This document shows positions 1 through 64,000 of a stretch of DNA of 64,000 bases, in pieces. The notes below the pieces were generated by a model. That model was not told the origin of the DNA. It searched no databases and worked only from the letters and a program-made list of their open reading frames with translations. This DNA comes from an uncultured Oscillospiraceae bacterium (lineage in GTDB: Bacteria; Bacillota; Clostridia; Oscillospirales; Oscillospiraceae). Positions within the stretch are counted from its first letter, which is position 1. Every line of letters starts with the position of its first letter. The DNA lies in assembly GCA_950075865.1 (NCBI GenBank), contig CATMVA010000002.1, positions 75,598 to 139,597 on the forward strand. Direction: 5' to 3'. The position numbers and the translations under genes are program-made.

Positions 1-72
1 GGCTCGGTGACGTCGGGCGTCTCGGGCTCGGTGACGTCGGGCGTCTCGGGCTCGGTCGTGTCGGGCACCTCA
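1..72 (-). repeat. 24-bp tandem repeats encoding TEPETPDV
   Basis: Units at 1-24 and 25-48 are identical at DNA level; the unit at 49-72 differs at a few bases (TEPEVPDT-type). A fourth decayed partial unit follows to about 90. In-frame length (8 codons) means copy number can change by slippage without breaking the frame. The array continues beyond base 1. Confidence 0.9.
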
Positions 73-160
73 GGCTCAATGGGCTCAGCCACATCGGGCA
101 GGCCGTTGGTGGCTGTACCGGCGGAGGGGCCGATGGGCGCGCCGGGCGTGGAGTCCACCA
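1..160 (-). other. Thr/Pro/Glu-rich linker leading off the left edge
   Basis: After a final beta segment (VRVYYLIGSFCVP, about 215-250) the protein becomes low-complexity: GPSAGTATNGLPDVAEPIEP, then repeats of TEPETPDV to the window edge. Such linkers usually span the peptidoglycan or connect to an anchor (SLH repeats or LPXTG signal). The anchor, if any, lies outside, so attachment is an inference. Confidence 0.75.
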
Positions 161-3100
161 CGGTCTTATTGAGCAGGTCGGTGGGATCGGGGGTACCGGC
201 CAAGGTGCCGCCGTTGGCGGGCACGCAGAAGCTACCGATCAGGTAGTAGACCCGGACGCCCTCCAGCAGATTGTCGTTGATGAAGGAAACGTAGAGGTAA
301 CCGTACTGCATGCCGGCCGGGACACTCAGGCGGCCGCCGGGCATGACCACCTTGGCACCGGTGGGATCGGAGGCATCCACGAAGGAGAACTGGGCGTTGT
401 AGAGGTCGATCTCCTCACCCGCGTTGGGGGTGTAGATCTTGTCGCCATTGGCGTCGAAGTAGACGTTCCAGCTATTGCCGGCAAAGCCCACATAGTCGCC
501 GTCGTTCAAGGTGAATCTCCGGTCAACCGGGAAGTCGCCGTAGAGGCCGGTCTGGACCAAGATCTCCATACGGTAGAGGTCCTGGAAGGTACCCTCGTAC
601 TTGGTGGCCAGGTCGCCGAAGTCCTTGGCGTCCCAGTCGTCCACCACGCCGTCGCCGTTGGCGTCGCCCACACCCAGAAGGACTGTGTAGAACTGGTACT
701 CGGCCTCGTACCCGGTGAGGGACAGGACCACGTTATCCTCCACATAATCCAGGTAGCCGGGGGTGTGGACCACCACCATGTAGGTGCCGGGCACCTTGCC
801 CTCGTCACCGCCGATGTAGGCGGAGTTCAGGATGTCCTCGGGGGTGATGTGGTAGGTGCCGGTGTCGGTGGCCGGGTTCTCCACGGTCTGGGTGGTGAGG
901 ACCTCCTCCAGGAGGCCGGAGCGCACCATCAGGTTGAACATCTCGGTGTAGGTCTCGCTGCCGGTGAGGGTGATGCCCAGGGAGGCGGCCAGAGTGGGAT
1001 CAGCCAGAAGGATGGCGTACATCTCGTCCACCGTGTTGTAGTACATGTCGTTGCCAGTGGCCATGTCGCTGCTCTTCTTATAGAGAGTCACGTCGGCCAG
1101 GTTCTGCTCCACGCCGATGACCTCGCCCTTCAGGTGGGTCCGGAAGGTGAGCTTGCCGTCGCCGGGATGGCGGTAGACCGTGATGACGTAGACGCCCTGC
1201 TTGCCGGTCTCCACCTCGGTGACCGTGACCAGGAACCGCTGGCTGCCGTTCATCTTGCTGGCATCCAGGAGCATGTTAGCGTGGAGGGTCAGGTTCCCAT
1301 CCCCGTCCTGCTCGGCGGTGGCGGTGACGGCGTAGGAGGTGTCGGTCTTCGGGTTGCCATCATCCTCCAGCTCCAGGTTGCCCAGGTCGTCGTAGACCAG
1401 CTGGGCGTACTGGGTGTGGTAGGTGGTATCCATCTCCTTGATGTTGACGGTGTAGCCCTTCTCCACCTTGGCATTGATCTCCAGGTAGGTGTCCAGGGTG
1501 TCCACGGCCACATCGTAGTAGGCGATGTCGCCCTCGAAGCCCCAGTCGGTCTTCCAGTCGTCGAAGCCATTGGTGTGGTACCGGTCAGGATCGGGCATTT
1601 CGTCCTTCTTCCACACGGTCCAGCCGGTCGTCTCCGGATCCACACCGTCGGGAGCAAGCTCGCTGGTGCCGGGCTCGCGCCACATGACCTCGAAGTTGTC
1701 GCTCTCCTCGGTGTCGGTAGTCCACAGGTCGAGGAGCTTGGCCTCGTTCACCCGCTTGATGTAGATGACGTAGGTGCACTCGCCCGCGCCTGTATCTCCG
1801 GCGGGAGGCATGATGTGGACGAAGAGGACGCTGTAGTCCCGGTCATCGTCGGACAGCGGGATGGTGATGTAGGACGGGATGCCGTTGGTGGGATACGGAG
1901 TGGCGGGATAGTTCACCAAGTTGTCGGTGTAGTCCACGCCGTTGTAGGTGATCATCACGCCGTCGGTGTTGGCGATGGCCACGGCGGGCACGTTGACGGT
2001 GACGAACTTGTCGCTGATGGGCACCTCGGCCAGGTAGTAGAAAGTATCCTGGGCGAAGCCGATGAGGCTGGTGTCCGTGGTGTCCACATTCAGGTTGCCG
2101 GCGGTGGTCTTGTAGAGCGGGCGCAGCCGGCTGACATCGCTGGTCAGGGAGGCCGTGGTGGACTCATCGTGGGTCGCGCCGCTGTGGAGGATCATATCCA
2201 GAGCGTGACGGTCACTGTCGGTCCGCTCGCCCCGGACCACCCAGACGTAGTAGTCGGCGGTCTTGCCGTCGGCCTTGCCGGTGATGGTCACCTTGAACAG
2301 GGTCTTGAAGTCCTCGGTCAGGAAGTAGTCGCTGCCGAAGAAGAGTTCCTTCCGGAAGCCGGTCTCCTCGCTGTACAGCGGACCGTTGAAGGTGCTGTAG
2401 GTGGGCTCGCCGGCGCGGGTGGGCACCCAGGTAAGGGTGACATCCTCGTTCTCCCGGTCAAAGCGGACACCCAGCCACATGCGGTTGTCGTCGTAGTCCA
2501 GGACCACCTTGTAGCTGGTCCACATCTCCTCGTAGTCCACCATGGGATCGCCGTTATTGTCCAGACGCAGGTTGTCGTCCGAGGGATCGGTCGAGTCCTT
2601 CAGGTGGATCAGGTCCCGCTCATTGGGATCGGCCACATCGGGATCGTAGGGACCGGGCTCGGGCTGGTAGGGCACCAGGTCGTCCAGAGTGATCTCGGGG
2701 ATGTCGTAGGGGGTGCGTTCCATGTGGATGGTGTAGGCCCCCTTGTGGAGCTTGCCGCTGTTGTCGAGGTAATGGATGGTGACCACCACGTCGAAGTAGC
2801 GGACATCCCTGTGGACGGTCTCAGAAACGGTCTCGGTCTCGTAGATCGGGTCACCGTTCTCGTCGAACATGGGGTTGCCGTCATCGTCCTTCTTGGGCAC
2901 CGGGTTACCATCGGCATCCTTCTTGATCTTCTCGACGGTCTCAATGGTGTCGTAGCCGGTGAGCAGGTCCTGACGGAAGATAGCCTCGAAGTAGCTCATG
3001 GCCGAGGTGGCGCCGGTGGCGTCGGTGAGAATGGTACCGGTACCGAGGCCATTCGTGCCCACGCCGGTGTTCAGCTGGCTGACGCCGGCGGCGTCCTTGC

Positions 3101-6100
3101 TGAGGTCCTCCACCTTGACGGAGGCGCCGAAGGCATCCAGGATCTCGGTGTCGGTGTCGTCGTAGAACTTGGTGATCTCCATGGAGATCTGGGCACTGTA
3201 CTGCTCGTATTCGCCTCTGGCCCAGACGGTGAACTCATCCTCGCTCTGAACCACCTGGCCGGTGTAGTTCCGGATGGGCGGGTCGAAGGTCTCGTTCAGG
3301 TGGGCGCTGTTCTTCACGCCCAGGTCGGTGAGGATGGGACCGTCGGTGTAGTAGACCGTCAGGTGGTACTCGTTGACCAGCTCGTAGCCGCTTTCGGCGA
3401 AGCGGGTCACACGGAAGGTGACGGTGGTACGGGCACCCTCCTCCACCACCTGCTTGAGCTCGCCGTCCACCAGCTTCTCCACCGTCGGGAAGCGGATCTC
3501 CACGAAGCCCTTGCTCTCGGTCATGGCGATGCGGTTGCCCTCAGAGTCGAAGATCTCCAGGTGGTCGCCCGGGGTCATGGCCTCGGCGCGGACCCAGAAT
3601 TTCTCCTGCTTGGCGGTGGCCACATAGTTGAACTGGTCGGGCATGAAGACCGTGAGGATGTTGCCGTCGTCCCGGATGGCGGGCGCGCTCTCGGCCAGGA
3701 AGATACCGGCCATGCGGAGGAGCGGGCCATAGATGTTCGTGGTGGTGCCATCGGCGTGAGAGATCTTGATGGGATCAGGCGAGCGGTCCACGATGGGCTG
3801 GCCATTCTCGTCCCTGACGTAGTCGCCGTTGCCGTCGATCCGGTACTGGTACTCGTGCTCGGGACGGTCGTAGTCAAAGGCGTGGATGACGTGGGTCTGG
3901 ATGAGCACGCCGTCCGCGTCGAAGACCTTGACGTCAAACCGGTCCTCGTAGGTGTTCATGGGCACGCCGGAGACGGTCTTGTAGAAGGTCTTGGGATCGT
4001 ACCGCTTGTAGCCCTTGTCGGGATCGGACTCGTCCACCAGGACGAAGGCGCCCTGGCTGCTCTCCACATAGTTCTCGAAGCGCTCGTAGGTGGCGTAGCC
4101 TGTGGCCAGGTCGGCGCGGTTGACCACCACGTACTCGCCAGAGCCGGGATCCAGACGGTAGACATCCTTGTCCGCCGGGATGGCGGTGGGATCCTTGGCC
4201 ACGTAGCTGATCATCTTGTTGTAGCGCTGCTGGACCGGGCCGATCACCTCGGTGTACCGGGCGATGTAGGTGGCTACCATGTACTCGTTGCCCAGGGAGC
4301 CGGCCACGGTGGTCAGGCTACCGCCGTCCCACTCGGCCTTCCAGCCGTTGACGGTGACTTCGCTGGTGGGCACGTACTTGCCGTTCTCGTCCTCCCGGAC
4401 CTTGGTGATGACACGGATCTTCATCTCCACGGTGACGTCGCCGTTCATGTTCATCTCCACGGTGCTCTCGTCACTGGTACGGTCGAAGTGATAGGCGGGA
4501 TCCACCGTACCGGTGGGCAGGCTCACCTGGATATCCTGGAGCCACTCGTTGCTCACCACGTTGTCGCTCTCCACGAAGGTGATGGAGTAACGCTGGTGAA
4601 CATCCCGGACGGGATCCTCCACCACGATGAAGACCACGTTGGTGGCTTTCAGGAAGTAGTAGTTGACATTGGCCTGGGCATGGAAGGGCACACCCACGAT
4701 GCCGGACGGGTCGGCCTTCAGGTCGGCGAAGGTCACGCCGGCGGGCAGGTAGGCGTAATAGTTGAGCACCCGCGGGGCGAAGCCAGTGGCGGCGTTGACC
4801 ACCTTGTTGACGGTGGCGGGCTTGGTGAGCTGCGGGCCGTCGGTGGGATAGAGCTCCAGCCGAGCTCCGCCGGGCACGGTGACGATCAGGTCGCTGAGGT
4901 CCATGCTGATGCCGGTTTCGGACAGACGGTCGATGACCAGGGTGTACATATCCTGGTAGTAGGCCACACCGTCGGGACGCTCATCGTAGACAAAGATGTC
5001 GTAGATGCTGTGGCCCACGGGCAGGTTGGACACATGAAGCCGGGCGATGGTCTGCTGCGGCACCACGGTGGCCAGGGCCGAGGTGATCTTGGTGCTGGAC
5101 ACACCCTGGATGATGCCGTCCTTACCCAGGATCTCCTTGGCGTAGGCGGTGATATCCAGCTCGGTCACGTCCCAGGGCACGGTCACGTAATACTGCTTGT
5201 GGTTCTCCTGGAAGGAGGTGGACATGGTGCCCTCGCTGACCGTAATCTGCTCCAGGGTAACGGGCTTATAGTTCTTGGGCAGACGGACGATGTTGATGAT
5301 GACCCGGTCCCTGGTATCGCTGGGCGTACCGTCGGGATTCAGGCCCTGGGCCTCGATCTCCACCACATTCTCCATGCCCTCGCTGAGGTAGATGTACATG
5401 GGATCCTGCTTGTCGGTGTACTCCTTGCCATACTGGTCATAGTAGTGCTCAGAGTAGCCGCCCTCCAGGTCGGTACGGGTCACAGGAGTGTTGGTATCCA
5501 CCAGAACGCCGTTGATCCACAGGCGGGAGGCGTTCTCGGCCATGGCGCTGACATCCACCCGGTCGATCTCGTTCTTCACCACCAGATAGTAGAACCGGAT
5601 GTAGGTGGTGAACGCAAGATCCAGGTCCTCGAACTCGGTCCGGATACCGGTGCCGTCATCGATGGTGGCAAGGCCGGTCAGGCCGGCGGCGGTGATGAGA
5701 GGCTTGGTGTAGTTCTCATCGGTGGTCTCGGGACCCATACGGTTGATGACCACGGTGTAGAACTTGCTCTTGCCCGCGCCGCTCTCGGAGGCGTTCTTGA
5801 TCTCCACCACGACCACGTTGTCGCCCACCAGGAGGTTGTTGACCTCGCTGGTATTGTCGGCGGACAGGGGGTGGTTGTTGACCGTGACGGTATGGCGGCC
5901 ATCCTCCAGCACGCTGCCGTCCTCACCCAGAATCTGGAAGGCGGCATCCACGAACATCTTGACGCTGGTGACCTCGTAGGGCACCTGGACGAAGTAATAG
6001 TTGAAGTCCGTGTTGAAGTTGGGCGTCATCTTGTAGGGCACGTCCTTCAGGTCGGTGACCTTCAGGAGGGTGCTCTCCCGGACATCGGTGATGGGGCCCT

Positions 6101-9100
6101 GGTCGGTGGCATCCACATGGATGGTGAGCAGGTACTCCTTGGTGGTGACCACCTCAGTCATCCTGTAGCCAGTGGCGCTGGAGGTGTCTTCGATCCGGTT
6201 GCCGTTCACATCCAGCTCGTAGGTCTCGCCCGTCACCTGGGAGATGAAGAGGACCTCATAGGTGGAGCCGGGCTTCAGATCGGAGAGCTGGTAGGCGTCG
6301 TAGGTCAGAGCGTCCACCTTCTTCAGGGGCATGGCTGCGCTCTTGACCCCGTCCTGGGTAACCACCACCTGCATGGTACCTCTGGGCGACTCCTCAGGCC
6401 GCTGAGTGGGCGTCAGGTAGAGAATGGATTTACCGTCGACAGTCCGCATCAGATCCTCGTAGCTGATGTTCATGAAGTAGTTGACCCGATCGTAATTCCA
6501 GACCGGCGTCAGACTTCCCACCGTGACGGGCACGATGGTGCCAGGCTCGCCGTGGGCGGACCGGTTCATGACATGGCCCATGGTGATGATGTCGGCCGTG
6601 TCGTCCCGGAGCCCGAAGGGATCGTCCTTCAGGTCCTGATCGCCCCGGTTGAGCTCCACAATGTACACGTGGCGGGAGTTCTTGGACGCGGTGCCATCGT
6701 TCTTCTCGGCCGTCATGGTCACGGTGACCAGGTTCTCGCCCCGGAGGAGCCGGAGGACCTTCGCCTCGTCGCTGCTCAGGGTGGCAGAGCTACCCTCGAA
6801 GAGGTCCCGGCCGCCGGTGGTGCGGATCCGGATGTTCTTGACGTGGTAGTTGTCGGCCGCCTGGGCCAGGAAGCTGACAGCCTCCTCGGCCGAGGGCACG
6901 GACACGAAGTAGGTGTAGACCTCGGGGTCGAAGGCAGGAACTGTGGGCTCGCTGAACTTCAGGTCTTCCAGCAGGCTGCCCACCTGGTTCGCCGTGCTGC
7001 TGTCGGCATCCTCGTCAACTACATTGGTGGTATCGCAGTAGATAGCCAGGGAGGCGTAGCGGCGCTGTTCGGCATGGCCGCTGTCATTGTTCCGGGTCAG
7101 CAGCTCCAGCACGTACCAGTTGTAGTCCTCGGACAGGATCAGCTCGATGCCCTCCCGGAGCTTCTGGACCGCAACAGGAGTCGCCACGGGCTTGCCGGAG
7201 GCGTCGAAGTTGTTCAGGTCGTAGAGGTAATACTCGTAGCTCTTGCCGGCAGGTGCGTTAGTGTAAGCCACATCAGTGAACAGCTTCACCTGGTTGCTGC
7301 CCGTCACCACCGAATAGAAGTTGTCATCGGCGGGATGCTCATCCACCTTACGGATGATCTCAATGCCCTCGTTGGTGGTGTCCTTCAGGGCGGCATCCAG
7401 CTTCATCTCCTGGAGGATGGGCGTCTCAAAGCGTTCGTCCCCATTGATGTTGGTGAAGGGAGTCTCGTTGAGGAAGATGTGGATCTTGTAGGTGGTGGCG
7501 TAGTAGCTGGCCGTACCGCTGTCGTTGTAGAGCACGGTGATCTCCACCGTGTAGCTCTGGCCGGTCTTCAGGCTCGCAGGCAGGTCGATGTAAGGCTTGT
7601 TGACCTTGAGACTCACGTTGGAAATGGGAAGGCCGGTGACATCATCGTCTACATAGTTCCCGGCGGAATCCCGGATACTGTAAGTGATGATGTAATTACA
7701 GGTGGCCTGGTCCTCGGGACGGATAGGATAGGTCACGGGGATCAGGGTGATCCGGCTGTGGGCGTTCTCCTTCAGGCGGCCAGCGTCCACGTTCATGTAG
7801 TAATTGGTGAGCTCGGGGTCAAACACGGGCGAGAAGTCACGCCACAGGCCATGGTCTCCCCCATCCCAGTCGTAGATCAACTGGATGTCCTGGAGCCGGG
7901 ATACCTTGTCGGCGGTCCGGTTGTTGATGTAAATGTCGTAGTACCGGATGTGGCGCTCGTCGGCCGAGATGACCTCGATCCGCAGGCAGTTCTCGTTGCC
8001 CGGACGCAGGATCACATTCTTCAGAGGCTCGCCGGTATTCAGGGAGTCATCTGTATTGGTGAAGTCGTCGATGGTCCGGACGATGCCGTCACCCTGGTCG
8101 GGCAGGATGATGTTGATGGTGGCACCATCAACCGCGTCGATCTTGGAGAAGTCGATCATGCCGGAGCCGTCGGTCACATCCACATGGTAAGTGGTCGTGG
8201 TGGGACCGTTGGGATCGGGCACAAAGTCGGGAACCAGATCCAGCACCGGATTGGGCGCGGCGTGCCCGACGGCCTCCAGCTGAGTTAGGTAGGCCGCGCT
8301 GCTCTTCTTATAGATGTGGAGCTTGAAGTTCTGGATCTCGGGTCTGTCGGCAGCAGGTACCGAATTGTCGTAGGCGATCTGAATGTTGATCTCGGTATAC
8401 TCGGCGTTGTTGTCCAGGGCGACGGGTAGCTTGCTGTCGAACTCCTGGGCAGAGTCGTCATTCCGGTGGTTGGCCAGCAGGCTGCCGAAGGCCACAGTCT
8501 GGGCTTTGGCCAGAAGATCATTCAGATACGGCGCCAGGGTCTGGGCACGCAGGTAGACCTGGGTGGCATCCTCGGGCACGTAAGCGATGAAGGCGCCCTT
8601 CACGTTCGGGTCTTCCTTCCAGGGCTCATTCTGATCGAAGGAGGCCCGGATGGCGGTGACGTCGAACTTGTTCTCATCCGGGTTGACCAGGATGTTGAGC
8701 ATGTCCCGGTTACTGGCGTCCAGGGACACCTGGAAGTACCGGTAGACCTTCCGTACGGTACTGATGGTGTAGCCGCCGTGCTCCAGCTCGGCGATGGTGC
8801 TCTCCAGGCTTTCGGTGATCCGGATCTCGGGAGTCACACCATCCCACAGAGCCACGCAGGTGTAGGTCTCCTCCAGCTTGGTGCTGGTGCCGTCCGCCGC
8901 GTTGGTGATCGTGACCACGGTCCAGGTGTCGCCCACATGGACGTCGTTGGGATCGGGCGCTTCCACGGCAGTGTCGGGATCATACTTGGGAACGCCGGAC
9001 TCGGGCGTGCTGTACTGGGCCACGCTGGTATAGGTGCCCTCGGCACGGATCACACCGTGGGTGGTGACGGTCACTTCATCCTTGGTATCGGGCAGGGGAT

Positions 9101-12100
9101 CAATGTACCAGCCGTCGATATCCGGGTAGGCGTAGGTCAGGTAGTTGGTGCCCGAGATGTAGTCGGAGACGGTGTACTGACGGGCAGCGCTGAAGCTGCC
9201 AGGCACACCCGCGTCATGCTTGTACATGGTGAGCTGGACCTTCACGTTCTGGTCATTGTTGGGCTTGACGGCGATGTAGGGACGGGCCGCCTTGGCCTCG
9301 TCGCTGTTGCCCATAACGAAGGCGCTGTAGCTGCTGGCATTGACACGGTTCATGTCGGTGTAGCGCACGTTGGAGGGCTTCTCGCTGGAGGTCTCGTTGG
9401 CGATGCGCACGTACTCCAGCGTCAGGTCGGGCTTCTCATGCTTGACGTTGATGTAGTAGTTGGCCAGGGCGCTGCCGTCCTCCGCCTTGACGATGACGGC
9501 GAAGCGGGTCATCTCGTTCTCCAGCATGTAATTCTCGCTGACGTAGGTGATGTCGCTCTTTTGGCCCTGGACCTCGCCGGTGGGCGCGTAGCGGACCACA
9601 GTGACGATGGTGCCGGAACCCTCGTGACGGTGGTGGGCCATACCGAAGACAGTCACGTCGTCCACGGCGTAGCTGATGGTGTAGTTCCGAACCGGGTACA
9701 GGGTACCGTTGATGTCCATCTGATCCTCGGACTCCCAGCGGTAGCCCAGGATGCCCCAGTCGTCCAGACGGGTATCGTTGGACAGCTCGTGGTAGCGGAC
9801 GTGGTAGACCTCCTCGTAGTCATAGGTCTTGGTGGGATCGTCGGCATCGGGGAAGTTCACATGGAGCTTCACGGGGATATCATAGACATCCTCATCGGTA
9901 AGATCCAGTCCGCTCAGGCCGATCAACTGGTAGTTGTAGTTGCTTGCCGGGCCCTGGATGGACTGCTTGGCGCCTCCCTCACCGATGGAGATACTGACCT
10001 CCAGCTGAGCCATCAGGTTCTTGGCATCCTCGGTGGCCTTCAGGTCGGCGTCGGGATCGCCCAAGGCCTCGTAGTAGCCCTGGCGGTTGTTCTTATAGTA
10101 GGCCTCCATCTCGTCCAGGAAGCGGTTGTAGCTGTCGTAGGCATCGCCCTGGACCACGATATCGTTCAGCGTCCTCTTGCCGTCCTCCCCTGTGGTGGGC
10201 TTCACCTTGACCACATAGTCCTTCACGGCGGGGGTGTAGGTCTTGTCCAGAGGCAGCTCCTCCACCTTGCCCGGGAAGTCCTCGGTGTAGGCGTTCAGGT
10301 CATCCAGCTGGATGGCGATATTCAGCAGGTGGATCTTCACCATGTAGGTGCGGACCACGCCGTCCACGGTGACGTCGATGGCCAGGAGGTTGTTGTCGTC
10401 CTGGTCGTTCAGGCTGGTGATCTGGGTGGTCAGGATGCTGCCCGCGGCACGGACGTAGAACTTGTCGTCAGTCTCGGGCACGGTGCCGTTCATCTTCAGC
10501 TGGGGCGGCATGGAGGTGTCGTACACGTTGTACTCGGTACGACGGACCTCGATGGTGCCGGTGGTTGCGGTGGTGCTGACCTCCAGGGAGGCGGTACGGC
10601 CCACGTCGAAGACGATGGCGGTGCCGGTGAGAACGCCGTTCTCACCCATGTTCAGGGCCACGTTCTTGCCGTCCACGCGGATGTAGTTCAGGTACTCGTC
10701 CACGGCGTTCTTACGGATGACCGCAGTCCAGAGTTCCTCCTTGCCGGCGGCGCGGACGGTGACGGGTACCCGGGTCTCGTCGCCCAGCAGGACCACGTTG
10801 TGGTTGGTGAACTCCTCGCCGTCGTTGGAGACGGTGCCGCTCTCGTCCGCGATGCCCAGGCCAATGGCTGCGCTGGCGCTGAGGCCCAGCTGCTGACGCT
10901 TGGCCGCGATGTCCTGGAAGGAAGCGCTCATCTCCACCTGCGGCGTGTTGGCCGGGAAGACATACTCCTTGAAGATAATGCAGTCATTGAGACGCTGCTC
11001 AAAGTTCACGTCCCGCTCGTCCAGACGGTACAGCAAGCCGGTCTCCTCGTTGTCGTTTCCGATGCTCAGGTAATAGTAGTAACCGTCGATGGTATTGCCC
11101 TTGACATAGGCCTTCTCGTCATCGGCAAGCTGCTGGACATAGTGGAACTCCTGACCGTTGTTGGTCTGGACCAGGAGCATCTTCTCTCCCTGGACCTTCA
11201 CGATCAAATCGCTGAGGTTCACCTTGCGCTGGCTGATATCCACCTCGTAAGTCTGGGTCTGGATGGGCAGACCAGTCTCGGGATCCCGGTCGGCGGTGAA
11301 GACCCGGATCTCCAGAGGCACATTGGGACGGTCGTGGGGGATGAGGACCTGAACGGTCAGGTAGTTATCCGAGCCCTTGCTCTGCAGGGAGATGACCTGC
11401 ACCCCGTCCTTGGCTGTGGGCTTGCCTCCGGCAGATTCTTCCGACGGGATGGGCTTGCCGTCAGCATCCAGCATCAGCGGGAAGTCGTTGTTGGGAGAAT
11501 CCTCATTATAGGCGTAGGCCAGGAAGGTGTTGTTCCCCTTGTCCCTCAGTTCGATACGGCCCATCTCGCTGGTGGCCTCCATGTAGAGGGTCACGATAGA
11601 ATCGGACCAGGTACCGTCGGGATTCCGCAGGTTGATCACGTCACCCACGTAGACATTGCCCTGCTGGGACAGGCGCTTGTCGGTGGCACCCTCGCCCTCG
11701 CCGGTGCGCAGGCGGACCTGCTCCAGGGCCACGTTGACCAGGCTGTTGCGGAGGATCACATAGTAGTCGGTGAACAGGCCGTTGGGGGCCTCCACGCGTA
11801 CGGGGATACGCCGCTCGCTGAGACGGCCCACGTTGATAGGCGTCGGCGAGTAGTAGGTGTTGCTGGCGTCACCGGGCTTCACATTGGTCTCATACACGCC
11901 GTCTATGTCCAGGTCCACCTTCACGATGGAGGTGGGATCGTCGGCCTTCAGCCAGAGCTTGGTGGTGACCGTGTTGATGGGCAGGTCGATGACGAAGACG
12001 CTCTTATTCTCGATCATGCCCTTCTCTTCGCCTTCCACGTCCCGGCCGGCGCTGGAGGTGTTGACCACAGTGTTCTCCACGGCCCAGGCCTCGTCCAGAC

Positions 12101-15100
12101 GGGTGTTCTGGGACTCGCGGGTCACGGTCAGGTGGTAGATGCGGGTGTTGCTCTCGTTCTCGTCGCCGGGCCTCACGCCGGCCATGGTCACCTTGAAGTA
12201 GAACTCGGCTCTGGTATCAGTACCGATGGTGGGCGTGCAGAAGGCGCTACCGGTGCCGCTACCCAGGGAGACGCCGGGATTCACAGGATCGGGTCCGTAG
12301 ATTTCCACCTGGCTGGACCTTACTGCCGCAAGGCCGTTCAGATAGAAGTTGAGCATGCCGCTGCTGATCTCGACCTTCCGCTCATAGATGGTGATGTTGT
12401 CGAAGCTGCCCCAGCTGCCCAAGCGGGTGGGCGGCGTGGAGACCTGGGCGATCCTGACGCCAGCGATGTCGTTGGCATCCCGGGCCAAGCGAATGGTCAG
12501 GTCCAGATCCAAGGGGTTATCCTTGCGGGTAATCTTCACGAGCACGACCTTGATCTGGGCGGGCAGGTGGTCGTCAGCCGTGCCGTCGCCGTCCAGATCC
12601 ACGGTGTAGCCATCCTCAGACCCCAGGAAAACGGGATAGAAGATGGGCTCATCCAGATCCATGGGCAGGTACAGCTCATCGCCGGCCGCCACGCTCCGGG
12701 TGTCGGTGCCCTTGCTGAAGGTAAGCAGGTCGTGGACATCCACATACTCGGAGCGCTGGGCCACCTGGGCGTAGATGTCGGCGGTGTGCATGCTGGAGGG
12801 CACATCGGCCTGGTAGACCGAGACGCTGTTGAAGATCACGTAACTGCGATGCTCAGGGTTGGTATCCCCGGCAGGAGACAGGTAGATCCGGCCGTCGGCA
12901 TCCTGGCTGACCACGATGTTGTCCCGAAGCTGCTCGGTCAGGATGTTGCCGGGCAGGTAATCGCCAGCAACCCAGGCGCCGGGCGCGACGGTGCCGGGAT
13001 AGAGCTTCTCGATGGAGCTCATGATGCTCTGGAGGGCATCGTCCTCCTCCACCATCAGGTAATTCCGGCCGGTGCCGTCGTCCTTCACGGTCAGCTGGAG
13101 CTGGACAGGCTGGTTGTTGGCATCCATCATCTGGGTAGCCAGGCTGTCGTTGACCTTGATCTGGTTGAGCTCCAGCATATCGTCCCGGCGCTCCAGGATC
13201 AGGGTGTAGGTCAGCTTCTTACTGTCGCCCAGAACGCTGCTGACCTCCACCTGGTACTCGGTGGTCTTGGCGTTGGGGGCCAGAGGCAGGGTCACATAGC
13301 CGGTGTGCTGGACAAAGCCCACGTTGCCATAAACCGGGTCGTCAGCGGAGTGGTCAATGTAACCCCAGCCGCTGGGAACGCCGTCCACGGTGAAGCCGGC
13401 GATGGGATCGGTGACCTGGAAGGCATTGTTCTCATAGATGGCCACCACATTGCCCTGCTTATCCAGGACACGGATGTAGGCGGTATCGGCAGAGGTCCGC
13501 AGGCCCACATCCACCTCGCTGGAGGTGGGAGCCACAGACATGGTGATCAGACGGTCGCTGCCGATGGGACGGGCGTCCCAGTCGGTGGGCGTGTTCAAAC
13601 CACCCTGGTCGCCGGCGATACGGACCTGGCTCAGGCTGCGGTCCATGGGCGCCTCGGTCAGGTTGATGATATAGAGCTTGCCGGCGGTGGTAAAGGTGGG
13701 CTTGGAGGCGGGCAGACCGTCGGACTGGTTGAGCACATGGACAAAGATCTGCCTGGTGTTGCCGGTGAAGGAGCCCACCGTGAGCTGCTGGGTCCCCTGG
13801 GCGTAATCCCGGAAGCCGGTGCCGTTGCTCCAGTTGATGCTGGTGGAGATGGCCACCCAGTTGTCGGGATCCTCGGTCTTCACAGTGATCTGGAGACCGG
13901 GGTTATCAGCGCTGATCACAGCGGTGAAGATGTAGGGGATCTGGTCGCCGTAGGAATCCAGCACCAGGTTGCCCGAAGCGTCGGTGGCCAGCTCGGTCAC
14001 CTTCACATTGGCGGGATACTTGGTGTAGTCGGTGCCACGGTCGTAGACCCAGATGCCGTAGGTCTCCTCCATCACGTTGATGGGAGTCTCAGCCTTGTGG
14101 TCAGCCTCATCCTTCACCTCAGGAGCGGTGTTCTTTCTCCAGAAGTCGGGATCCTCCAGACGGCCGATGAGCTCGTCGGTGTCGGTGGTGTTGTACAGTT
14201 CAAACACGGCGTAGGTCACGTGACCCTCGTCGTAAGGCTCTATACTATCCGCCGCAGTCACCTTGACGTAGACCCGGACGCAGACCTGGCCGACTGCATC
14301 GGTGCCAACCACGCTCCTGAGGGCGGAGAGGGAAGCGGTCGTCTGGCCCAGGGACGCTCTGTAGTTGGTGTTGGGACGGCCAGGAAGAGGCACGATGGGC
14401 GTAGTCCAGCGGTTCGTCTGCTTATTGTAGATCTGGGCCTGGGCCGGAGACCGCTTGTCCGTGGCCTCCAGGAGCACTGTAACGGTGCCGCTCGTCATCT
14501 TCTCGTTCAGGAAGCCGTGGTAGATAATGAACTCGGCTCCATCAGCGTAGAGGGCCTTCTCGGCATCGGTCATGAGCAGCGAGTCATAAGCGGCCTGGGC
14601 CTCCGCCGTGGCGGTGGGATCCTTCTTCAGAATGGCTCTGCGGGCATCGTCGGCCATCTTGTCATAGCGGGCCTGGGCAGCGGCCAGATCCAAAGCGGGC
14701 TCAGCGGTCTTCACCGCATTGATGTTCCGCGCTCCGGTTCCGCTGTACTGGATGAAGTCGATACTGCTGTCGGCGGGCAGAGTCCGGACATGGATGGTAT
14801 AGGTCACGGCCAGTTCGGTCTTGCCGCTCTCGGGGATGACGGTGACCTGGAAGGAGGTCTCGCCGTCGGCGTCCAGAGCGGGCACCTTAATGGAGACCGG
14901 CTTTCCGTTGGGATCCAAAGTCTCGCCCACATAACGCTGGCCGTCCAGAACCAGGACCATCTTCCGGGCGCCGGTCACATTCCGCTCGCTCATCAGATCC
15001 ACGTTGTCCAGCCAGGTCTGACCGTCCACCACGCGGATGTGGCTGTTGCTGATGGTCACGTCGTACACAAGACCGGTAGTATCGCCCTTGATGGGGCTGA

Positions 15101-18100
15101 GCTGCTTGTTGCCGATGAGCGAACCCTCGGCCTTCAGGGCATTGTCCAGCTCAAACTGGTCGGCCACATAAGTCACGTCCAGCTCGGCGGCATCGCTGGT
15201 GGAGTACAGGGTCACCACATACTTGTCCATCCGGCCCGACTCGGAGGTAGCGGTGATGGTCACCACGCCATAGCTCTTGGTGGTGTCCACGCCGGAGAGA
15301 TCGAAGTGGTAGTTGCCATTCTTGTTGAACAGACGGTCCAGCTCATCGGTCAAGGCCTTTCCGGTGAAGGACTTGTCAGTCACAGCAGATTCACCGAAGA
15401 ACTTGACACCGCTGGAGGGCTCCACCACCAGCTCGGTCATGGTGCCGGCAGCCTGCTCCACCAGAGGCCGCAGGGCCAGGTAGAAGTCCGTGTTGTTGTC
15501 CACGGTGTAGGTGTACTGGTAGACCGTGACCTTCGGGTCAGTGGTATCCGTCGAGTCGGGGGTCATCACGTTGTCGGGATCCACCAGGGAATCCACCGTG
15601 TTGCCCAGGAGCTTGACCTTGGAGCCGTCGTCGTTCTTTCTGGTCACCAGGAGCTGCTCCTCCCGGTAGACCGAGGGCTTGGTGACATCCAGGCCATACT
15701 GGGCCAGGATCATGGTGGTGCTGTCGCTCTCCCGATTGAATTCCACCTGACCCACGGCGTAGCCGTCGGCCTCAGGGGTGTTCCAGTCGGTCCACACCAA
15801 GCCCAGAGCCTTGACGGCGGGATCCATCTGGGCGTCGGGATCGGTATCGATGGCATCCAGGTAATCCTGATAGAGGCTGATCTGGCCCACATCGTACTCC
15901 ACCCAAGTGATGTAGGGGTAGACATTGCTCAGGTTCACCGAGTTGCTGTCGTAGCGGTTCTTCAGGACGGTATACAGCTTGGTAAGGGTCATCCGCTCAG
16001 CATCCGAGGCGCAGCTGTCCAGCAGAGCCTGAGTGGGCTCCACGGGCTGCTTCAAATATCCGTAGCGGGCCACCAGGGTCACGCCGTCTGTTCCGCTGAC
16101 GTGGCTGGGCTTCACGGCGATGAACTCGTTGGCGCTGGGCTCGGGCTGGATCCGGACAGTGTACCGGCCATTGGCGTCGGCCGTGGCGGAGAAGGTTTCG
16201 GTAGCGGCATCCACCCGGGCCTGCCGGTCCACGATGCGCAGATCCACTTCCTTGAACTCCACGGTGTAGTCTCTGCCTTCGGTCTTCTGGGCCAGGTCCT
16301 TGGTGCTCTTGACCCGGATGGTGGCGTTACCGGAGGTGGCCACGTCTTTCTCGGTCTCCTGGCTCACGCTCTCGGTGCCGTTGTTCAGCACGTCCACGTG
16401 GGCGGCGGGATCGGTGGCGATACCGGTCAGTTCCTTCACCGAGGTAGTGCCGGCGGGCACGTAGGCGATAAACCTGTCACCGGCGGGATCCTTCTGGGCG
16501 GTGACGGTGTAGTCCTTACCGTTGAAGGTGAAGGTGGTCTCCACGCTCTTCAGACTGTTGTCATCGCTCCAGGCGTTGAGCTGGATGTACTCGGTGCTGA
16601 TACGGCGGTCGCTGGTGTTGGACTCCAGACCCTGGATGAACACGGGCACCAGGGTCAGCGCAGTGGACGCCTTCAGCTGGTTGTTGGGATAGCCGTGGCT
16701 CAGGTCAGCAGTGGTGGGCCAGCCCACGGTGGTCCCGTTGCGGGAGATTGTCAGGATGACCCGGTTCTGACCCATGGTGGCGGGATCCACATAGGCCATG
16801 TAAACCTGATAGGTCTCGCCGGCGGCGGCCCCGGTAAGGCCCAGATCCGCGCCGGTCATGGTCACGATGTAGTCCACATTCATGGGATCGGTGTCGGGCT
16901 CCAGGGTCACCTGGGTCAGGGTCTTGACGGCCCGTGTCACGGTGACCTTGTGGATGAACAGGGTCTTCTCATCGCTGGCCAGGACGGCGATCTCCACCTC
17001 GGCGGACTCGGGCTTGGTGCCGTCGGGATTCACCGGGAAGGTCAAATCGGTGCTCACCGAGTTGGGGGCGCCCTTCAGGGCAGCGGCCGTAAAGTCCACG
17101 GTGGTGTCGCCCGCCAGGCGGACAGCCACATGGCCGCCGGCACTCTGGGCGGAGACCTTGACGGTGAACTGATTGATGTCCTCCACCACATAGACCGTGC
17201 CGGACAGGGTGGACACGCCGCCCACAGTGGTAAAGAGGCTGTGGGTCCGGGTGGTGATATAGTTGGTCTCATCGGCCATGTACTCGTCATAGACCAGGGT
17301 GGCATCGGCCCTCAGGCTGGTGTCGCTGTCAGCCTTGGTGATGTCCAGCCAGGAGGTCTCCACAAACTTGGTGGTGCCGAAGCCGGGCACCTGGTCGATG
17401 TCGGGCAGGCTGGCGGGATCGGCGGTGACCACGATCTTGTAACGGGTAGTGGCCTGCGCCTTCAGGTCGTCCTGCCAACGCTGGGCGGCATCCTTAAGGG
17501 TGACCTCGTTGCCATCCTCGTCGTAGAGCTTGATGGTACCCATACCGGCGACCTTGGTCTGGATGTCCATGAGGGCGGTGACCAGAGCGGCGTAGCTGGA
17601 GTCGGTGTTGTCCACGGTGGCCTGGTAGACGGCCTCGCCGGCGGCGGTGGGCGTGCCCACGTTGGCCAGGGCGTTCACCGGGGTCTTGCCGGCGGCCACC
17701 ATGTCGGTAGTGGTCACGTCCAGCTTGCCCAGGGACAGATCCACGAACCGGACGGTGACCCGATAGATCTTGGCCAGCTCGTCGCCGCCCACCGAGGGTT
17801 TCACACAGACATAGATGTCCTGGGTGGCCAGGGTGGTATCCTTGACCGTCAGGGTGCCTACAGTTGTCGTCAGAGTGGGTACATCGACGGCGGTGATAGC
17901 CGTACCAAAGCTGACGGCCACGCCGGAAGCGCCGTTGGTGGGCACGAAGGTCAAATCACCCTTCTTGCCGATGCTCTCGGGCACGTAGAGGAAGTAGTGG
18001 CTGTCGTCGGTGGAATCCTTCACAGCGGGCCAGGTCTCGGTCTTGCCGTTCTCGGTATAGGTAACGCTCTTCAGCTCGGCCATGCTGCTGGCGGTGTAGA

Positions 18101-21100
18101 GCTCGGTGACATAGTCGGCGCTGAATGTGAAGCTCTGGCTGATGCCGTTGCCCAGATTCACGGTCTCAGTGTTATGAACGGTGGTGTCGATCACCATGGG
18201 ATCGGCCGGGTCGGCGGTAGCGGAGACCACGGGCTGGTTGATGGGGCTCCACTGGTCAAGCGAGAAGCCCAGGGACTGGGATACGCCGTTGAGCTTGATG
18301 TCCATGGACATACCGCTGTTTGTTGCTTTGGAGGGACCTTGGACATTGAGGTCCGCGCTGACCGAGGCGGTGGTGCCGTCGCCGATGGCGGCAACATACT
18401 TGCGGATGCTGCCGGTACCGGAGGGATCGGGCACCAGGTTCTGGGTCAGGTTGGCCAGGGTGTGGCCGCTCTCAGCGGCCTGCATGGCATGGACGTCCAC
18501 ATCCACGATACGGACCTGGATCACGCTGGTGGTATCCTGCTTGGTACCGTCGCTGGAGATGACCCTCGTCAGCAGGTCGATACTTCTGGCGGTACCGGCC
18601 AGGGCAGCATCCACCTCGGCACCGGTGATGGTCTTGGTGAAGGTGCCCTTCTGGTAGTTGCCCAGGGTAGGCTCCGCCGTGCCCAGATAGATCTGGGCCA
18701 TGGGATTCTCGGTATTGACGGTGATGTCGGCCACCCGTGCAGTGGAGGGCAAGGCGGTCACGTAGGTCCCGGTCTTGTGTCCGAAGTTGTCCACCATGGC
18801 GTAGACGGGTACGGTGTGGCGGGTAGTCATGGGATCGGGATCCACATCGTCCTCGTACTCCACGACCCAATCCTTGCACTCCGTCAGGGAGATGTTGTCG
18901 TCAGCCTCGTAGATCCGCAGGTAGGCGATCTCGTCAGGTACGCCGGCGTCGGGATAGTGGATGATGATCTCTATCTCGGCGTAGGCAACCGGCGTGGTGG
19001 TCACTGTATTCAGCCTGTAACCTGCCACATACCAGGCGCTCTTGCCCTGATCGGTGAGGGTGCCGCCCACGTTGCCGGCCTCCACAGTGCTGGCCGTGTT
19101 GTTGGCCACAATGGAGACCTCAGCCAGGGCATCCAGGTCCGCGACGGTGACCTCATAGAGGTCGTAGTCCACACCGCCCTTGTTGATGGGCTTGGCGTTC
19201 TTGATGGCCGGAATCTTGTTCACCGTGACCGACTGCAGGCCCTTCACACCCCGGAGGATGACCAGGTCGTAGGATTCCTTGGTGCCGTCGGTGGCGGTCA
19301 CGTCCAGATCGAAGTAGTTGGCGGTGTCGGGCAACGGTGCATCCTCCACCGTGTAGTGATCCTGCTCGGGCGCCGTCATGCCCGGGGTCAGCTGGAACTG
19401 GGCCAGGGCGTTGGGGCCGGTGATCTCGATGTCGGCCTCGGTCACGTTGCCGGGCACGGTGGCCATGTAGGTCTTGGTGGCCGGATCCAGGATGGCCTCC
19501 ACCTTCTGGGCGGCGCCGGTGCCGTCCACATAATGGACCCAGATGCTCTGCATCTGCGTGTCGCCGTTGATGTGGTAGACCTCGATGTAGTGGGTGGCGC
19601 TCTGGCCGTTGCTGGTCACCACCACCTCGAAGACGATGGGATCGGTCATGCCGCCGATGCTGATGCTGCTGCCGGTGTAGTCGTTAGCCGGGCTGTTCAG
19701 AGCCGCGGTGTCGGGCACCCGGGTCACGGTGAGAGTGGCGTTGGAGTCGGCAGCCCGGACATACAGGTCCAGAGTGGTGGCCGCGTTGGCCACGGTCTGG
19801 GTGTAGTGGGCGCCGTCGGCCTTGACGCTCTTGGTACCCAGGACATCAGCAAGCACGTTGGCCACATCGGAGACCTTGGCCTCGGCCAGCTCCAGGTTCA
19901 CCAGGTGGATGGTTACGGTGTAGGTCTCGGTCTTGCTCTTGTCGGAGGAGGAGACCTCGACCTTCACCTGGGCGCCGTCCCGGACCAGGGTCAGAGGCAG
20001 GGTGGCAGTACCCTTGTCGGTGACCGTGGTGCCAATGGAGGTGGTCTTTCCGACAGCCGAGATGTCCTCCAGGGTGACGGTGGCCATCTCCCGGTTGGCG
20101 GTGGCAGTCAGGTCAAGCTGGGACAACTCCAGATACAGACCGGAGGCATCGAAGGTGCTGGTAGAGATGTACAGGTCGTAGTCGTTGGTGGTCCCCACCT
20201 GGGTGGCGGGCTTGACCACGGGGTTGGTCTTGCTGTCAGGATCATTGTAGGACCCGGTGATCTCCTTCAGTCCGGCGTCGTCATTCACCCGGATGATCTC
20301 TAGGTAGTAGGTGGCGTCGCGGTCGGTGACGCTCTCCTCGGAACGGACCAGGATCTCCACCACGGTGATCTCGTCGGTGAGAGTCACCATGAGGGTCTTC
20401 TGCCAGATGTCGGTGGGGGCGATGGCGGGCGCGGAGCCCACACCCACCCCGGCGCTGACCTGAGCGGTGAAATAGGTGGCCGTCAGGTTCACGGTGACGC
20501 TGTTGACGCTCTCGTCCACGTAGGCCATGTAGGTGGTCACGTTGTTCTCGGTGCGCTGGTCCATCTTCTTGAAGGTGGGCACATCCAGGTCCAGAGTACC
20601 GTCGACACTGCCGCCGTTGAATTTCTTGGAGGTGGTGTCGTTGTCCCACAGCTGCTCCTTATCCTTGGCGGTGGGCACCAGGCCGATGGCCCGGAGGGTG
20701 CTGTCGCCAGCGTTGCGGACAATGTGGAGGGTGTACTCCTTCACATAGGCCTTGGTCAGATCGGAGCCATTGGTGGTGTACTGGAACTCCACCAACACGG
20801 GCACATAGAGGTCCTTATAGTTGGCCTGCTCGCCCTGGGTCTCATTGATCAGGGACAGGGCCTCCAGATCCAGCCGGTACTCGCCGGTGTTGCCGCCGAT
20901 GGGCCGGAGGGCGGTCACGCTGGTGCTGCCATTCTTCAGGGTCACCTTGGGCCAGCCCTGGTTGGTCACGTTCTGGCTGCTGACGGGCGTGAAGCGGAAG
21001 TCCAGATACCGCTCGCTGATATCCACACTGGTGGTGTAAGCGGTGGTGCTGCCTGTGTCGGGCGCGAGTTCCTTGTAGGAAGCGGCGTTAGTGGCAGCCG

Positions 21101-24100
21101 CGTCGACACCGGAGCGGACCTCCAGGGACTTCAGACCCACGGCCAGATCCACAGGCCGGAGGATCAGGTTGTACTCCCGGGCGGCCTTGTCGTCGCCGTT
21201 CTCGGGGGTGACCTTGATGATATAACGGTTGTCCCTGTCGCCCCTCAGGCCGGTCAGGGCGCCAGTCCACAGAGAGTCCGACGCGACGCCGATCTCGTTG
21301 CGGAGCGCGTCCATGACCAGGATCCTGGCGTTCTCGGCCGCGCGGATGGTCAGGGTCTGGCTGTCGCCGAAGTCATCCACCGCGGTGTAATAGTTGCCGC
21401 TGGGCATGATCACCTCATTCAGGCGGACCTCCTGGAGGATGGCGCTGGAGTAGGTCTGCTCCAGATCCAGTGCGTACTCCTGGTCATTTCCGTCGGTGGA
21501 GGTGACAATGATAATCAGGTTGGTGACAGAGCCGTCCCTAGGCAGAGTCACACTCTGATCCAGCACGCCGGTGCCGTGACCAAGGATCACGTCGCTGCCC
21601 AGGCTCCGGTCCACCAGAGTCAGGGTGGCCTGGGCATCCACGGCCTCGGCCAGGACACGGGCAGTCCGGTCGGACCGGTCCAGAATGGCGTTGAAGAAGG
21701 TCTCGATGGCGCCGCCGGCACCGCTGACGGTGAAGGTACGCTCATTGCTCTGGCCCAGGTTCAGGCTCAGGCTCTTCAGGTGGTTGTTGCCGTTGGGCTT
21801 GTGGACGATGATGGTGTACTCCACATAGCCGGAGCTGCCCTCGGTCTGGACCACCAGGCGGTACTTGGTAGTGTTGCCGGTGATGTTGGTAAGGTTCCAG
21901 CCATACTCGTTGCCCGAGGCCATGTGCTTGTAAGAGCTGTAGGCAATGGAGGTGGTGCCGGTGGCAGGATAGAGGGTAGCCACCCGTCTGGAATCGGTGG
22001 TGGCGACCTGCAGGCTAAGCGTATCCACACCGGAGTTCAGGTTGATGACGTACTCGCCCCACTGGTTCAGGGTCTGGGTCACGGTGTTGCCGCTGCCGGT
22101 GTCGGCCCAGACGTTGATGCCATCCAGCTGGCTGAAGCTCCTGATCTCCAGCTGGGTGATGGTGGTGTGCTGGGCATCGTTGTAGGGGTAGGTCCGCACC
22201 CGGACGGGGATGATGGTCGTGCCGGTAGCCGACAGGCTGATTGTCACATCCTGGAGGTCCTCGGCGAAGGCGGGCGCGAAGCTGCCGATCTGGACCTGGG
22301 CCAGCGGGTCGCCGGCCACGGCGTGGATCCGGACCGTGTTGGTGCCGGCGGGCACCTCGAACACATAGCCACTGGCGGCAGTGACGCTCTTGCCGTTGAC
22401 GGTCAGGCTCTCCAGACCCAGATCGGCCCGGATGATGTAGAGCGTCTCGGTCCTCTTGAGGGCCTCTCTGGCAGGACCGGTGAGATTGGCCGCCTCGGCG
22501 GGATACACATCGAACTTCACCGTGGTGTAGACGTTGTCCAGCTCCACGGGGACGGTCAGGAAACCATCAGTGCTGACATAGGTCCGCTTGATGTTGCCCT
22601 TGTCATCATACACGGTGTACTCGATCTGCTGGCGCGGGTTGCTGCCCTGGAGGGCCAGGCGCACCTCCTTGGTGCTCTCGGACACATGGATCATCCAAGC
22701 CTGCTCGCCGCCGTTCAGGGTCTCCTTTGTGGCGGGATAGGTGGCCTCCACCATCTCACCCTCCACCTTCACGCTGACCTTGGCCTCCACGGACAGCAGG
22801 TCCCGGGTGGCGGGATCCACATAGTTCAGGATCACGGTGTAGGGATCGCTGGTGGCCGTACCGTCGGCCGAGGTGATGGTGAAGGTGTAGCGGGTCTGGC
22901 CCAGGGCGTTGATGGGCAGGTTTTCAAACACGCCGCCACCCACCTTGCTCGCAACCAGTCTGCCGTCAGCATCGTACAGGGTGACGGTTGCCATGCCATT
23001 GAAAGGCACGACAGTCAGGTTGGTGAGGAAGGCGTTGTCCAGTTCAGCGCGATAGATGTGGTCATTGGTGGCATCAGCGGCAAGGCGGCGGGTCTCCCAG
23101 GCGCTGTCGGTGCTGCTCTTGGGCACACTGAGGTAAACACCGTTAACGCTGAGGGTCTTGGAGGACCAGTCGTCACCGGGGATGGGATCCTTGTTCCCGC
23201 TCGGGTCCACATCGGTGTTGGTCTCATCCACGAAGAGACGGACGGTGTACATCTGCTCCCGCTGACCGTTGGAGGACACAGCGTAGAAGTGGCTCTCGTC
23301 AGGCCGGTCGTCGGTGTTGAAGAACTCGGCCACCAGATACTTGACCACATAGGGCAACGGATCCACATCAATGCCGCGGTAATCGCCGCCAGTGGTGTAA
23401 TCCTCAGCCTTGGGATAAAGTCTGGTGTACTCGTTCACGGCGGTGGCCTGAATGTAGATGTCCGTGGCAGTCGCGGGGATGGACACCTGATAGACAGTGG
23501 GATTGTCCGCCATGGGCTGGGCCACACGGATCACGTCCAGCTTGTTGCCGTCCCGGAAGATGGCAATGATCTGACCCATCTCCAGGTCGCTGCTGGTCCG
23601 GAAGAGGCCCAGAGTGTAGGTCTTCTGGGCGTAGGGTGTCTCCACAAAGCCCTTGTTGGCGGTGTCGGTGCTGTGGGCGTAGAAGTCCTTATCCCAGATG
23701 TCGATCTCCACCTCTTCCCCGCTGTTGGGCAGGGTGGTGCCGGACAGGGTATAGCCGAAGAGGTAGTTGGGTCTGCTGTTGGTAATGGGCGTACCGTTGC
23801 CGCCGGCAAACTCATTGACTTCGGTATCCACCGTGTTCCGGGTATCGGTGGTGACCCCCACGTGGATGACCTGCTCGTCAACCAGGGCGGTATAATGCCC
23901 GTTGCCGTCGTTGGTCACGGCCACCTTGGCGGAGGTATCGGAGGCATCGGAGCTGTCGATGACGGTCAGTTCATCGATGGTCACCGAAGCATCCTGCCGC
24001 ATGAGGTAGATGTAGTAGACAGCCTCGGTGCCGTCCTGGGCTTTGACATGAACGGTGTAGAGCAGCTCGCTGACACTGTCATAGGGCACCTGCACCAGCA

Positions 24101-27100
24101 CCGGGCCAGTGGCGTCGGCGGTAACAGGCGTCAGGACGGGCTCGCCATTGTCCGTCCGATAGGTGCAGGTGGGCTGATAGAGGTCGAGCTTGACCCCAGA
24201 GGCACCATTCACCGTAGTCCGCTCCACCGCGGTGATGACCGCGTTGCTGTCGGCGGGCTGGATCAGGAGGGTGGTGTAGTTGGCCGGGCTGACACCATCG
24301 GCGACCTTAGCGAACGAGTTCTTGGGCGCGTAAGCCACCACCGCCATCACATCAGTGCCGTTCACGTTCTTGGTCTGCAGGATACCGGTGTCCACATCGA
24401 AGGCGCCGGCGGCCACACGATACTCGTTGGGGCTCTTCTTGGTATCGCTTGCGTCGCTGTCTACGATAAAGCCGATGGAGGTGTTACCGGACTTGAGGGC
24501 GATGACCACATAGTAGGTCTCCACGTCACCGTTCTCGGCCCGGACCTCCACAGTGTGGGTACCCAGCGCGGCGTGGGCGTTAGTGTACTCCCGGTTGCCG
24601 GGGGTGGTCCAGTTGCTGAAGTTGGTGTCGGCGGGACCCTTCACCCGGAGGACGGCACCCCCGTTGGGCGTCTGATCCTTGGGCATGATGTGCAGGTCGG
24701 CCTCGGTCTCGTTCTTGTCGAGATAGAGGTAGTAGGTATCGCTGCCGTCGACGTGAGTGGCATCCCGGAAGGGATCGCCCTCCTTCTTATTCTGGTTCTG
24801 GACGTACTCCAGACCGTTCTCGCTGCTCTGACGGGTCAAATACAGGGTGTAACCGGTATCAGTGGAGCCGGCGGGCACATAGATGGTCCCGTCGTGAGCC
24901 TGGACCTGGACATACACCGGGAACTGCTTGATGCTGAGGTCGCTGGACAGGTCCATTCCGTTCAGGACGAAGGTGTGGTCCTTGCCGGTCCAGTAGCCGG
25001 TGGCCCTGGCGTCCTTCCGCCAGTCCGCGGCGGTGGGATCGTAAGGCTTGCTCAGATCCCAGGTGTTCAGATCGGACAGGGCATAGACGTTGGTGGGCGT
25101 GATGGTGATGTTCTTGATGCGGGTGGTATGGGCGTCCACGGGGATCACATAGGTACCCACGGGGCTGCCGCCGTCGCGGGTCATGGTGATGTGGCTGGTC
25201 TGCTCCACACCCTTGTCGTCATCGTAGGTCACCCAGACGTCCACAGTAAGGTCGTTGGACTTCTTCTCGATGATGAAGACATAGTCCTTGTAAGGTCCGT
25301 CGGGGAACTCGGTGGACTGGACCCGGACGATGTAGCCGGTCTTCTCGTTGGGCATACCGGTGGGCAGGCCGTTGGGATCGGCGGGAATGGTCAGGACATT
25401 ACTGAGGGAACCATACATCCGGTTCTCGGGATCAACATGAATCCATTGCTCGTTCAGCGCATCCCACTGAGCCTCGTAAACTTCCACCTTCACCTGGCTG
25501 TCAGCCTGGCTACCGCCGGTGGCCTGGAAGAGACCGGCTACGGTGTGGTCCTCGGTCTCATAGACCCGGAAAGCGTCCAGCTCATCCACATAATCGACTT
25601 CAAAGAGCAAGGTGGTGTCGCTGTACATATATTCCAGCTTCAGGTCCAGATCCATGACGGCAGGCTTCACCCGGATGGTGTAGACAGCGGAATACTCGTC
25701 GTAGAGTTTAGCCAACTCGGTCTGGAAGCGAGTCTCGTCCCAGGTGTCGTGCTCTTCGGTGCCCGGGGTGTTCCGCCTGTCGCGCAGGCGGTCCACCAGG
25801 TTGGCTCCCAGGGAGGAGATGACGCTGACCTTGTAGCTGTAGTAGTCGTTGCCATCCTCCATGCGGAGCTGCTTGTTGAAGTGGATCACGCCGGCGGCGT
25901 CGGTCCTCAGGTAGCCGTCCGCGTCGGCGGCACCGGTGGGCAGGTTCACCGAATACAGGTTATCCAGAATCTTCATCCGGGCTCCCACGTCCTTGAGCTT
26001 GATGTCAAAGTCGTGACTGACGATCAGCTCATCGCTCTTGGGCACAAAGACCTGGTAGAAGGGCTCGTCAGGCGCGGTGGTCTTGTCCAGGTTGGTGGTG
26101 CTGTACTCGAACTCCTGGCTCGGGCCCACGGTGACCTTCTCGATCTCGTTACTGGCCTTCAGGATGTTCAGGATGAGCTTATACTGCACCCGGTTCAGAA
26201 TCTCGACACCACTCTGGTCGAACTTGCCGCTGGGGGCGAAGACCGTGATGATCATGTAGGGGTGGTCGGGATCGGCCCAGTTCATCTCGGTAACGACGGG
26301 GGCCACGTTCCGGAAGGTCACGTCATAGTTTCCGGTACCGGCGGCATTGTAGACGTAGTGGCCGTCAGCCAGATCGTACCGGCCGCTGCCGGCGTTGTTG
26401 GTGACCATATCCACCTCGTAATCGCCGCCGTTGGCGCCCATGTACTTGTAGGTCACAGTGTAGCCGCCGCCTGCCAGGGCGTTTCCGGTGGCATCGCAGT
26501 CGCCCAGGCCGTCGCCCACGGCCACGATCTCACGGACATAGCTGCCCTGAGGCGTGGTGATGGCGCTGTACTTGTCGTTGATGTAGTCCACCGCGATACC
26601 GCTCTTTTGGTGCACGCCGGTGGCAGCCGTCACCGAATAGCCCGAACCGGGAGCGCTGATGATGGCGCCGGGATCGGTAAGCGCGGTGATGACCTCGTCG
26701 ATCAGGATGTAAGGCGTGGATGCCAGTTCAGGCGTCACGGTAATGGCGATGGGATGGAGCCTGTCGGGCAGGTCCAGCGTGAACTCGTTGGTACCGGTGG
26801 TGCGGACGGCTTCCACGGTCCGCTCCTCGCCGGTGGGCCACTCATAGGTGCCCTCGATCTTCAGGATACCGCCCTGGCTCAGATCCCAGCGCAGCAGGAC
26901 CAGACCCATCATACGACCGGTGGTGGGCTCGTCGGCCTCGCTCTTCAGGTAGAAGGGCACGTAGACGCCTTCGCCCCGGTTCAGAGCCTCCAGAATGCCG
27001 GGAGTGACAGCAGCGGAGAAGTCAAGAGCCTTCTCGGCAGTCTGCTTGGTCCAGACACTGTCCAGAGTGCTATCGGTGAGCTTGTTGATGGCCGCGGTCA

Positions 27101-30100
27101 GCTCGCTGGCAGTGTTTGTAGTCCCCTTCTCGATCCACTGGTCGCCGATGGCCACCATGGTGTAGGGGTAGTCGGCCGTCACCTTCAGGTTGACGCCCAG
27201 GGTGCCGGGCTCCAGAGTCTTCAGGTAGTAGGGAACCTTGACAGCAGAGGAAACAGCGGCGGGACGGACGTCCTCCGAGCTGGAGTAGTCCAGAGGATCC
27301 CGGTAGGCGCCCACATCGGCCCACACCTTGAAGTCCTTATCGGTGGACTTCTGGATGAGGTAGACGTAGTAGACCTTGCTCTTACCGCTCTCGTCGGTCA
27401 CACGGATCAGGATCAGCTGACCCAGGTTGGTGCCGTCCTCGTTCTGGGCAAAGTCATTGCTGAGAATGATGTCCTGATTGACGGTATGCTTGTCAGGCTT
27501 GCCGTTGGGCAGAGTGGCACCGGTGTAGGTGCCCTCCCAGTTGCTGGTCAGGTCGGGATCAGGCGTCTTGAAGTAGTCGGCCACGTTTCTCCAGCGGACC
27601 TCCACCGTGCTGGTCAGGATCTCCTCGGTCAGGGACCCGGCGATGGCACGGATGGTGATGGTGTCGCCCACCTTGGCATCCATGGCCAGACGATAGTAGT
27701 TCTTCTCCTGCTCCAGGGTAGCCGCGGCGTTCTGCTCCTTTGTGGCGGTGGCAACGCTGACCAGGGTACCGGTAGCAGTGCCGTCATCCTTCAGCTGCTC
27801 CACGATCTTCAGGTCCACACCCGAGTCGGCGTAGCTGATGTTGATGTCGTAGTCCCTTGTTATGGCAGTGCCGTCCTCGGCCACCACACGGGCCACCACA
27901 GAGACGGTGTCGGAGTCACCAGACACATCCAGGCTCACGTCCTTGAGGACCACAACGTAGGACACATTGCCGTCGGTATCGGTGCGCTTCTCGGCCTTGA
28001 CGAAGGTCAGGACGCCGGTGCCGTTGTCCAGAGCCACCTCGGTGAACTCGTTGTTCACGGTGAGCTCCAGGTCCACCAGGGCAGTGGTGCCACCGGTAAC
28101 GGTGGGCTCAGGCTGGGCGATACGCAGGTCGAAGGTCTCCTTGGTCTCCGGAGGCACGGGGGCGTTGGGCCCGGTGCTGTCGGACACGTGGACATCGGCC
28201 ACGTCCACCTTGACGATCCGGGGATCCAGCAGGATGATCACCAGGGTGTGGAGGACCTTCTGCGTACCGTTGGGAGACTCGGTGACCACGTAGAAGGTGT
28301 AGCGGCCGTCATCAGCGCCGGTGAGGTCCACGAAGGCCTCAATAGCGGTGGTGGTGGGCTCATCCACGTAAGTCAGGCTGTCGGTGGCATTCTCACCGGC
28401 AGTGGTACCGGCCAGCACGGCGTCGGCGTGGGCCTTGTCGGAGGTGATGGTCAGGACCTTTCCGGTAATCTGGGCGGTCTGGGCGAAGATGTTGACCGCG
28501 TGGTCGATCCGGTTGTCGCTGACGGTCACATAGTAGTAATCCTGGTCGGCCTTGTAGGTGGCGTCCACGGTCACATCGGCGCCGCCGTCGGGATCGGGCA
28601 GGGTCACGGTGAGCACGCCCAGGCGCGGGTCATAGCTGTTCTTGTAGATCCGAATGGTCCGGTTCACTGGATCCACAGTGCCGGCATCCAGATACTGGAA
28701 GGGCACATCAATGTAGCCCTTGTCGCCGAAGTAGAAGTCAGCCTGCGGGGCATAGGTGGGAATCCAGTTCGGATCGTTGGGCAGTCTGCCATCCTGGTCG
28801 GGCAGCGGCGTACGGTCATCCTCCCGATTGCCATCCCGGATGACCAAGGTGCGGTCAGCCTGGTGGTCGGTCCAGGTAGCCAGGTCGATGGCAGTGATGT
28901 CGGTGGCCTGGATCCGGATCTTGCGGCCCAGAACCGAGGACATGACGGTGACGTCCACGGCTTCGGCGTCGTCAGCCACAGCGCCCACGAAGTAGGACGT
29001 TCCGTCGATCTCCATCTGGCTCAGACCGTTCACGTCGTGATCCAGGGTGACGAACAGGTCCTCCTCCATGAGGATGATGTGGATGGTGTAGAGCCTGCTC
29101 ACCGACTGAGGCGCGGTGATGGTGGGATCTTTGGGATTCTCGGTGAAGACCACCACGCGGGCCTGGAGTGTGAGATCCACGGGAGCTGTAGTGTTGTACC
29201 CGGTCATGGTGTTGGAACCCAGACCGGCCAGGGTAGCGGGATCGACGGGCTGACCAGTGCTGTTGTTGCTGGTGGGATCGCTGTTACCCAGGAACTCCAC
29301 GAAGGCGATGTTCTCCAGCTCCTTGCGGGCGTAACCCGTGATGGAGTCCAGCAGGCCATTCATATCGGCCACCTTGTCTCTGGGCAGGATCAGCACGAAG
29401 GAGTCATCGCCCATGCTGGCACCGTGGTAGGTCTCGCCGTTCAGGACGGCGTCCACCCGGTCCAGCGTGGTAGCGTAGCTCTTCCGGAACAGGGTCAGGG
29501 TGCCGTTTTGGGCGTCGCCGGTGGCGGGCTCCACGGTGTAGGGCACCGGGTAGGAGTTCCGGGTCTGGTCCACCTGGAAGTTGCGGACCTCATAGTAGGC
29601 CTGGTGGAGCTTGGCGTAAGCGGCGTCCACCTTGGCCTTCTGGACGGCCAGGTCGGCCTCGGCGGCCTGGAGCAGGGCGTAGAGCCTATTCCGCTCGGTT
29701 TCATCGGTCTCATTCTGCCACTGGGTACGGAGAGCATCCGCCGCGGACAGCTGGAGCCGGTAAAGGTTGGCCTCACTCTGGGCCCCGGTCAGGTGGGCCT
29801 CGTTGGCCTTCTGGCCGGCGATGGACACCACAGCGCCCACATCATTGGCCTCCAGGTAGACATTGGCGTTGGTACCGGTCCAGATGACGTTGTTGTCCCC
29901 GTCCAGCAGGGTGTCATTGGACTCGTCAGCAATGATGGCGTACACAGGGATCAGGCCATTGGGGGTGACCATATACTTGAACACGGGCACGCCCACCGAC
30001 ACGTGGGTGGGATCGGCCGCCCGGAGTTCGGGCATGTTGTGGCCCTTGTCCACGCTGTTGGGACCGACCAGAGTCTCGTTGTCGCCCACCAGGAGGCTGG

Positions 30101-33100
30101 CGTCGGCGTTCTTGCCGTCGGACACCAGGACCACCAGCTTCATCCAAGTCTCGTAGGAGAATTCCTTGCCGCTGGTGTTGTCGGCAAACTTCTCATTGAC
30201 GAACCGGATATAGAAGTTGTTGAGCTGGTCCATGGGCACATTCTCGAACCGGATGTAGGTCTGCTCGGCCAGCTTGGTGTCGATCAGCATACCGTTGGCG
30301 TCGATCATCTCGAAGGCTACATCCATCACAGTGCCGGTCTCTGTCTCGGTGCCGTCGATAGCGATGCCGCCGGGGCCGAAGACCTTTCCGGCGCCCACCG
30401 CGGGATTGGTGGACAGGTCGGTGTAGGTGGTCAAGCCAGCGCTCTCAGTGGCCTTCCACAAGGTCACAGTATCGTCGGCCACGGTCATGACGATCCGAAG
30501 GGTGGCGGTGCCATCCTCATTCAGAGTGACGATCACCCTGTCGTCGCCCTCAGGAGCGGTGGTGCCGTACGGCGCGATGACGGTCAGGAAGGCGTTGGAC
30601 AGCCGGTTTTTGGTCGCCGAAGCAGCCGTGGCCAGGTCGCCGGGGATCACGTCCAGATCCAGGGCGCCTGAGGTGGCGAACTTGAACTCGCCGGGCTTCA
30701 GGTAGCCGTTCTCCACCAGGTAGTCCATACCACTCTGGAGGCTGGGCACGCCGGCGGCAGCCACCTTCTCGGGAGGCTGTTCGTTGGTGAGGACCTGGGC
30801 GGTACGGATACTGTCGCGGCTCTTGACGGTCACGTTGGCCGTGAGCTGGTAGCCGGTCTCCTTCTCGATGGCCACCAGGACGGCAGAGCCGATGTTGGTG
30901 CCCTGGACCCGATAAGTGGTACCGCCATTGGCGCCGGGCTGGAAGGACTCGCCGCCGGGGAAGTTCACAAACTCGACAATGACATCGTCATCACCAATGG
31001 GCGTGGGCAGCAGACCGCCGTCCTCGTCACGCTGCTGGGTGATCTTCCAAGTGTACTCGCTGCCGGGGGCGTCCTCCTCGCCGGCAATGTAGAACTTGCT
31101 GATATTCACCGTGATGGGCTGGATACCGGTGACCGGCATAACCATGTTCTCGGGGGTAATGAAGTTATCGTTGCCCCGGACCCACACGGGACGGTAGGTG
31201 AATGCCTCCTTCTCAGTGTCGCTGCCCTGCTGGGAGCCGCCAGTACCCACCTGACCGAAGGTGTTACCGCCGAAAGCAAAGACCGGACCGTAGTAAGAAC
31301 CCTGGTCGTTCTGCGCCACCAGGCCCATGGCGGTGTGACCGCCGCCGGCCGACACGGTGGTGACCCGGTAGGCCAGGTCCACCTTGGAATCAGCCGCGCC
31401 GCACACATCGCAGAGGTACCGGCCATTCTCGTCCTGGGTCAGACCCTTCAGGTCGTCGGTGGAGAAGAACTTGCCGCAGATATTGCAGCGGTAATGGTAG
31501 GTTTCGGGCGCGGCCACCTTATGGCCCTCGGGACAGATGTCAGCTCCCAGGCCGGACAGATCGTCCTTCTTGTAGTACTCATTACAGGTATCGCACTTGA
31601 CCCACCTGGTGCCATGGTCCACGGTGGTCTTATAGAGCCGGGTGGGCACGGTCCTGTTGGTGGCCTCGGGATCGCTGGTGGAGTTGTGGCCCAGACGGCC
31701 ATCCAGGCCGTTGCCCCAGGTGAACACGCTCTGATCGTCCACCAGGGCGGCCGAGAAGTTGGTACCGGTGGACAGGCTGACCACATAGGCGCTCTTGGTG
31801 CGGACCTGATGCTCCACGGTACCGGCCACTTCAGCCGGGCAGTGGGCCTCGCCCTCGGCGTCAAACACCATGCTGCTGGTGGGATACTCCCTGCCGCAGG
31901 TATCGCAGGTCCAGGTATCGGAGAATGTGAGCTCCAACGGGCGGTTGTTGACTTCCACGGTAGTCTCGTTCTTGATATCCTGCGCGGTGCGGCCCAGAGC
32001 CCCGTGACCCAGCTGGCCGTCGATATCCCGGCCCCAGCCGATGACGCTGCCGTCGTTGAGGAGGGCCAGGGAGAACCGTTCGCCGTCGTAGACCTTCAGC
32101 ACCTGCCGCATGCCTAGAATGTTGAGCTGAGCGCTGCGGGCGGCGTACTTGACCAGGGCCACCTCGGGGTGGTCCGGGCAGTGGCCGGTGCCGTGCTCGT
32201 CGAAGGTCAGGTCATCGCTCAGATATCTGATGCCGGGACAGGAAGCACAGGTCCAGTATGTGGTCTTGGTGACGACCGCATTACAGTCGGGACAGGAGGA
32301 AATCTCGATCATGGTACCGCTCTTGGTGGGCACCTGGACAAAGACCAGATCAGCTTCCTGATGATACTCGCCGCAGGCAGAGTACTGGCCGTAGCCGGAG
32401 ATATTGCTGCAGCGCCAGAAGGTGATGTCCTTATCGCCCAGGTTGGCCACCTTGGGACGGGCGTAGAACTGAGTGCCGTCGCCCAGCTGGATCTGGTTGT
32501 ACAGGTTGGAGCCCCAACCCCAGAGGGTGCCGTCGTAACGGACGGCGTGGATGGTGTTCTGGCGTCCGCCCTCGGACAGGTCGATGACCTTGCTCAGGCC
32601 GGGCACACGGGTGGGCGTGGAGTGAGTGCCGTCGTCGGTGGTGCCGTCACCCAACTGGCCGTAGCCATTGGCGCCGAAGGTGTAGACCCAGCCGTTCTCG
32701 GTGAGGACGGCCACATTGTCAACACCCAGGACCACCTTGACCACCTTCAGTTCGGGATCGTCGACGTTCCGGGGCAGGGTCACCAACAGGGGCAGGTCGG
32801 AGTAAGTGCCCTCGCCGTCGGCCATGGCGCCCTGCTGGCCCAGCTGGCCACGGACGTTGGAACCCCAGATGAAGAGCCGGCCCAGGTTGGTGCGGGCAGC
32901 AGTGTTGTGCTCGCTGGCCACCACGGAGATCACATACTCGTCATCGAGCAGCAGGCTGGTGCCTGTGGCGTCCTCAAACTTCACCTGAACGGGCACGGCG
33001 GAGTAGTAGACGTGCTGGCCTGTGGCCAGCTCATGGTCGGTGCCGGCCATGGGCACGCCTAGCTGGCCGAATGCGTTGGAGCCCCAGGTCCAGACCGTGC

Positions 33101-36100
33101 CGTCGTCCTTCAGGACCACGTTGTGCTGGCCGCCAGCCACCACCATGTGACCCACGGGCGGGATCCCAGCCGCCTCGGCCTCGGGATCGGCGGGAACCAC
33201 GTTGACGTAGTAGACCACCTTCTGATCCCGTGTGTACAGGACCACATGGGTATAGCCGTAGCTGACGCCTTCCACAGTGAAGGTGCCCTTGTGGCTGTTA
33301 TTGCCCTGCGGTGTGATCACAGAGTTGGCGGTGGTGGCGATGCCCGCGTTGATATCCTTGAGCTTGGGATCGCCGTCGTTGAGGAAGTTGGTGAACAGGT
33401 TGAAGCGCTGGCTCAGCAGGAACTCGGCCGTGGCAGTTCCGCCCACGCGGACGGTGACCACGTGCTTGCTGGAGGGCTGGCCCTTCTCGCCCACGATGAT
33501 GGGCGTATCACCCAGGGTGTCGTTCTGGTAGAGAGCGATGCTGGAAGTACCATCGTAGGTATAGTCGCCGGTACCCAGGACCTGGCCGATAGTGTCGCTC
33601 ATGACGCTGTAATGGCTGCCTGCGTCGATGTTGTAGATGATGGTGCCGGCGTCGCTGAGGTAGGTGGCATTCTCAGTACCCACACGGACCACGGGGCTGG
33701 AGTTGCTGTTGCCCAGACCCAGCTGGCCCTGCTGGTTGCCGCCCCAGGCATAGACCTCGCCCTTCAGGTTCAGCGCCAGGGAGTGGTCATAACCGGCGGA
33801 CACAGCAACGATACCGTTGTCAGAGACAGCGTTCTCCAGCCGGGCGGGTCCGCTGGTGCGCACGTCGGCGGGCATAGCCAGCTGACCGTTGGCGTTGGAG
33901 CCCCAGCCGTACACATAACCGTAGAAGGTCAGGGCCAGGCTGTGGTCCTTGCCGGCCGAGATGGCCACGGTGGTCTCGTCGTGGTCGGAACTGATGTCGC
34001 TGGGATCGCCGCCCAGCCGAACCGGGGTAGGCGTGGAGGTGATCCCGGCAGAACCGATTCCCAGGCGGTTGAAGCTGTTATCGCCGGCGGCGTAGACCAG
34101 GCCGTTCCGGGCCAGGAACAGGCTGTGCTCGTATCCAGCCGAGATGGCGGCCACCGAACGGAGGCTCATCAGGGTGGGCACGGACACGTTGTCGGTGTGG
34201 CCCAGGCCCAACTGGCCGGAGTTGTTACGGCCCCAGACATACACGGTGCCGTCCTCAGCCAGGGCCAGGGAGAACTCCTTGCCGGCCGAGACCGCCGCGA
34301 AGCGGACCTTCTTCCCGTCCTTGTCCAGCACATCAGGCACCTTCACAAAGCCGTTGACAGAGCCGGCGACAGCCGGGATACCCAGCTGGCCGTACGCGTT
34401 GCTGCCGGTGACCCAAAGGTTGCCCTCGGTATCCACAGCCAGGCTGTGATCCTCGCCGGCCGAGGCGTCCACGAACTTCACTCCCTTGATCTCACTGGTG
34501 GGATCGGTGTAGTCAATGGTGCCGCCCGCCGTCAGGACATAGGTCTTGACCATGACAGGATCGTCGGCGCCCTTAACGCCCACGATGGTGCCGTCGGTGT
34601 TGTAGTAATCCCGCAGGCCGGTACCGTCGTTGTACATGCCGATGCCCAGCTGGCCGGAGGTGTTGATACCGTAGGCCCAGATGGAGTTATCGGCACGCAG
34701 GGCCAGAGTGTGCTGGCCGCCCGTGACCGCCTTGGCCATGACTGAGGCGGCGCTGAGGACCGGGTGGTCAGCGTCGGTGGGCTTGGGCAGCAGGATGTCG
34801 CTGCCCGTCTCGCCGTCCTCATAGCTGGCGTAGTTGGAGTGGAGCTCAGCGTCGGTGATCACGTTCACAGGCAGGAACCGGAACCGGTTGCTCGTGGTCT
34901 CGGTGATCCACATGTAAGCGATGCCCGCACCGGCCGTCGTGGCCACGCCTAGGGAACCGATCCGGGCCTGGGTACTCCCCTCCTGGCAGAGCTCATCGAC
35001 CCGGAAGATGCTCCCCGCGTTATTGTAGTTGCAGCTGTATTCGTACATCCCCTCGCCGTAAGCCGAATCGGAACGGAGGGAGAATGTGCGGAAGGAAGCG
35101 TTCAGATAGTAGGTCTGGTCGTGCTCCAGGGTCAGGGCGGCGGCGCCAGCCTTCTGGACCTTGGTGGTGTCGAAGTAGTAGACGGGGTCGCTGGTGCCGG
35201 CAGGAGCAGGCTCGTAGCGTCCAGCCGTGACATTATAGATATACTGCTGCTCAGCGGGATCAACGGTCATGCCGGCCTTGATCTCCACGTACTCGCCCAG
35301 ATCGGCGGTGCCGTCGGTGATCCAGGCACCGGCGCCGTTGTCGGCGGCGGGATCCCAGGTCCCGTTCTCCCGATAACCACGGGCGAAGAAGACCTCCAGG
35401 TCGCTGTCGCCCACCAGGACCAAGTTGGCGGCGTTATCGCTGCGGCCGTTGGCAAACTGGCCCTCGCTGTTGTCGCCCAGGCCCCAGACCCGGCCGGTGG
35501 GCTCCACGTTGAACAGGTCCTCATACCCGGCAAAGATGGACTCCCACTCCTTGCCTTCGTGGATGACGACAGGCTGCTTGGCCACCTGGCCCATGTCGTT
35601 GCCGCCCAGCTGGCCCACGGTGTTCAGGCCCCAACCCAGCACGGCGTAGGTCACGGTCTCCGTCACATTGGTGGGATCGGATTCATCCTTGACCACTTTT
35701 CTGACCAGGGCAAAGGAGGTATCCTTACCCGCGGCGATGTCCACAACATCGGTCAGGTATCCGTCCCAACCGGTGCCATACTGGTTGTTGACGTCTGTCA
35801 TGACCTTCCTGGGCACATCGGAATCCGCCTGGGTCCCGATGCCAAGCTGGCCGTTGCCGTTGCTGCCGATAGACCAGACACTGCCGTTGGCGTCCCGTGC
35901 CAGGAGATGGTTCTCCCCTGTCACGATCTGGAGCAGAGGCACTTCCTCGGCTCCCATATCGCTGGGATCATCCTTGAAGCCGGTAACAGGAGTCGCCACC
36001 GAGCTGCCCGGAGTGATCTTCCAGAGCTTGCCGCCTGAGGTGCGGATATAGTGGCCGGAGATCTCAGCCGCGTTGGGCACCTGGGTGATGGCGTGAGGCG

Positions 36101-39100
36101 CGGTGTACTCTCTGCCGCAGGCGTAGATGACCGCGCTGCCAGCAGGATCCCGGGCCAGAATGAAGGTGTAGTCGGTCCCCACCGACACATCCACGCCGGT
36201 GGTGATCACGGCCGAACTGGTGGGATCCACCACGGCCGTGGGCACCTTGACCGTACTGCCAGCGGTGGAGCCCACGCTCAGGCGGCCAAAGTTGTTGTCG
36301 CCGAAGGCGTAGATCCGGCCGCTCTGGGTGATGATGAAGGAGACCTGGTCAGCGGCCACGATCTTCACGGTGGGATCATTCTCCCACCAAGTGTCGGTCC
36401 CGTAGGTGCCGTAGGTGACCTGGCCGATCTCGTCCAGGGTGGAGCGGCCCAGCTGTCCGCGGTCGTTACTGCCCCAACTCCAGACGGTGCCGTTGCTCTT
36501 CAGGGCCAGGATGTGGTCCTTGCCCACGGCGATCATGGGCCGGGTCACGTCAGCGCCGTCCAGGACGGTCACTTCCACGTAGCCCGCCTCAGCGCCGTCC
36601 ACCAAGACCTTCAGCATAGCCTTGCCGGCGGACACGCCGGTCAGGATCCAGCGTCCGCTGCTGTCGTCCACGGTAAAGATAGTGGGATCGGCGCTCTCCA
36701 CGGTCCAGACAGCCGAGCCGCTGAGGTTCCGGAGCAGCAGGTTCACTGCCGAGCCGAAGGTCACGTTCAGAACAGCGGTCAGGTCGATCTGATGGCCTTT
36801 CTGGACGCTGAGCTTGTCAGGCTGCACGTTGGCGTCCTGACGGCCCACCATCACCAGAGTGCTGGAGTTGACCGTGTTGATGTTGCCCAGCTGGCCATAG
36901 CCGTTGGCGCCGGTGCTCCACATGGCGCCGTCACGGCGGGCGGTCACCAGATGATCGAAGCCACCTGACAAGAACAGGGTGTCCTGCTCGCTGTAGTCAT
37001 CCGCGTCCAGATCCATCGTCTCCACCTTGGTGGGGTTGTTGATCTGGTTGATCGAATCGCCCTGGCCGATACGGCCGGTCTCGTTGCTGCCCCAAGTGTA
37101 GAGGTCATAGTGGGTCTTACTCTCCACGATGGAGCCATCACCGCTGGAGGCATACTGATCGGTCTGCTTGACCACAGCGGCGCTGAACCTGCCGCCGGCC
37201 GTGATGTTGGTCACACCGCTCAGCTGACTGTAAGTGTCGGCGTTGGTATCCTGCTTCATCACGGGCAGCAGGGCCTCGGAACCGGTGGTACCATTGGTGG
37301 CGGCGCCCAGCTGGCCATAGGTGTTGTTGCCGGCTGCCCACAGCCTGCCGTCCTTATCCAGCACCAGGATGTGCCGGCTCAGACGCTCCTTGGTGCTCTC
37401 GTCGCTCTCGTCCACCACAATATCGCTGTGGGCGGCGATCTGAACAGCCTCGTTTGTGATGTTGAAGTTCGGGTCGGTGCCCTGCTTCAACTGGTCAGCC
37501 CGGCGGATATCGGGGCTGGTGATGTTGTTGGGCAGGTTCCAGATGGTACCGCCGCTCTTGAGGACATACTGGTCGCTGATCTCCACGGCGTGGTTCAGAA
37601 TGCTCAGAGTGCCGGGCTCCAGGCCGTAGTTGTTGCTGCCGGCGGTCACGCTCTCGTTGATGCCGCAGGCGTAAATCAGGCCGTTGGCGGTAACGAAGTA
37701 GCTGCTGTAATCGCCAGCGTAGATGGCGACCACCTCGTCGCCCTCGCCCAGGGCGGTAAAGGCCACCTTGGTGGGGATGTTGGCCTGGGACACGCCCACA
37801 TTGCCGATGCCCAGCTGGCCGCTGATGGACGAGCTGACAGCGCCGGTGTCATCGGTGCGGACGTAGGAGTTGCTGCCCCAGGCCCACACGGTACCGGTGG
37901 AATCCAGCGCCAGAGCGTGATTCCGGCCGGCGGCGATCTTCCGAATGTAGGTGTCGTTGGAATCGAAGGGGAAGCTGATGGCGGTGGGAGTCACATTGTA
38001 AGCGTCGCCCGAACCGCTGCCCAGCTGGCCCCTGTTGTTGACGCCCCAGGTCAGGACAGTGCCGTTGATCTGGAGGGCCACGGTGAAGCCGTCGCCCGAG
38101 GCCACCTGAGGCACGGTCAGGAAGGGGATGGTCTCGGTCACGATGCTCTCGGAAGGCGTGCTGTCGCCAGCCCCACCCTCATCTCCGGGTGTGGTGACTC
38201 GTTTTTCATTGACAGTGTCCTCGCCCAGCACGTCCACGATTGCCACGCCCACCTTGACCTTGGCGGGCTCCACGCCCTCGGGATCGTACTTGACAATGAG
38301 GCGGGTCTGTCCGTAAGTGTTCAGGTCCTCCTTGGCCACACCGTGCATCACCACGTCCTCGTAGGTAACGATACGGGTGTGGAAGTCGTCCATGGTGAAG
38401 GTGTAGAACCGCTCACGCATGTTGTTCAGGTCCAGACCACCGCCATTTGCGCTGGTGGGCAGGGTCAGGAGGTCTCCATCCAGGGTGTGGTAGGTCAGAA
38501 CGGCGCTCTTGGCCTCGTCCACTTCCTTGTCCACGCTGAAGGAGTACAGGTACTGGGCGAAGAACTTCTTGTCCGTGCTCGCGTCGCCGCTCTTGACGGT
38601 GTAGAAGGACTGCTCCTCCTCCACCCGGTTGCCACCCAGGTCCTCGGTCACCCCGTAGATGGCGATCCGCTCCTCGTCCACCTGAGTGGGCGTGTCGGTG
38701 GCCTTCTGGTCGGGGAGATCATCATTGGGCAGCCTCTCGAAGTTGCCCAGCTGGCCGTACTCGTTGTTGCCCCACATATAGACCACGCCGTTAGTGTCGA
38801 AGACGCCGGTATGGCTTCCGCCGGCGGCCACGGCCTGGAACTGAACGCCGTCCTCCAGCTCGATCTTGCTGATCACATCGATGTGGGCGGCTCTGGGGAT
38901 AACAGCAGTCTGATCCGACGCGCCGGCCTTGTAGTCCTCGTTTGTGCCCCAGGCATAGTTCTCGAAGAACCAGGCCTCGGGAGTCCGAATACCGTCGATG
39001 TCCTGATAGACCACATCCATGGTGGTGGCCACCATCTGGACACCTTGGTGCTGGCCGCCGCCGATGGAGACATCGATCACGTTGGACAGGGCGCCCTTGC

Positions 39101-42100
39101 CGGTCTCATCCATGACCCGGACAGGTCTGGCCGCAAAGTCCTTCATCTGTGTGATTTCATCTTCCCCATCCAGGTACCAGTCAGAGGCACCCAGCTGGCT
39201 GTCGGCGTTAGAGCCCCAGGTGTAGGCTTCCTTCTCCACAGTGATCAGGGCAAAGTTGTGGCCATGGCCGATGATCCGGTTGACATTGTAGATCTCGGCG
39301 CTGGGCACCACGGTACCGTCATTCTCCACCGCGTAGCTGCAGTTCACCCGGGTGAGCTCGGTGCTGAACTGATGATAGGCGTCGGGCATAATACCGGAGC
39401 CCAGCTGACCATCCTCGTTGGAGCCCACGGTCCAGATGGTGCCGTTGGTCAGCAGCACGGCCGAGGTGCCCGAGTTGGCCGCCACATCCATGACGTTGTC
39501 CAGCATACCGCCGGTAAAGCCCCTCATGGTCATGGGATCGAAGTAGGCGCCTGTGTTGCCGGTGTAGCCGCGGCCCAACTGGCCGTAAGTGTTGTCGCCC
39601 CAGGCGTACACCACGCCGGTCTCGGTAACGGCCAGTGCGTGGGTAGCGCCGGCGGCCACGGCGATGAACTTGGCGGTGGGATCGGGGAAGACCACCTTCA
39701 CAGGGTACTCGCTGTAAGCCATAACATTGGGATCATAGCCCAACTGGCCATAGGTGTTGTCGCCCCAGGCGTACACCACGCCGTTCTTGTCCACGGCCAG
39801 GGTGAAGCTGTCGCCCGAAGAAATGCGGAGAATGTCCTTGAACTCCTTGAGCTCGTAACTGCTGCCCACGAACTCCTTGTAGTGGGACAGTTGGACGGGC
39901 GCGGTCAGCAGACTTTGCTGGCTGCCGGTGCCCAGCTTGCCCACGCCGATGGCATTGCCCTCGGCATCCCGGAAGGTGTTGTCGCCCCAGGCCCAGACGG
40001 TGCCGTTCTTCTTCAGGGCGGTGGAGTGATACTCTCCCAGGGACAGCTGCGGGTAGGTCACACCGTCGGTGACGATGACCCGGGCGAAGGTGGCCTGACC
40101 GGTAATGGAGTTCTGGGCCACTACCTTGGTCTCGCCCTCGCGGAAGGCCAGGACCACGGCGTGCTTCGGGTTGTTCTCATCAGCGGTGACCGTGGCGACG
40201 GAGGGATCCAGGGACTTCCAGGTGAAGCTGTCGGTCACGGCGGTAGCCGAGCCGTAGACCATCAGCAGGCTGTTGGGATAATTCAGGGTCAGGTCGTTCC
40301 GGGGATTCCGGGACAGGTCCAGCGTGAACTGGCGCTGGCTGGCCGAGAACTGGAGAGGCTCAGTGCCGGTAACCACGGGCGCATTGGCGTCGATCCGGGT
40401 GCTGTCGCCCAGCTGGCCCACATCGTTCTTACCCCAGGCGTACACCACGCCGTTATTGGCGTGAGCCAGGATGTGGCCCGAGTTGGAGGTGGGAGACATG
40501 CGCACCACGTTCTTCAGATAGCCCTCACCGGTGCCGCCAGCGTAGACCAGAGTGGGCGTGGCCTGCTCCTTCTCCTCGCCCCGGTTGCCCAGGATGGCGG
40601 AGTCGGTATTCTTACTGACGCCCCACATATACACGTAGCCCTGGTCGTTGATTGCCGCAGCGTAGGCGTTGCCCGTACCGGCGGCCGCATCCTGGTCGTC
40701 GCCGGTGTAGAGGGCGACCACCTCCATGCTGACGGTGGTATCGGCATAGGTCTTGCTCTCAATCCAGGTGGAGATCTCAGCGGCCTTGGCCACCAGCTCC
40801 TCCACCAGAGGCCGCAGGGTGTTGACAGCCTGCTCGGAATCATAGGTGCCGTTCTTCACGGCAGCCTCAATGAGCTTGATCTGATCATAGAGCTTCTGGG
40901 CATCCCTGCTGGCATCAGTCAGGGCGTCCTTGGTGACCTGATCCTTCAATCCAGCGGTGGAGCGGCCAGTGACATTGCCCGCGCTATCCTTGATGGGCGT
41001 ACCATTGAGCTTCTCATCCAGCCGGTCTCTGGCAGTCCGGGCGGTCTCCCGGGCATTCTCGGCCCGGTTCCGCTCAATGGTCAGGGTCTCCTCCTTCTTG
41101 TGGATCTCCTCCCAAGTCAGGAGAATGCTCTGATTCTCGGGCTGACGGAGGACGGCATTGTAGCTGTCCTGAGCCGTCCGCATGTCGGCCTCGGCGGCCG
41201 TCAGGTCGCTCTGAGCCGCCGTCACGGCCAGCTCGGCATCAGCCAGTTCGCTCACCGCAGTCAGATAGTTCTGGTAAGCGTCCTTCTCGGCCTGGGTGGC
41301 CAGCTCGGTGTCAGGATCGGTGATAGTATCGGGATCAAAGCCCATGTCGCCGCAGATGGCCTTCCGGCTCTGAAGCACCTGTTCCTTCATGTCCCGGTTC
41401 TCCCGGACCTGGGTCAGCTTACCCCGGTATTCGGCCACCCGGTCGGCGGCCGCCTTGTAGGCGTTGATAAAGCCGTCCACGCTGCCGCTCATCAGCTTAT
41501 CATAAGCATCCTTGGCAGCCACATACTCTGCGGTCTGCTGATATGCCTTCAGAGCAGTCTCCGCGCCGTTCACGGTCACAGTGACCACCGTGCCGTCCGA
41601 CATCGTATAGGTGTCGCCGATCCGTCCACTCAGAGCAGCCTCAGCCCCCTTCAGGGCATCCTCAGCCGCGTTCAGCTGGGCCGTCAGGTCAGTGATGGCC
41701 GCAGCCAGCTTGTCGGCAAAGGTCTTTCCGCTCTCCCCGGCTGTGTGAGGATAGGCGTCCTCGGTCAGCTTCAGCAGCCGGTCGAACTCGCCGTCCGAGA
41801 AGTAGCTGTACTCGGTGGGCCGGTACAAGACCGTATCATCGGCCAGGCCCAACTCCTCAGGCAGGGTTGCCATCAGGTTGTTCCGGTTACTCAGACCCAT
41901 CATATAAAGATGCTTGGTCAGCTCCTCACCGCTCTTGAGCTGGTTGAGGGTGGAATCCACCTCGGCCAGAGCCTTGTCGTCGAACTCCATGGTCAGGAAC
42001 ATGGCCTGGGAAGAACCCAGAGAGGCCATGGTCACGCCCTTGAAATAATCCAGCTTGTCGGCCTTCTCCTGCTCGAAGGAGTTCAGGATGGGCTGCTGAT

Positions 42101-45100
42101 AGGTGGCGATGCCGTCGCCGGGCAGCTCTCTGGAGGAGGTCAGACCCTTTCCGGTCTGGCCGGCGGAGTAGATCATGCCGTCGGCGGTGAGGATGTACAT
42201 GTTGTCACCGCTGAAGTAGATCTCCACCGCGTTGTCAATACCAGGCACCTTGGTGGGCCGGATGATAGCGTTGTTGCTGGTGGTGATGGTGTTTCCGGTA
42301 CCCAGCTTCTGGCCCAGGTTGTCGCCCCAGACAAACACACTGCCGTTCTCACTGATGGCGGCGGCGCTGTAGCCATTGGCGTACACCTTGACGATCTTGC
42401 CGGTGTCGGCGTTGCCCAGGTTGTCGCCATCGGTCATGCCATAGACCAGACGCGGGATGGGCTGGTCGTTCTGATAGGTACCTTCGTTATTCAGACCTAG
42501 AGAGCCCTTCTCATAGCGGCCCCAGGCCCAGACGGTGCCGTCACGGCGGACGGCCAGAGCGAAGTTATCGCCCACAGCGATATCCACCGCGTCGTTGATG
42601 ACGCCCATGCTGGTCCGGACGGCCTGATGCTTGGTGAAGCTGGGCTCGCTGTCGGACTGGTTGATTTGGTTGGCACTGTTGGAGCCCCAAGCGTACACGT
42701 CGCCCTGGGCAGTGAGGGCCGCACTGAAGGCCGAGCCGGCGGCCACCTCGGGTGCCACCAGAGGCCGGTCATAGGCGCTGGAGTAAGGCACCACCTCGAC
42801 CTCGGCGATGGCGTAGAGATCATAGGTCTTTTCGTAGACCACAATGACCGCCGTTCCCACGCCCTCGTAATAGAGGTTGCCCTCCTCATCCACCGAGACC
42901 ACATTGGGGTTGGTGGACGCGAAGCGGAAGTCCGGTGTCACGTTGGGCGCGTCGGAGTACACGTTGAACCAGTTGAGCTTGGGCTGGAGTTTGATACCCT
43001 TCGACGTGCCGGTGGCGGCCATCATGACCACCATCCGGTTGGCCGCCGAGAGCTCCTCATTCTCCAGACTCACGTACAGGGAGTGGACCTCGTTGGGCAG
43101 AGCCTTGAAGTCCAGATCAAAGTTCAGCGGATCTTTGCCGATGGTGATGTCGCCCAGCTGGCCATAAGTGTTGTCGCCCCAGGCAAACACACTGCCGTTT
43201 TCGGCGATGGCGGCCGACAGGCCGGAGGCGGAGGCCCGGACAGTGGCGGGATGGCCCTTGTCGCTGTCGGCCCAGACCACGCCGGTCCACCGGCTGGTCT
43301 CGTCGATCATGCCGCTGGCTCCGGTGGTATAAGTGGTGTAGGCCTCGCCGGCCAGGAGCCCGGCAAAGCTGTTAGTCGTCGTGGCGGGACGGGTAGCCGA
43401 GGCGCTGGCCTTCTTGTCGGCCGTGTTGTAGCCGGTGCCCTGCTCGCCCGACTGGTTCTTGCCCTTGACCAGGACAGTATTGTCCTTATTCAGGACCACC
43501 ACGGTGTCGCCGCCAGTGATCTGGCTCACCGTACCGGTGGCCAGCCCGGCCACTGGCCGGAAGACGGCCGCCTGGATGCCCGGGATGCGCTCGTAAACTC
43601 CGCCGTTGGCAGAGAGGGCATAGATGGTGTCAGTGGTCCCGTAGAGGTCCACCATCCGCTCGGTGAGCTGATTGCCCATGCCCGCGTTGTTCAGATAGAA
43701 CTGCTCCAGAGTATAGGCACTGCGGGTCCAGGAGATCTTAGCGCCCTGCTCGGTGAGGGCGTACATATCGTCGGTGGGCTTGTAGTCGGGCACCGTCTGG
43801 TTGTTCTCCACCTTAGTCCCCTGCCTGGTCTGGGTACCGGCGCTGACGTCGCTGATGCCGGCCATCTCCACCAGAACGGGAACGGTGGTGGGCGCATTGC
43901 TTCGGGTGGTGTCCACCGTCACGGGCAAACCGGTCTCGCCCCGGAGGACCTGAGGATCGTTGCCGGTACCCCAGATGAACAGGTCACCCTTTTCGGACAG
44001 GGCCTGAGCGAAGCTGGCCACGCCGTCCATGGTCACGTAGGAGCCGGTGTAGATGTCGGCAAACTTCACATGGTTGCCCTCGTAATCCAAATCGCTCTTC
44101 AGGTCACCCAGGGCGGCCACCGGAGTGGGCCGGGTGACATACTGCTCCTGCACGATGCCGCCGGTGTTGCTGCTGGTGCCGTTGCCCAGCTGGCCGTGGT
44201 TGTTCCGGCCCCAGGTGTAGAGCAGGCCCTCGGTGTCAATGGCCATGGCAAAGTCCACCCCGGCCGCGATCTTGACGATCCTGGCATCCTCATAGTGAGT
44301 GGTCACATTGACGGCTGCCACAGGCACGAGCTTGCCGGTACTGTCCTTATCCAGGTAATCGCCATTCTCGTCCACGGCGTAGAACTTGCCGTCGGTCTCT
44401 TTAATGACGGTGCGGTTCCGGTTATCGGTATAGCCGGTGACCCGGTTGCTGGTGAAGGTGACCTTCTGGGGCTTGGTCTCAAAGCTGTCCACCCCGGCGG
44501 GACCGAGGCCCAGCACGCCGTAGTTATTGCGGCCCCAAGCATAGACCTCGCCGTTGGCCTTCAGCGCCAAGGTGTAGTCCTCACCCACCGAGACCTGGGC
44601 AAAGGCCACATACTCGGTCTTATTGACACCCTCCGACACAAACTCGTTGCGGTAGGTATAGGGGGTCAGGACGCTGACCTTAAAGGCCACAGTCCGGGTA
44701 AGGGTCCCCTTGCTCACGGTGACCAGGATGGTGGTGTTGCCCCGGTTCTGGCCGGCGATCACGCCGCTGCCATCCACCGTAGCCACACTGGGATCCAGGC
44801 TCTGGTAGGTCACAGTGTAACCGTTGGTCCGGGCCCAGGCCAGGTTTCCGGTCTTCTGGCTCTCGGTCATCAGGTTAGCGCCGTCGGAGACCGTGTAGTT
44901 GTTGTACAGGTCAAAGGTTCCGTTGATGCCGGTCACGGCATCGGAGCTGCCGTGCTCACCCAGAGAGATGCGGTTGGTCCTGCCCTCGATGACGAATTGC
45001 TCACCCACCTTGATGGTGGTGTCGAAGCTACCGCCGGTCCGGTAGGTGTTGACGGCATCCTGGGTGCCCACCTGCTCCATGTTGGCAGCACCCATAGCGT

Positions 45101-48100
45101 GCACCGACCCGTCGGTACCCACATAGACAGAGTGGTTACCGCCAGAGGAAGAGGTTGCGGCGAGCACGCCGGCCGTCTCGATCTTATTGTTGGTTCCGGT
45201 ATTGCTGGACATCTGACTGCCCAGCTGCCCCTGGCTGTTCAGGCCCAGGGTGATGAGGGCACCTTCAGTGGTGACCAGAGTCATGGCCGCGCCGCCCGAG
45301 ATCCGGGTCACCCACTCGTTCAGGTTCCGGTTCAGCGGCAGGTTCTGGGTCCTGCTGGTGCTGTTGCCGTAGTCCACGTTGAGCTGGATAGGCGTGGCGA
45401 TCCGGGCATTGCTGCCGGCCAGGTTGCGGAAGGGCCGGCCATTGATGTTGTTGTCGTTCTCACCCCAGCCAAAGAGGTCGCCGGTGGTGTTGTTCACCCG
45501 CACCGAGGTGCCGTTGTTGGCCTGCTCCATCAGGAAGGTGGTAGCCAAGGCATACTGCTTACCGGCGCCCACGGTCAGAGCACGGTTGTTCAGCAACACA
45601 TTGCCCTCGGTCTCGGTGGTGGTCTCCTCGCCGATGCCCATGGCCAGAGTCCGGTTGTCGCCCATAGCCTTGATAGAACCGTTGGCCTGGAGGATGTAGA
45701 CTATGGCGCTGTTGCTGGCCGAGACGCCCGCGGCAAGGTCACCCACCCGGTCAAGGACCACCGGCTCGGCGTACTGGCTGCTCTTGGTGTCATTGGTCAG
45801 CTGGCGGCTCTCGTTGTCGCCCACGCCGTAGACGTTGTTGCTCAGGGTCTTGTACTCGTCCACCCGGCCGTCGTTGTCAGTGTCCAAACGACCATAGTAG
45901 ACGCTCTGGACCATGACAGCGAAGCCATGGGCGTCGTCGGCGCCGCCCACCGCGATATCCACGATATTCTGGATATAGTCGCTGTCGGGGTTGTCGCTGT
46001 TGGCACCCTGACCGCCCTTGAGCACCTGGGTGGCGTAGGTCACCCGCTGGGGAGCGTCCTTGCCCAGACCCAGCTGTCCCTTGTCATTGCGGCCCCAGGC
46101 CCAGACCGTGCCATCGTTCTTCAGAGCGTAGGCAAAGTTGCCGGTGGCGGCCACCTTCCGGACGTTGTTCAGCCCGGTGATGGTGCCGTCCTCGTTGCGC
46201 TGCATGACCTGGACGGGGTAGGAATAGGTGCCGTAGACCTCACCGATACCCAGCTCGCCGTACTCGTTGGAGCCCCAAGTCCAGACCGTACCGTTACCCG
46301 CCAGGGCCACGTTGAAGCTGGAGCCCGAGACCACCTGCGGGAAGCCCACGCTGATACCGTTGGAGGGTTTGCTCTCACCCAGGATATTCCGGTATACGCC
46401 GCCATCCTCGCCCTGGTTATCCAGCTTGGAGGCGCCAGGCCGGACCTCGATCTTCACGCTGGAGACCGAGAGAGGATCCTTGGCCAGGGAGACGATCATA
46501 TAGGTGGTGCCGGCCGACAGGCCCTTGATGGTCGGGAACTTGTCGTCGTGGTAGTCCACCTGGGCGATGTTGTTCCTGGAAATCTTGCTGGTATTCTCCA
46601 CCGCGGACTGGGTGTCATCCCACATGAACCAGGCCAGCTCCTGCTCGGCCATGTTCTCCTCGGTGTTGTTCAGCACGTTGAAAGCCGAGATCTGAGGCTG
46701 GATGGTGTACTGGAAATCCTCCCCCTCGGCGATGGAGATGGTGTAGTCCTCCAGCACGAAGTAGGCCGCGCCCACGCGGACGGGCTCGTCGGTGGAGTTG
46801 CTGGTGGAATCGCCCAGACGGCCGTAGTCGCTGTTCTGACCGTAGCTCCACAGGGAGCCGTCCGACTTCATGACCACCGAGTGGCCGGTCTTGGCCGAGA
46901 CCGAGTTGACCACGGTCACCACGCCCTGGATGTGGTCGCCCGTGTTACCGGCGGTACCAGCAGAGACCATGTTGGGCACGCCGGATACCGGCTTGAGCTC
47001 CACGGGAGCGCCGGTGCCGGGCTTGGTGGGATCCTCGGTCAGGTTGCCGCCCTGGCCCAGTCCGGGCGCCAGCAGATCCTTGATGACGGTCTCGATGATG
47101 AGATTTTCGGTCAGCATGCCGCTGCAGCCGGATGCAGCGCAGGCTGCTCCCGCCGTCCCACTTGTATAGAGGGTGTTACAGGTATTGCAGATATAGGGAT
47201 TCGTGGCATCCGGCCGGGTCACAGAGTAGGACGGGCCCTTGATGCTCTGGTCGGCGTCGGCGTTACCCATGGACCACAGGCTGTTATCCGAGTAAGACAC
47301 CTGGAGGTACTCAGAGATGTCGGCCGACATGGGGAAGGTCAGCGCGCCGGACTTCGGGACCACCTGATCCAGATCGTTGGGATCGGGCTCATAGACCGTG
47401 TAGGTCTGACCCATGGACATCTCGGGCACCACGGTGGGCTGCTGGTGGACATGGATGTCCACAGTGGTCCCGTCGGCCTGGGTCACGGTCTCGGTGATGT
47501 TGCCGTTGGCGTACCGGGTCTCCTCAGTGCCGCCCCAGGTCATGACCTCGCCATCGGTGGTGATGACCACGGCGTTGTAGACGCCGCTGCTCACCGTCAA
47601 GGCCCGGTGGCCGTTGAGAATGGCCCGGTCAGGCTGGGCCTGGCGGGCATAGCTGCCGTAAGCGTAGTTGCGCAGCTCGCCCCAGGTGATGACCTGGCCG
47701 TCGGGCCGCAGGGCCCGGATGTTGGCGGCAATCTTGTCGGGAGCCAGCATGAACACGCCCTGGAGCACGCTGTTGCTGGCGCTCAGGTTTCTGGGCAGGT
47801 TCACATTGGCGTTATTCTTCACCGTGAGCTGCGGATCCACCAGGCCGTTGTAGTTGTCGCCCCAGCCCCAGAGCTCGCCGGTCACGTCCACGGCGAAGGA
47901 GTAGGCCCGGCCCACACGGGAGCCCACGGCCTGGGAGGTGTAGCCGCTGGCGGCGATCTCCACCAGAGGCGCGGCATAGGTATCGGCGCCCGAGCCCAGG
48001 GTGACCTCACCGCTGGGTCCCTTCACCGGGATGGCGTAGAAGGATACGCTGGAGCCGGTGCCCGCGCTGCCCTGGCCCAGCTCGTTCCGGGCATTGGAGC

Positions 48101-51100
48101 CCCAGGCCCAGACCACGCCGTGCTTATCCAGAGCCAGGGTATGGTTGCCGCCGGCCGAGATCTTGATGATGTCACTCAAGGCCACATAGGTGTCGCTCTC
48201 AGCATCATAGGTTCGGACCTGGACAGGGATGCTGGAAGAACGCTGTCCCCTGGAGCCCAGCTGGCCATAAGTGTTGGAGCCCCAAGCCCAGACTGTGCCG
48301 TCACTCTTCAGGGCCACAGAGTGGGCCAGACCCACCGAGATCTCGGGGAACACCACGGTATCGCCGGCCGCGGGGGTGGCCGCCTTGGCGCCCACCACGT
48401 TGAGCTTGAAGAAGCCCTGGTTGCCCATATCGTCAGTGATCACAATGTAGGTAAATCCGGTATCCTTTGCAGTGATCTGCCCGAAGGTAGCACTGGCGGG
48501 GTTGTCATCCACCTCCGCCGCGGCGGGGTTGGTGGAGACGATGGAGAGCTTGCTCAGGTCAGGCTTGTAGGTCTGGGGACCGTAGGCGTTGAAGCCCAGG
48601 TGGCCCAGGATCTCGCTCATGACGATCTGGACCTTGGTGCCCTCCACCACGGCAGTGGACATGGTCACCGAGGACTCCTTGGTCAAAATATTGTCGGTGG
48701 TAATATGTCCGCCGCAGCCGGTTCCGGCGGCACAGGGGTCGCCCACGTTCAGGCTGCCGTCATCGCCGAAGGCGGTACGGCAGGTGTCACACACCAGCCG
48801 ATGGATGTCCTCATCCTTCAGGATGGTGTCATAGAAGATGGTAGCATCCTTTCCGCCCACCTGGATCCGGTCCACCTCCAGATAGGAACCGCCGCCGTTC
48901 TCCAGCACGCTGATAGGTGCGTACTTCTCGGTGAAGGTGCCGTCACCCAGCTGGCCGTAGGTGTTGGTGCCCCAGGTGTAGACCGTGCCGTGCTCGTTGT
49001 CATAGACCATGACCGAATCGCCGTATGCGGCGCCGCCCAGACCCATGATATTGTCGATAATACCCTCGGGCGTGCCGTTGCCGGCCTCACCGGCCTGGAC
49101 AAAGTCGGCCACGTTCCGGCTGGTTCCGATGGTGCCGTTGCCCAACTGACCACGGAGGTTCTGGCCCGCCGCCTTCACGCTCTTGTCCAGATAGCGGACA
49201 TAGCTGGTATCGCCAGCCGAGATCAGGATGGCCACGCTGTCGGTGCTGTCACCGGCGGCCACAGCGGCGGCGATGCCGGTGTCATAGTCGGAGGTGTGGT
49301 TCCCGTCGCTCTCATAAGTCTTGGTAGGCCGCGGATCGGTGCCCACAGGGATGATGGCGTCGTTGAAGGAATCCTGTCCGGCCACCACAGCGGTGGGCTC
49401 CAGTACGTTGCCGTTGGCGTGGTTGCCCAGCTGGCCGTACTGGTTGGCGCCCCAGCCGTGGACCTTGCCGTTCACGTCAATGGTCAGCACGGTGTTGGAG
49501 CTGGCCGACAGGGCAATATAGTTGCTCTCCCCCTCGGCGTAGGTCGGACCCACCACGGCGGCGTTCACAGTGCCGAACTGGCCCTGGTCATAGCCGCCGT
49601 TGGTGCTGGCGTTCTTACCGATGTTCAGCACGTCGCCGCTCCGGGTCAGGATGTGGGTGGTGTTCTGGTCTGCCACGATGTCGTAAGCCTGAGCCCAGGA
49701 AGGCAGGCGGAGCCGCACCGGTCCAACGGTCACATTGGTGCTCTCGTTGGTGGTGTTGGTGATGTCCAGCTTGCCGTAGGCGAAGGAGCCCATGCCGTAG
49801 ACGTTGCCCATGCTGTCCAGCAGCAGGGCGTGGGTCTCGCCGGCGGCGATGTCCACAATCTCAGCTCCGTCAGGCAACACCTTCTCCAGCGGCAGGTTGG
49901 TGGGGCTCTCCAGCCACAGATAGTTGTCGATATAATCGTTCACCGGCTTGAAGCCCAGCTGTCCGTGGGCATTGTCACCCCAAACAAAGACCTTTCCGTC
50001 GGTGGTGAGGGCCAGGGTGAAGGAGGCTCCTACCGCGATTCGGGACACGGTCAGCTCATCCGCATCCAGGGGATCCAGCTTGAAGCTCAGCTTCTTGGGC
50101 GAGGTAGCAGTGATCACAGAGCTGTCCCGGCCAAGGCCCAGACGCCCGTTCTCATTGCTGCCCCAAGTCCAGACCGTACCGTCGTCCCGCAGGACCACCG
50201 AGAACTTGTCGCCCATGGCCACCTGAGGATAAGTGATGCTGGGCGTGTCCCCGGCTTTCTCGGGCAGAGGCATAACATTAAGTTTAAAGAATCCGTAATA
50301 TGTCTCTCCGTCATCAGCCGTGTACTCGGCCACAATGTAGGTCACACCGAAGGTCTTGGCGGTGACCGTCACAGTCTTGCCGTCGGCCGAGATGGCGATG
50401 TCAGCCACCTCGGGATCCAGGGACTTGTAGCTCACCTGGGTGGCGTCGGTGACGATGTTGTTGATGGTGGCGTTGATCAGGTTGAACCCGTCGGCCTTGA
50501 TAAGCTGGAACAGCTCGGCATTCAGGGTCATGGACTCTTCCTTGAGCATGGTGTACTCATAGTCCGTGAGCTTGTTCTCCCCGTTCACGGTCTCCATCAG
50601 ATTCATGGTCAGCAGCTTCTTGTCCACGCCCACCTGGAGAGCCTTGGAGGTGCTCTCCCCGGCCAGGACATTCTTCAGAATGCCCAGCTGGTACTCGCTG
50701 TTGGAGCCCCAGGCCCAAACCGTGCCATCCTTCTTGACGGCCAGGCTGTGCTTGCCGCCGGCGGCCACAGCAAAGACGTTGCTCAACCGGTCGGTGACAA
50801 GGATCTTGCCCTTACAGTCCTTGGTCTTGGTGCACTCGTGATTGGGATTGGCCGCGTCGTTGTACTCCTCAGCGGTGTAGATGGCGCCGCAGACACTGCA
50901 GTTGTAATTCTCCACGCTGTCCTCCACCGTGGTGGGCACAGCGCTGTCCACCGAGGCGTCCTTGCCCCAGGTGTAGACCTTGCCGTCGATGCCCAGTGCG
51001 GTGATGTGGCTGTCCGCGACAGAGACCTCCATGACCTCCACGCCCAGGCTGACCTGGCCGGCGGCCGAGTAACCCTGGTTGGCGGTGACGGCGGAGAGGT

Positions 51101-54100
51101 CCTCCCCTGTCACCGGGTTGGAGATAGGCTCATAGTTGCTCCCGGTGCTCTCGGCCTCCCGGCCCAGCTGGCTGCTGGAGTTTTCGCCGAAGGTCCACAG
51201 AGTTCCATCCTTGCGGATGATAGCGGTGGTATTGCCGCCGGCCGCGATCTGCCAGGCGTTGTCCACCGTCACCTGCACGGGCGCCACCTTCTGGGTCATG
51301 TTGGCCCAGACGGTCCCGGAGGCGTTCAGCGCCTTGCCCACATTGGTGGTGGGCCGGCCGTTGCCCAGCTGGCCGTAGCTGTTGTCGCCCCAAGCGTACA
51401 CAGTTCCGTAGCGGTCCATGGCCACAATGTGGGCGTCGCCGGCCGCCACCGCCACGATATCCCGCAGGTAGGCGGAGGATTCAGCGGTGGAGGTGGTGAT
51501 GATAGCCCCGTCCACATAGCCACCGGCCTCGGTTCCCTCGGGGTGCTCGTTGACATTGCCGGAAGTCCAGGTGTAGTTGTAGTTCAGGTTGGCCTTGCCG
51601 GCGTACACCCGGGTGGGCAGCTCGATACTGGCCCGCTGCTCGTGAGCGTAGTCGATATGGCCGTTCATGTCCACATAGTTGCTGTAGCCCGGCGGCGGGG
51701 AAGCCAGATAGTGCTTCAGCTCGTCCTCGCTGTCGGTCCGGTTGATACCCAGCACGCCACGGGTGTTCTTGCCGAAGGTGTAGACAAAGCCGTTCTTGTC
51801 CACACACACCGAGAACCGGTCGCCGGCGGCGATGTCCACGATCTCGTGGAGATACTCACAACTGGTCAGAGTGCCCGTGACGCCGCCCTCCGTGCAGCTG
51901 TCGCCCACATTGCCGGTGGTGTAGAGCTTGCCGCAAGCGTCGCAGACCAGGGCGCCGGACTGCTCGCCCAGGCGGACCCTGACGGGCTGATAAGCGGTAG
52001 TCTTGGTCCTGCCGTCGCCCAGCTGGCCGAACTCGTCGCTGCCCCAGGCGTAGACATAGCCGTCCTTACTGAGGGCCAGCATGTGGTCGGTACCCACAGC
52101 AATCTTGATAATGCCATCCAGATAGTTCTCCCCGTCCTCAGCCAGGACCTGAGCGGGCACATCGCTGAAGCTCTGGGCGGTGCCGGGCAGGTAATCGTTC
52201 ATGCCGGTGCCGTCCAGCCGGTTCCGGCCCACGCCGGTACCCAGCTGACCGTTCTCGTTGCTGCCCCAAGTCCAGACGGTGCCGTCGGACATGAGGGCGG
52301 CCGAGAAGCTCTTGCCGGCGGCCACCATGGGCGTAGCTACCACCGAGGTATCAGCCTTGGCGGCGTTGCCGGCGGTGAAGGTGTCCACGATCTTCTCGTC
52401 GTCGGTATGGCGGTGCTCCATCTGAATGCGCTTCCACACCTGGCCCAGACGGTCGTTGATGGTGATGACCGACTCACGGTAGCGCTCGTCGGAGGTACCC
52501 TGGTAGACGATCCAGTCCTCCTTGGTCACGAAGTCGGCGTTGGCCGAGGTCAGGGTGATATCCTCCACTTTGCTGGTGGAGTTAGAGCTGCTGTAAAGCA
52601 GGTTGGTATAGAAGTGGTCGTGACGGTAGACCGTGTTCTTATCCACCACGAAGATCTGGTCCCCTGTCAGGGTCAGCTTGCTGGGCAGCGGGTTTTCAGC
52701 GTCAAAGTGGTATTTATCATCCACAATGACCACGTCCTCCATATCGGGAACCATGACAGCGGACATGGAGAAGATGGCGGGGGCGAAAAGCTCGGCCAGG
52801 ATCTGGCTGCTCTCCTCCTTATTGGCGCCGTTCACCAGCTGGTCAAAGCTGAACATGCTCAGCAGCTGAACAGTCATCTCGGCCGCGGTTTCGGGCTCCT
52901 CAGCCAGGATCTCCTGGATCTCCTCCGCCAGTCTGATGAAAGCATAGGAGAGCTCCAGGTTGGAGTCAGCGCCCACGGGCACAGGCGTCAGGGCCCGCTC
53001 GCCGCTGACATTGCTGCCCATCTGCCAGGCAGCGTTGGAGCCGGTGGCATAGATGCCGCCCTGAGCGGTGAGGAACAGGGAGAAGTCGGGACCGCCGGCC
53101 ACCACGCCCTTGTAGTCGCTGGCTCTGTTGCTCATGGCGTTGCCGCCAATGTACATCGCGCCCAAATTGGTCCGCTCCTGGGCGGTGTAGGAGTTGTAGA
53201 CAGTGCCGTCGCCCAGCTGGCCGCTGGTGTTCCGGCCCCAGATATAGGCTCTGCCCTCCACCGTGACCGCCATGCCGTGGTAAGCGCCGGCGGCGATGTA
53301 AGCTACGCCGGTCAGCTCGGTCATGTCGTCCTTCTTCACGGTCCCGGCTACGGTGCCGTCGGCAGCCACGCCCCGGCCAAGCTGGCCGTAGCTGTTGCCG
53401 CCCATGCTGTACACCTTGCCGTCACTGCCCAGAGCCAGGGTGAAGTCGTTGCCCGCGGCCACGGCCCGGAAGTCAACACCGGGCACCGAGAAGCCGGAGA
53501 CATTGCCATTCGCCAGGTAGGCGATCCGGCTGCCGTCGGGGCTGATGGACATATCCTGAGCATAGGTGGACGTGGCGCTCCAGCCCGAGCCGGAGGGCGT
53601 GTAGACCTGACCGCCCGAAATCAGGCGATAGGCGCTGCCGCCGGCGTAAACCGTGCTGCCCTCGCCCATGGCCTCGCCGAAGGGTCTGGCGTAAGCCACT
53701 GTGTTGCCCTGGCCGTCATTGACGTGGTAGGGGGCGCCCCAGCGGTAGGCCTGGCCTTCGCTGTCCACCGCGATGCCGAAGTTGCTGCCGGCGGCGATGG
53801 AGACGATATTGCGCAGGAAATAATGGTTCCGGTAGCTGTCCTCCAAGGAGACCTGGACGGGCACCATCTGCTTGCCGCCGATGACGCCGTTGCCCAGCTG
53901 GCCCTGGCTGTTGTCGCCCCAGGCCCAGACCGTGCCATTACCCTTCAGGGCCACGGCGAAGCCGTCGCCCGCCACCAGCATGGGCTGGGTGAAGGTATAG
54001 GTCTCGGGCGTATCGCCGGCGTTGGGCTGCTCGTCGTAAGGCTTGATGGTCAGAGTGACCTTGCGGAAAGCGCCGCTCTTCCGGTCGGTGACCGTGATAA

Positions 54101-57100
54101 CGGCCACGCCCACAGCGTCCTTCAGCGGGGTGATGCGGAACTCATTGTCGCTGATCTTGGTGATCTCCACCAGCCAGCTGTCGGTGGTGACCGCAATGTC
54201 CATCTCGGTCACGGCGCCGCCGGCGTTGAAGACATTTATGCTGTTGGCGGTCATCACGTTGATGCCCGAGAGGGTCAGACTGCCGTTGTTGTAAAGGTCC
54301 ACAGCGGCGGCGTCGGTGGTGTTGCCCACGTTCATGTGGAGCTGGGCGGCGGTAGCGCCGGCCAGATTCACCTGAGCGGGTATGCTGACGCCGGACACCT
54401 GGGTGCTCTGACCCAGCTGTCCCTCCCGGTTGCTGCCGGCAGCCAGAATGAAGCCGTCGTTGCGGATCATAACGGTGTGGTCCTCGCCGCCCGCAATGGC
54501 CCGGATGTCGTCGGCGTAAACGTTGGGCATGGCCACCGTCTTGTTGGCCTGGGCTCCGTCGGCCAGCTGGCCGTTGGCGTTGCCGCCCCAGGCGTAGACC
54601 TTGCCCTCAGCGGTGATAGCGAAGGAACTGTCGGCGCCGGCCGCAATGGAGGTCACCTTATCCAGGGGCCTGGTCACCACGTTCTCGGTGGTCAGGACCA
54701 GAGTGGGATAGTAGTGGTCCATCTCGTCGCCGGTACCCAGACGGCCATAGTAGTTGTAGCCCATGGCCCAGACATTACCGTCCTCAGTGAGGAGCAGGGT
54801 GTGGGCGTCGCCGGCCGCGATATCCACCACCCGGTGGTCGTGGCTGAAGGCGTAGAGCTCCTCGGCCAGGACCTCGCGGACGTAGTAGTCGGTGCGGTGG
54901 TCGCCGGTGTCGCCCCGGCCCAGCTGACCATAGTCGTTGTCGCCCCAGGTGTACACGGCTCCGCCGTAAGTAAGGGCCACAGCGTGGCGGCCGCCCGCGG
55001 CGATCTTCAGCACGTTGTCCAGCTTATAGGGGGTGTTGATGGCAGACTTCTGGAAGCCCAGCTGCTCGTCGCTGCTGGAGTAGCCCTGGACCTGGACGGG
55101 AGAGGGCACGTCCGCGGTACCGGACACGCCCACCTGGCCGTACTCGTTGTTGCCCCAGGCCCACACCTGGCCGTTGTTGTCAATGGCCAGGCTGAAGGCG
55201 TCGCCGGCCGCCACGGTGCGCAGGTTGCCGAAGCGGACCCCCTCGGTCAGCTCGGTGAGGTGCCCGCCGCAGACCGTGATGGCAGCCTCCGTGTCACCCT
55301 CACCAGGCACCATGGTCTCCTTGGTGCAGCGACCACTCTCAGGCATGGTAGTGTAGCTCTCGCCGCAAACGTCGCAGACATAGCCGGCCACGTTGGTGCC
55401 GATGACCACCCGCTGGGGCAGGGACACGCTGTCGGTGTCACCGGTGCCCAGTTGGCCGTCCTCGTTGTAGCCCCAGACCCACAGGTAGCCCCTGTCGTCC
55501 ACCGCCAGGGCGTGGAACTGACCGGCGGCGATGGCCTTGATCCTGGGCACGTAACCCAGGTTATCCTCCTCAAAGAGCACCTGGCCGGGCTCATAGGTGC
55601 GGTCGCTGAACAGCTCCCGGCCCAGCATACCGTTGGCGCCATCGCCCCAGCTCCAGACTGTCCCGTCAGCCTTCAGGGCCAGGGTGAAGCCATCGCCGGC
55701 GGCCACTACGGGAGCGTAGTGGTTGCCCGCCTCGGCGTCACTGCTCCGGTCGGAGAGCACATGGATGGTCAGGATGCCGATGGTCTCCACCCGCTCGGTG
55801 GCCCGGTTGTTCCGGCGCACCAGGATGGTAGAGGTGCCGGTGGCGCCCTCGTGCGGCGTCACCACGCCCTCGGCGGACACAGCCACCACAGCGTCGGAAC
55901 GCACCAGGGTGCCGTCGGCGTCGAGGATGTAGTATTCCAGATCCTTCTCCTCCACCGTCTGCTCGGTGGGATAGAGGGTCACGGTAAAGCTCTCGGGCAC
56001 GGTGATGGTCTTGCTGTTACCCACATTCAGATCCAAGGTAGTTCCGGGCTTGTTGTCCATCACAAAGCTGGTGGTCTTGTCGCTGAGCCGGATGGCGGGC
56101 AGGTGGGCCACCGCCCGGACGGGCAGCTCCTTGGCGCTCTCGTTGGGCCGGGCGCCGGCGACAAGCTCGGCGTCGCCGTCCTTGTCACCCAGCTGGCCAT
56201 AGTCGTCCTGGCCATAGCCGTAGACCGAGCCCTCGTAGGTGACGAACATCATGTGGTCGTTGCTGGCCGTGACCCCGATGGCCTTGACCATGGGATCGGT
56301 CTCCTCCACGGGATCGGTCAGAGTGGAGATCATACCGGCAGCCTCGCCGGCGGCCACCCTCACCAGGTCAGCGCCGTCCACATCCAACTGGGCGTAGACC
56401 CCGCCGTCGGTATCCAGCAGCGCCAGGGCCTGCGCCCGGGCGGCGATCTGGTAGATAGTGGCGTCCTCGTCCATGCCGTCCACGTCCAGCTTCTCAGCCA
56501 GCCGCTTGTCAGCGCCCTGATAGCTGCCCCAGACCCAGACCTGATTCTCGTCGTCCAGTGCCAGGGAGAAGTTGGCGCCGGCGGCGATCTCCAGCACATT
56601 GGTCAGGGCCTCGGTCTCACTGATCATGACCTTCTCGGGCCGGTTGGCGTTGGGATCCAGGGCGTAGGTCTTACCGTTACCCAGCTGGCCCAGGCTGTTG
56701 TCGCCCAGAGTCCAGACCGTGCCGTCCCGGCGCAGGATGGTGGTGTGATCCTCGCCCAGCGCCACATCCAGTACGCCGCTGAAGCGGACCTGCTCACCGG
56801 TGAGGAAGTTGCCCTTGTTCATCTTATCCCGGCCATTCCGGCCGTCGGCGGTGGAGCCCCACATATAAAGGCTGCCGTCCTTGGTCACCGCGGCGGCATG
56901 GCTTCCCTTGGCCGCGATCTTCTCAACACTGTTGATGTAGGACTCGATATGCTCGTTGCTCTTCACGTCGCTGCCCAGAGACTTGGGCGTGGCCGAGAAG
57001 GTAGTCAGCCGCTGGAGCACCTGCTCGGGGGTGCCCAGCTTGTGGTCGGTCCGGGTGTCGTTGCCCAGCTGGCCGTCGGCATTGTAGCCCCAGGCCCACA

Positions 57101-60100
57101 CATCGCTGGTGTGGGTCACGGTCTGGGTCACGTCGTCCACCGTCTCGACTTCCTTCAGGATCAGCATGAACCGGTCGCCCATGGCGATCTGGGTCACGCC
57201 GGTGAGGAACCCGGTGGGATCGTTCTCATCCCGCACCTGAGTGGGCACGTTGATGGTGGTCTGGTCGTAGTCGCTGCCGCTGGCCAGGAAGTCCAGAGCC
57301 CTGCCCTGCTGGCCGGTCAGCGCGTTGTGGCCCCAGGTCCACACCGTGCCGTCGGCCCGGAGGGCGGCGGTGAACGCCTCGCCGGCGATGACCACCGGCA
57401 TGGCGATAGCGCTCACATGGTTGCCCGCCATGGCATACTCGGTACCCATGTCGGCCTTGCCGAAGCCCACGGTGATCCGCGCCATCTCCTGCACGGCAGT
57501 CCCGTCCACGGTGGGCAACTCCACAATGATGTCCAGCTTCATGCCGGCCACCGCCACGTTCCAGTCGATATTGGCCGTGGCAAAGGCGGGTACGCCGTTG
57601 GCGTCGTTCTCGATAGTGAACCCGGTGATGGCGTTGGGATTGCTGGAACGGAAGCGCAGCCGCTTCTTCTGGTCGTCGGTCAGGCTGGCCCAGGCGGCCT
57701 GGATCAGCACGTTGAAGTCGTCGATCTTCTCGATGACGATCTCGTTGATATCGATACGCACAGTCTCCCGGTTGGCCTCGTTATCCACCTTCAGAAGAAT
57801 GTCGTAAGGCGCCTCGTAGGTCCGGTTCAGGATGGAGGTGGCGTCCACGATCACGTCCACCTTATTGAGCCGCAGCACGCTGGTGCTCTCCATACCGAAG
57901 CCCACCTGCTTGGGCTTCACGGTATTGGGCAGCTCATCCACATCGTAGCCCGAACCCAGCTGGCCTTGGGCGTTGTCGCCCCAGCTCCACACGGTACCGT
58001 CGGCTTTGATGGTCACCAGCGCCGTGTCAGTGAGAGCCAGGTCGTAGGAGTTCCAGGGCAGCAGCTCCTCGATGCTGCCAGGCACCACACCGGTGCGCTC
58101 GTAGCCGCTGTTGGGCGTGATCACAAAGCCGTTCGTCGCGGTGACCGTAATGGGCACGCGTCCGCCGCTTGCGTTCCGGCCGTAAAGGGTGCCGTACTGA
58201 TAGGTGGTGCCGCTGCTGCTCATGGCGGCGGACAGAGCACCGTTGGTGGCCACCTGAACGATCTTCTCATCCTTGTCCGCCACAGGCACATCCACCTCCA
58301 CCGGCCGCCTGACAAAGGTGTCGGTCACAGCCGGGGAAACTTCCTTGTTGGTGTTGTCGCCGAAGGCGAAGACCCGGTCCCGCTTCCCGTCGGCGTCAGC
58401 GTGAGTCGAAATGGTCACGATCTGATCCGCCAGGTTGCCGGCGTTCAGCTCCACCACCTGGTCCAGATACTTGCCGATGTAGTTGTCGTCCGTCTCCTCG
58501 GCCTCGGCCCGCAGGACCAGCATGGGCGTACGCTGGTAATAGCTGGCCCAGCTGGTGCCGCTGTACTGATTGTTGGCAGTCATATAGTAGAGCCACCGGC
58601 TGCCGCCCTTGTCGCTGCCGTCATAGCCCCGCTCCTGGTTGGTGTTGACCCGGTCGGTGTCGCCCAGGTCATAGCTCCAGCTCCGGGAGGTCTCATTGTA
58701 CACCGCGCCCCAGGTCATGACCTGGCCGCTGGCCAGCAGAGCGGCCGAGAAGCCCCGTCCGGCGGCGATCTGGATCACGCCGGTCAGATACTGCTCCTTG
58801 GCGTTGGCCTGGTTGTTCACCAGGCTGTCCCTCTCCACCTGGACCGGAGTGGAGTAGTAACTGCTCCGGTACCGGGTACCCAACTGCGAGGTGCTGTTGT
58901 TGCCCCAGGACCACACGTTGCCGTAGGCGTCCAGGGCCAGAGCGTGGTCATAGCCGGCGGCGATGGCCACGATGTCGTGGAGATAGGTCTCGCCCAGCTC
59001 GTTGGTCTCACTGGCGGCCTGGGTGCCCCGGAGCACCCGTACCGGGAAGAACTCATGATGGTCATGAGCCTTCCAGGCGGTGGGATTGCCGTAGCGGTCC
59101 CAGGCGATGGCCTCCCACCAGGGCGTCTTGTTCTGACCCAGGATGCCGTTGCCGTTGTAGCCCCACATCCACACGGTGCCGTCGGCGCCCAGGGCCATGG
59201 CGTAGTTGCTGCCCGCGGCGATATCCACGATATCGGTCAGGTAGCCCATACCGCCCTCGCCCCGGAGCTGCACGGGGGAGATCTCATAGTTGTTGGGGGT
59301 CTTGTTGGCGCCATAGCTGCCATAGCCCACGCTCACATCGGAATCGGTGTAGTTGTAGTTGCCGTCAGCCATCTGGCCCCAGCGGTTGTCGCCCCAGCCC
59401 CAGACCGTGCCGTCGGCCTTCAGGGCCAGGGCAAAGCCCACCCCGTCGGTGCTGGTTCCATAAGCCACCTTGGGAGAGGTGGTCCGGACCACCTGGGCCC
59501 CGTCCACCACGGGGATGACCTCCAGGCGGAAGACACGGGTAGTGTCGGTGGGAATGTGCCGCACCAAAATGGTCACGGTGCCAAAGGCCCGGCCATCGGC
59601 CGCCTTCACCAGGAACTGCCCATTGGCAGTATCCTTCTCTACCGTGGCGATGGTGGGATTGGAGGAAAGGATCTCAAAGTCATCCATGGTCCGCTGGTCC
59701 ACGCCCAGCTTTTCATAGCTGTCGTTGGGCACGCCGTAGGGCCGCACCTTGGTGGAGAAACCGGGGATCAGGAACCGCTCCAGGCTGTCCAGAGAGATGG
59801 CCACGGTGTCGCCCTCGGTCGCCACCAGCTTGCCCTCGTTGTCCAGCCGGGCAGTGGTGCCGTTGATTCTGACCGTGCTACCGCCAAGGCCGTTCTCCAC
59901 ATCCTGGAGAACCGTCTTTGTCTGTGTTCCGGTGACGGACAGCTGGCCCAGATACAGGGAGTTCTGGTCCTCGGCGCCCACCCGGACGGGGGTCTCAGCG
60001 CTGAGCAGCTTGAAGTTGCCCATGTTGCCGCCCCGGGCGGCGAACTCGCTGTCGGTGCCGCCGATGGCTCTGGCGGTGGTGGTGCCCACGCTCCAGACGC

Positions 60101-63100
60101 TGCCGTCGGTGCGGATCATGGTGGTCCGCTCCCCGGTCAGGGCCATGGTCACCGCCATGCTGAAGGCCTCTTCCCCGCCCATATGGCTGGTGATGGCGGT
60201 GGAATACTGCTCCACCGTGCCGGCGGTGCCGTCATAGTTCCGGCTCTCGCCCTGAGCCATGACGGTGTACTCGTCGGTGTCCACCGTGGTCCCGGTGGTC
60301 ACGCCGGTGCTGAACTGGCTCACCGTCTGGTTGGCGGCGCCCCAGCTGTAGATCTGGCCCTTGTCGTCGATGATAGCCGAAGCGTCGTCGCCGGCCGCCA
60401 TGGACATGATTTGGATGTCGTCGAAGGCGGACAGCCGCATGGGCTCGTTCACGATGGCGATGCCGAAGGCCGGCGTAGTCTCGGTCCCCTCCACATACTT
60501 CTGGGACTGGATCAGCTGTCCGCTGGTGTTGTCGCCCCAGCCGTAGAGATGGTTGCTGCCATCGAGAGCCAGGAAGTGGTCGTCGCCGGCCGCGATGTCC
60601 ACGATACCCTGGAGATAGTGGGTGCCGTTCTTCTGTTCGCCGTGGAGCACCTGGGTGGGATAGATCCGGCTGACGGTGGTGCCGTCGCCCAGCTGTCCCT
60701 TGTCGTTCCGGCCCCAGGCATAGACCGTGCCGTCGGCCAGCAGGGCGGCCACGGCGGTATCCGCGGTGGCCAGCTTCACCACCCGTGCGGTGCGGTTGGG
60801 GGTGGCGGTGGCGGCGGTGGCGTTGATGGCGTTGGAGCCCAGAACGGTGGCCGCCTGGCCGCTGGTGTCGCCCAGGTGGTCGGTGCCGCCGGGGCCAAGG
60901 ACCATGGTGGGCACGGTGGCGTACAGGCTGCCCGTATTGGTCCAGTCCACACCGTCATAGCGGTACACGCCGTCGCCCGCGCGCATAAATTCGGGGTTGA
61001 GAAGCTTCCGGCTGGCGATGTAGGAAGTGTTGCTGGAGTAGGAGCCCTGGTACCACCAGCTGTTATAGGCGGTCGTCATATGACCGGTGATGAAGTCCAG
61101 CCGGTCGGTATATTCCACGCCGCTCTGGATATCGCTGCTGGAGCTATAGTAGCCACCGTTGTTGCCCCAATAGTACACGTTGCCGTCCCCGGACAGGGCC
61201 ACGGCGTAGTCCCGGCCCGCGGCCAGGGAGACCGCGTTGCTGATATTGCTGACCTTTGTGGGGAAGTAGGAACCGGCGTCATTGATGCTGTAGCTCGTAA
61301 AGCCATACCCATCATGGTCATGGCAACATACATACACGTTGTTATAGGTCCCGTTGCCCAGCTCGCCGTGCTCGTTGTAGCCCCAGGCGTACACATTGCC
61401 GTCCTTGTCCATGGCATAGCTGGTGAAATCGCTGGCGGCGATGGCCACGATGTCGTGGAGGTATCCGCCGGCGGCGCCGCTGGCGCCCGAATACCAGGTG
61501 GTGCTGTCCTCGCTGCTGATGGCCCCGTGGCCGGACCGGACGCCGCTGCCCTGCGCGCCCGACACCACCTGCTGGGGTGCCGCGTAGCTCCGCTGGACAC
61601 TGTAGCCCTGCTGGTCATAGGCCCGGGTGGCGAAGTTGTAGTGGCAGGTGTCGTCCCAAACATGGCTGTGGGTCTCGTAGATCTTCACCCGGGTATTCCA
61701 GCTGTCGGCGATGCCCAGCTGTCCATACTCGTTGGAGCCCCAGGCCCACACGGTGCCGTCCTCCTTCAGGACCAGGGTGTGGTTCTTGCCCGAGACCACC
61801 ATGGGCGTGGTCACCGTGGTCCGACCGCCATCCTTGTCCACGAAGGTGGCCCGGATGTTGACCTGGAGGTCGGCCTCGGCCACCACATAGAAGGAACCCG
61901 CCACCACGCTGCCGTCAGCGTTCTTCTCGGGAGCCCAGACCTGGAAGCGGATCACGGCGGTGCCATAGTTCCGCTTGTAGCTGCCGTCGTCGTTCCTGGC
62001 CGCCTCGATGGTGAAGCTGCCGTTGCCGTTGTCGCTGACCGAAGCGATATTGGTATTCATGGAGGTGGCGGTCACATAGCCGCCATTGGCGGTATCCACC
62101 GAGCGCAGCCAGTTGCGCGGAATGATGGCGGTGCCCGTGTTCTCCACCCAGCTGTTGATATTCAGGGTCAGCTTCTGGCCCTCGGTCATGCGGATACGCC
62201 AGGCCGCGGTATCCACATCGCTCCAGTCCACAAAGCTCAGGTCGGTGCCCAGCACGTCGCCCGAGGCCCCAGCTGTACCGTACCTGCCGCCGTTCAGGAT
62301 CTCGGCGAGGGTGTAAAGGGCCGTCGGCACGGCAGGCGTCGTGTCGCTGGTATCGCCGGTGTCCCCGGTGTCGCCCTCAGTGCCCTCTCCGGGCTCCTCA
62401 GGCTGGGTCATGGGTCCAACGGTCACCACAGTGCCGTCGGCGTTAGTCAGCTCTGCGCTGTCGATCCAGGCGTAGCTCTGATACCGGTAACCGGCCATCA
62501 CGGGGGTGGATGCCGTCACATTGTTGTTCTGATAGCCCGAGGTCTGGGTCACCATACCCAGCTGGCCATAGGTATCGTCGCCCCAGGCCAGCACGTAGCC
62601 GTACTCCTGGCGGGCGTCCTTGGAGGTCAGGTTGCCCACGTTCAGCAGAGCGGCGGCATGGGTGTAGCCGGCCGTAATGATCTTCACGTCGGTGAGATAG
62701 CCGCTCGTCTCGGTCTGCTTGTAGCCCGAGGTGATGTCCTTGTCGGGAGCGGTGCTGGTGGTGCCGTCCCAATCGGGATCGGCGGTCTCACCCGCCTTCA
62801 CGAAGATGGGCAGGGTGTGCTTATCCTGGTCCACCGTGCCCTCACCCAGCTGGCCGAAGTGGTTCCGGCCCCAGGACAGGACCCGCTGGTCGCTGGTGAT
62901 GGCCAGGGTGTAGCCCTCGCCGGCCTCCACCCGCTCCAGGGTAGGCATCTGGTGGTTGGTGTTCTCCATATCGCCCAGGTTCACATCGGGGCTGGTGGAT
63001 TCCTTCACCCGCATGGGCATCAGGGCCCGCTCCAGGGTGCCGTTACCGATGCCCAGCTGGCCATAGGCGTTGGAACCCCAGGCGTAGATCTCCTGCTTGT

Positions 63101-64000
63101 TGTTGTCGTCGGTACGAGTACGGATGGCCACCATGTGGTCCACACCCACCGCCACGTTGGTGATCAGGTTCAGGTTGCTGCCACCGTCAGCGTTGTAGCT
63201 GGCGCCCCGCATGACGGTGACGGGCAGGGGAGCGTCCTTCCGGGAGTTCTGGCCCAACTGGCCCTCGGCATTGGAACCGAAGACCCACAGGTCACTGTTG
63301 CCCAGCACCACAGCGGACACATTGCCGCCGGCGGCGATGAGCAGGGCGCCGGACAGGTAGCCCTGGCCCAGCTCGCCCTTGACCTGCTCGGGCGTGGTGT
63401 GGAGGTACAGGTTGGCGTTCTTCTTCTCCACATTGGTCCAGTGGGCGTCGCTGATGGCGGTGCCCAGCTGGCCGTTGTAGTTGGAGCCCCAGGCCCACAC
63501 CGTACCGTCGTCGGCCAGAGCCAGGGTATGGCTGGCGCCGGCGGCGATGGCCACGATGTTGGTCAGGTACTGGTATCTCTGGAGCTTACCGGTGCACATG
63601 GTGTTGGCGGTCACCTTTTCACAGGTCTTGCCCACCTCGCCAGTGCGGTAGTGGGTACCGCACCGGTCGCAGATGTAAGTCTCCTGGGTGCCGGCCAGAA
63701 CATGGACGGCGTAGGTCTTGTTGGTCCGGTCGCCCACGCCCAGCTGGCCGCTGTCGTTGCGGCCCCAGGCGTACACGTCGCCGTCCAGGCTCAGGGCCAC
63801 GGCGTGATCGGTACCGGCGGCCACCGCCTTGAAGCGGATCTGCTCGGTGGTGTTGATAGCTCCGTCGGTGTCCCGGACGGTGCCCAGATAGTCTCCGTTG
63901 GCGTCCAGCACCCGCTGGGGATTGGGGGTGGATTTGGAGCCGTAGATGTTGTTGGTAGCCGAGCCCACATAGCCGATGGATCCGGCCACGTTGGCGGCCG
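1..64000 (-). CDS. Giant modular surface protein (RCC1 propellers, Ig/BIG2, zinc-ribbon, cadherin-like, dockerin-like), partial at both ends
   Basis: One frame stays open across the entire window (codons with lowest base divisible by 3; complete codons 3-63,998, about 21,332 residues). The register is identical at the right edge (WGRNDSGQLG at about 63,740-63,767), mid-window and left edge (TEPETPDV repeats at 1-72), so no frameshift separates them. Domain order N to C: 17 RCC1-like propellers separated by Ig-like domains (64,000 to about 31,170), a long tandem array of cadherin-like beta-sandwiches (about 31,170 to 870), a dockerin-like calcium loop (about 620-670) and a Thr/Pro-rich linker (1-160). 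Both termini lie outside, so signal peptide and anchor cannot be seen. RCC1 propellers in bacteria (for example BLIP-II) are protein-binding scaffolds; BIG2 and cadherin-like domains are extracellular stalk modules. I infer a secreted or wall-attached adhesin-like fibre. No enzymatic domain was recognised. The coding call is very secure; the function is inference. Confidence 0.96.
411..683 (-). other. Dockerin-like/EF-hand calcium segment
   Basis: First loop at 630-665 reads DANGDGVVDDWD: Asp1, Asn3, Asp5, Gly6, Val8 and Asp12, a textbook dockerin/EF-hand loop, followed by KDFGDLATKY as the usual helix. A second, degenerate loop DANGDKIYTPNAG lies at about 420-460, with Lys in place of the invariant Gly. 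The spacing between loops (about 70 residues) is longer than in classical type I dockerins, so cohesin binding is uncertain; it may only be a calcium-stabilised cap. Confidence 0.65.
870..4159 (-). repeat. Cadherin-like/Ig-like array, block E
   Basis: The last 1,090 residues of the array, acidic and irregular, with domain cores ILTDLGVKNSAHLNETFDPP (about 3,275-3,335), ALDMILHSGATHDES (about 2,155-2,205) and AKLLDLWTTDTEESD (about 1,690-1,745). Final strands are YHLTVYYTDGP, YTIHMERTPYD and VYVITVYRH. It contains the acidic hairpin run at 2,842-2,940. Just before the dockerin-like segment comes a prealbumin-like strand pair, GTYMVVVHTPGYLDYVE (about 745-795). Confidence 0.75.
2842..2940 (-). 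repeat. Acidic D-x-x-G-x-P hairpin repeats
   Basis: Three tandem acidic turns in about 30 residues: DADGNPVPKK, DDDGNPMFD and DENGDPIYETET. Related single copies appear at about 3,790-3,850 (DENGQPIVD) and about 2,535-2,575 (DNNGDPMVD). This kind of hairpin is common in low-complexity joints of large bacterial surface proteins; a role in calcium binding is possible but unproven. Confidence 0.6.
4160..8299 (-). repeat. Cadherin-like array, block D: ten consecutive domains
   Basis: Boundaries near 7,905, 7,465, 7,000, 6,620, 6,090, 5,725, 5,270, 4,910 and 4,545. The best family matches are 6,620-7,000 (LLEDLKFSEPTVPAFDPEV, YFVSVPS, GENLVTVTM, VYIVELNRGDQD), 4,910-5,270 (LEQITVSEGTMS, YYVTVPWDVTELDITAYA, YTLVIDR) and 5,725-6,090 (YYFVQVPYEVTSV, FYTVVINR). 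These reproduce the PF12733 order of a 'L..l.vS.G.l.p.F', 'Y.v.VP..v..v.v.A' and 'Y.v.i.R' core. Other domains in the block are longer (150-175 residues) with extra loops. Confidence 0.88.
10040..10170 (-). other. Short helical segment in block C
   Basis: FLDEMEAYYKNNRQGYYEAL followed by KATEDAKNLMAQLEV: about 45 residues of predicted helix inside a beta-sandwich domain that begins LDDLNAYTEDF (about 10,285-10,315). Confidence 0.6.
12567..12606 (-). other. Acidic calcium-loop-like motif in block C
   Basis: Reads TVDLDGDGTADDHLPAQ. The DxDxDGxxDD core matches EF-hand/TSP3-like calcium loops in its first nine positions, without the closing acidic residue at position 12. In a cadherin-like array it could rigidify an inter-domain joint. 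Confidence 0.45.
14530..14715 (-). other. Helical segment in block C
   Basis: LAAAQARYDKMADDARRAIL, then TAEAQAAYDSLLMTDAEKAL: about 60 residues of amphipathic helix within the beta-sandwich array, probably a helical hairpin between strands or a short spacer. Confidence 0.65.
18900..22469 (-). repeat. Cadherin-like array, block B: ten consecutive domains
   Basis: Ten domains can be delimited by their start phrases, with boundaries near 22,170, 21,790, 21,450, 21,155, 20,715, 20,285, 19,890, 19,550 and 19,240 (mean about 119 residues). Starts include LGLESLTVNGKSV, LKSLSLNLGQ, ILQEVRLNEV, LKSLEVRSGV and LQSVTVNK. Ends include YLEIIRVND, YTVTIHLVN and YDLVILRGV. The domain at 20,285-20,714 shows the family pattern best: AYVDESVNSVTVNLTATYF, then TDRDATYYLEIIR. 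Such domains form rigid extracellular stalks; no binding residues are evident. Confidence 0.85.
22470..31169 (-). repeat. Cadherin-like/Ig-like beta-sandwich array, block A
   Basis: About 2,900 residues of beta-rich sequence without RCC1 motifs. Repeated elements are a start phrase like 'LxxIxV', a middle like 'YTAxVpxxvtxvtV.A' and an end like 'YtVxIxR/YVVxL', as in cadherin-like beta-sandwich domains (PF12733). Examples: VSYVVVLKDVSLDV (about 27,900-27,945), DITRDYDINISYADSG-type strands (about 27,820-27,870), GTEAVYYIYLMRQDASVTID (about 23,960-24,020), and EQVIHVGVTTDTRNTV (about 23,830-23,880). Individual boundaries are irregular near 29,000-31,100, where the sequence departs from the plain repeat. 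A helical segment lies at 29,560-29,830. Confidence 0.78.
29560..29830 (-). other. Short coiled-coil segment in block A
   Basis: About 85 residues of Ala/Glu/Gln/Leu-rich helix between beta-sandwich modules: AGQKANEAHLTGAQSEANLY, then ERNRLYALLQAAEADLAVQK and AKVDAAYAKLHQAYYEVRN. Composition and leucine spacing resemble the propeller 12 insertion. Confidence 0.78.
31380..31625 (-). other. Tandem zinc knuckles, blades 6/7 of propeller 17
   Basis: First unit WVKCDTCNEYYKKDDLSG with ADICPEGHK; second unit YRCNICGKFFSTDDLKG with YLCDVCGAAD. Each begins CxxC and ends with CPxGH or CxxC, and both share the phrase [YF]..DDL.GL, so they are direct duplicates. The second is a canonical C-x2-C...C-x2-C zinc ribbon. 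Confidence 0.78.
31800..31925 (-). other. Partial zinc knuckle, blades 5/6 of propeller 17
   Basis: WTCDTCGREYPTSSMVF, then EGEAHCPAEV: C-x2-C with a third ligand pair H-C about 20 residues on; no fourth Cys. It could use the His, or be a decayed copy of its neighbours. Confidence 0.55.
32170..32412 (-). other. Double zinc-knuckle insertion, blades 4/5 of propeller 17
   Basis: Contains CSNISGYGQYSAC (about 32,376-32,415), then SSCPDCNAVVTKTTYWTC followed by ASCPG and GHCPDH. At least two CxxC pairs nine residues apart plus a third CP.H motif make a zinc-ribbon arrangement of the kind C-x2-C-x9-C-x2-C. Metal binding is inferred. Confidence 0.7.
33175..33549 (-). other. Ig-like separator 16
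   Basis: About 125 residues: HVVTVRVGGTATAEFLLSQR, then INAGIATTANSVITPQGNN and GYTHVVLYTRDQKVVYYV. The strand order and the 'V..GgTat..F' start resemble BIG2-type domains. Precedes the entry blade VGHMVVAGGQHNVVL. Confidence 0.68.
33550..34759 (-). other. RCC1 propeller 16
   Basis: Cores at 34,650-34,685 (YGINTSGQLG, entry), 34,390-34,415 (TGSNAYGQLG), 34,215-34,240 (WGRNNSGQLG), 34,075-34,105 (AGDNSFNRLG), 33,880-33,910 (WGSNANGQLA), 33,720-33,755 (WGGNQQGQLG) and 33,555-33,590 (TGDYTYDGTSS, degenerate). Each blade begins with the strand pattern SAGxxHSLAL. A compact propeller of about 400 residues. Confidence 0.91.
34760..35449 (-). other. Atypical separator 15
   Basis: About 230 residues, twice the usual separator length, rich in Tyr, Thr and Gly (EQQYIYNVTAGRYEP, TYYLNASFRTFSLR, IAYMWITETTSNRF) with two isolated cysteines (about 35,015-35,035 and 34,990-34,997). 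Beta-rich, but without a BIG2 phrase. Family not recognised. Confidence 0.5.
35450..36554 (-). other. RCC1 propeller 15
   Basis: Cores at 36,455-36,480 (WGSNDRGQLG, entry), 36,290-36,315 (FGDNNFGRLS), 36,110-36,135 (ACGREYTAP), 36,015-36,035 (LWKITPGSS, degenerate), 35,850-35,880 (IGSNGNGQLG), 35,605-35,640 (WGLNTVGQLG) and 35,465-35,500 (LGDNSEGQFA). Same blade pattern as propeller 14 (third blade 'YACG', fourth blade truncated). Confidence 0.88.
36555..36864 (-). other. Ig/BIG2-like separator 14
   Basis: About 105 residues with VWTVESADPTIFTVDDSSGR (about 36,650-36,715), a BIG2-type phrase, then GVSAGKAMLKVLVDG. Followed by the entry blade TRPMIAVGKDHILAL. Confidence 0.8.
36865..38129 (-). 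other. RCC1 propeller 14
   Basis: Cores at 38,025-38,050 (WGVNNRGQLG, entry), 37,820-37,890 (WGSNSYVRT with an insert before SGQLG), 37,655-37,685 (ACGINES), 37,530-37,550 (WNLPNNITS, degenerate), 37,305-37,340 (AGNNTYGQLG), 37,075-37,100 (WGSNETGRIG) and 36,890-36,920 (TGANGYGQLG). Seven blades. The pair 'YACG..' followed by a short 'W..' blade recurs in propeller 15, so the two propellers share a recent ancestor. Confidence 0.88.
38130..38719 (-). other. Ig-like separator 13 (atypical)
   Basis: About 195 residues, acidic, with strands such as SAVLTYHTLDGDLLTLPTS, TRLIVKYDPEGV and KVKVGVAIVDVLG, then a Gly/Ser/Glu linker (TPGDEGGAGDSTPSES, about 38,150-38,200). Lacks the BIG2 sNPsvAtV phrase; it could be two diverged Ig-like units. 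Precedes the entry blade TVPQVASGDGFTVAL. Confidence 0.55.
38720..40064 (-). other. RCC1 propeller 13
   Basis: Cores at 39,940-39,995 (WGDNTF with KLGTG after a short insert, entry), 39,745-39,775 (WGDNTYGQLG), 39,575-39,605 (WGDNTYGQLG), 39,405-39,430 (VGSNEDGQLG), 39,195-39,220 (WGSNADSQLG), 38,930-38,960 (WGTNEDYKAG) and 38,745-38,775 (WGNNEYGQLG). Blades 2 and 3 have an identical core, VVYAWGDNTYGQLG, with almost the same DNA, so one is probably a recent copy. Confidence 0.91.
40065..40394 (-). other. Ig/BIG2-like separator 12
   Basis: Contains TWKSLDPSVATVTADENN (about 40,180-40,235), then REGETKVVAQNSITGQ, both typical BIG2 strands. Ends just before the entry blade TYPQLSLGEYHSTAL. Confidence 0.83.
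40395..42774 (-). other. RCC1 propeller 12, split by a coiled-coil insertion
   Basis: Cores at 42,655-42,690 (WGSNSANQIN, entry), 42,500-42,535 (WGRYEKGSLG), 42,300-42,330 (WGDNLGQKLG), 42,145-42,180 (AGQTGKGLT), 41,890-41,915 (MGLSNRNNL), then after the helical insertion 40,595-40,625 (WGVSKNTDS) and 40,410-40,445 (WGKNDVGQLG). Seven blades in total, so the long helix pair appears to have been inserted into the loop between blades 5 and 6 without altering the count. Confidence 0.83.
40740..41860 (-). other. Long coiled-coil/helical insertion in propeller 12
   Basis: About 370 residues, almost free of beta-type sequence and rich in Ala, Glu, Lys, Gln and Asp with heptad-like spacing: AAITDLTAQLNAAEDALKGA (about 41,640-41,700), RVAEYRGKLTQVRENRDMKE (about 41,385-41,445), ADAELAVTAAQSDLTAAEAD (about 41,190-41,250) and ERNRAENARETARTARDRLD (about 41,020-41,080). 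Several alternating runs suggest two or more antiparallel helices, that is a stalk projecting from one face of the propeller. This is the longest helical block in the window. Confidence 0.85.
42775..43129 (-). other. Ig/BIG2-like separator 11
   Basis: Clear BIG2 phrase RFASTNPNVVSVDEEGNLYY (about 42,870-42,935) followed by EGVGTAVIVVYEK. Precedes the entry blade VAPEVAAGSAFSAAL of propeller 12. Confidence 0.83.
43130..44634 (-). other. RCC1 propeller 11
   Basis: Cores at 44,510-44,550 (WGRNNYGVLG, entry), 44,185-44,220 (WGRNNHGQLG), 43,945-43,980 (WGTGNDPQV), about 43,740-43,765 (YALTEQGAKISW, degenerate), about 43,590-43,600 (VYERIPG, degenerate), 43,440-43,465 (KGKNQSGEQG) and 43,150-43,185 (WGDNTYGQLG). 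Seven blades if the two degenerate ones are accepted. An insert of about 85 residues separates blades 1 and 2. Confidence 0.8.
44635..44999 (-). other. Ig/BIG2-like separator 10
   Basis: Very clear BIG2 signature: TYQSLDPSVATVDGSGVIAG (about 44,755-44,815), then NRGNTTILVTVSKG. Followed by the joint LTPYTYRNEF and the entry blade AFAQVSVGEDYTLAL. Confidence 0.85.
45000..46369 (-). other. RCC1 propeller 10
   Basis: Cores at 46,245-46,285 (WGSNEYGELG, entry), 46,075-46,105 (WGRNDKGQLG), 45,800-45,835 (VGDNESRQLT), 45,635-45,670 (MGDNRTLAMG), 45,445-45,475 (WGENDNNING), 45,205-45,240 (LGLNSQGQLG) and 45,075-45,100 (MGAANMEQVG). Between blades 2 and 3 there is an acidic calcium-loop-like stretch (see 45,851-45,890) where other propellers carry zinc knuckles. 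Confidence 0.86.
45851..45890 (-). other. Acidic EF/TSP3-like loop in propeller 10
   Basis: Reads LDTDNDGRVDEYKTL. Asp at positions 1, 3, 5 and Gly at 6 fit a calcium loop of the DxDxDG type seen in thrombospondin type-3 and dockerin repeats, but position 12 is Lys instead of Asp or Glu. Calcium binding is possible, not proven. Confidence 0.45.
46370..46794 (-). other. Ig-like separator 9
   Basis: Beta-rich segment of about 140 residues: YTISIAEGEDFQYTIQP, NNIAQVDYHDDKF and GLSAGTTYMIVSLAKD resemble BIG2 strands in order. It precedes entry blade GFPQVVSGSSFNVAL of propeller 10. Confidence 0.68.
46795..48369 (-). other. RCC1 propeller 9
   Basis: Cores at 48,250-48,285 (WGSNTYGQLG, entry), 48,080-48,115 (WGSNARNELG), 47,840-47,870 (WGDNYNGLVD), 47,650-47,685 (WGELRNYAYG), 47,515-47,545 (WGGTEETRYA), 47,255-47,285 (MGNADADQS) and 46,810-46,850 (YGQNSDYGRLG). 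The WG pair is kept in most blades, but blades 3-6 have lost GQLG. A zinc-ribbon-like knuckle lies between blades 6 and 7. Confidence 0.85.
47115..47202 (-). other. Zinc-ribbon-like knuckle 6 (between blades 6 and 7 of propeller 9)
   Basis: YICNTCNTLYTSGTAGAAC then AASGCSGML: C-x2-C-x12-C-x4-C. The compact spacing and the Y..SG..G..C core match knuckles 1 and 3. It sits in the same 6/7 slot as knuckle 4. Confidence 0.72.
48370..48704 (-). other. Ig/BIG2-like separator 8
   Basis: Contains SIVSTNPAAAEVDDNPAS (about 48,505-48,560), a variant of the BIG2 'snPsvA.Vd' phrase, and TGFTYIVITDDMGNQG near 48,430-48,480. Ends with a joint rich in Ala, Thr and Pro before the entry blade VFPEISVGLAHSVAL. 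Similar in its final strand to separator 7 (GFFKLNV in both), which suggests recent module duplication. Confidence 0.75.
48705..48800 (-). other. Zinc-ribbon-like knuckle 5 (after blade 7 of propeller 8)
   Basis: LVCDTCRTAFGDDGSLNVGD then PCAAGTGCGGHI: C-x2-C-x15-C-x5-C. It joins propeller 8 to its Ig-like separator. The usual Gly after the second Cys is Arg here. Confidence 0.68.
48800..50249 (-). other. RCC1 propeller 8
   Basis: Cores at 50,130-50,170 (WGSNENGRLG, entry), 49,955-49,985 (WGDNAHGQLG), 49,765-49,800 (MGSFAYGKLD), 49,600-49,640 (IGKNASTNGG), 49,420-49,455 (WGANQYGQLG), 49,135-49,165 (AGQNLRGQLG) and 48,945-48,980 (WGTNTYGQLG). The seven-blade count is clear. A zinc-ribbon-like knuckle directly follows blade 7. 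Confidence 0.9.
50250..50639 (-). other. Ig/BIG2-like separator 7
   Basis: Begins with a short amphipathic stretch, then carries the BIG2-like phrase SYKSLDPEVADIAISADGKT (about 50,370-50,430) followed by FGVTYIVAEYTADDG. Ends in LPEKAGDTPSI just before entry blade TYPQVAMGDKFSVVL. Confidence 0.75.
50805..50910 (-). other. Zinc-ribbon-like knuckle 4 (between blades 6 and 7 of propeller 7)
   Basis: YNCSVCGAIYTAEEYNDAAN continues to HECTKTKDCKGKIL: C-x2-C-x18-C-x5-C. It lies in a different blade gap from knuckles 1-3, with a longer second spacer. Confidence 0.7.
51852..51951 (-). other. Zinc-ribbon-like knuckle 3 (between blades 2 and 3 of propeller 7)
   Basis: LVCDACGKLYTTGNVGDSC then TLTSCEYL: C-x2-C-x12-C-x11-C. 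Same slot and nearly the same first half (C-D-x-C-G, TTG, G, C) as knuckles 1 and 2, so these three are probably duplicates of one ancestral insertion. Confidence 0.72.
52350..52984 (-). other. Unusual inter-propeller insert with helical segment
   Basis: Occupies the place where a BIG2-like separator normally lies, but differs. Its first third (about 52,775-52,975) is predicted helical (AFIRLAEEIQEILAEEP, then SSQILAELFAPAIF). The rest is beta-like (LTLTGDQIFVVDKNTVYR), then a His-rich stretch MEHRHTDDEK before the next entry blade ATPMVAAGKSFSAAL. I do not recognise the family. Confidence 0.55.
52985..54004 (-). other. RCC1 propeller 6 (degenerate centre)
   Basis: Clear cores at 53,890-53,925 (WGDNSQGQLG, entry), 53,725-53,750 (WGAPYH), 53,380-53,405 (MGGNSYGQLG), 53,210-53,240 (WGRNTSGQLG) and 53,010-53,045 (TGSNAAWQMG). 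Between 53,575 and 53,660 two short strand-like remnants (VYAGGSAYR, QVYTPSGSG) may be blades 3 and 4, giving seven. At about 340 residues it is the shortest propeller; it may be six-bladed or partly WD40-like in the middle (SPDGSRIAYLANG). Confidence 0.72.
54005..54384 (-). other. Ig-like separator 5
   Basis: Beta-rich segment of about 125 residues ending with a BIG-like final strand (ITPLKDAVGVAVITVTDR, about 54,090-54,145), then the Pro/Glu-rich joint KPYDEQPNAGDTPETY before entry blade TQPMLVAGDGFAVAL. The central part lacks the sNPsvAtV phrase, so the family is less certain. Confidence 0.6.
54385..55721 (-). other. RCC1 propeller 5
   Basis: Seven cores at 55,620-55,660 (WGDGANGMLG, entry), 55,445-55,475 (WGYNEDGQLG), 55,130-55,165 (WGNNEYGQVG), 54,915-54,945 (WGDNDYGQLG), 54,735-54,770 (MGYNYYGRLG), 54,560-54,595 (WGGNANGQLA) and 54,410-54,440 (AGSNREGQLG). 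All seven are well preserved, which makes this the cleanest example of the repeat plan. A zinc-ribbon-like knuckle lies between blades 2 and 3. Confidence 0.93.
55260..55383 (-). other. Zinc-ribbon-like knuckle 2 (between blades 2 and 3 of propeller 5)
   Basis: YVCDVCGESYTTMPESGRC followed by a fourth Cys in ITVCGGHL: C-x2-C-x12-C-x18-C. The first half matches knuckle 1 in spacing and position within the propeller. The longer last spacer carries an acidic insertion. Zinc binding is inferred. Confidence 0.7.
55722..56109 (-). other. Ig/BIG2-like separator 4
   Basis: Beta-rich, about 130 residues, with the BIG2 hallmark VVAVSAEGVVTPHEGATG (about 55,830-55,885) followed by TSTILVRR. Directly precedes the entry blade YAPVVAAGDGFTLAL. 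Confidence 0.8.
56110..57419 (-). other. RCC1 propeller 4
   Basis: Blade cores at 57,300-57,340 (WGHNALTGQQG, entry), 57,067-57,100 (WGYNADGQLG), 56,840-56,870 (WGSTADGRN), 56,685-56,715 (LGDNSLGQLG), 56,515-56,545 (WGSYQGADK), about 56,385-56,400 (VYAQLDVDG, degenerate) and 56,190-56,225 (YGQDDYGQLG). About 437 residues, close to the size of a single RCC1 propeller. Confidence 0.87.
57420..57929 (-). other. Ig-like separator 3
   Basis: About 170 residues, beta-rich with a short amphipathic helix (ASLTDDQKKRLRF). Contains the BIG-like phrase RFRSSNPNAITGFTIEND near 57,610-57,670. It precedes the entry blade AMPVVIAGEAFTAAL of propeller 4. More diverged than separators 2, 4 and 10. Confidence 0.6.
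57930..59499 (-). other. RCC1 propeller 3
   Basis: Blade cores at 59,370-59,405 (WGDNRWGQM, entry blade), 59,140-59,170 (WGYNGNGILG), 58,879-58,915 (WGNNSTSQLG), 58,700-58,725 (TWGAVYNE, degenerate), 58,340-58,375 (FGDNTNKE), 58,180-58,205 (QYGTLYGRN) and 57,955-57,990 (WGDNAQGQLG). Blades 4-6 have lost most of the GQLG half but keep the preceding hydrophobic strand and Gly pattern, so the seven count rests partly on degenerate blades. Confidence 0.83.
59500..59954 (-). other. Ig/BIG2-like separator 2
   Basis: Beta-rich segment with a clear BIG2 hallmark, SSNPTIATVEKDTANG (about 59,620-59,670), followed by FGTVTILVRH. In BIG2 domains the 'snPsvAtV..dG' strand and a final Thr/Val strand are diagnostic. 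It sits between blade 7 of propeller 2 and the entry blade of propeller 3. Confidence 0.8.
59955..61814 (-). other. RCC1 propeller 2 (with long inter-blade inserts)
   Basis: Entry blade PMVVSGKNHTLVL..DGTVWAWG, core 61,712-61,741. Further cores at 61,356-61,385 (WGYNEHGELG), 61,141-61,175 (YYWGNNGG, degenerate), 60,687-60,717 (WGRNDKGQLG), 60,515-60,547 (WGDNTSGQL), 60,315-60,355 (SWGAANQ) and 60,060-60,110 (WSVGTTTARAIGG, degenerate). Inserts between blades 1 and 2 and between 3 and 4 make this propeller longer than average. A further weak core (VLGSN near 60,830) could make the count eight instead of seven. Confidence 0.82.
61815..62439 (-). other. Ig/BIG2-like separator 1 with GDT-rich linker
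   Basis: Begins after blade 7 of propeller 1 with an acidic Gly/Asp/Thr linker (62,325-62,409) holding three GDT-type units (GDTGDTGDTSD). Beta-rich sequence follows, with a BIG2-like stretch NTNIASVSDNGNGSF at about 62,020-62,070 and a strand GTAVIRFQVW. It ends directly before the entry blade of propeller 2 (TTPMVVSGKNHTLVL). Confidence 0.65.
62440..64000 (-). other. RCC1 propeller 1 (right-edge, first blade partial)
   Basis: Residues about 1-520 of the fragment. Blade cores seen at about 63,911-63,956 (degenerate, NNIYGSKSTP, possibly completed outside the window), 63,738-63,767 (WGRNDSGQLG), 63,462-63,491 (WGSNYNGQLG), 63,252-63,283 (FGSNAEGQLG), 63,052-63,080 (WGSNAYGQLG), 62,845-62,874 (WGRNHFGQLG) and 62,559-62,588 (WGDDTYGQLG). 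Each core is preceded by the usual RCC1 strand pattern IAAGxxHxxAL..DGxVY. A four-Cys knuckle sits between blades 2 and 3. Seven blades agree with the RCC1 fold; whether blade 1 is complete needs upstream sequence. Confidence 0.9.
63582..63683 (-). other. Zinc-ribbon-like knuckle 1 (between blades 2 and 3 of propeller 1)
   Basis: Reads YICDRCGTHYRTGEVGKTC and ends NTMCTGKL: spacing C-x2-C-x12-C-x8-C. Four cysteines in this arrangement, with Gly after the second Cys, resemble a rubredoxin-like or zinc-ribbon fold that would bind one metal ion. It interrupts the loop linking two RCC1 blades. Metal binding is inferred from spacing only. Confidence 0.75.

Follow-up and report, generated by a model that had tools for sequence, protein, structure and literature searches.

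Propeller proteins of the RCC1/UVR8/HERC and BLIP-II kinds carry one to three propellers apiece, and are intracellular or small secreted proteins. The closest known kind to the protein described here is, going by excerpts of PMC4449606, the multi-RCC1 surface protein of bee-gut Bifidobacterium: these are predicted surface proteins with two to four RCC1 domains of about seven repeats each, in which Flg_new precedes each domain and the anchor is of the LPxTG type, and they are generally not positional orthologues. As to size, comparable excerpts credit Velamenicoccus archaeovorus LiM (Omnitrophota) with an ORF of 39,678 aa, proposed to form a coat (PMC10066038), and Omnitrophota giants with up to 85,800 aa (PMC12057145).

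Most accounts of giant bacterial proteins depict them as poor in recognisable domains and poorly conserved, so that their function is hard to study. In the giant protein considered here domains can be recognised over two thirds of the chain, the order of its parts is conserved, and the whole gene is present in AP025582.1. Literature searches, mostly broad and without preprints, found no description of a giant RCC1 chain, and RCC1 is absent from the main text of PMC11573180, on huge proteins; this fits a giant RCC1 chain of 34 modules being apparently undescribed. A sequence-only reading of this DNA had called the architecture possibly undescribed, which agrees with the literature searched as far as the giant chain goes and needs qualifying for the smaller case, RCC1 surface proteins with two to four domains being known (PMC4449606, in excerpt).

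A giant reading frame and its domains

The window (the whole 64-kb stretch analysed, positions 75598-139597 of contig C2 in the 2.29-Mb draft genome G000) is spanned entirely by a single minus-strand frame in an ORF scan; apart from it, that strand of the window holds a single ORF of 150 aa or longer, which measures 195 aa. On the left the giant frame stays open into a 100-N scaffold gap (C2:75498-75597) that abuts window base 1. Its length is at least 32,858 codons, and the mass of that part is 3.53 MDa. Beyond the gap a different frame carries on the Glu/Pro-rich stretch and finishes in a calcium-loop motif, as in the C-termini of relatives. (A technical point: the pieces on the two sides of the gap are kept apart here, the 32,858 codons referring to the pre-gap frame only.) The N-terminus has, judged by eye, a Gram-positive-like signal peptide, and this giant protein of an Oscillospiraceae bacterium is probably secreted. 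The seven giants compared below are this one and those of G077, G014, G116, G430, G424 and G427. The sequence-only reading numbered its propellers from left to right, and its number n corresponds to module 35 - n ("formerly" in the list).

3..63998, minus strand: part of the giant ORF, aa 11,527-32,858 of at least 32,858; start ATG at C2:174173, beyond the right window edge
62472..64000, minus strand: RCC1 module 18 (formerly 17), cut by the window edge; seven cores in all seven giants
59952..61811, minus strand: RCC1 module 19 (formerly 16); six cores here, seven in the best orthologue
57864..59465, minus strand: RCC1 module 20; six cores here, six in the best orthologue
56136..57404, minus strand: RCC1 module 21; five cores here, six in the best orthologue
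54297..55718, minus strand: RCC1 module 22 (formerly 13, the example chosen); seven cores in all seven giants; predicted closed propeller
52959..53990, minus strand: RCC1 module 23, degenerate; four cores here, seven in the best orthologue
50676..52337, minus strand: RCC1 module 24; seven cores in all seven giants
48882..50234, minus strand: RCC1 module 25; six cores here, seven in the best orthologue
46707..48353, minus strand: RCC1 module 26; six cores here, six in the best orthologue; 129 non-core invariants, the highest number of the 34
45039..46346, minus strand: RCC1 module 27 (formerly 8); seven cores here
44604..44945, minus strand: Ig-like (Big_2) separator before module 28, the clearest; Big_2 E 3.5e-7, 30.5 bits against a cut-off of 22.8
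43110..44606, minus strand: RCC1 module 28; four cores here, six in the best orthologue
40371..42758, minus strand: RCC1 module 29, with ~500 aa inside it in which no blades were detected; five cores here, six in the best orthologue
38673..40058, minus strand: RCC1 module 30 (formerly 5); seven cores in six of seven giants, including this one
36732..38117, minus strand: RCC1 module 31; five cores here, six in the best orthologue
35400..36545, minus strand: RCC1 module 32; five cores in all seven giants
33507..34742, minus strand: RCC1 module 33; six cores here, seven in the best orthologue
31164..33155, minus strand: RCC1 module 34, the last of the array; seven cores in all seven giants
1..31163, minus strand: C-terminal ~10,400 aa without RCC1; scattered PF12733 cadherin-like domains, then a Glu/Pro/Thr-rich tail into the gap

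That the region is RCC1 throughout, as had been read from the sequence, is borne out: PF00415 has 131 matches at E<=0.001 in the genome, all of them inside the giant frame (216 candidates, 150 scored), the Pfam models RCC1, RCC1_2 and WD40_RLD match each piece of the array, and PF25390, the profile of the RCC1-like beta-propeller family, scores above its cut-off in every RCC1 piece. A blade HMM (trained on 37 PF00415 matches and iterated) gives 204 matches above 0 bits, the clear ones running from aa 606 to 22,471; a position matrix for the W-core, which tops out at 7.3 bits in five shuffles of the full sequence, finds 190 cores of at least 8 bits, and the C-terminal ~10,000 aa contain none of these. 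A companion matrix, built on the half-blade (AAGxxHSLAL), is weaker and not specific alone, shuffled sequence scoring up to 8.3-12.3 bits with it, and was left out of counting. A chance origin of the blade pattern is ruled out by the W-core shuffles together with the random-boundary control given below. Drawn by hand from core spacing and separator positions, the RCC1 groups number 34 in the full protein (aa 606-22,471), modules 18-34 lying in the window and 17 more to its right; the seventeen propellers reported earlier are thus present as seventeen groups, module 18 being cut, and seventeen as a total is an effect of the window.

The stretches of ~115 aa that lead up to the first blade of each module can be aligned with one another (34 copies in this protein), and a domain similar to the separator of module 28 precedes each propeller. 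When 10 separators were scanned singly, Big_2 matched three and a pilus N-terminal model two (Pfam, E<=0.05; best Big_2 3.5e-7); in a scan of the whole protein each of these two models exceeded its cut-off once. A profile of 10 separators retrieves teneurin-like, flagellin hook IN-motif, surface-protein and intimin chains from the PDB (E 1e-7 to 6e-5). A separator HMM trained on the 34 copies here, which it matches by construction, scores above 8 bits in the relatives 27 times in G077, 28 in G014, 25 in G116, 31 in G430, 23 in G424 and 31 in G427. The earlier description of the separators as Ig-like agrees with the Big_2 matches and with the intimin and surface-protein chains, and they appear to be divergent Big_2-like Ig domains.

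From the end of the array the frame runs 10,387 aa further left to the gap. When 11 pieces from this part were compared with Pfam, eight had no match at E<=0.01, two matched PF12733 (cadherin-like) and one FlgD_ig, below threshold; iteration of a profile started from two seeds picks out ~27 cadherin-like stretches above 8 bits in this giant, a number to be read with possible profile drift in mind. The C-terminus has, by eye, a calcium-loop, dockerin-like motif, which in this protein lies only beyond the scaffold gap. Read along the sequence, the domain layout is that of a Gram-positive-like signal peptide (by eye), a conserved N-terminal region, 34 RCC1 modules each following a Big_2-like Ig domain, ~10,400 aa of cadherin-like beta-sandwiches, an acidic or Pro/Glu-rich linker and a calcium-loop (dockerin-like) C-terminus.

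What might hold such a protein at the cell surface? Six relatives have no terminal LPxTG-like motif in their last 300 aa, and none was seen by eye in the post-gap piece here; no SLH domain was found in the giant (Pfam scan of all pieces and of the post-gap piece), and Flg_new matches nowhere in it at E<=0.01. (The G077 giant has one internal LPDSG.) PF00963 (Cohesin) was found in none of four genomes and all matches of PF00404 (Dockerin_1) fall outside the giants, which rules out a cellulosome system. Since no sorting signal of these kinds (LPxTG, SLH, Dockerin_1/Cohesin) was found, the envelope anchor is a guess. Downstream on the same strand lie proteins of 1721, 3223 (SLH, Big_2), 5055 and 5445 (SLH) aa. 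The 1721-aa neighbour has a match in 7 of 16 genomes of the genus and adjoins the giant in G427, G430, G424 and G116; it was not found in G014, which bears a giant, and was found in G433, which lacks one. On the upstream side come a MacB/FtsX permease and an ABC ATPase, followed by a binding protein, a PF02578 protein and SecA. The binding protein, the PF02578 protein and SecA also lie near the giant in G430, G077 and G116, and are likewise present in G429 and G426, both without the N-terminal region; in G427, G424 and G014 SecA is on a different contig from the giant. A dedicated second SecA is ruled out, each of nine genomes having one SecA match.

Blade number and propeller closure

The sequence-only reading counted seven blades in every interval. 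For the final count the 34 boundaries were mapped onto the six other giants (monotone in six of six), a core being a blade HMM match above 0 bits or a matrix score of at least 6. Among the 238 module instances (34 modules in seven giants), 122 have seven cores, one has eight and 115 have fewer (six in 58, five in 41, one to four in 16). If the best of the seven giants is taken for each module, 22 modules reach seven, one eight, ten six and one five. The modules of the window itself, module 18 being taken with its part outside, have exactly seven cores in 6 of 17 cases and four to six in 11, which makes 100 of a nominal 119; ten of the 17 have seven in at least one of the seven giants, and the other seven peak at five or six. 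The propellers that had been singled out as cleanest (5, 8, 13, 16 and 17, that is, modules 30, 27, 22, 19 and 18) have seven, seven, seven, six and seven. An earlier count with three orthologues, in which cores of the next module were removed, gave seven in 18 of 34 modules and three to six in the rest.

Because the module boundaries are hand-drawn, the count was repeated free of them, between consecutive separators that score above 8 bits in the six relatives; the separator HMM had been trained on none of these. Seven cores are found in 67 of 157 intervals (42.7%), compared with 5.8% for random boundaries; one interval has eight, 70 have two to six, none has nine or ten, and 19 have 11-36, as expected where a separator in between was missed. 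The ceiling at seven cores is sharp, and is what a closed seven-bladed design predicts; this supports such a design for the clean modules. In the short modules we infer, and do not see, blades below detection. Seven in every interval therefore holds as the number at which the count stops and fails as a number detected, the window's own modules showing it in 6 of 17; of the ~119 blades that had been claimed, those beyond the 100 cores are likewise of the kind not seen. A half-blade ahead of the first core, which we would read as the velcro closure of a propeller, scores at least 8 in 24 of 34 modules of this giant and at least 4 in 29; at 200 control sites in the C-terminal region a score of 4 is never reached.

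AlphaFold modelling covered modules 22 and 23 of the 34. The two-module model (957 aa, nine-row alignment of window modules) has a mean pLDDT of 56.6 and a pTM of 0.45, with the strands of module 22 mostly at 70-88, and resolves seven strand triads in module 22. Its top Foldseek match is UVR8 (4dnw_A; E 2.3e-30, TM 0.88 by target and 0.35 by the two-module query, 467 columns), followed by HERC2, RPGR, RCC1 and BLIP-II. The model supports module 22 as a closed propeller that matches UVR8 across its whole extent. Module 23 alone (16 rows; pLDDT 62.7) shows five clear triads and low-confidence stretches, with a TM of 0.56-0.57 against UVR8 (Foldseek), whereas about seven triads can be counted in it in the pair model; the separator between the two modules (pLDDT about 19-36) does not resolve into a fold.

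The structure check proposed with the sequence-only reading, for single intervals such as 54,385-55,721 and for two adjacent modules, came out for module 22 (closed, TM 0.88 to UVR8 by target) and is divided for module 23; complete closed propellers rather than a solenoid are favoured for the clean modules by the stop at seven, the half-blade and the module 22 model, and the disagreement between the two models of module 23 limits the claim. Might the array be of mixed blade number, or contain partly open propellers, instead of being closed and seven-bladed throughout? The 115 of 238 instances below seven and the 70 of 157 intervals with two to six cores would suit it, as would module 23 with its five clear blades when modelled alone and module 32, which stays at five cores in seven of seven giants. 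However, the count stops at seven (more than that in one of 238 instances, and no interval of nine or ten), and module 22 is modelled as a closed propeller; we find a mixed array improbable.

The order of modules among relatives

Uninterrupted frames are found elsewhere in G077 (40,694 aa), G424 (37,716), G430 (34,110), G427 (32,702) and G436 (39,571; an uncultured Clostridia member outside the seven-giant layout comparison). G430 is a one-contig genome, taken as the complete-genome record AP025582.1 of Oscillospiraceae bacterium CE91-St43. The frames of G014 and G116 have one in-frame stop each. (The contig of G116 contains many single Ns.) The 34 module boundaries map in order in G077, G430, G424 and G427, and the GC content of the fetched stretches ranges from 53% to 67%. 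By record name the relatives are Oscillospiraceae, Ruminococcaceae and other Clostridia; one record names the rectum of a water deer.

PF25390 matches at E<=1e-10 in 36 of 150 genomes in a scan of the family, frames above 5,000 aa being confined, among the matches listed, to G000, G014, G116 and G077; in a scan of the order (295 genomes) 33 have a match at E<=1e-45, none of those listed exceeding 2,052 aa except G000 and G077. Ten of 16 genomes of the genus match the N-terminal alignment A4, eight of them its non-RCC1 N-terminal half, with the single-frame giants of G424, G430 and G427 among these; the N-terminal region, without a match in the other eight, is either dispensable or lost from drafts. 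A single N-terminal sequence found no relative in a scan of genome contigs, and a profile of seven N-termini found 10 loci in a contig scan.

Collinearity was assessed by cutting each giant into 400-aa windows and taking best matches between and within giants. Between any two of the seven the rank correlation is 0.95-1.00 and the median identity 31-50%, with 84 of 102 windows matched in the poorest pair; within one giant the rank correlation is -0.05 to 0.30 and the identity 29-32%. Over the N-terminus and array of the giant here (aa 1 to about 22,800) 57 of 57 windows score higher against an orthologue than against a paralogue in the same protein. At the level of sequence each module is thereby shown to be a positional orthologue across two genera. 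Since the giants are collinear and the modules of one giant are ~30% identical in no order, the module order must be old and each position its own lineage; recent tandem amplification is ruled out on the same grounds. Invariant positions in the seven-way alignments number 1640 of 4852 in cores, 559 of 5215 in loops and 1105 of 11,972 elsewhere. Outside the cores a module has between 26 and 129 invariant residues (most in module 26), which is compatible with module-specific sites, a comparison confounded by the shorter divergence of the orthologues. That relatives keep the same units in the same order suggests that each unit may have a job of its own.

A proposed binding filament, its rivals and its counterparts

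The reading that we favour, and consider on balance probable, is that the giant is a secreted, envelope-associated, multivalent binding filament of Oscillospiraceae; multivalent binding, which the sequence-only reading had suggested, is plausible. The giant would be exported from the cell by Sec, stay attached to the envelope through its C-terminal portion, where the adjacent SLH proteins might take part, and, as we estimate from the sizes of its domains, extend for some hundreds of nanometres. The propellers would act as heads that each bind proteins or glycans on their own, the Ig domains would serve as hinges and the beta-sandwich region as a stalk. Fixed order together with module-specific invariant residues suggests that the heads are probably not interchangeable. 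One can go a step further, tentatively and at rather long odds, and suppose that the giant is a megadalton extracellular rack, each of its 34 propellers having a conserved binding surface of its own, on which a set of different partners, always the same, is arrayed in a constant spatial sequence. If that were true, we would know of no longer ordered chain of propellers, and selection would act on the order of this external scaffold as well as on its composition.

Other readings must be set beside the binding filament. The giant borders a scaffold gap, the opposite strand also has long open frames (10,117 aa), and G014 and G116 each have their in-frame stop, all of which would suit the view that repeats had been collapsed or expanded in a draft assembly, or that the frame was open only through GC-rich composition; but such an artefact is scarcely credible given uninterrupted frames in five other genomes, one of them (G430) taken as a complete-genome record, 34 boundaries in order in G077, G430, G424 and G427 at GC contents of 53% to 67%, and a mutual identity of only ~30% among the modules of this giant, too low for collapsed repeats to be likely. 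If the propellers are bulky filler and spacing in the surface layer of a passive exoskeleton or coat, and have no individual ligands, why is the module order fixed over 31-50% identity, and why are module-specific invariants so uneven (26 to 129)? Both exceed what filler needs, and we regard a coat as unlikely, even with SLH proteins adjoining the giant, several propellers degenerate and a coat proposed for the Velamenicoccus giant ORF (PMC10066038, in excerpt). An adhesin, or a weapon against other microbes in predation or antagonism, has been proposed for Omnitrophota giants, which the present one resembles, on what the excerpts say, in size class and extracellular role. It is quite improbable here: no Pfam enzyme or toxin domain exceeds its cut-off in any piece of the giant, and the named relatives are Oscillospiraceae and other Clostridia, to our knowledge not a known predatory group.

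A giant that is recognisable and ordered makes certain questions testable: why a bacterium makes a protein of at least 3.5 MDa, by what route it leaves the cell, and whether every one of the 34 heads has a partner to itself. It shares with cellulosome scaffoldins and dockerin proteins the huge modular secreted chain and (by eye) the C-terminal calcium-loop motif, and differs from them in that Cohesin is found in none of four genomes and Dockerin_1 never inside the giants. Fold and sequence of the single module are those of the RCC1/UVR8/HERC and BLIP-II propellers. With the Bifidobacterium RCC1 surface proteins, as excerpted, it has in common a predicted place at the cell surface, several tandem RCC1 domains of ~7 repeats and a small domain before each; it departs from them in being a giant with 34 modules, in having a Big_2-like domain before each (Flg_new and LPxTG not having been found), and in its strict positional orthology. 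Size class and a putative extracellular role are shared with the Omnitrophota giants, which belong to another lineage and, in the excerpted accounts, are mostly poorly conserved and have few annotated domains; here, by contrast, the RCC1 array makes up two thirds of the chain and has a conserved order.

The surroundings of the giant frame

Genes for SecA, a PF02578 protein and an SBP_bac_5 protein lie near the giant minus-strand frame, and a run of very large proteins lies to the left of the window:

C2:182685-188214 (stretch L018): SecA, PF02578 and SBP_bac_5 genes, near the giant
C2:22777-74929 (L010-L012), minus strand: very large proteins of 1721, 3223, 5055 and 5445 aa, left of the window

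The trio is close to the giant in the source genome and in three genomes with orthologous giants (G430, G077 and G116). The same genes are also together in G429 and G426, two genomes in which the N-terminal region of the giant is missing. The location is old, and the giant itself seems to come and go there. Two of the four listed proteins to the left carry SLH domains; for a 1881-aa frame among these large proteins, a search of 1568 aa against Pfam gave no match.

Continuity of the frame

Three features concern the giant and two of its orthologues:

L012:15118-15495, minus strand: open stretch of 126 aa, left of the scaffold gap
G014:C1:158206-158208 (L052): a single in-frame stop codon within the giant of G014
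G116:C2:67427-67429 (L039): a single in-frame stop codon within the giant of G116

A Glu/Pro-rich repeat carries on beyond the gap in the 126-aa stretch, which ends in a calcium-loop motif resembling the C-termini of the giant's relatives; its sole Pfam match, a phage decoration protein, is sub-threshold. The stops in G014 and G116 may be genuine, may be read through or may be errors. Single Ns are abundant throughout the G116 contig that bears the interrupted frame.

Features within and opposite the RCC1 array

Window 31,400-63,700 and beyond (source-genome aa 3318-22,389): CxxC-rich inserts within the array
Window 42,627-63,998, plus strand: antisense open frame, 7,124 aa in the window
Source-genome aa 9341-9606 (L016), outside the window: insert in the first blade of module 15

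The antisense frame is 10,117 aa long once the stretch outside the window is included; GC-rich codon use most likely produced it as a side effect. Cysteines of the giant are gathered in the array region (90 of 106 within aa 606-22,600); there are 19 CxxC motifs in the protein, and 2-24 per frame or piece in its relatives. By eye, the CxxC-rich inserts look like possible small metal-binding knuckles, and the module 15 insert reads like a BspA-type leucine-rich stretch.
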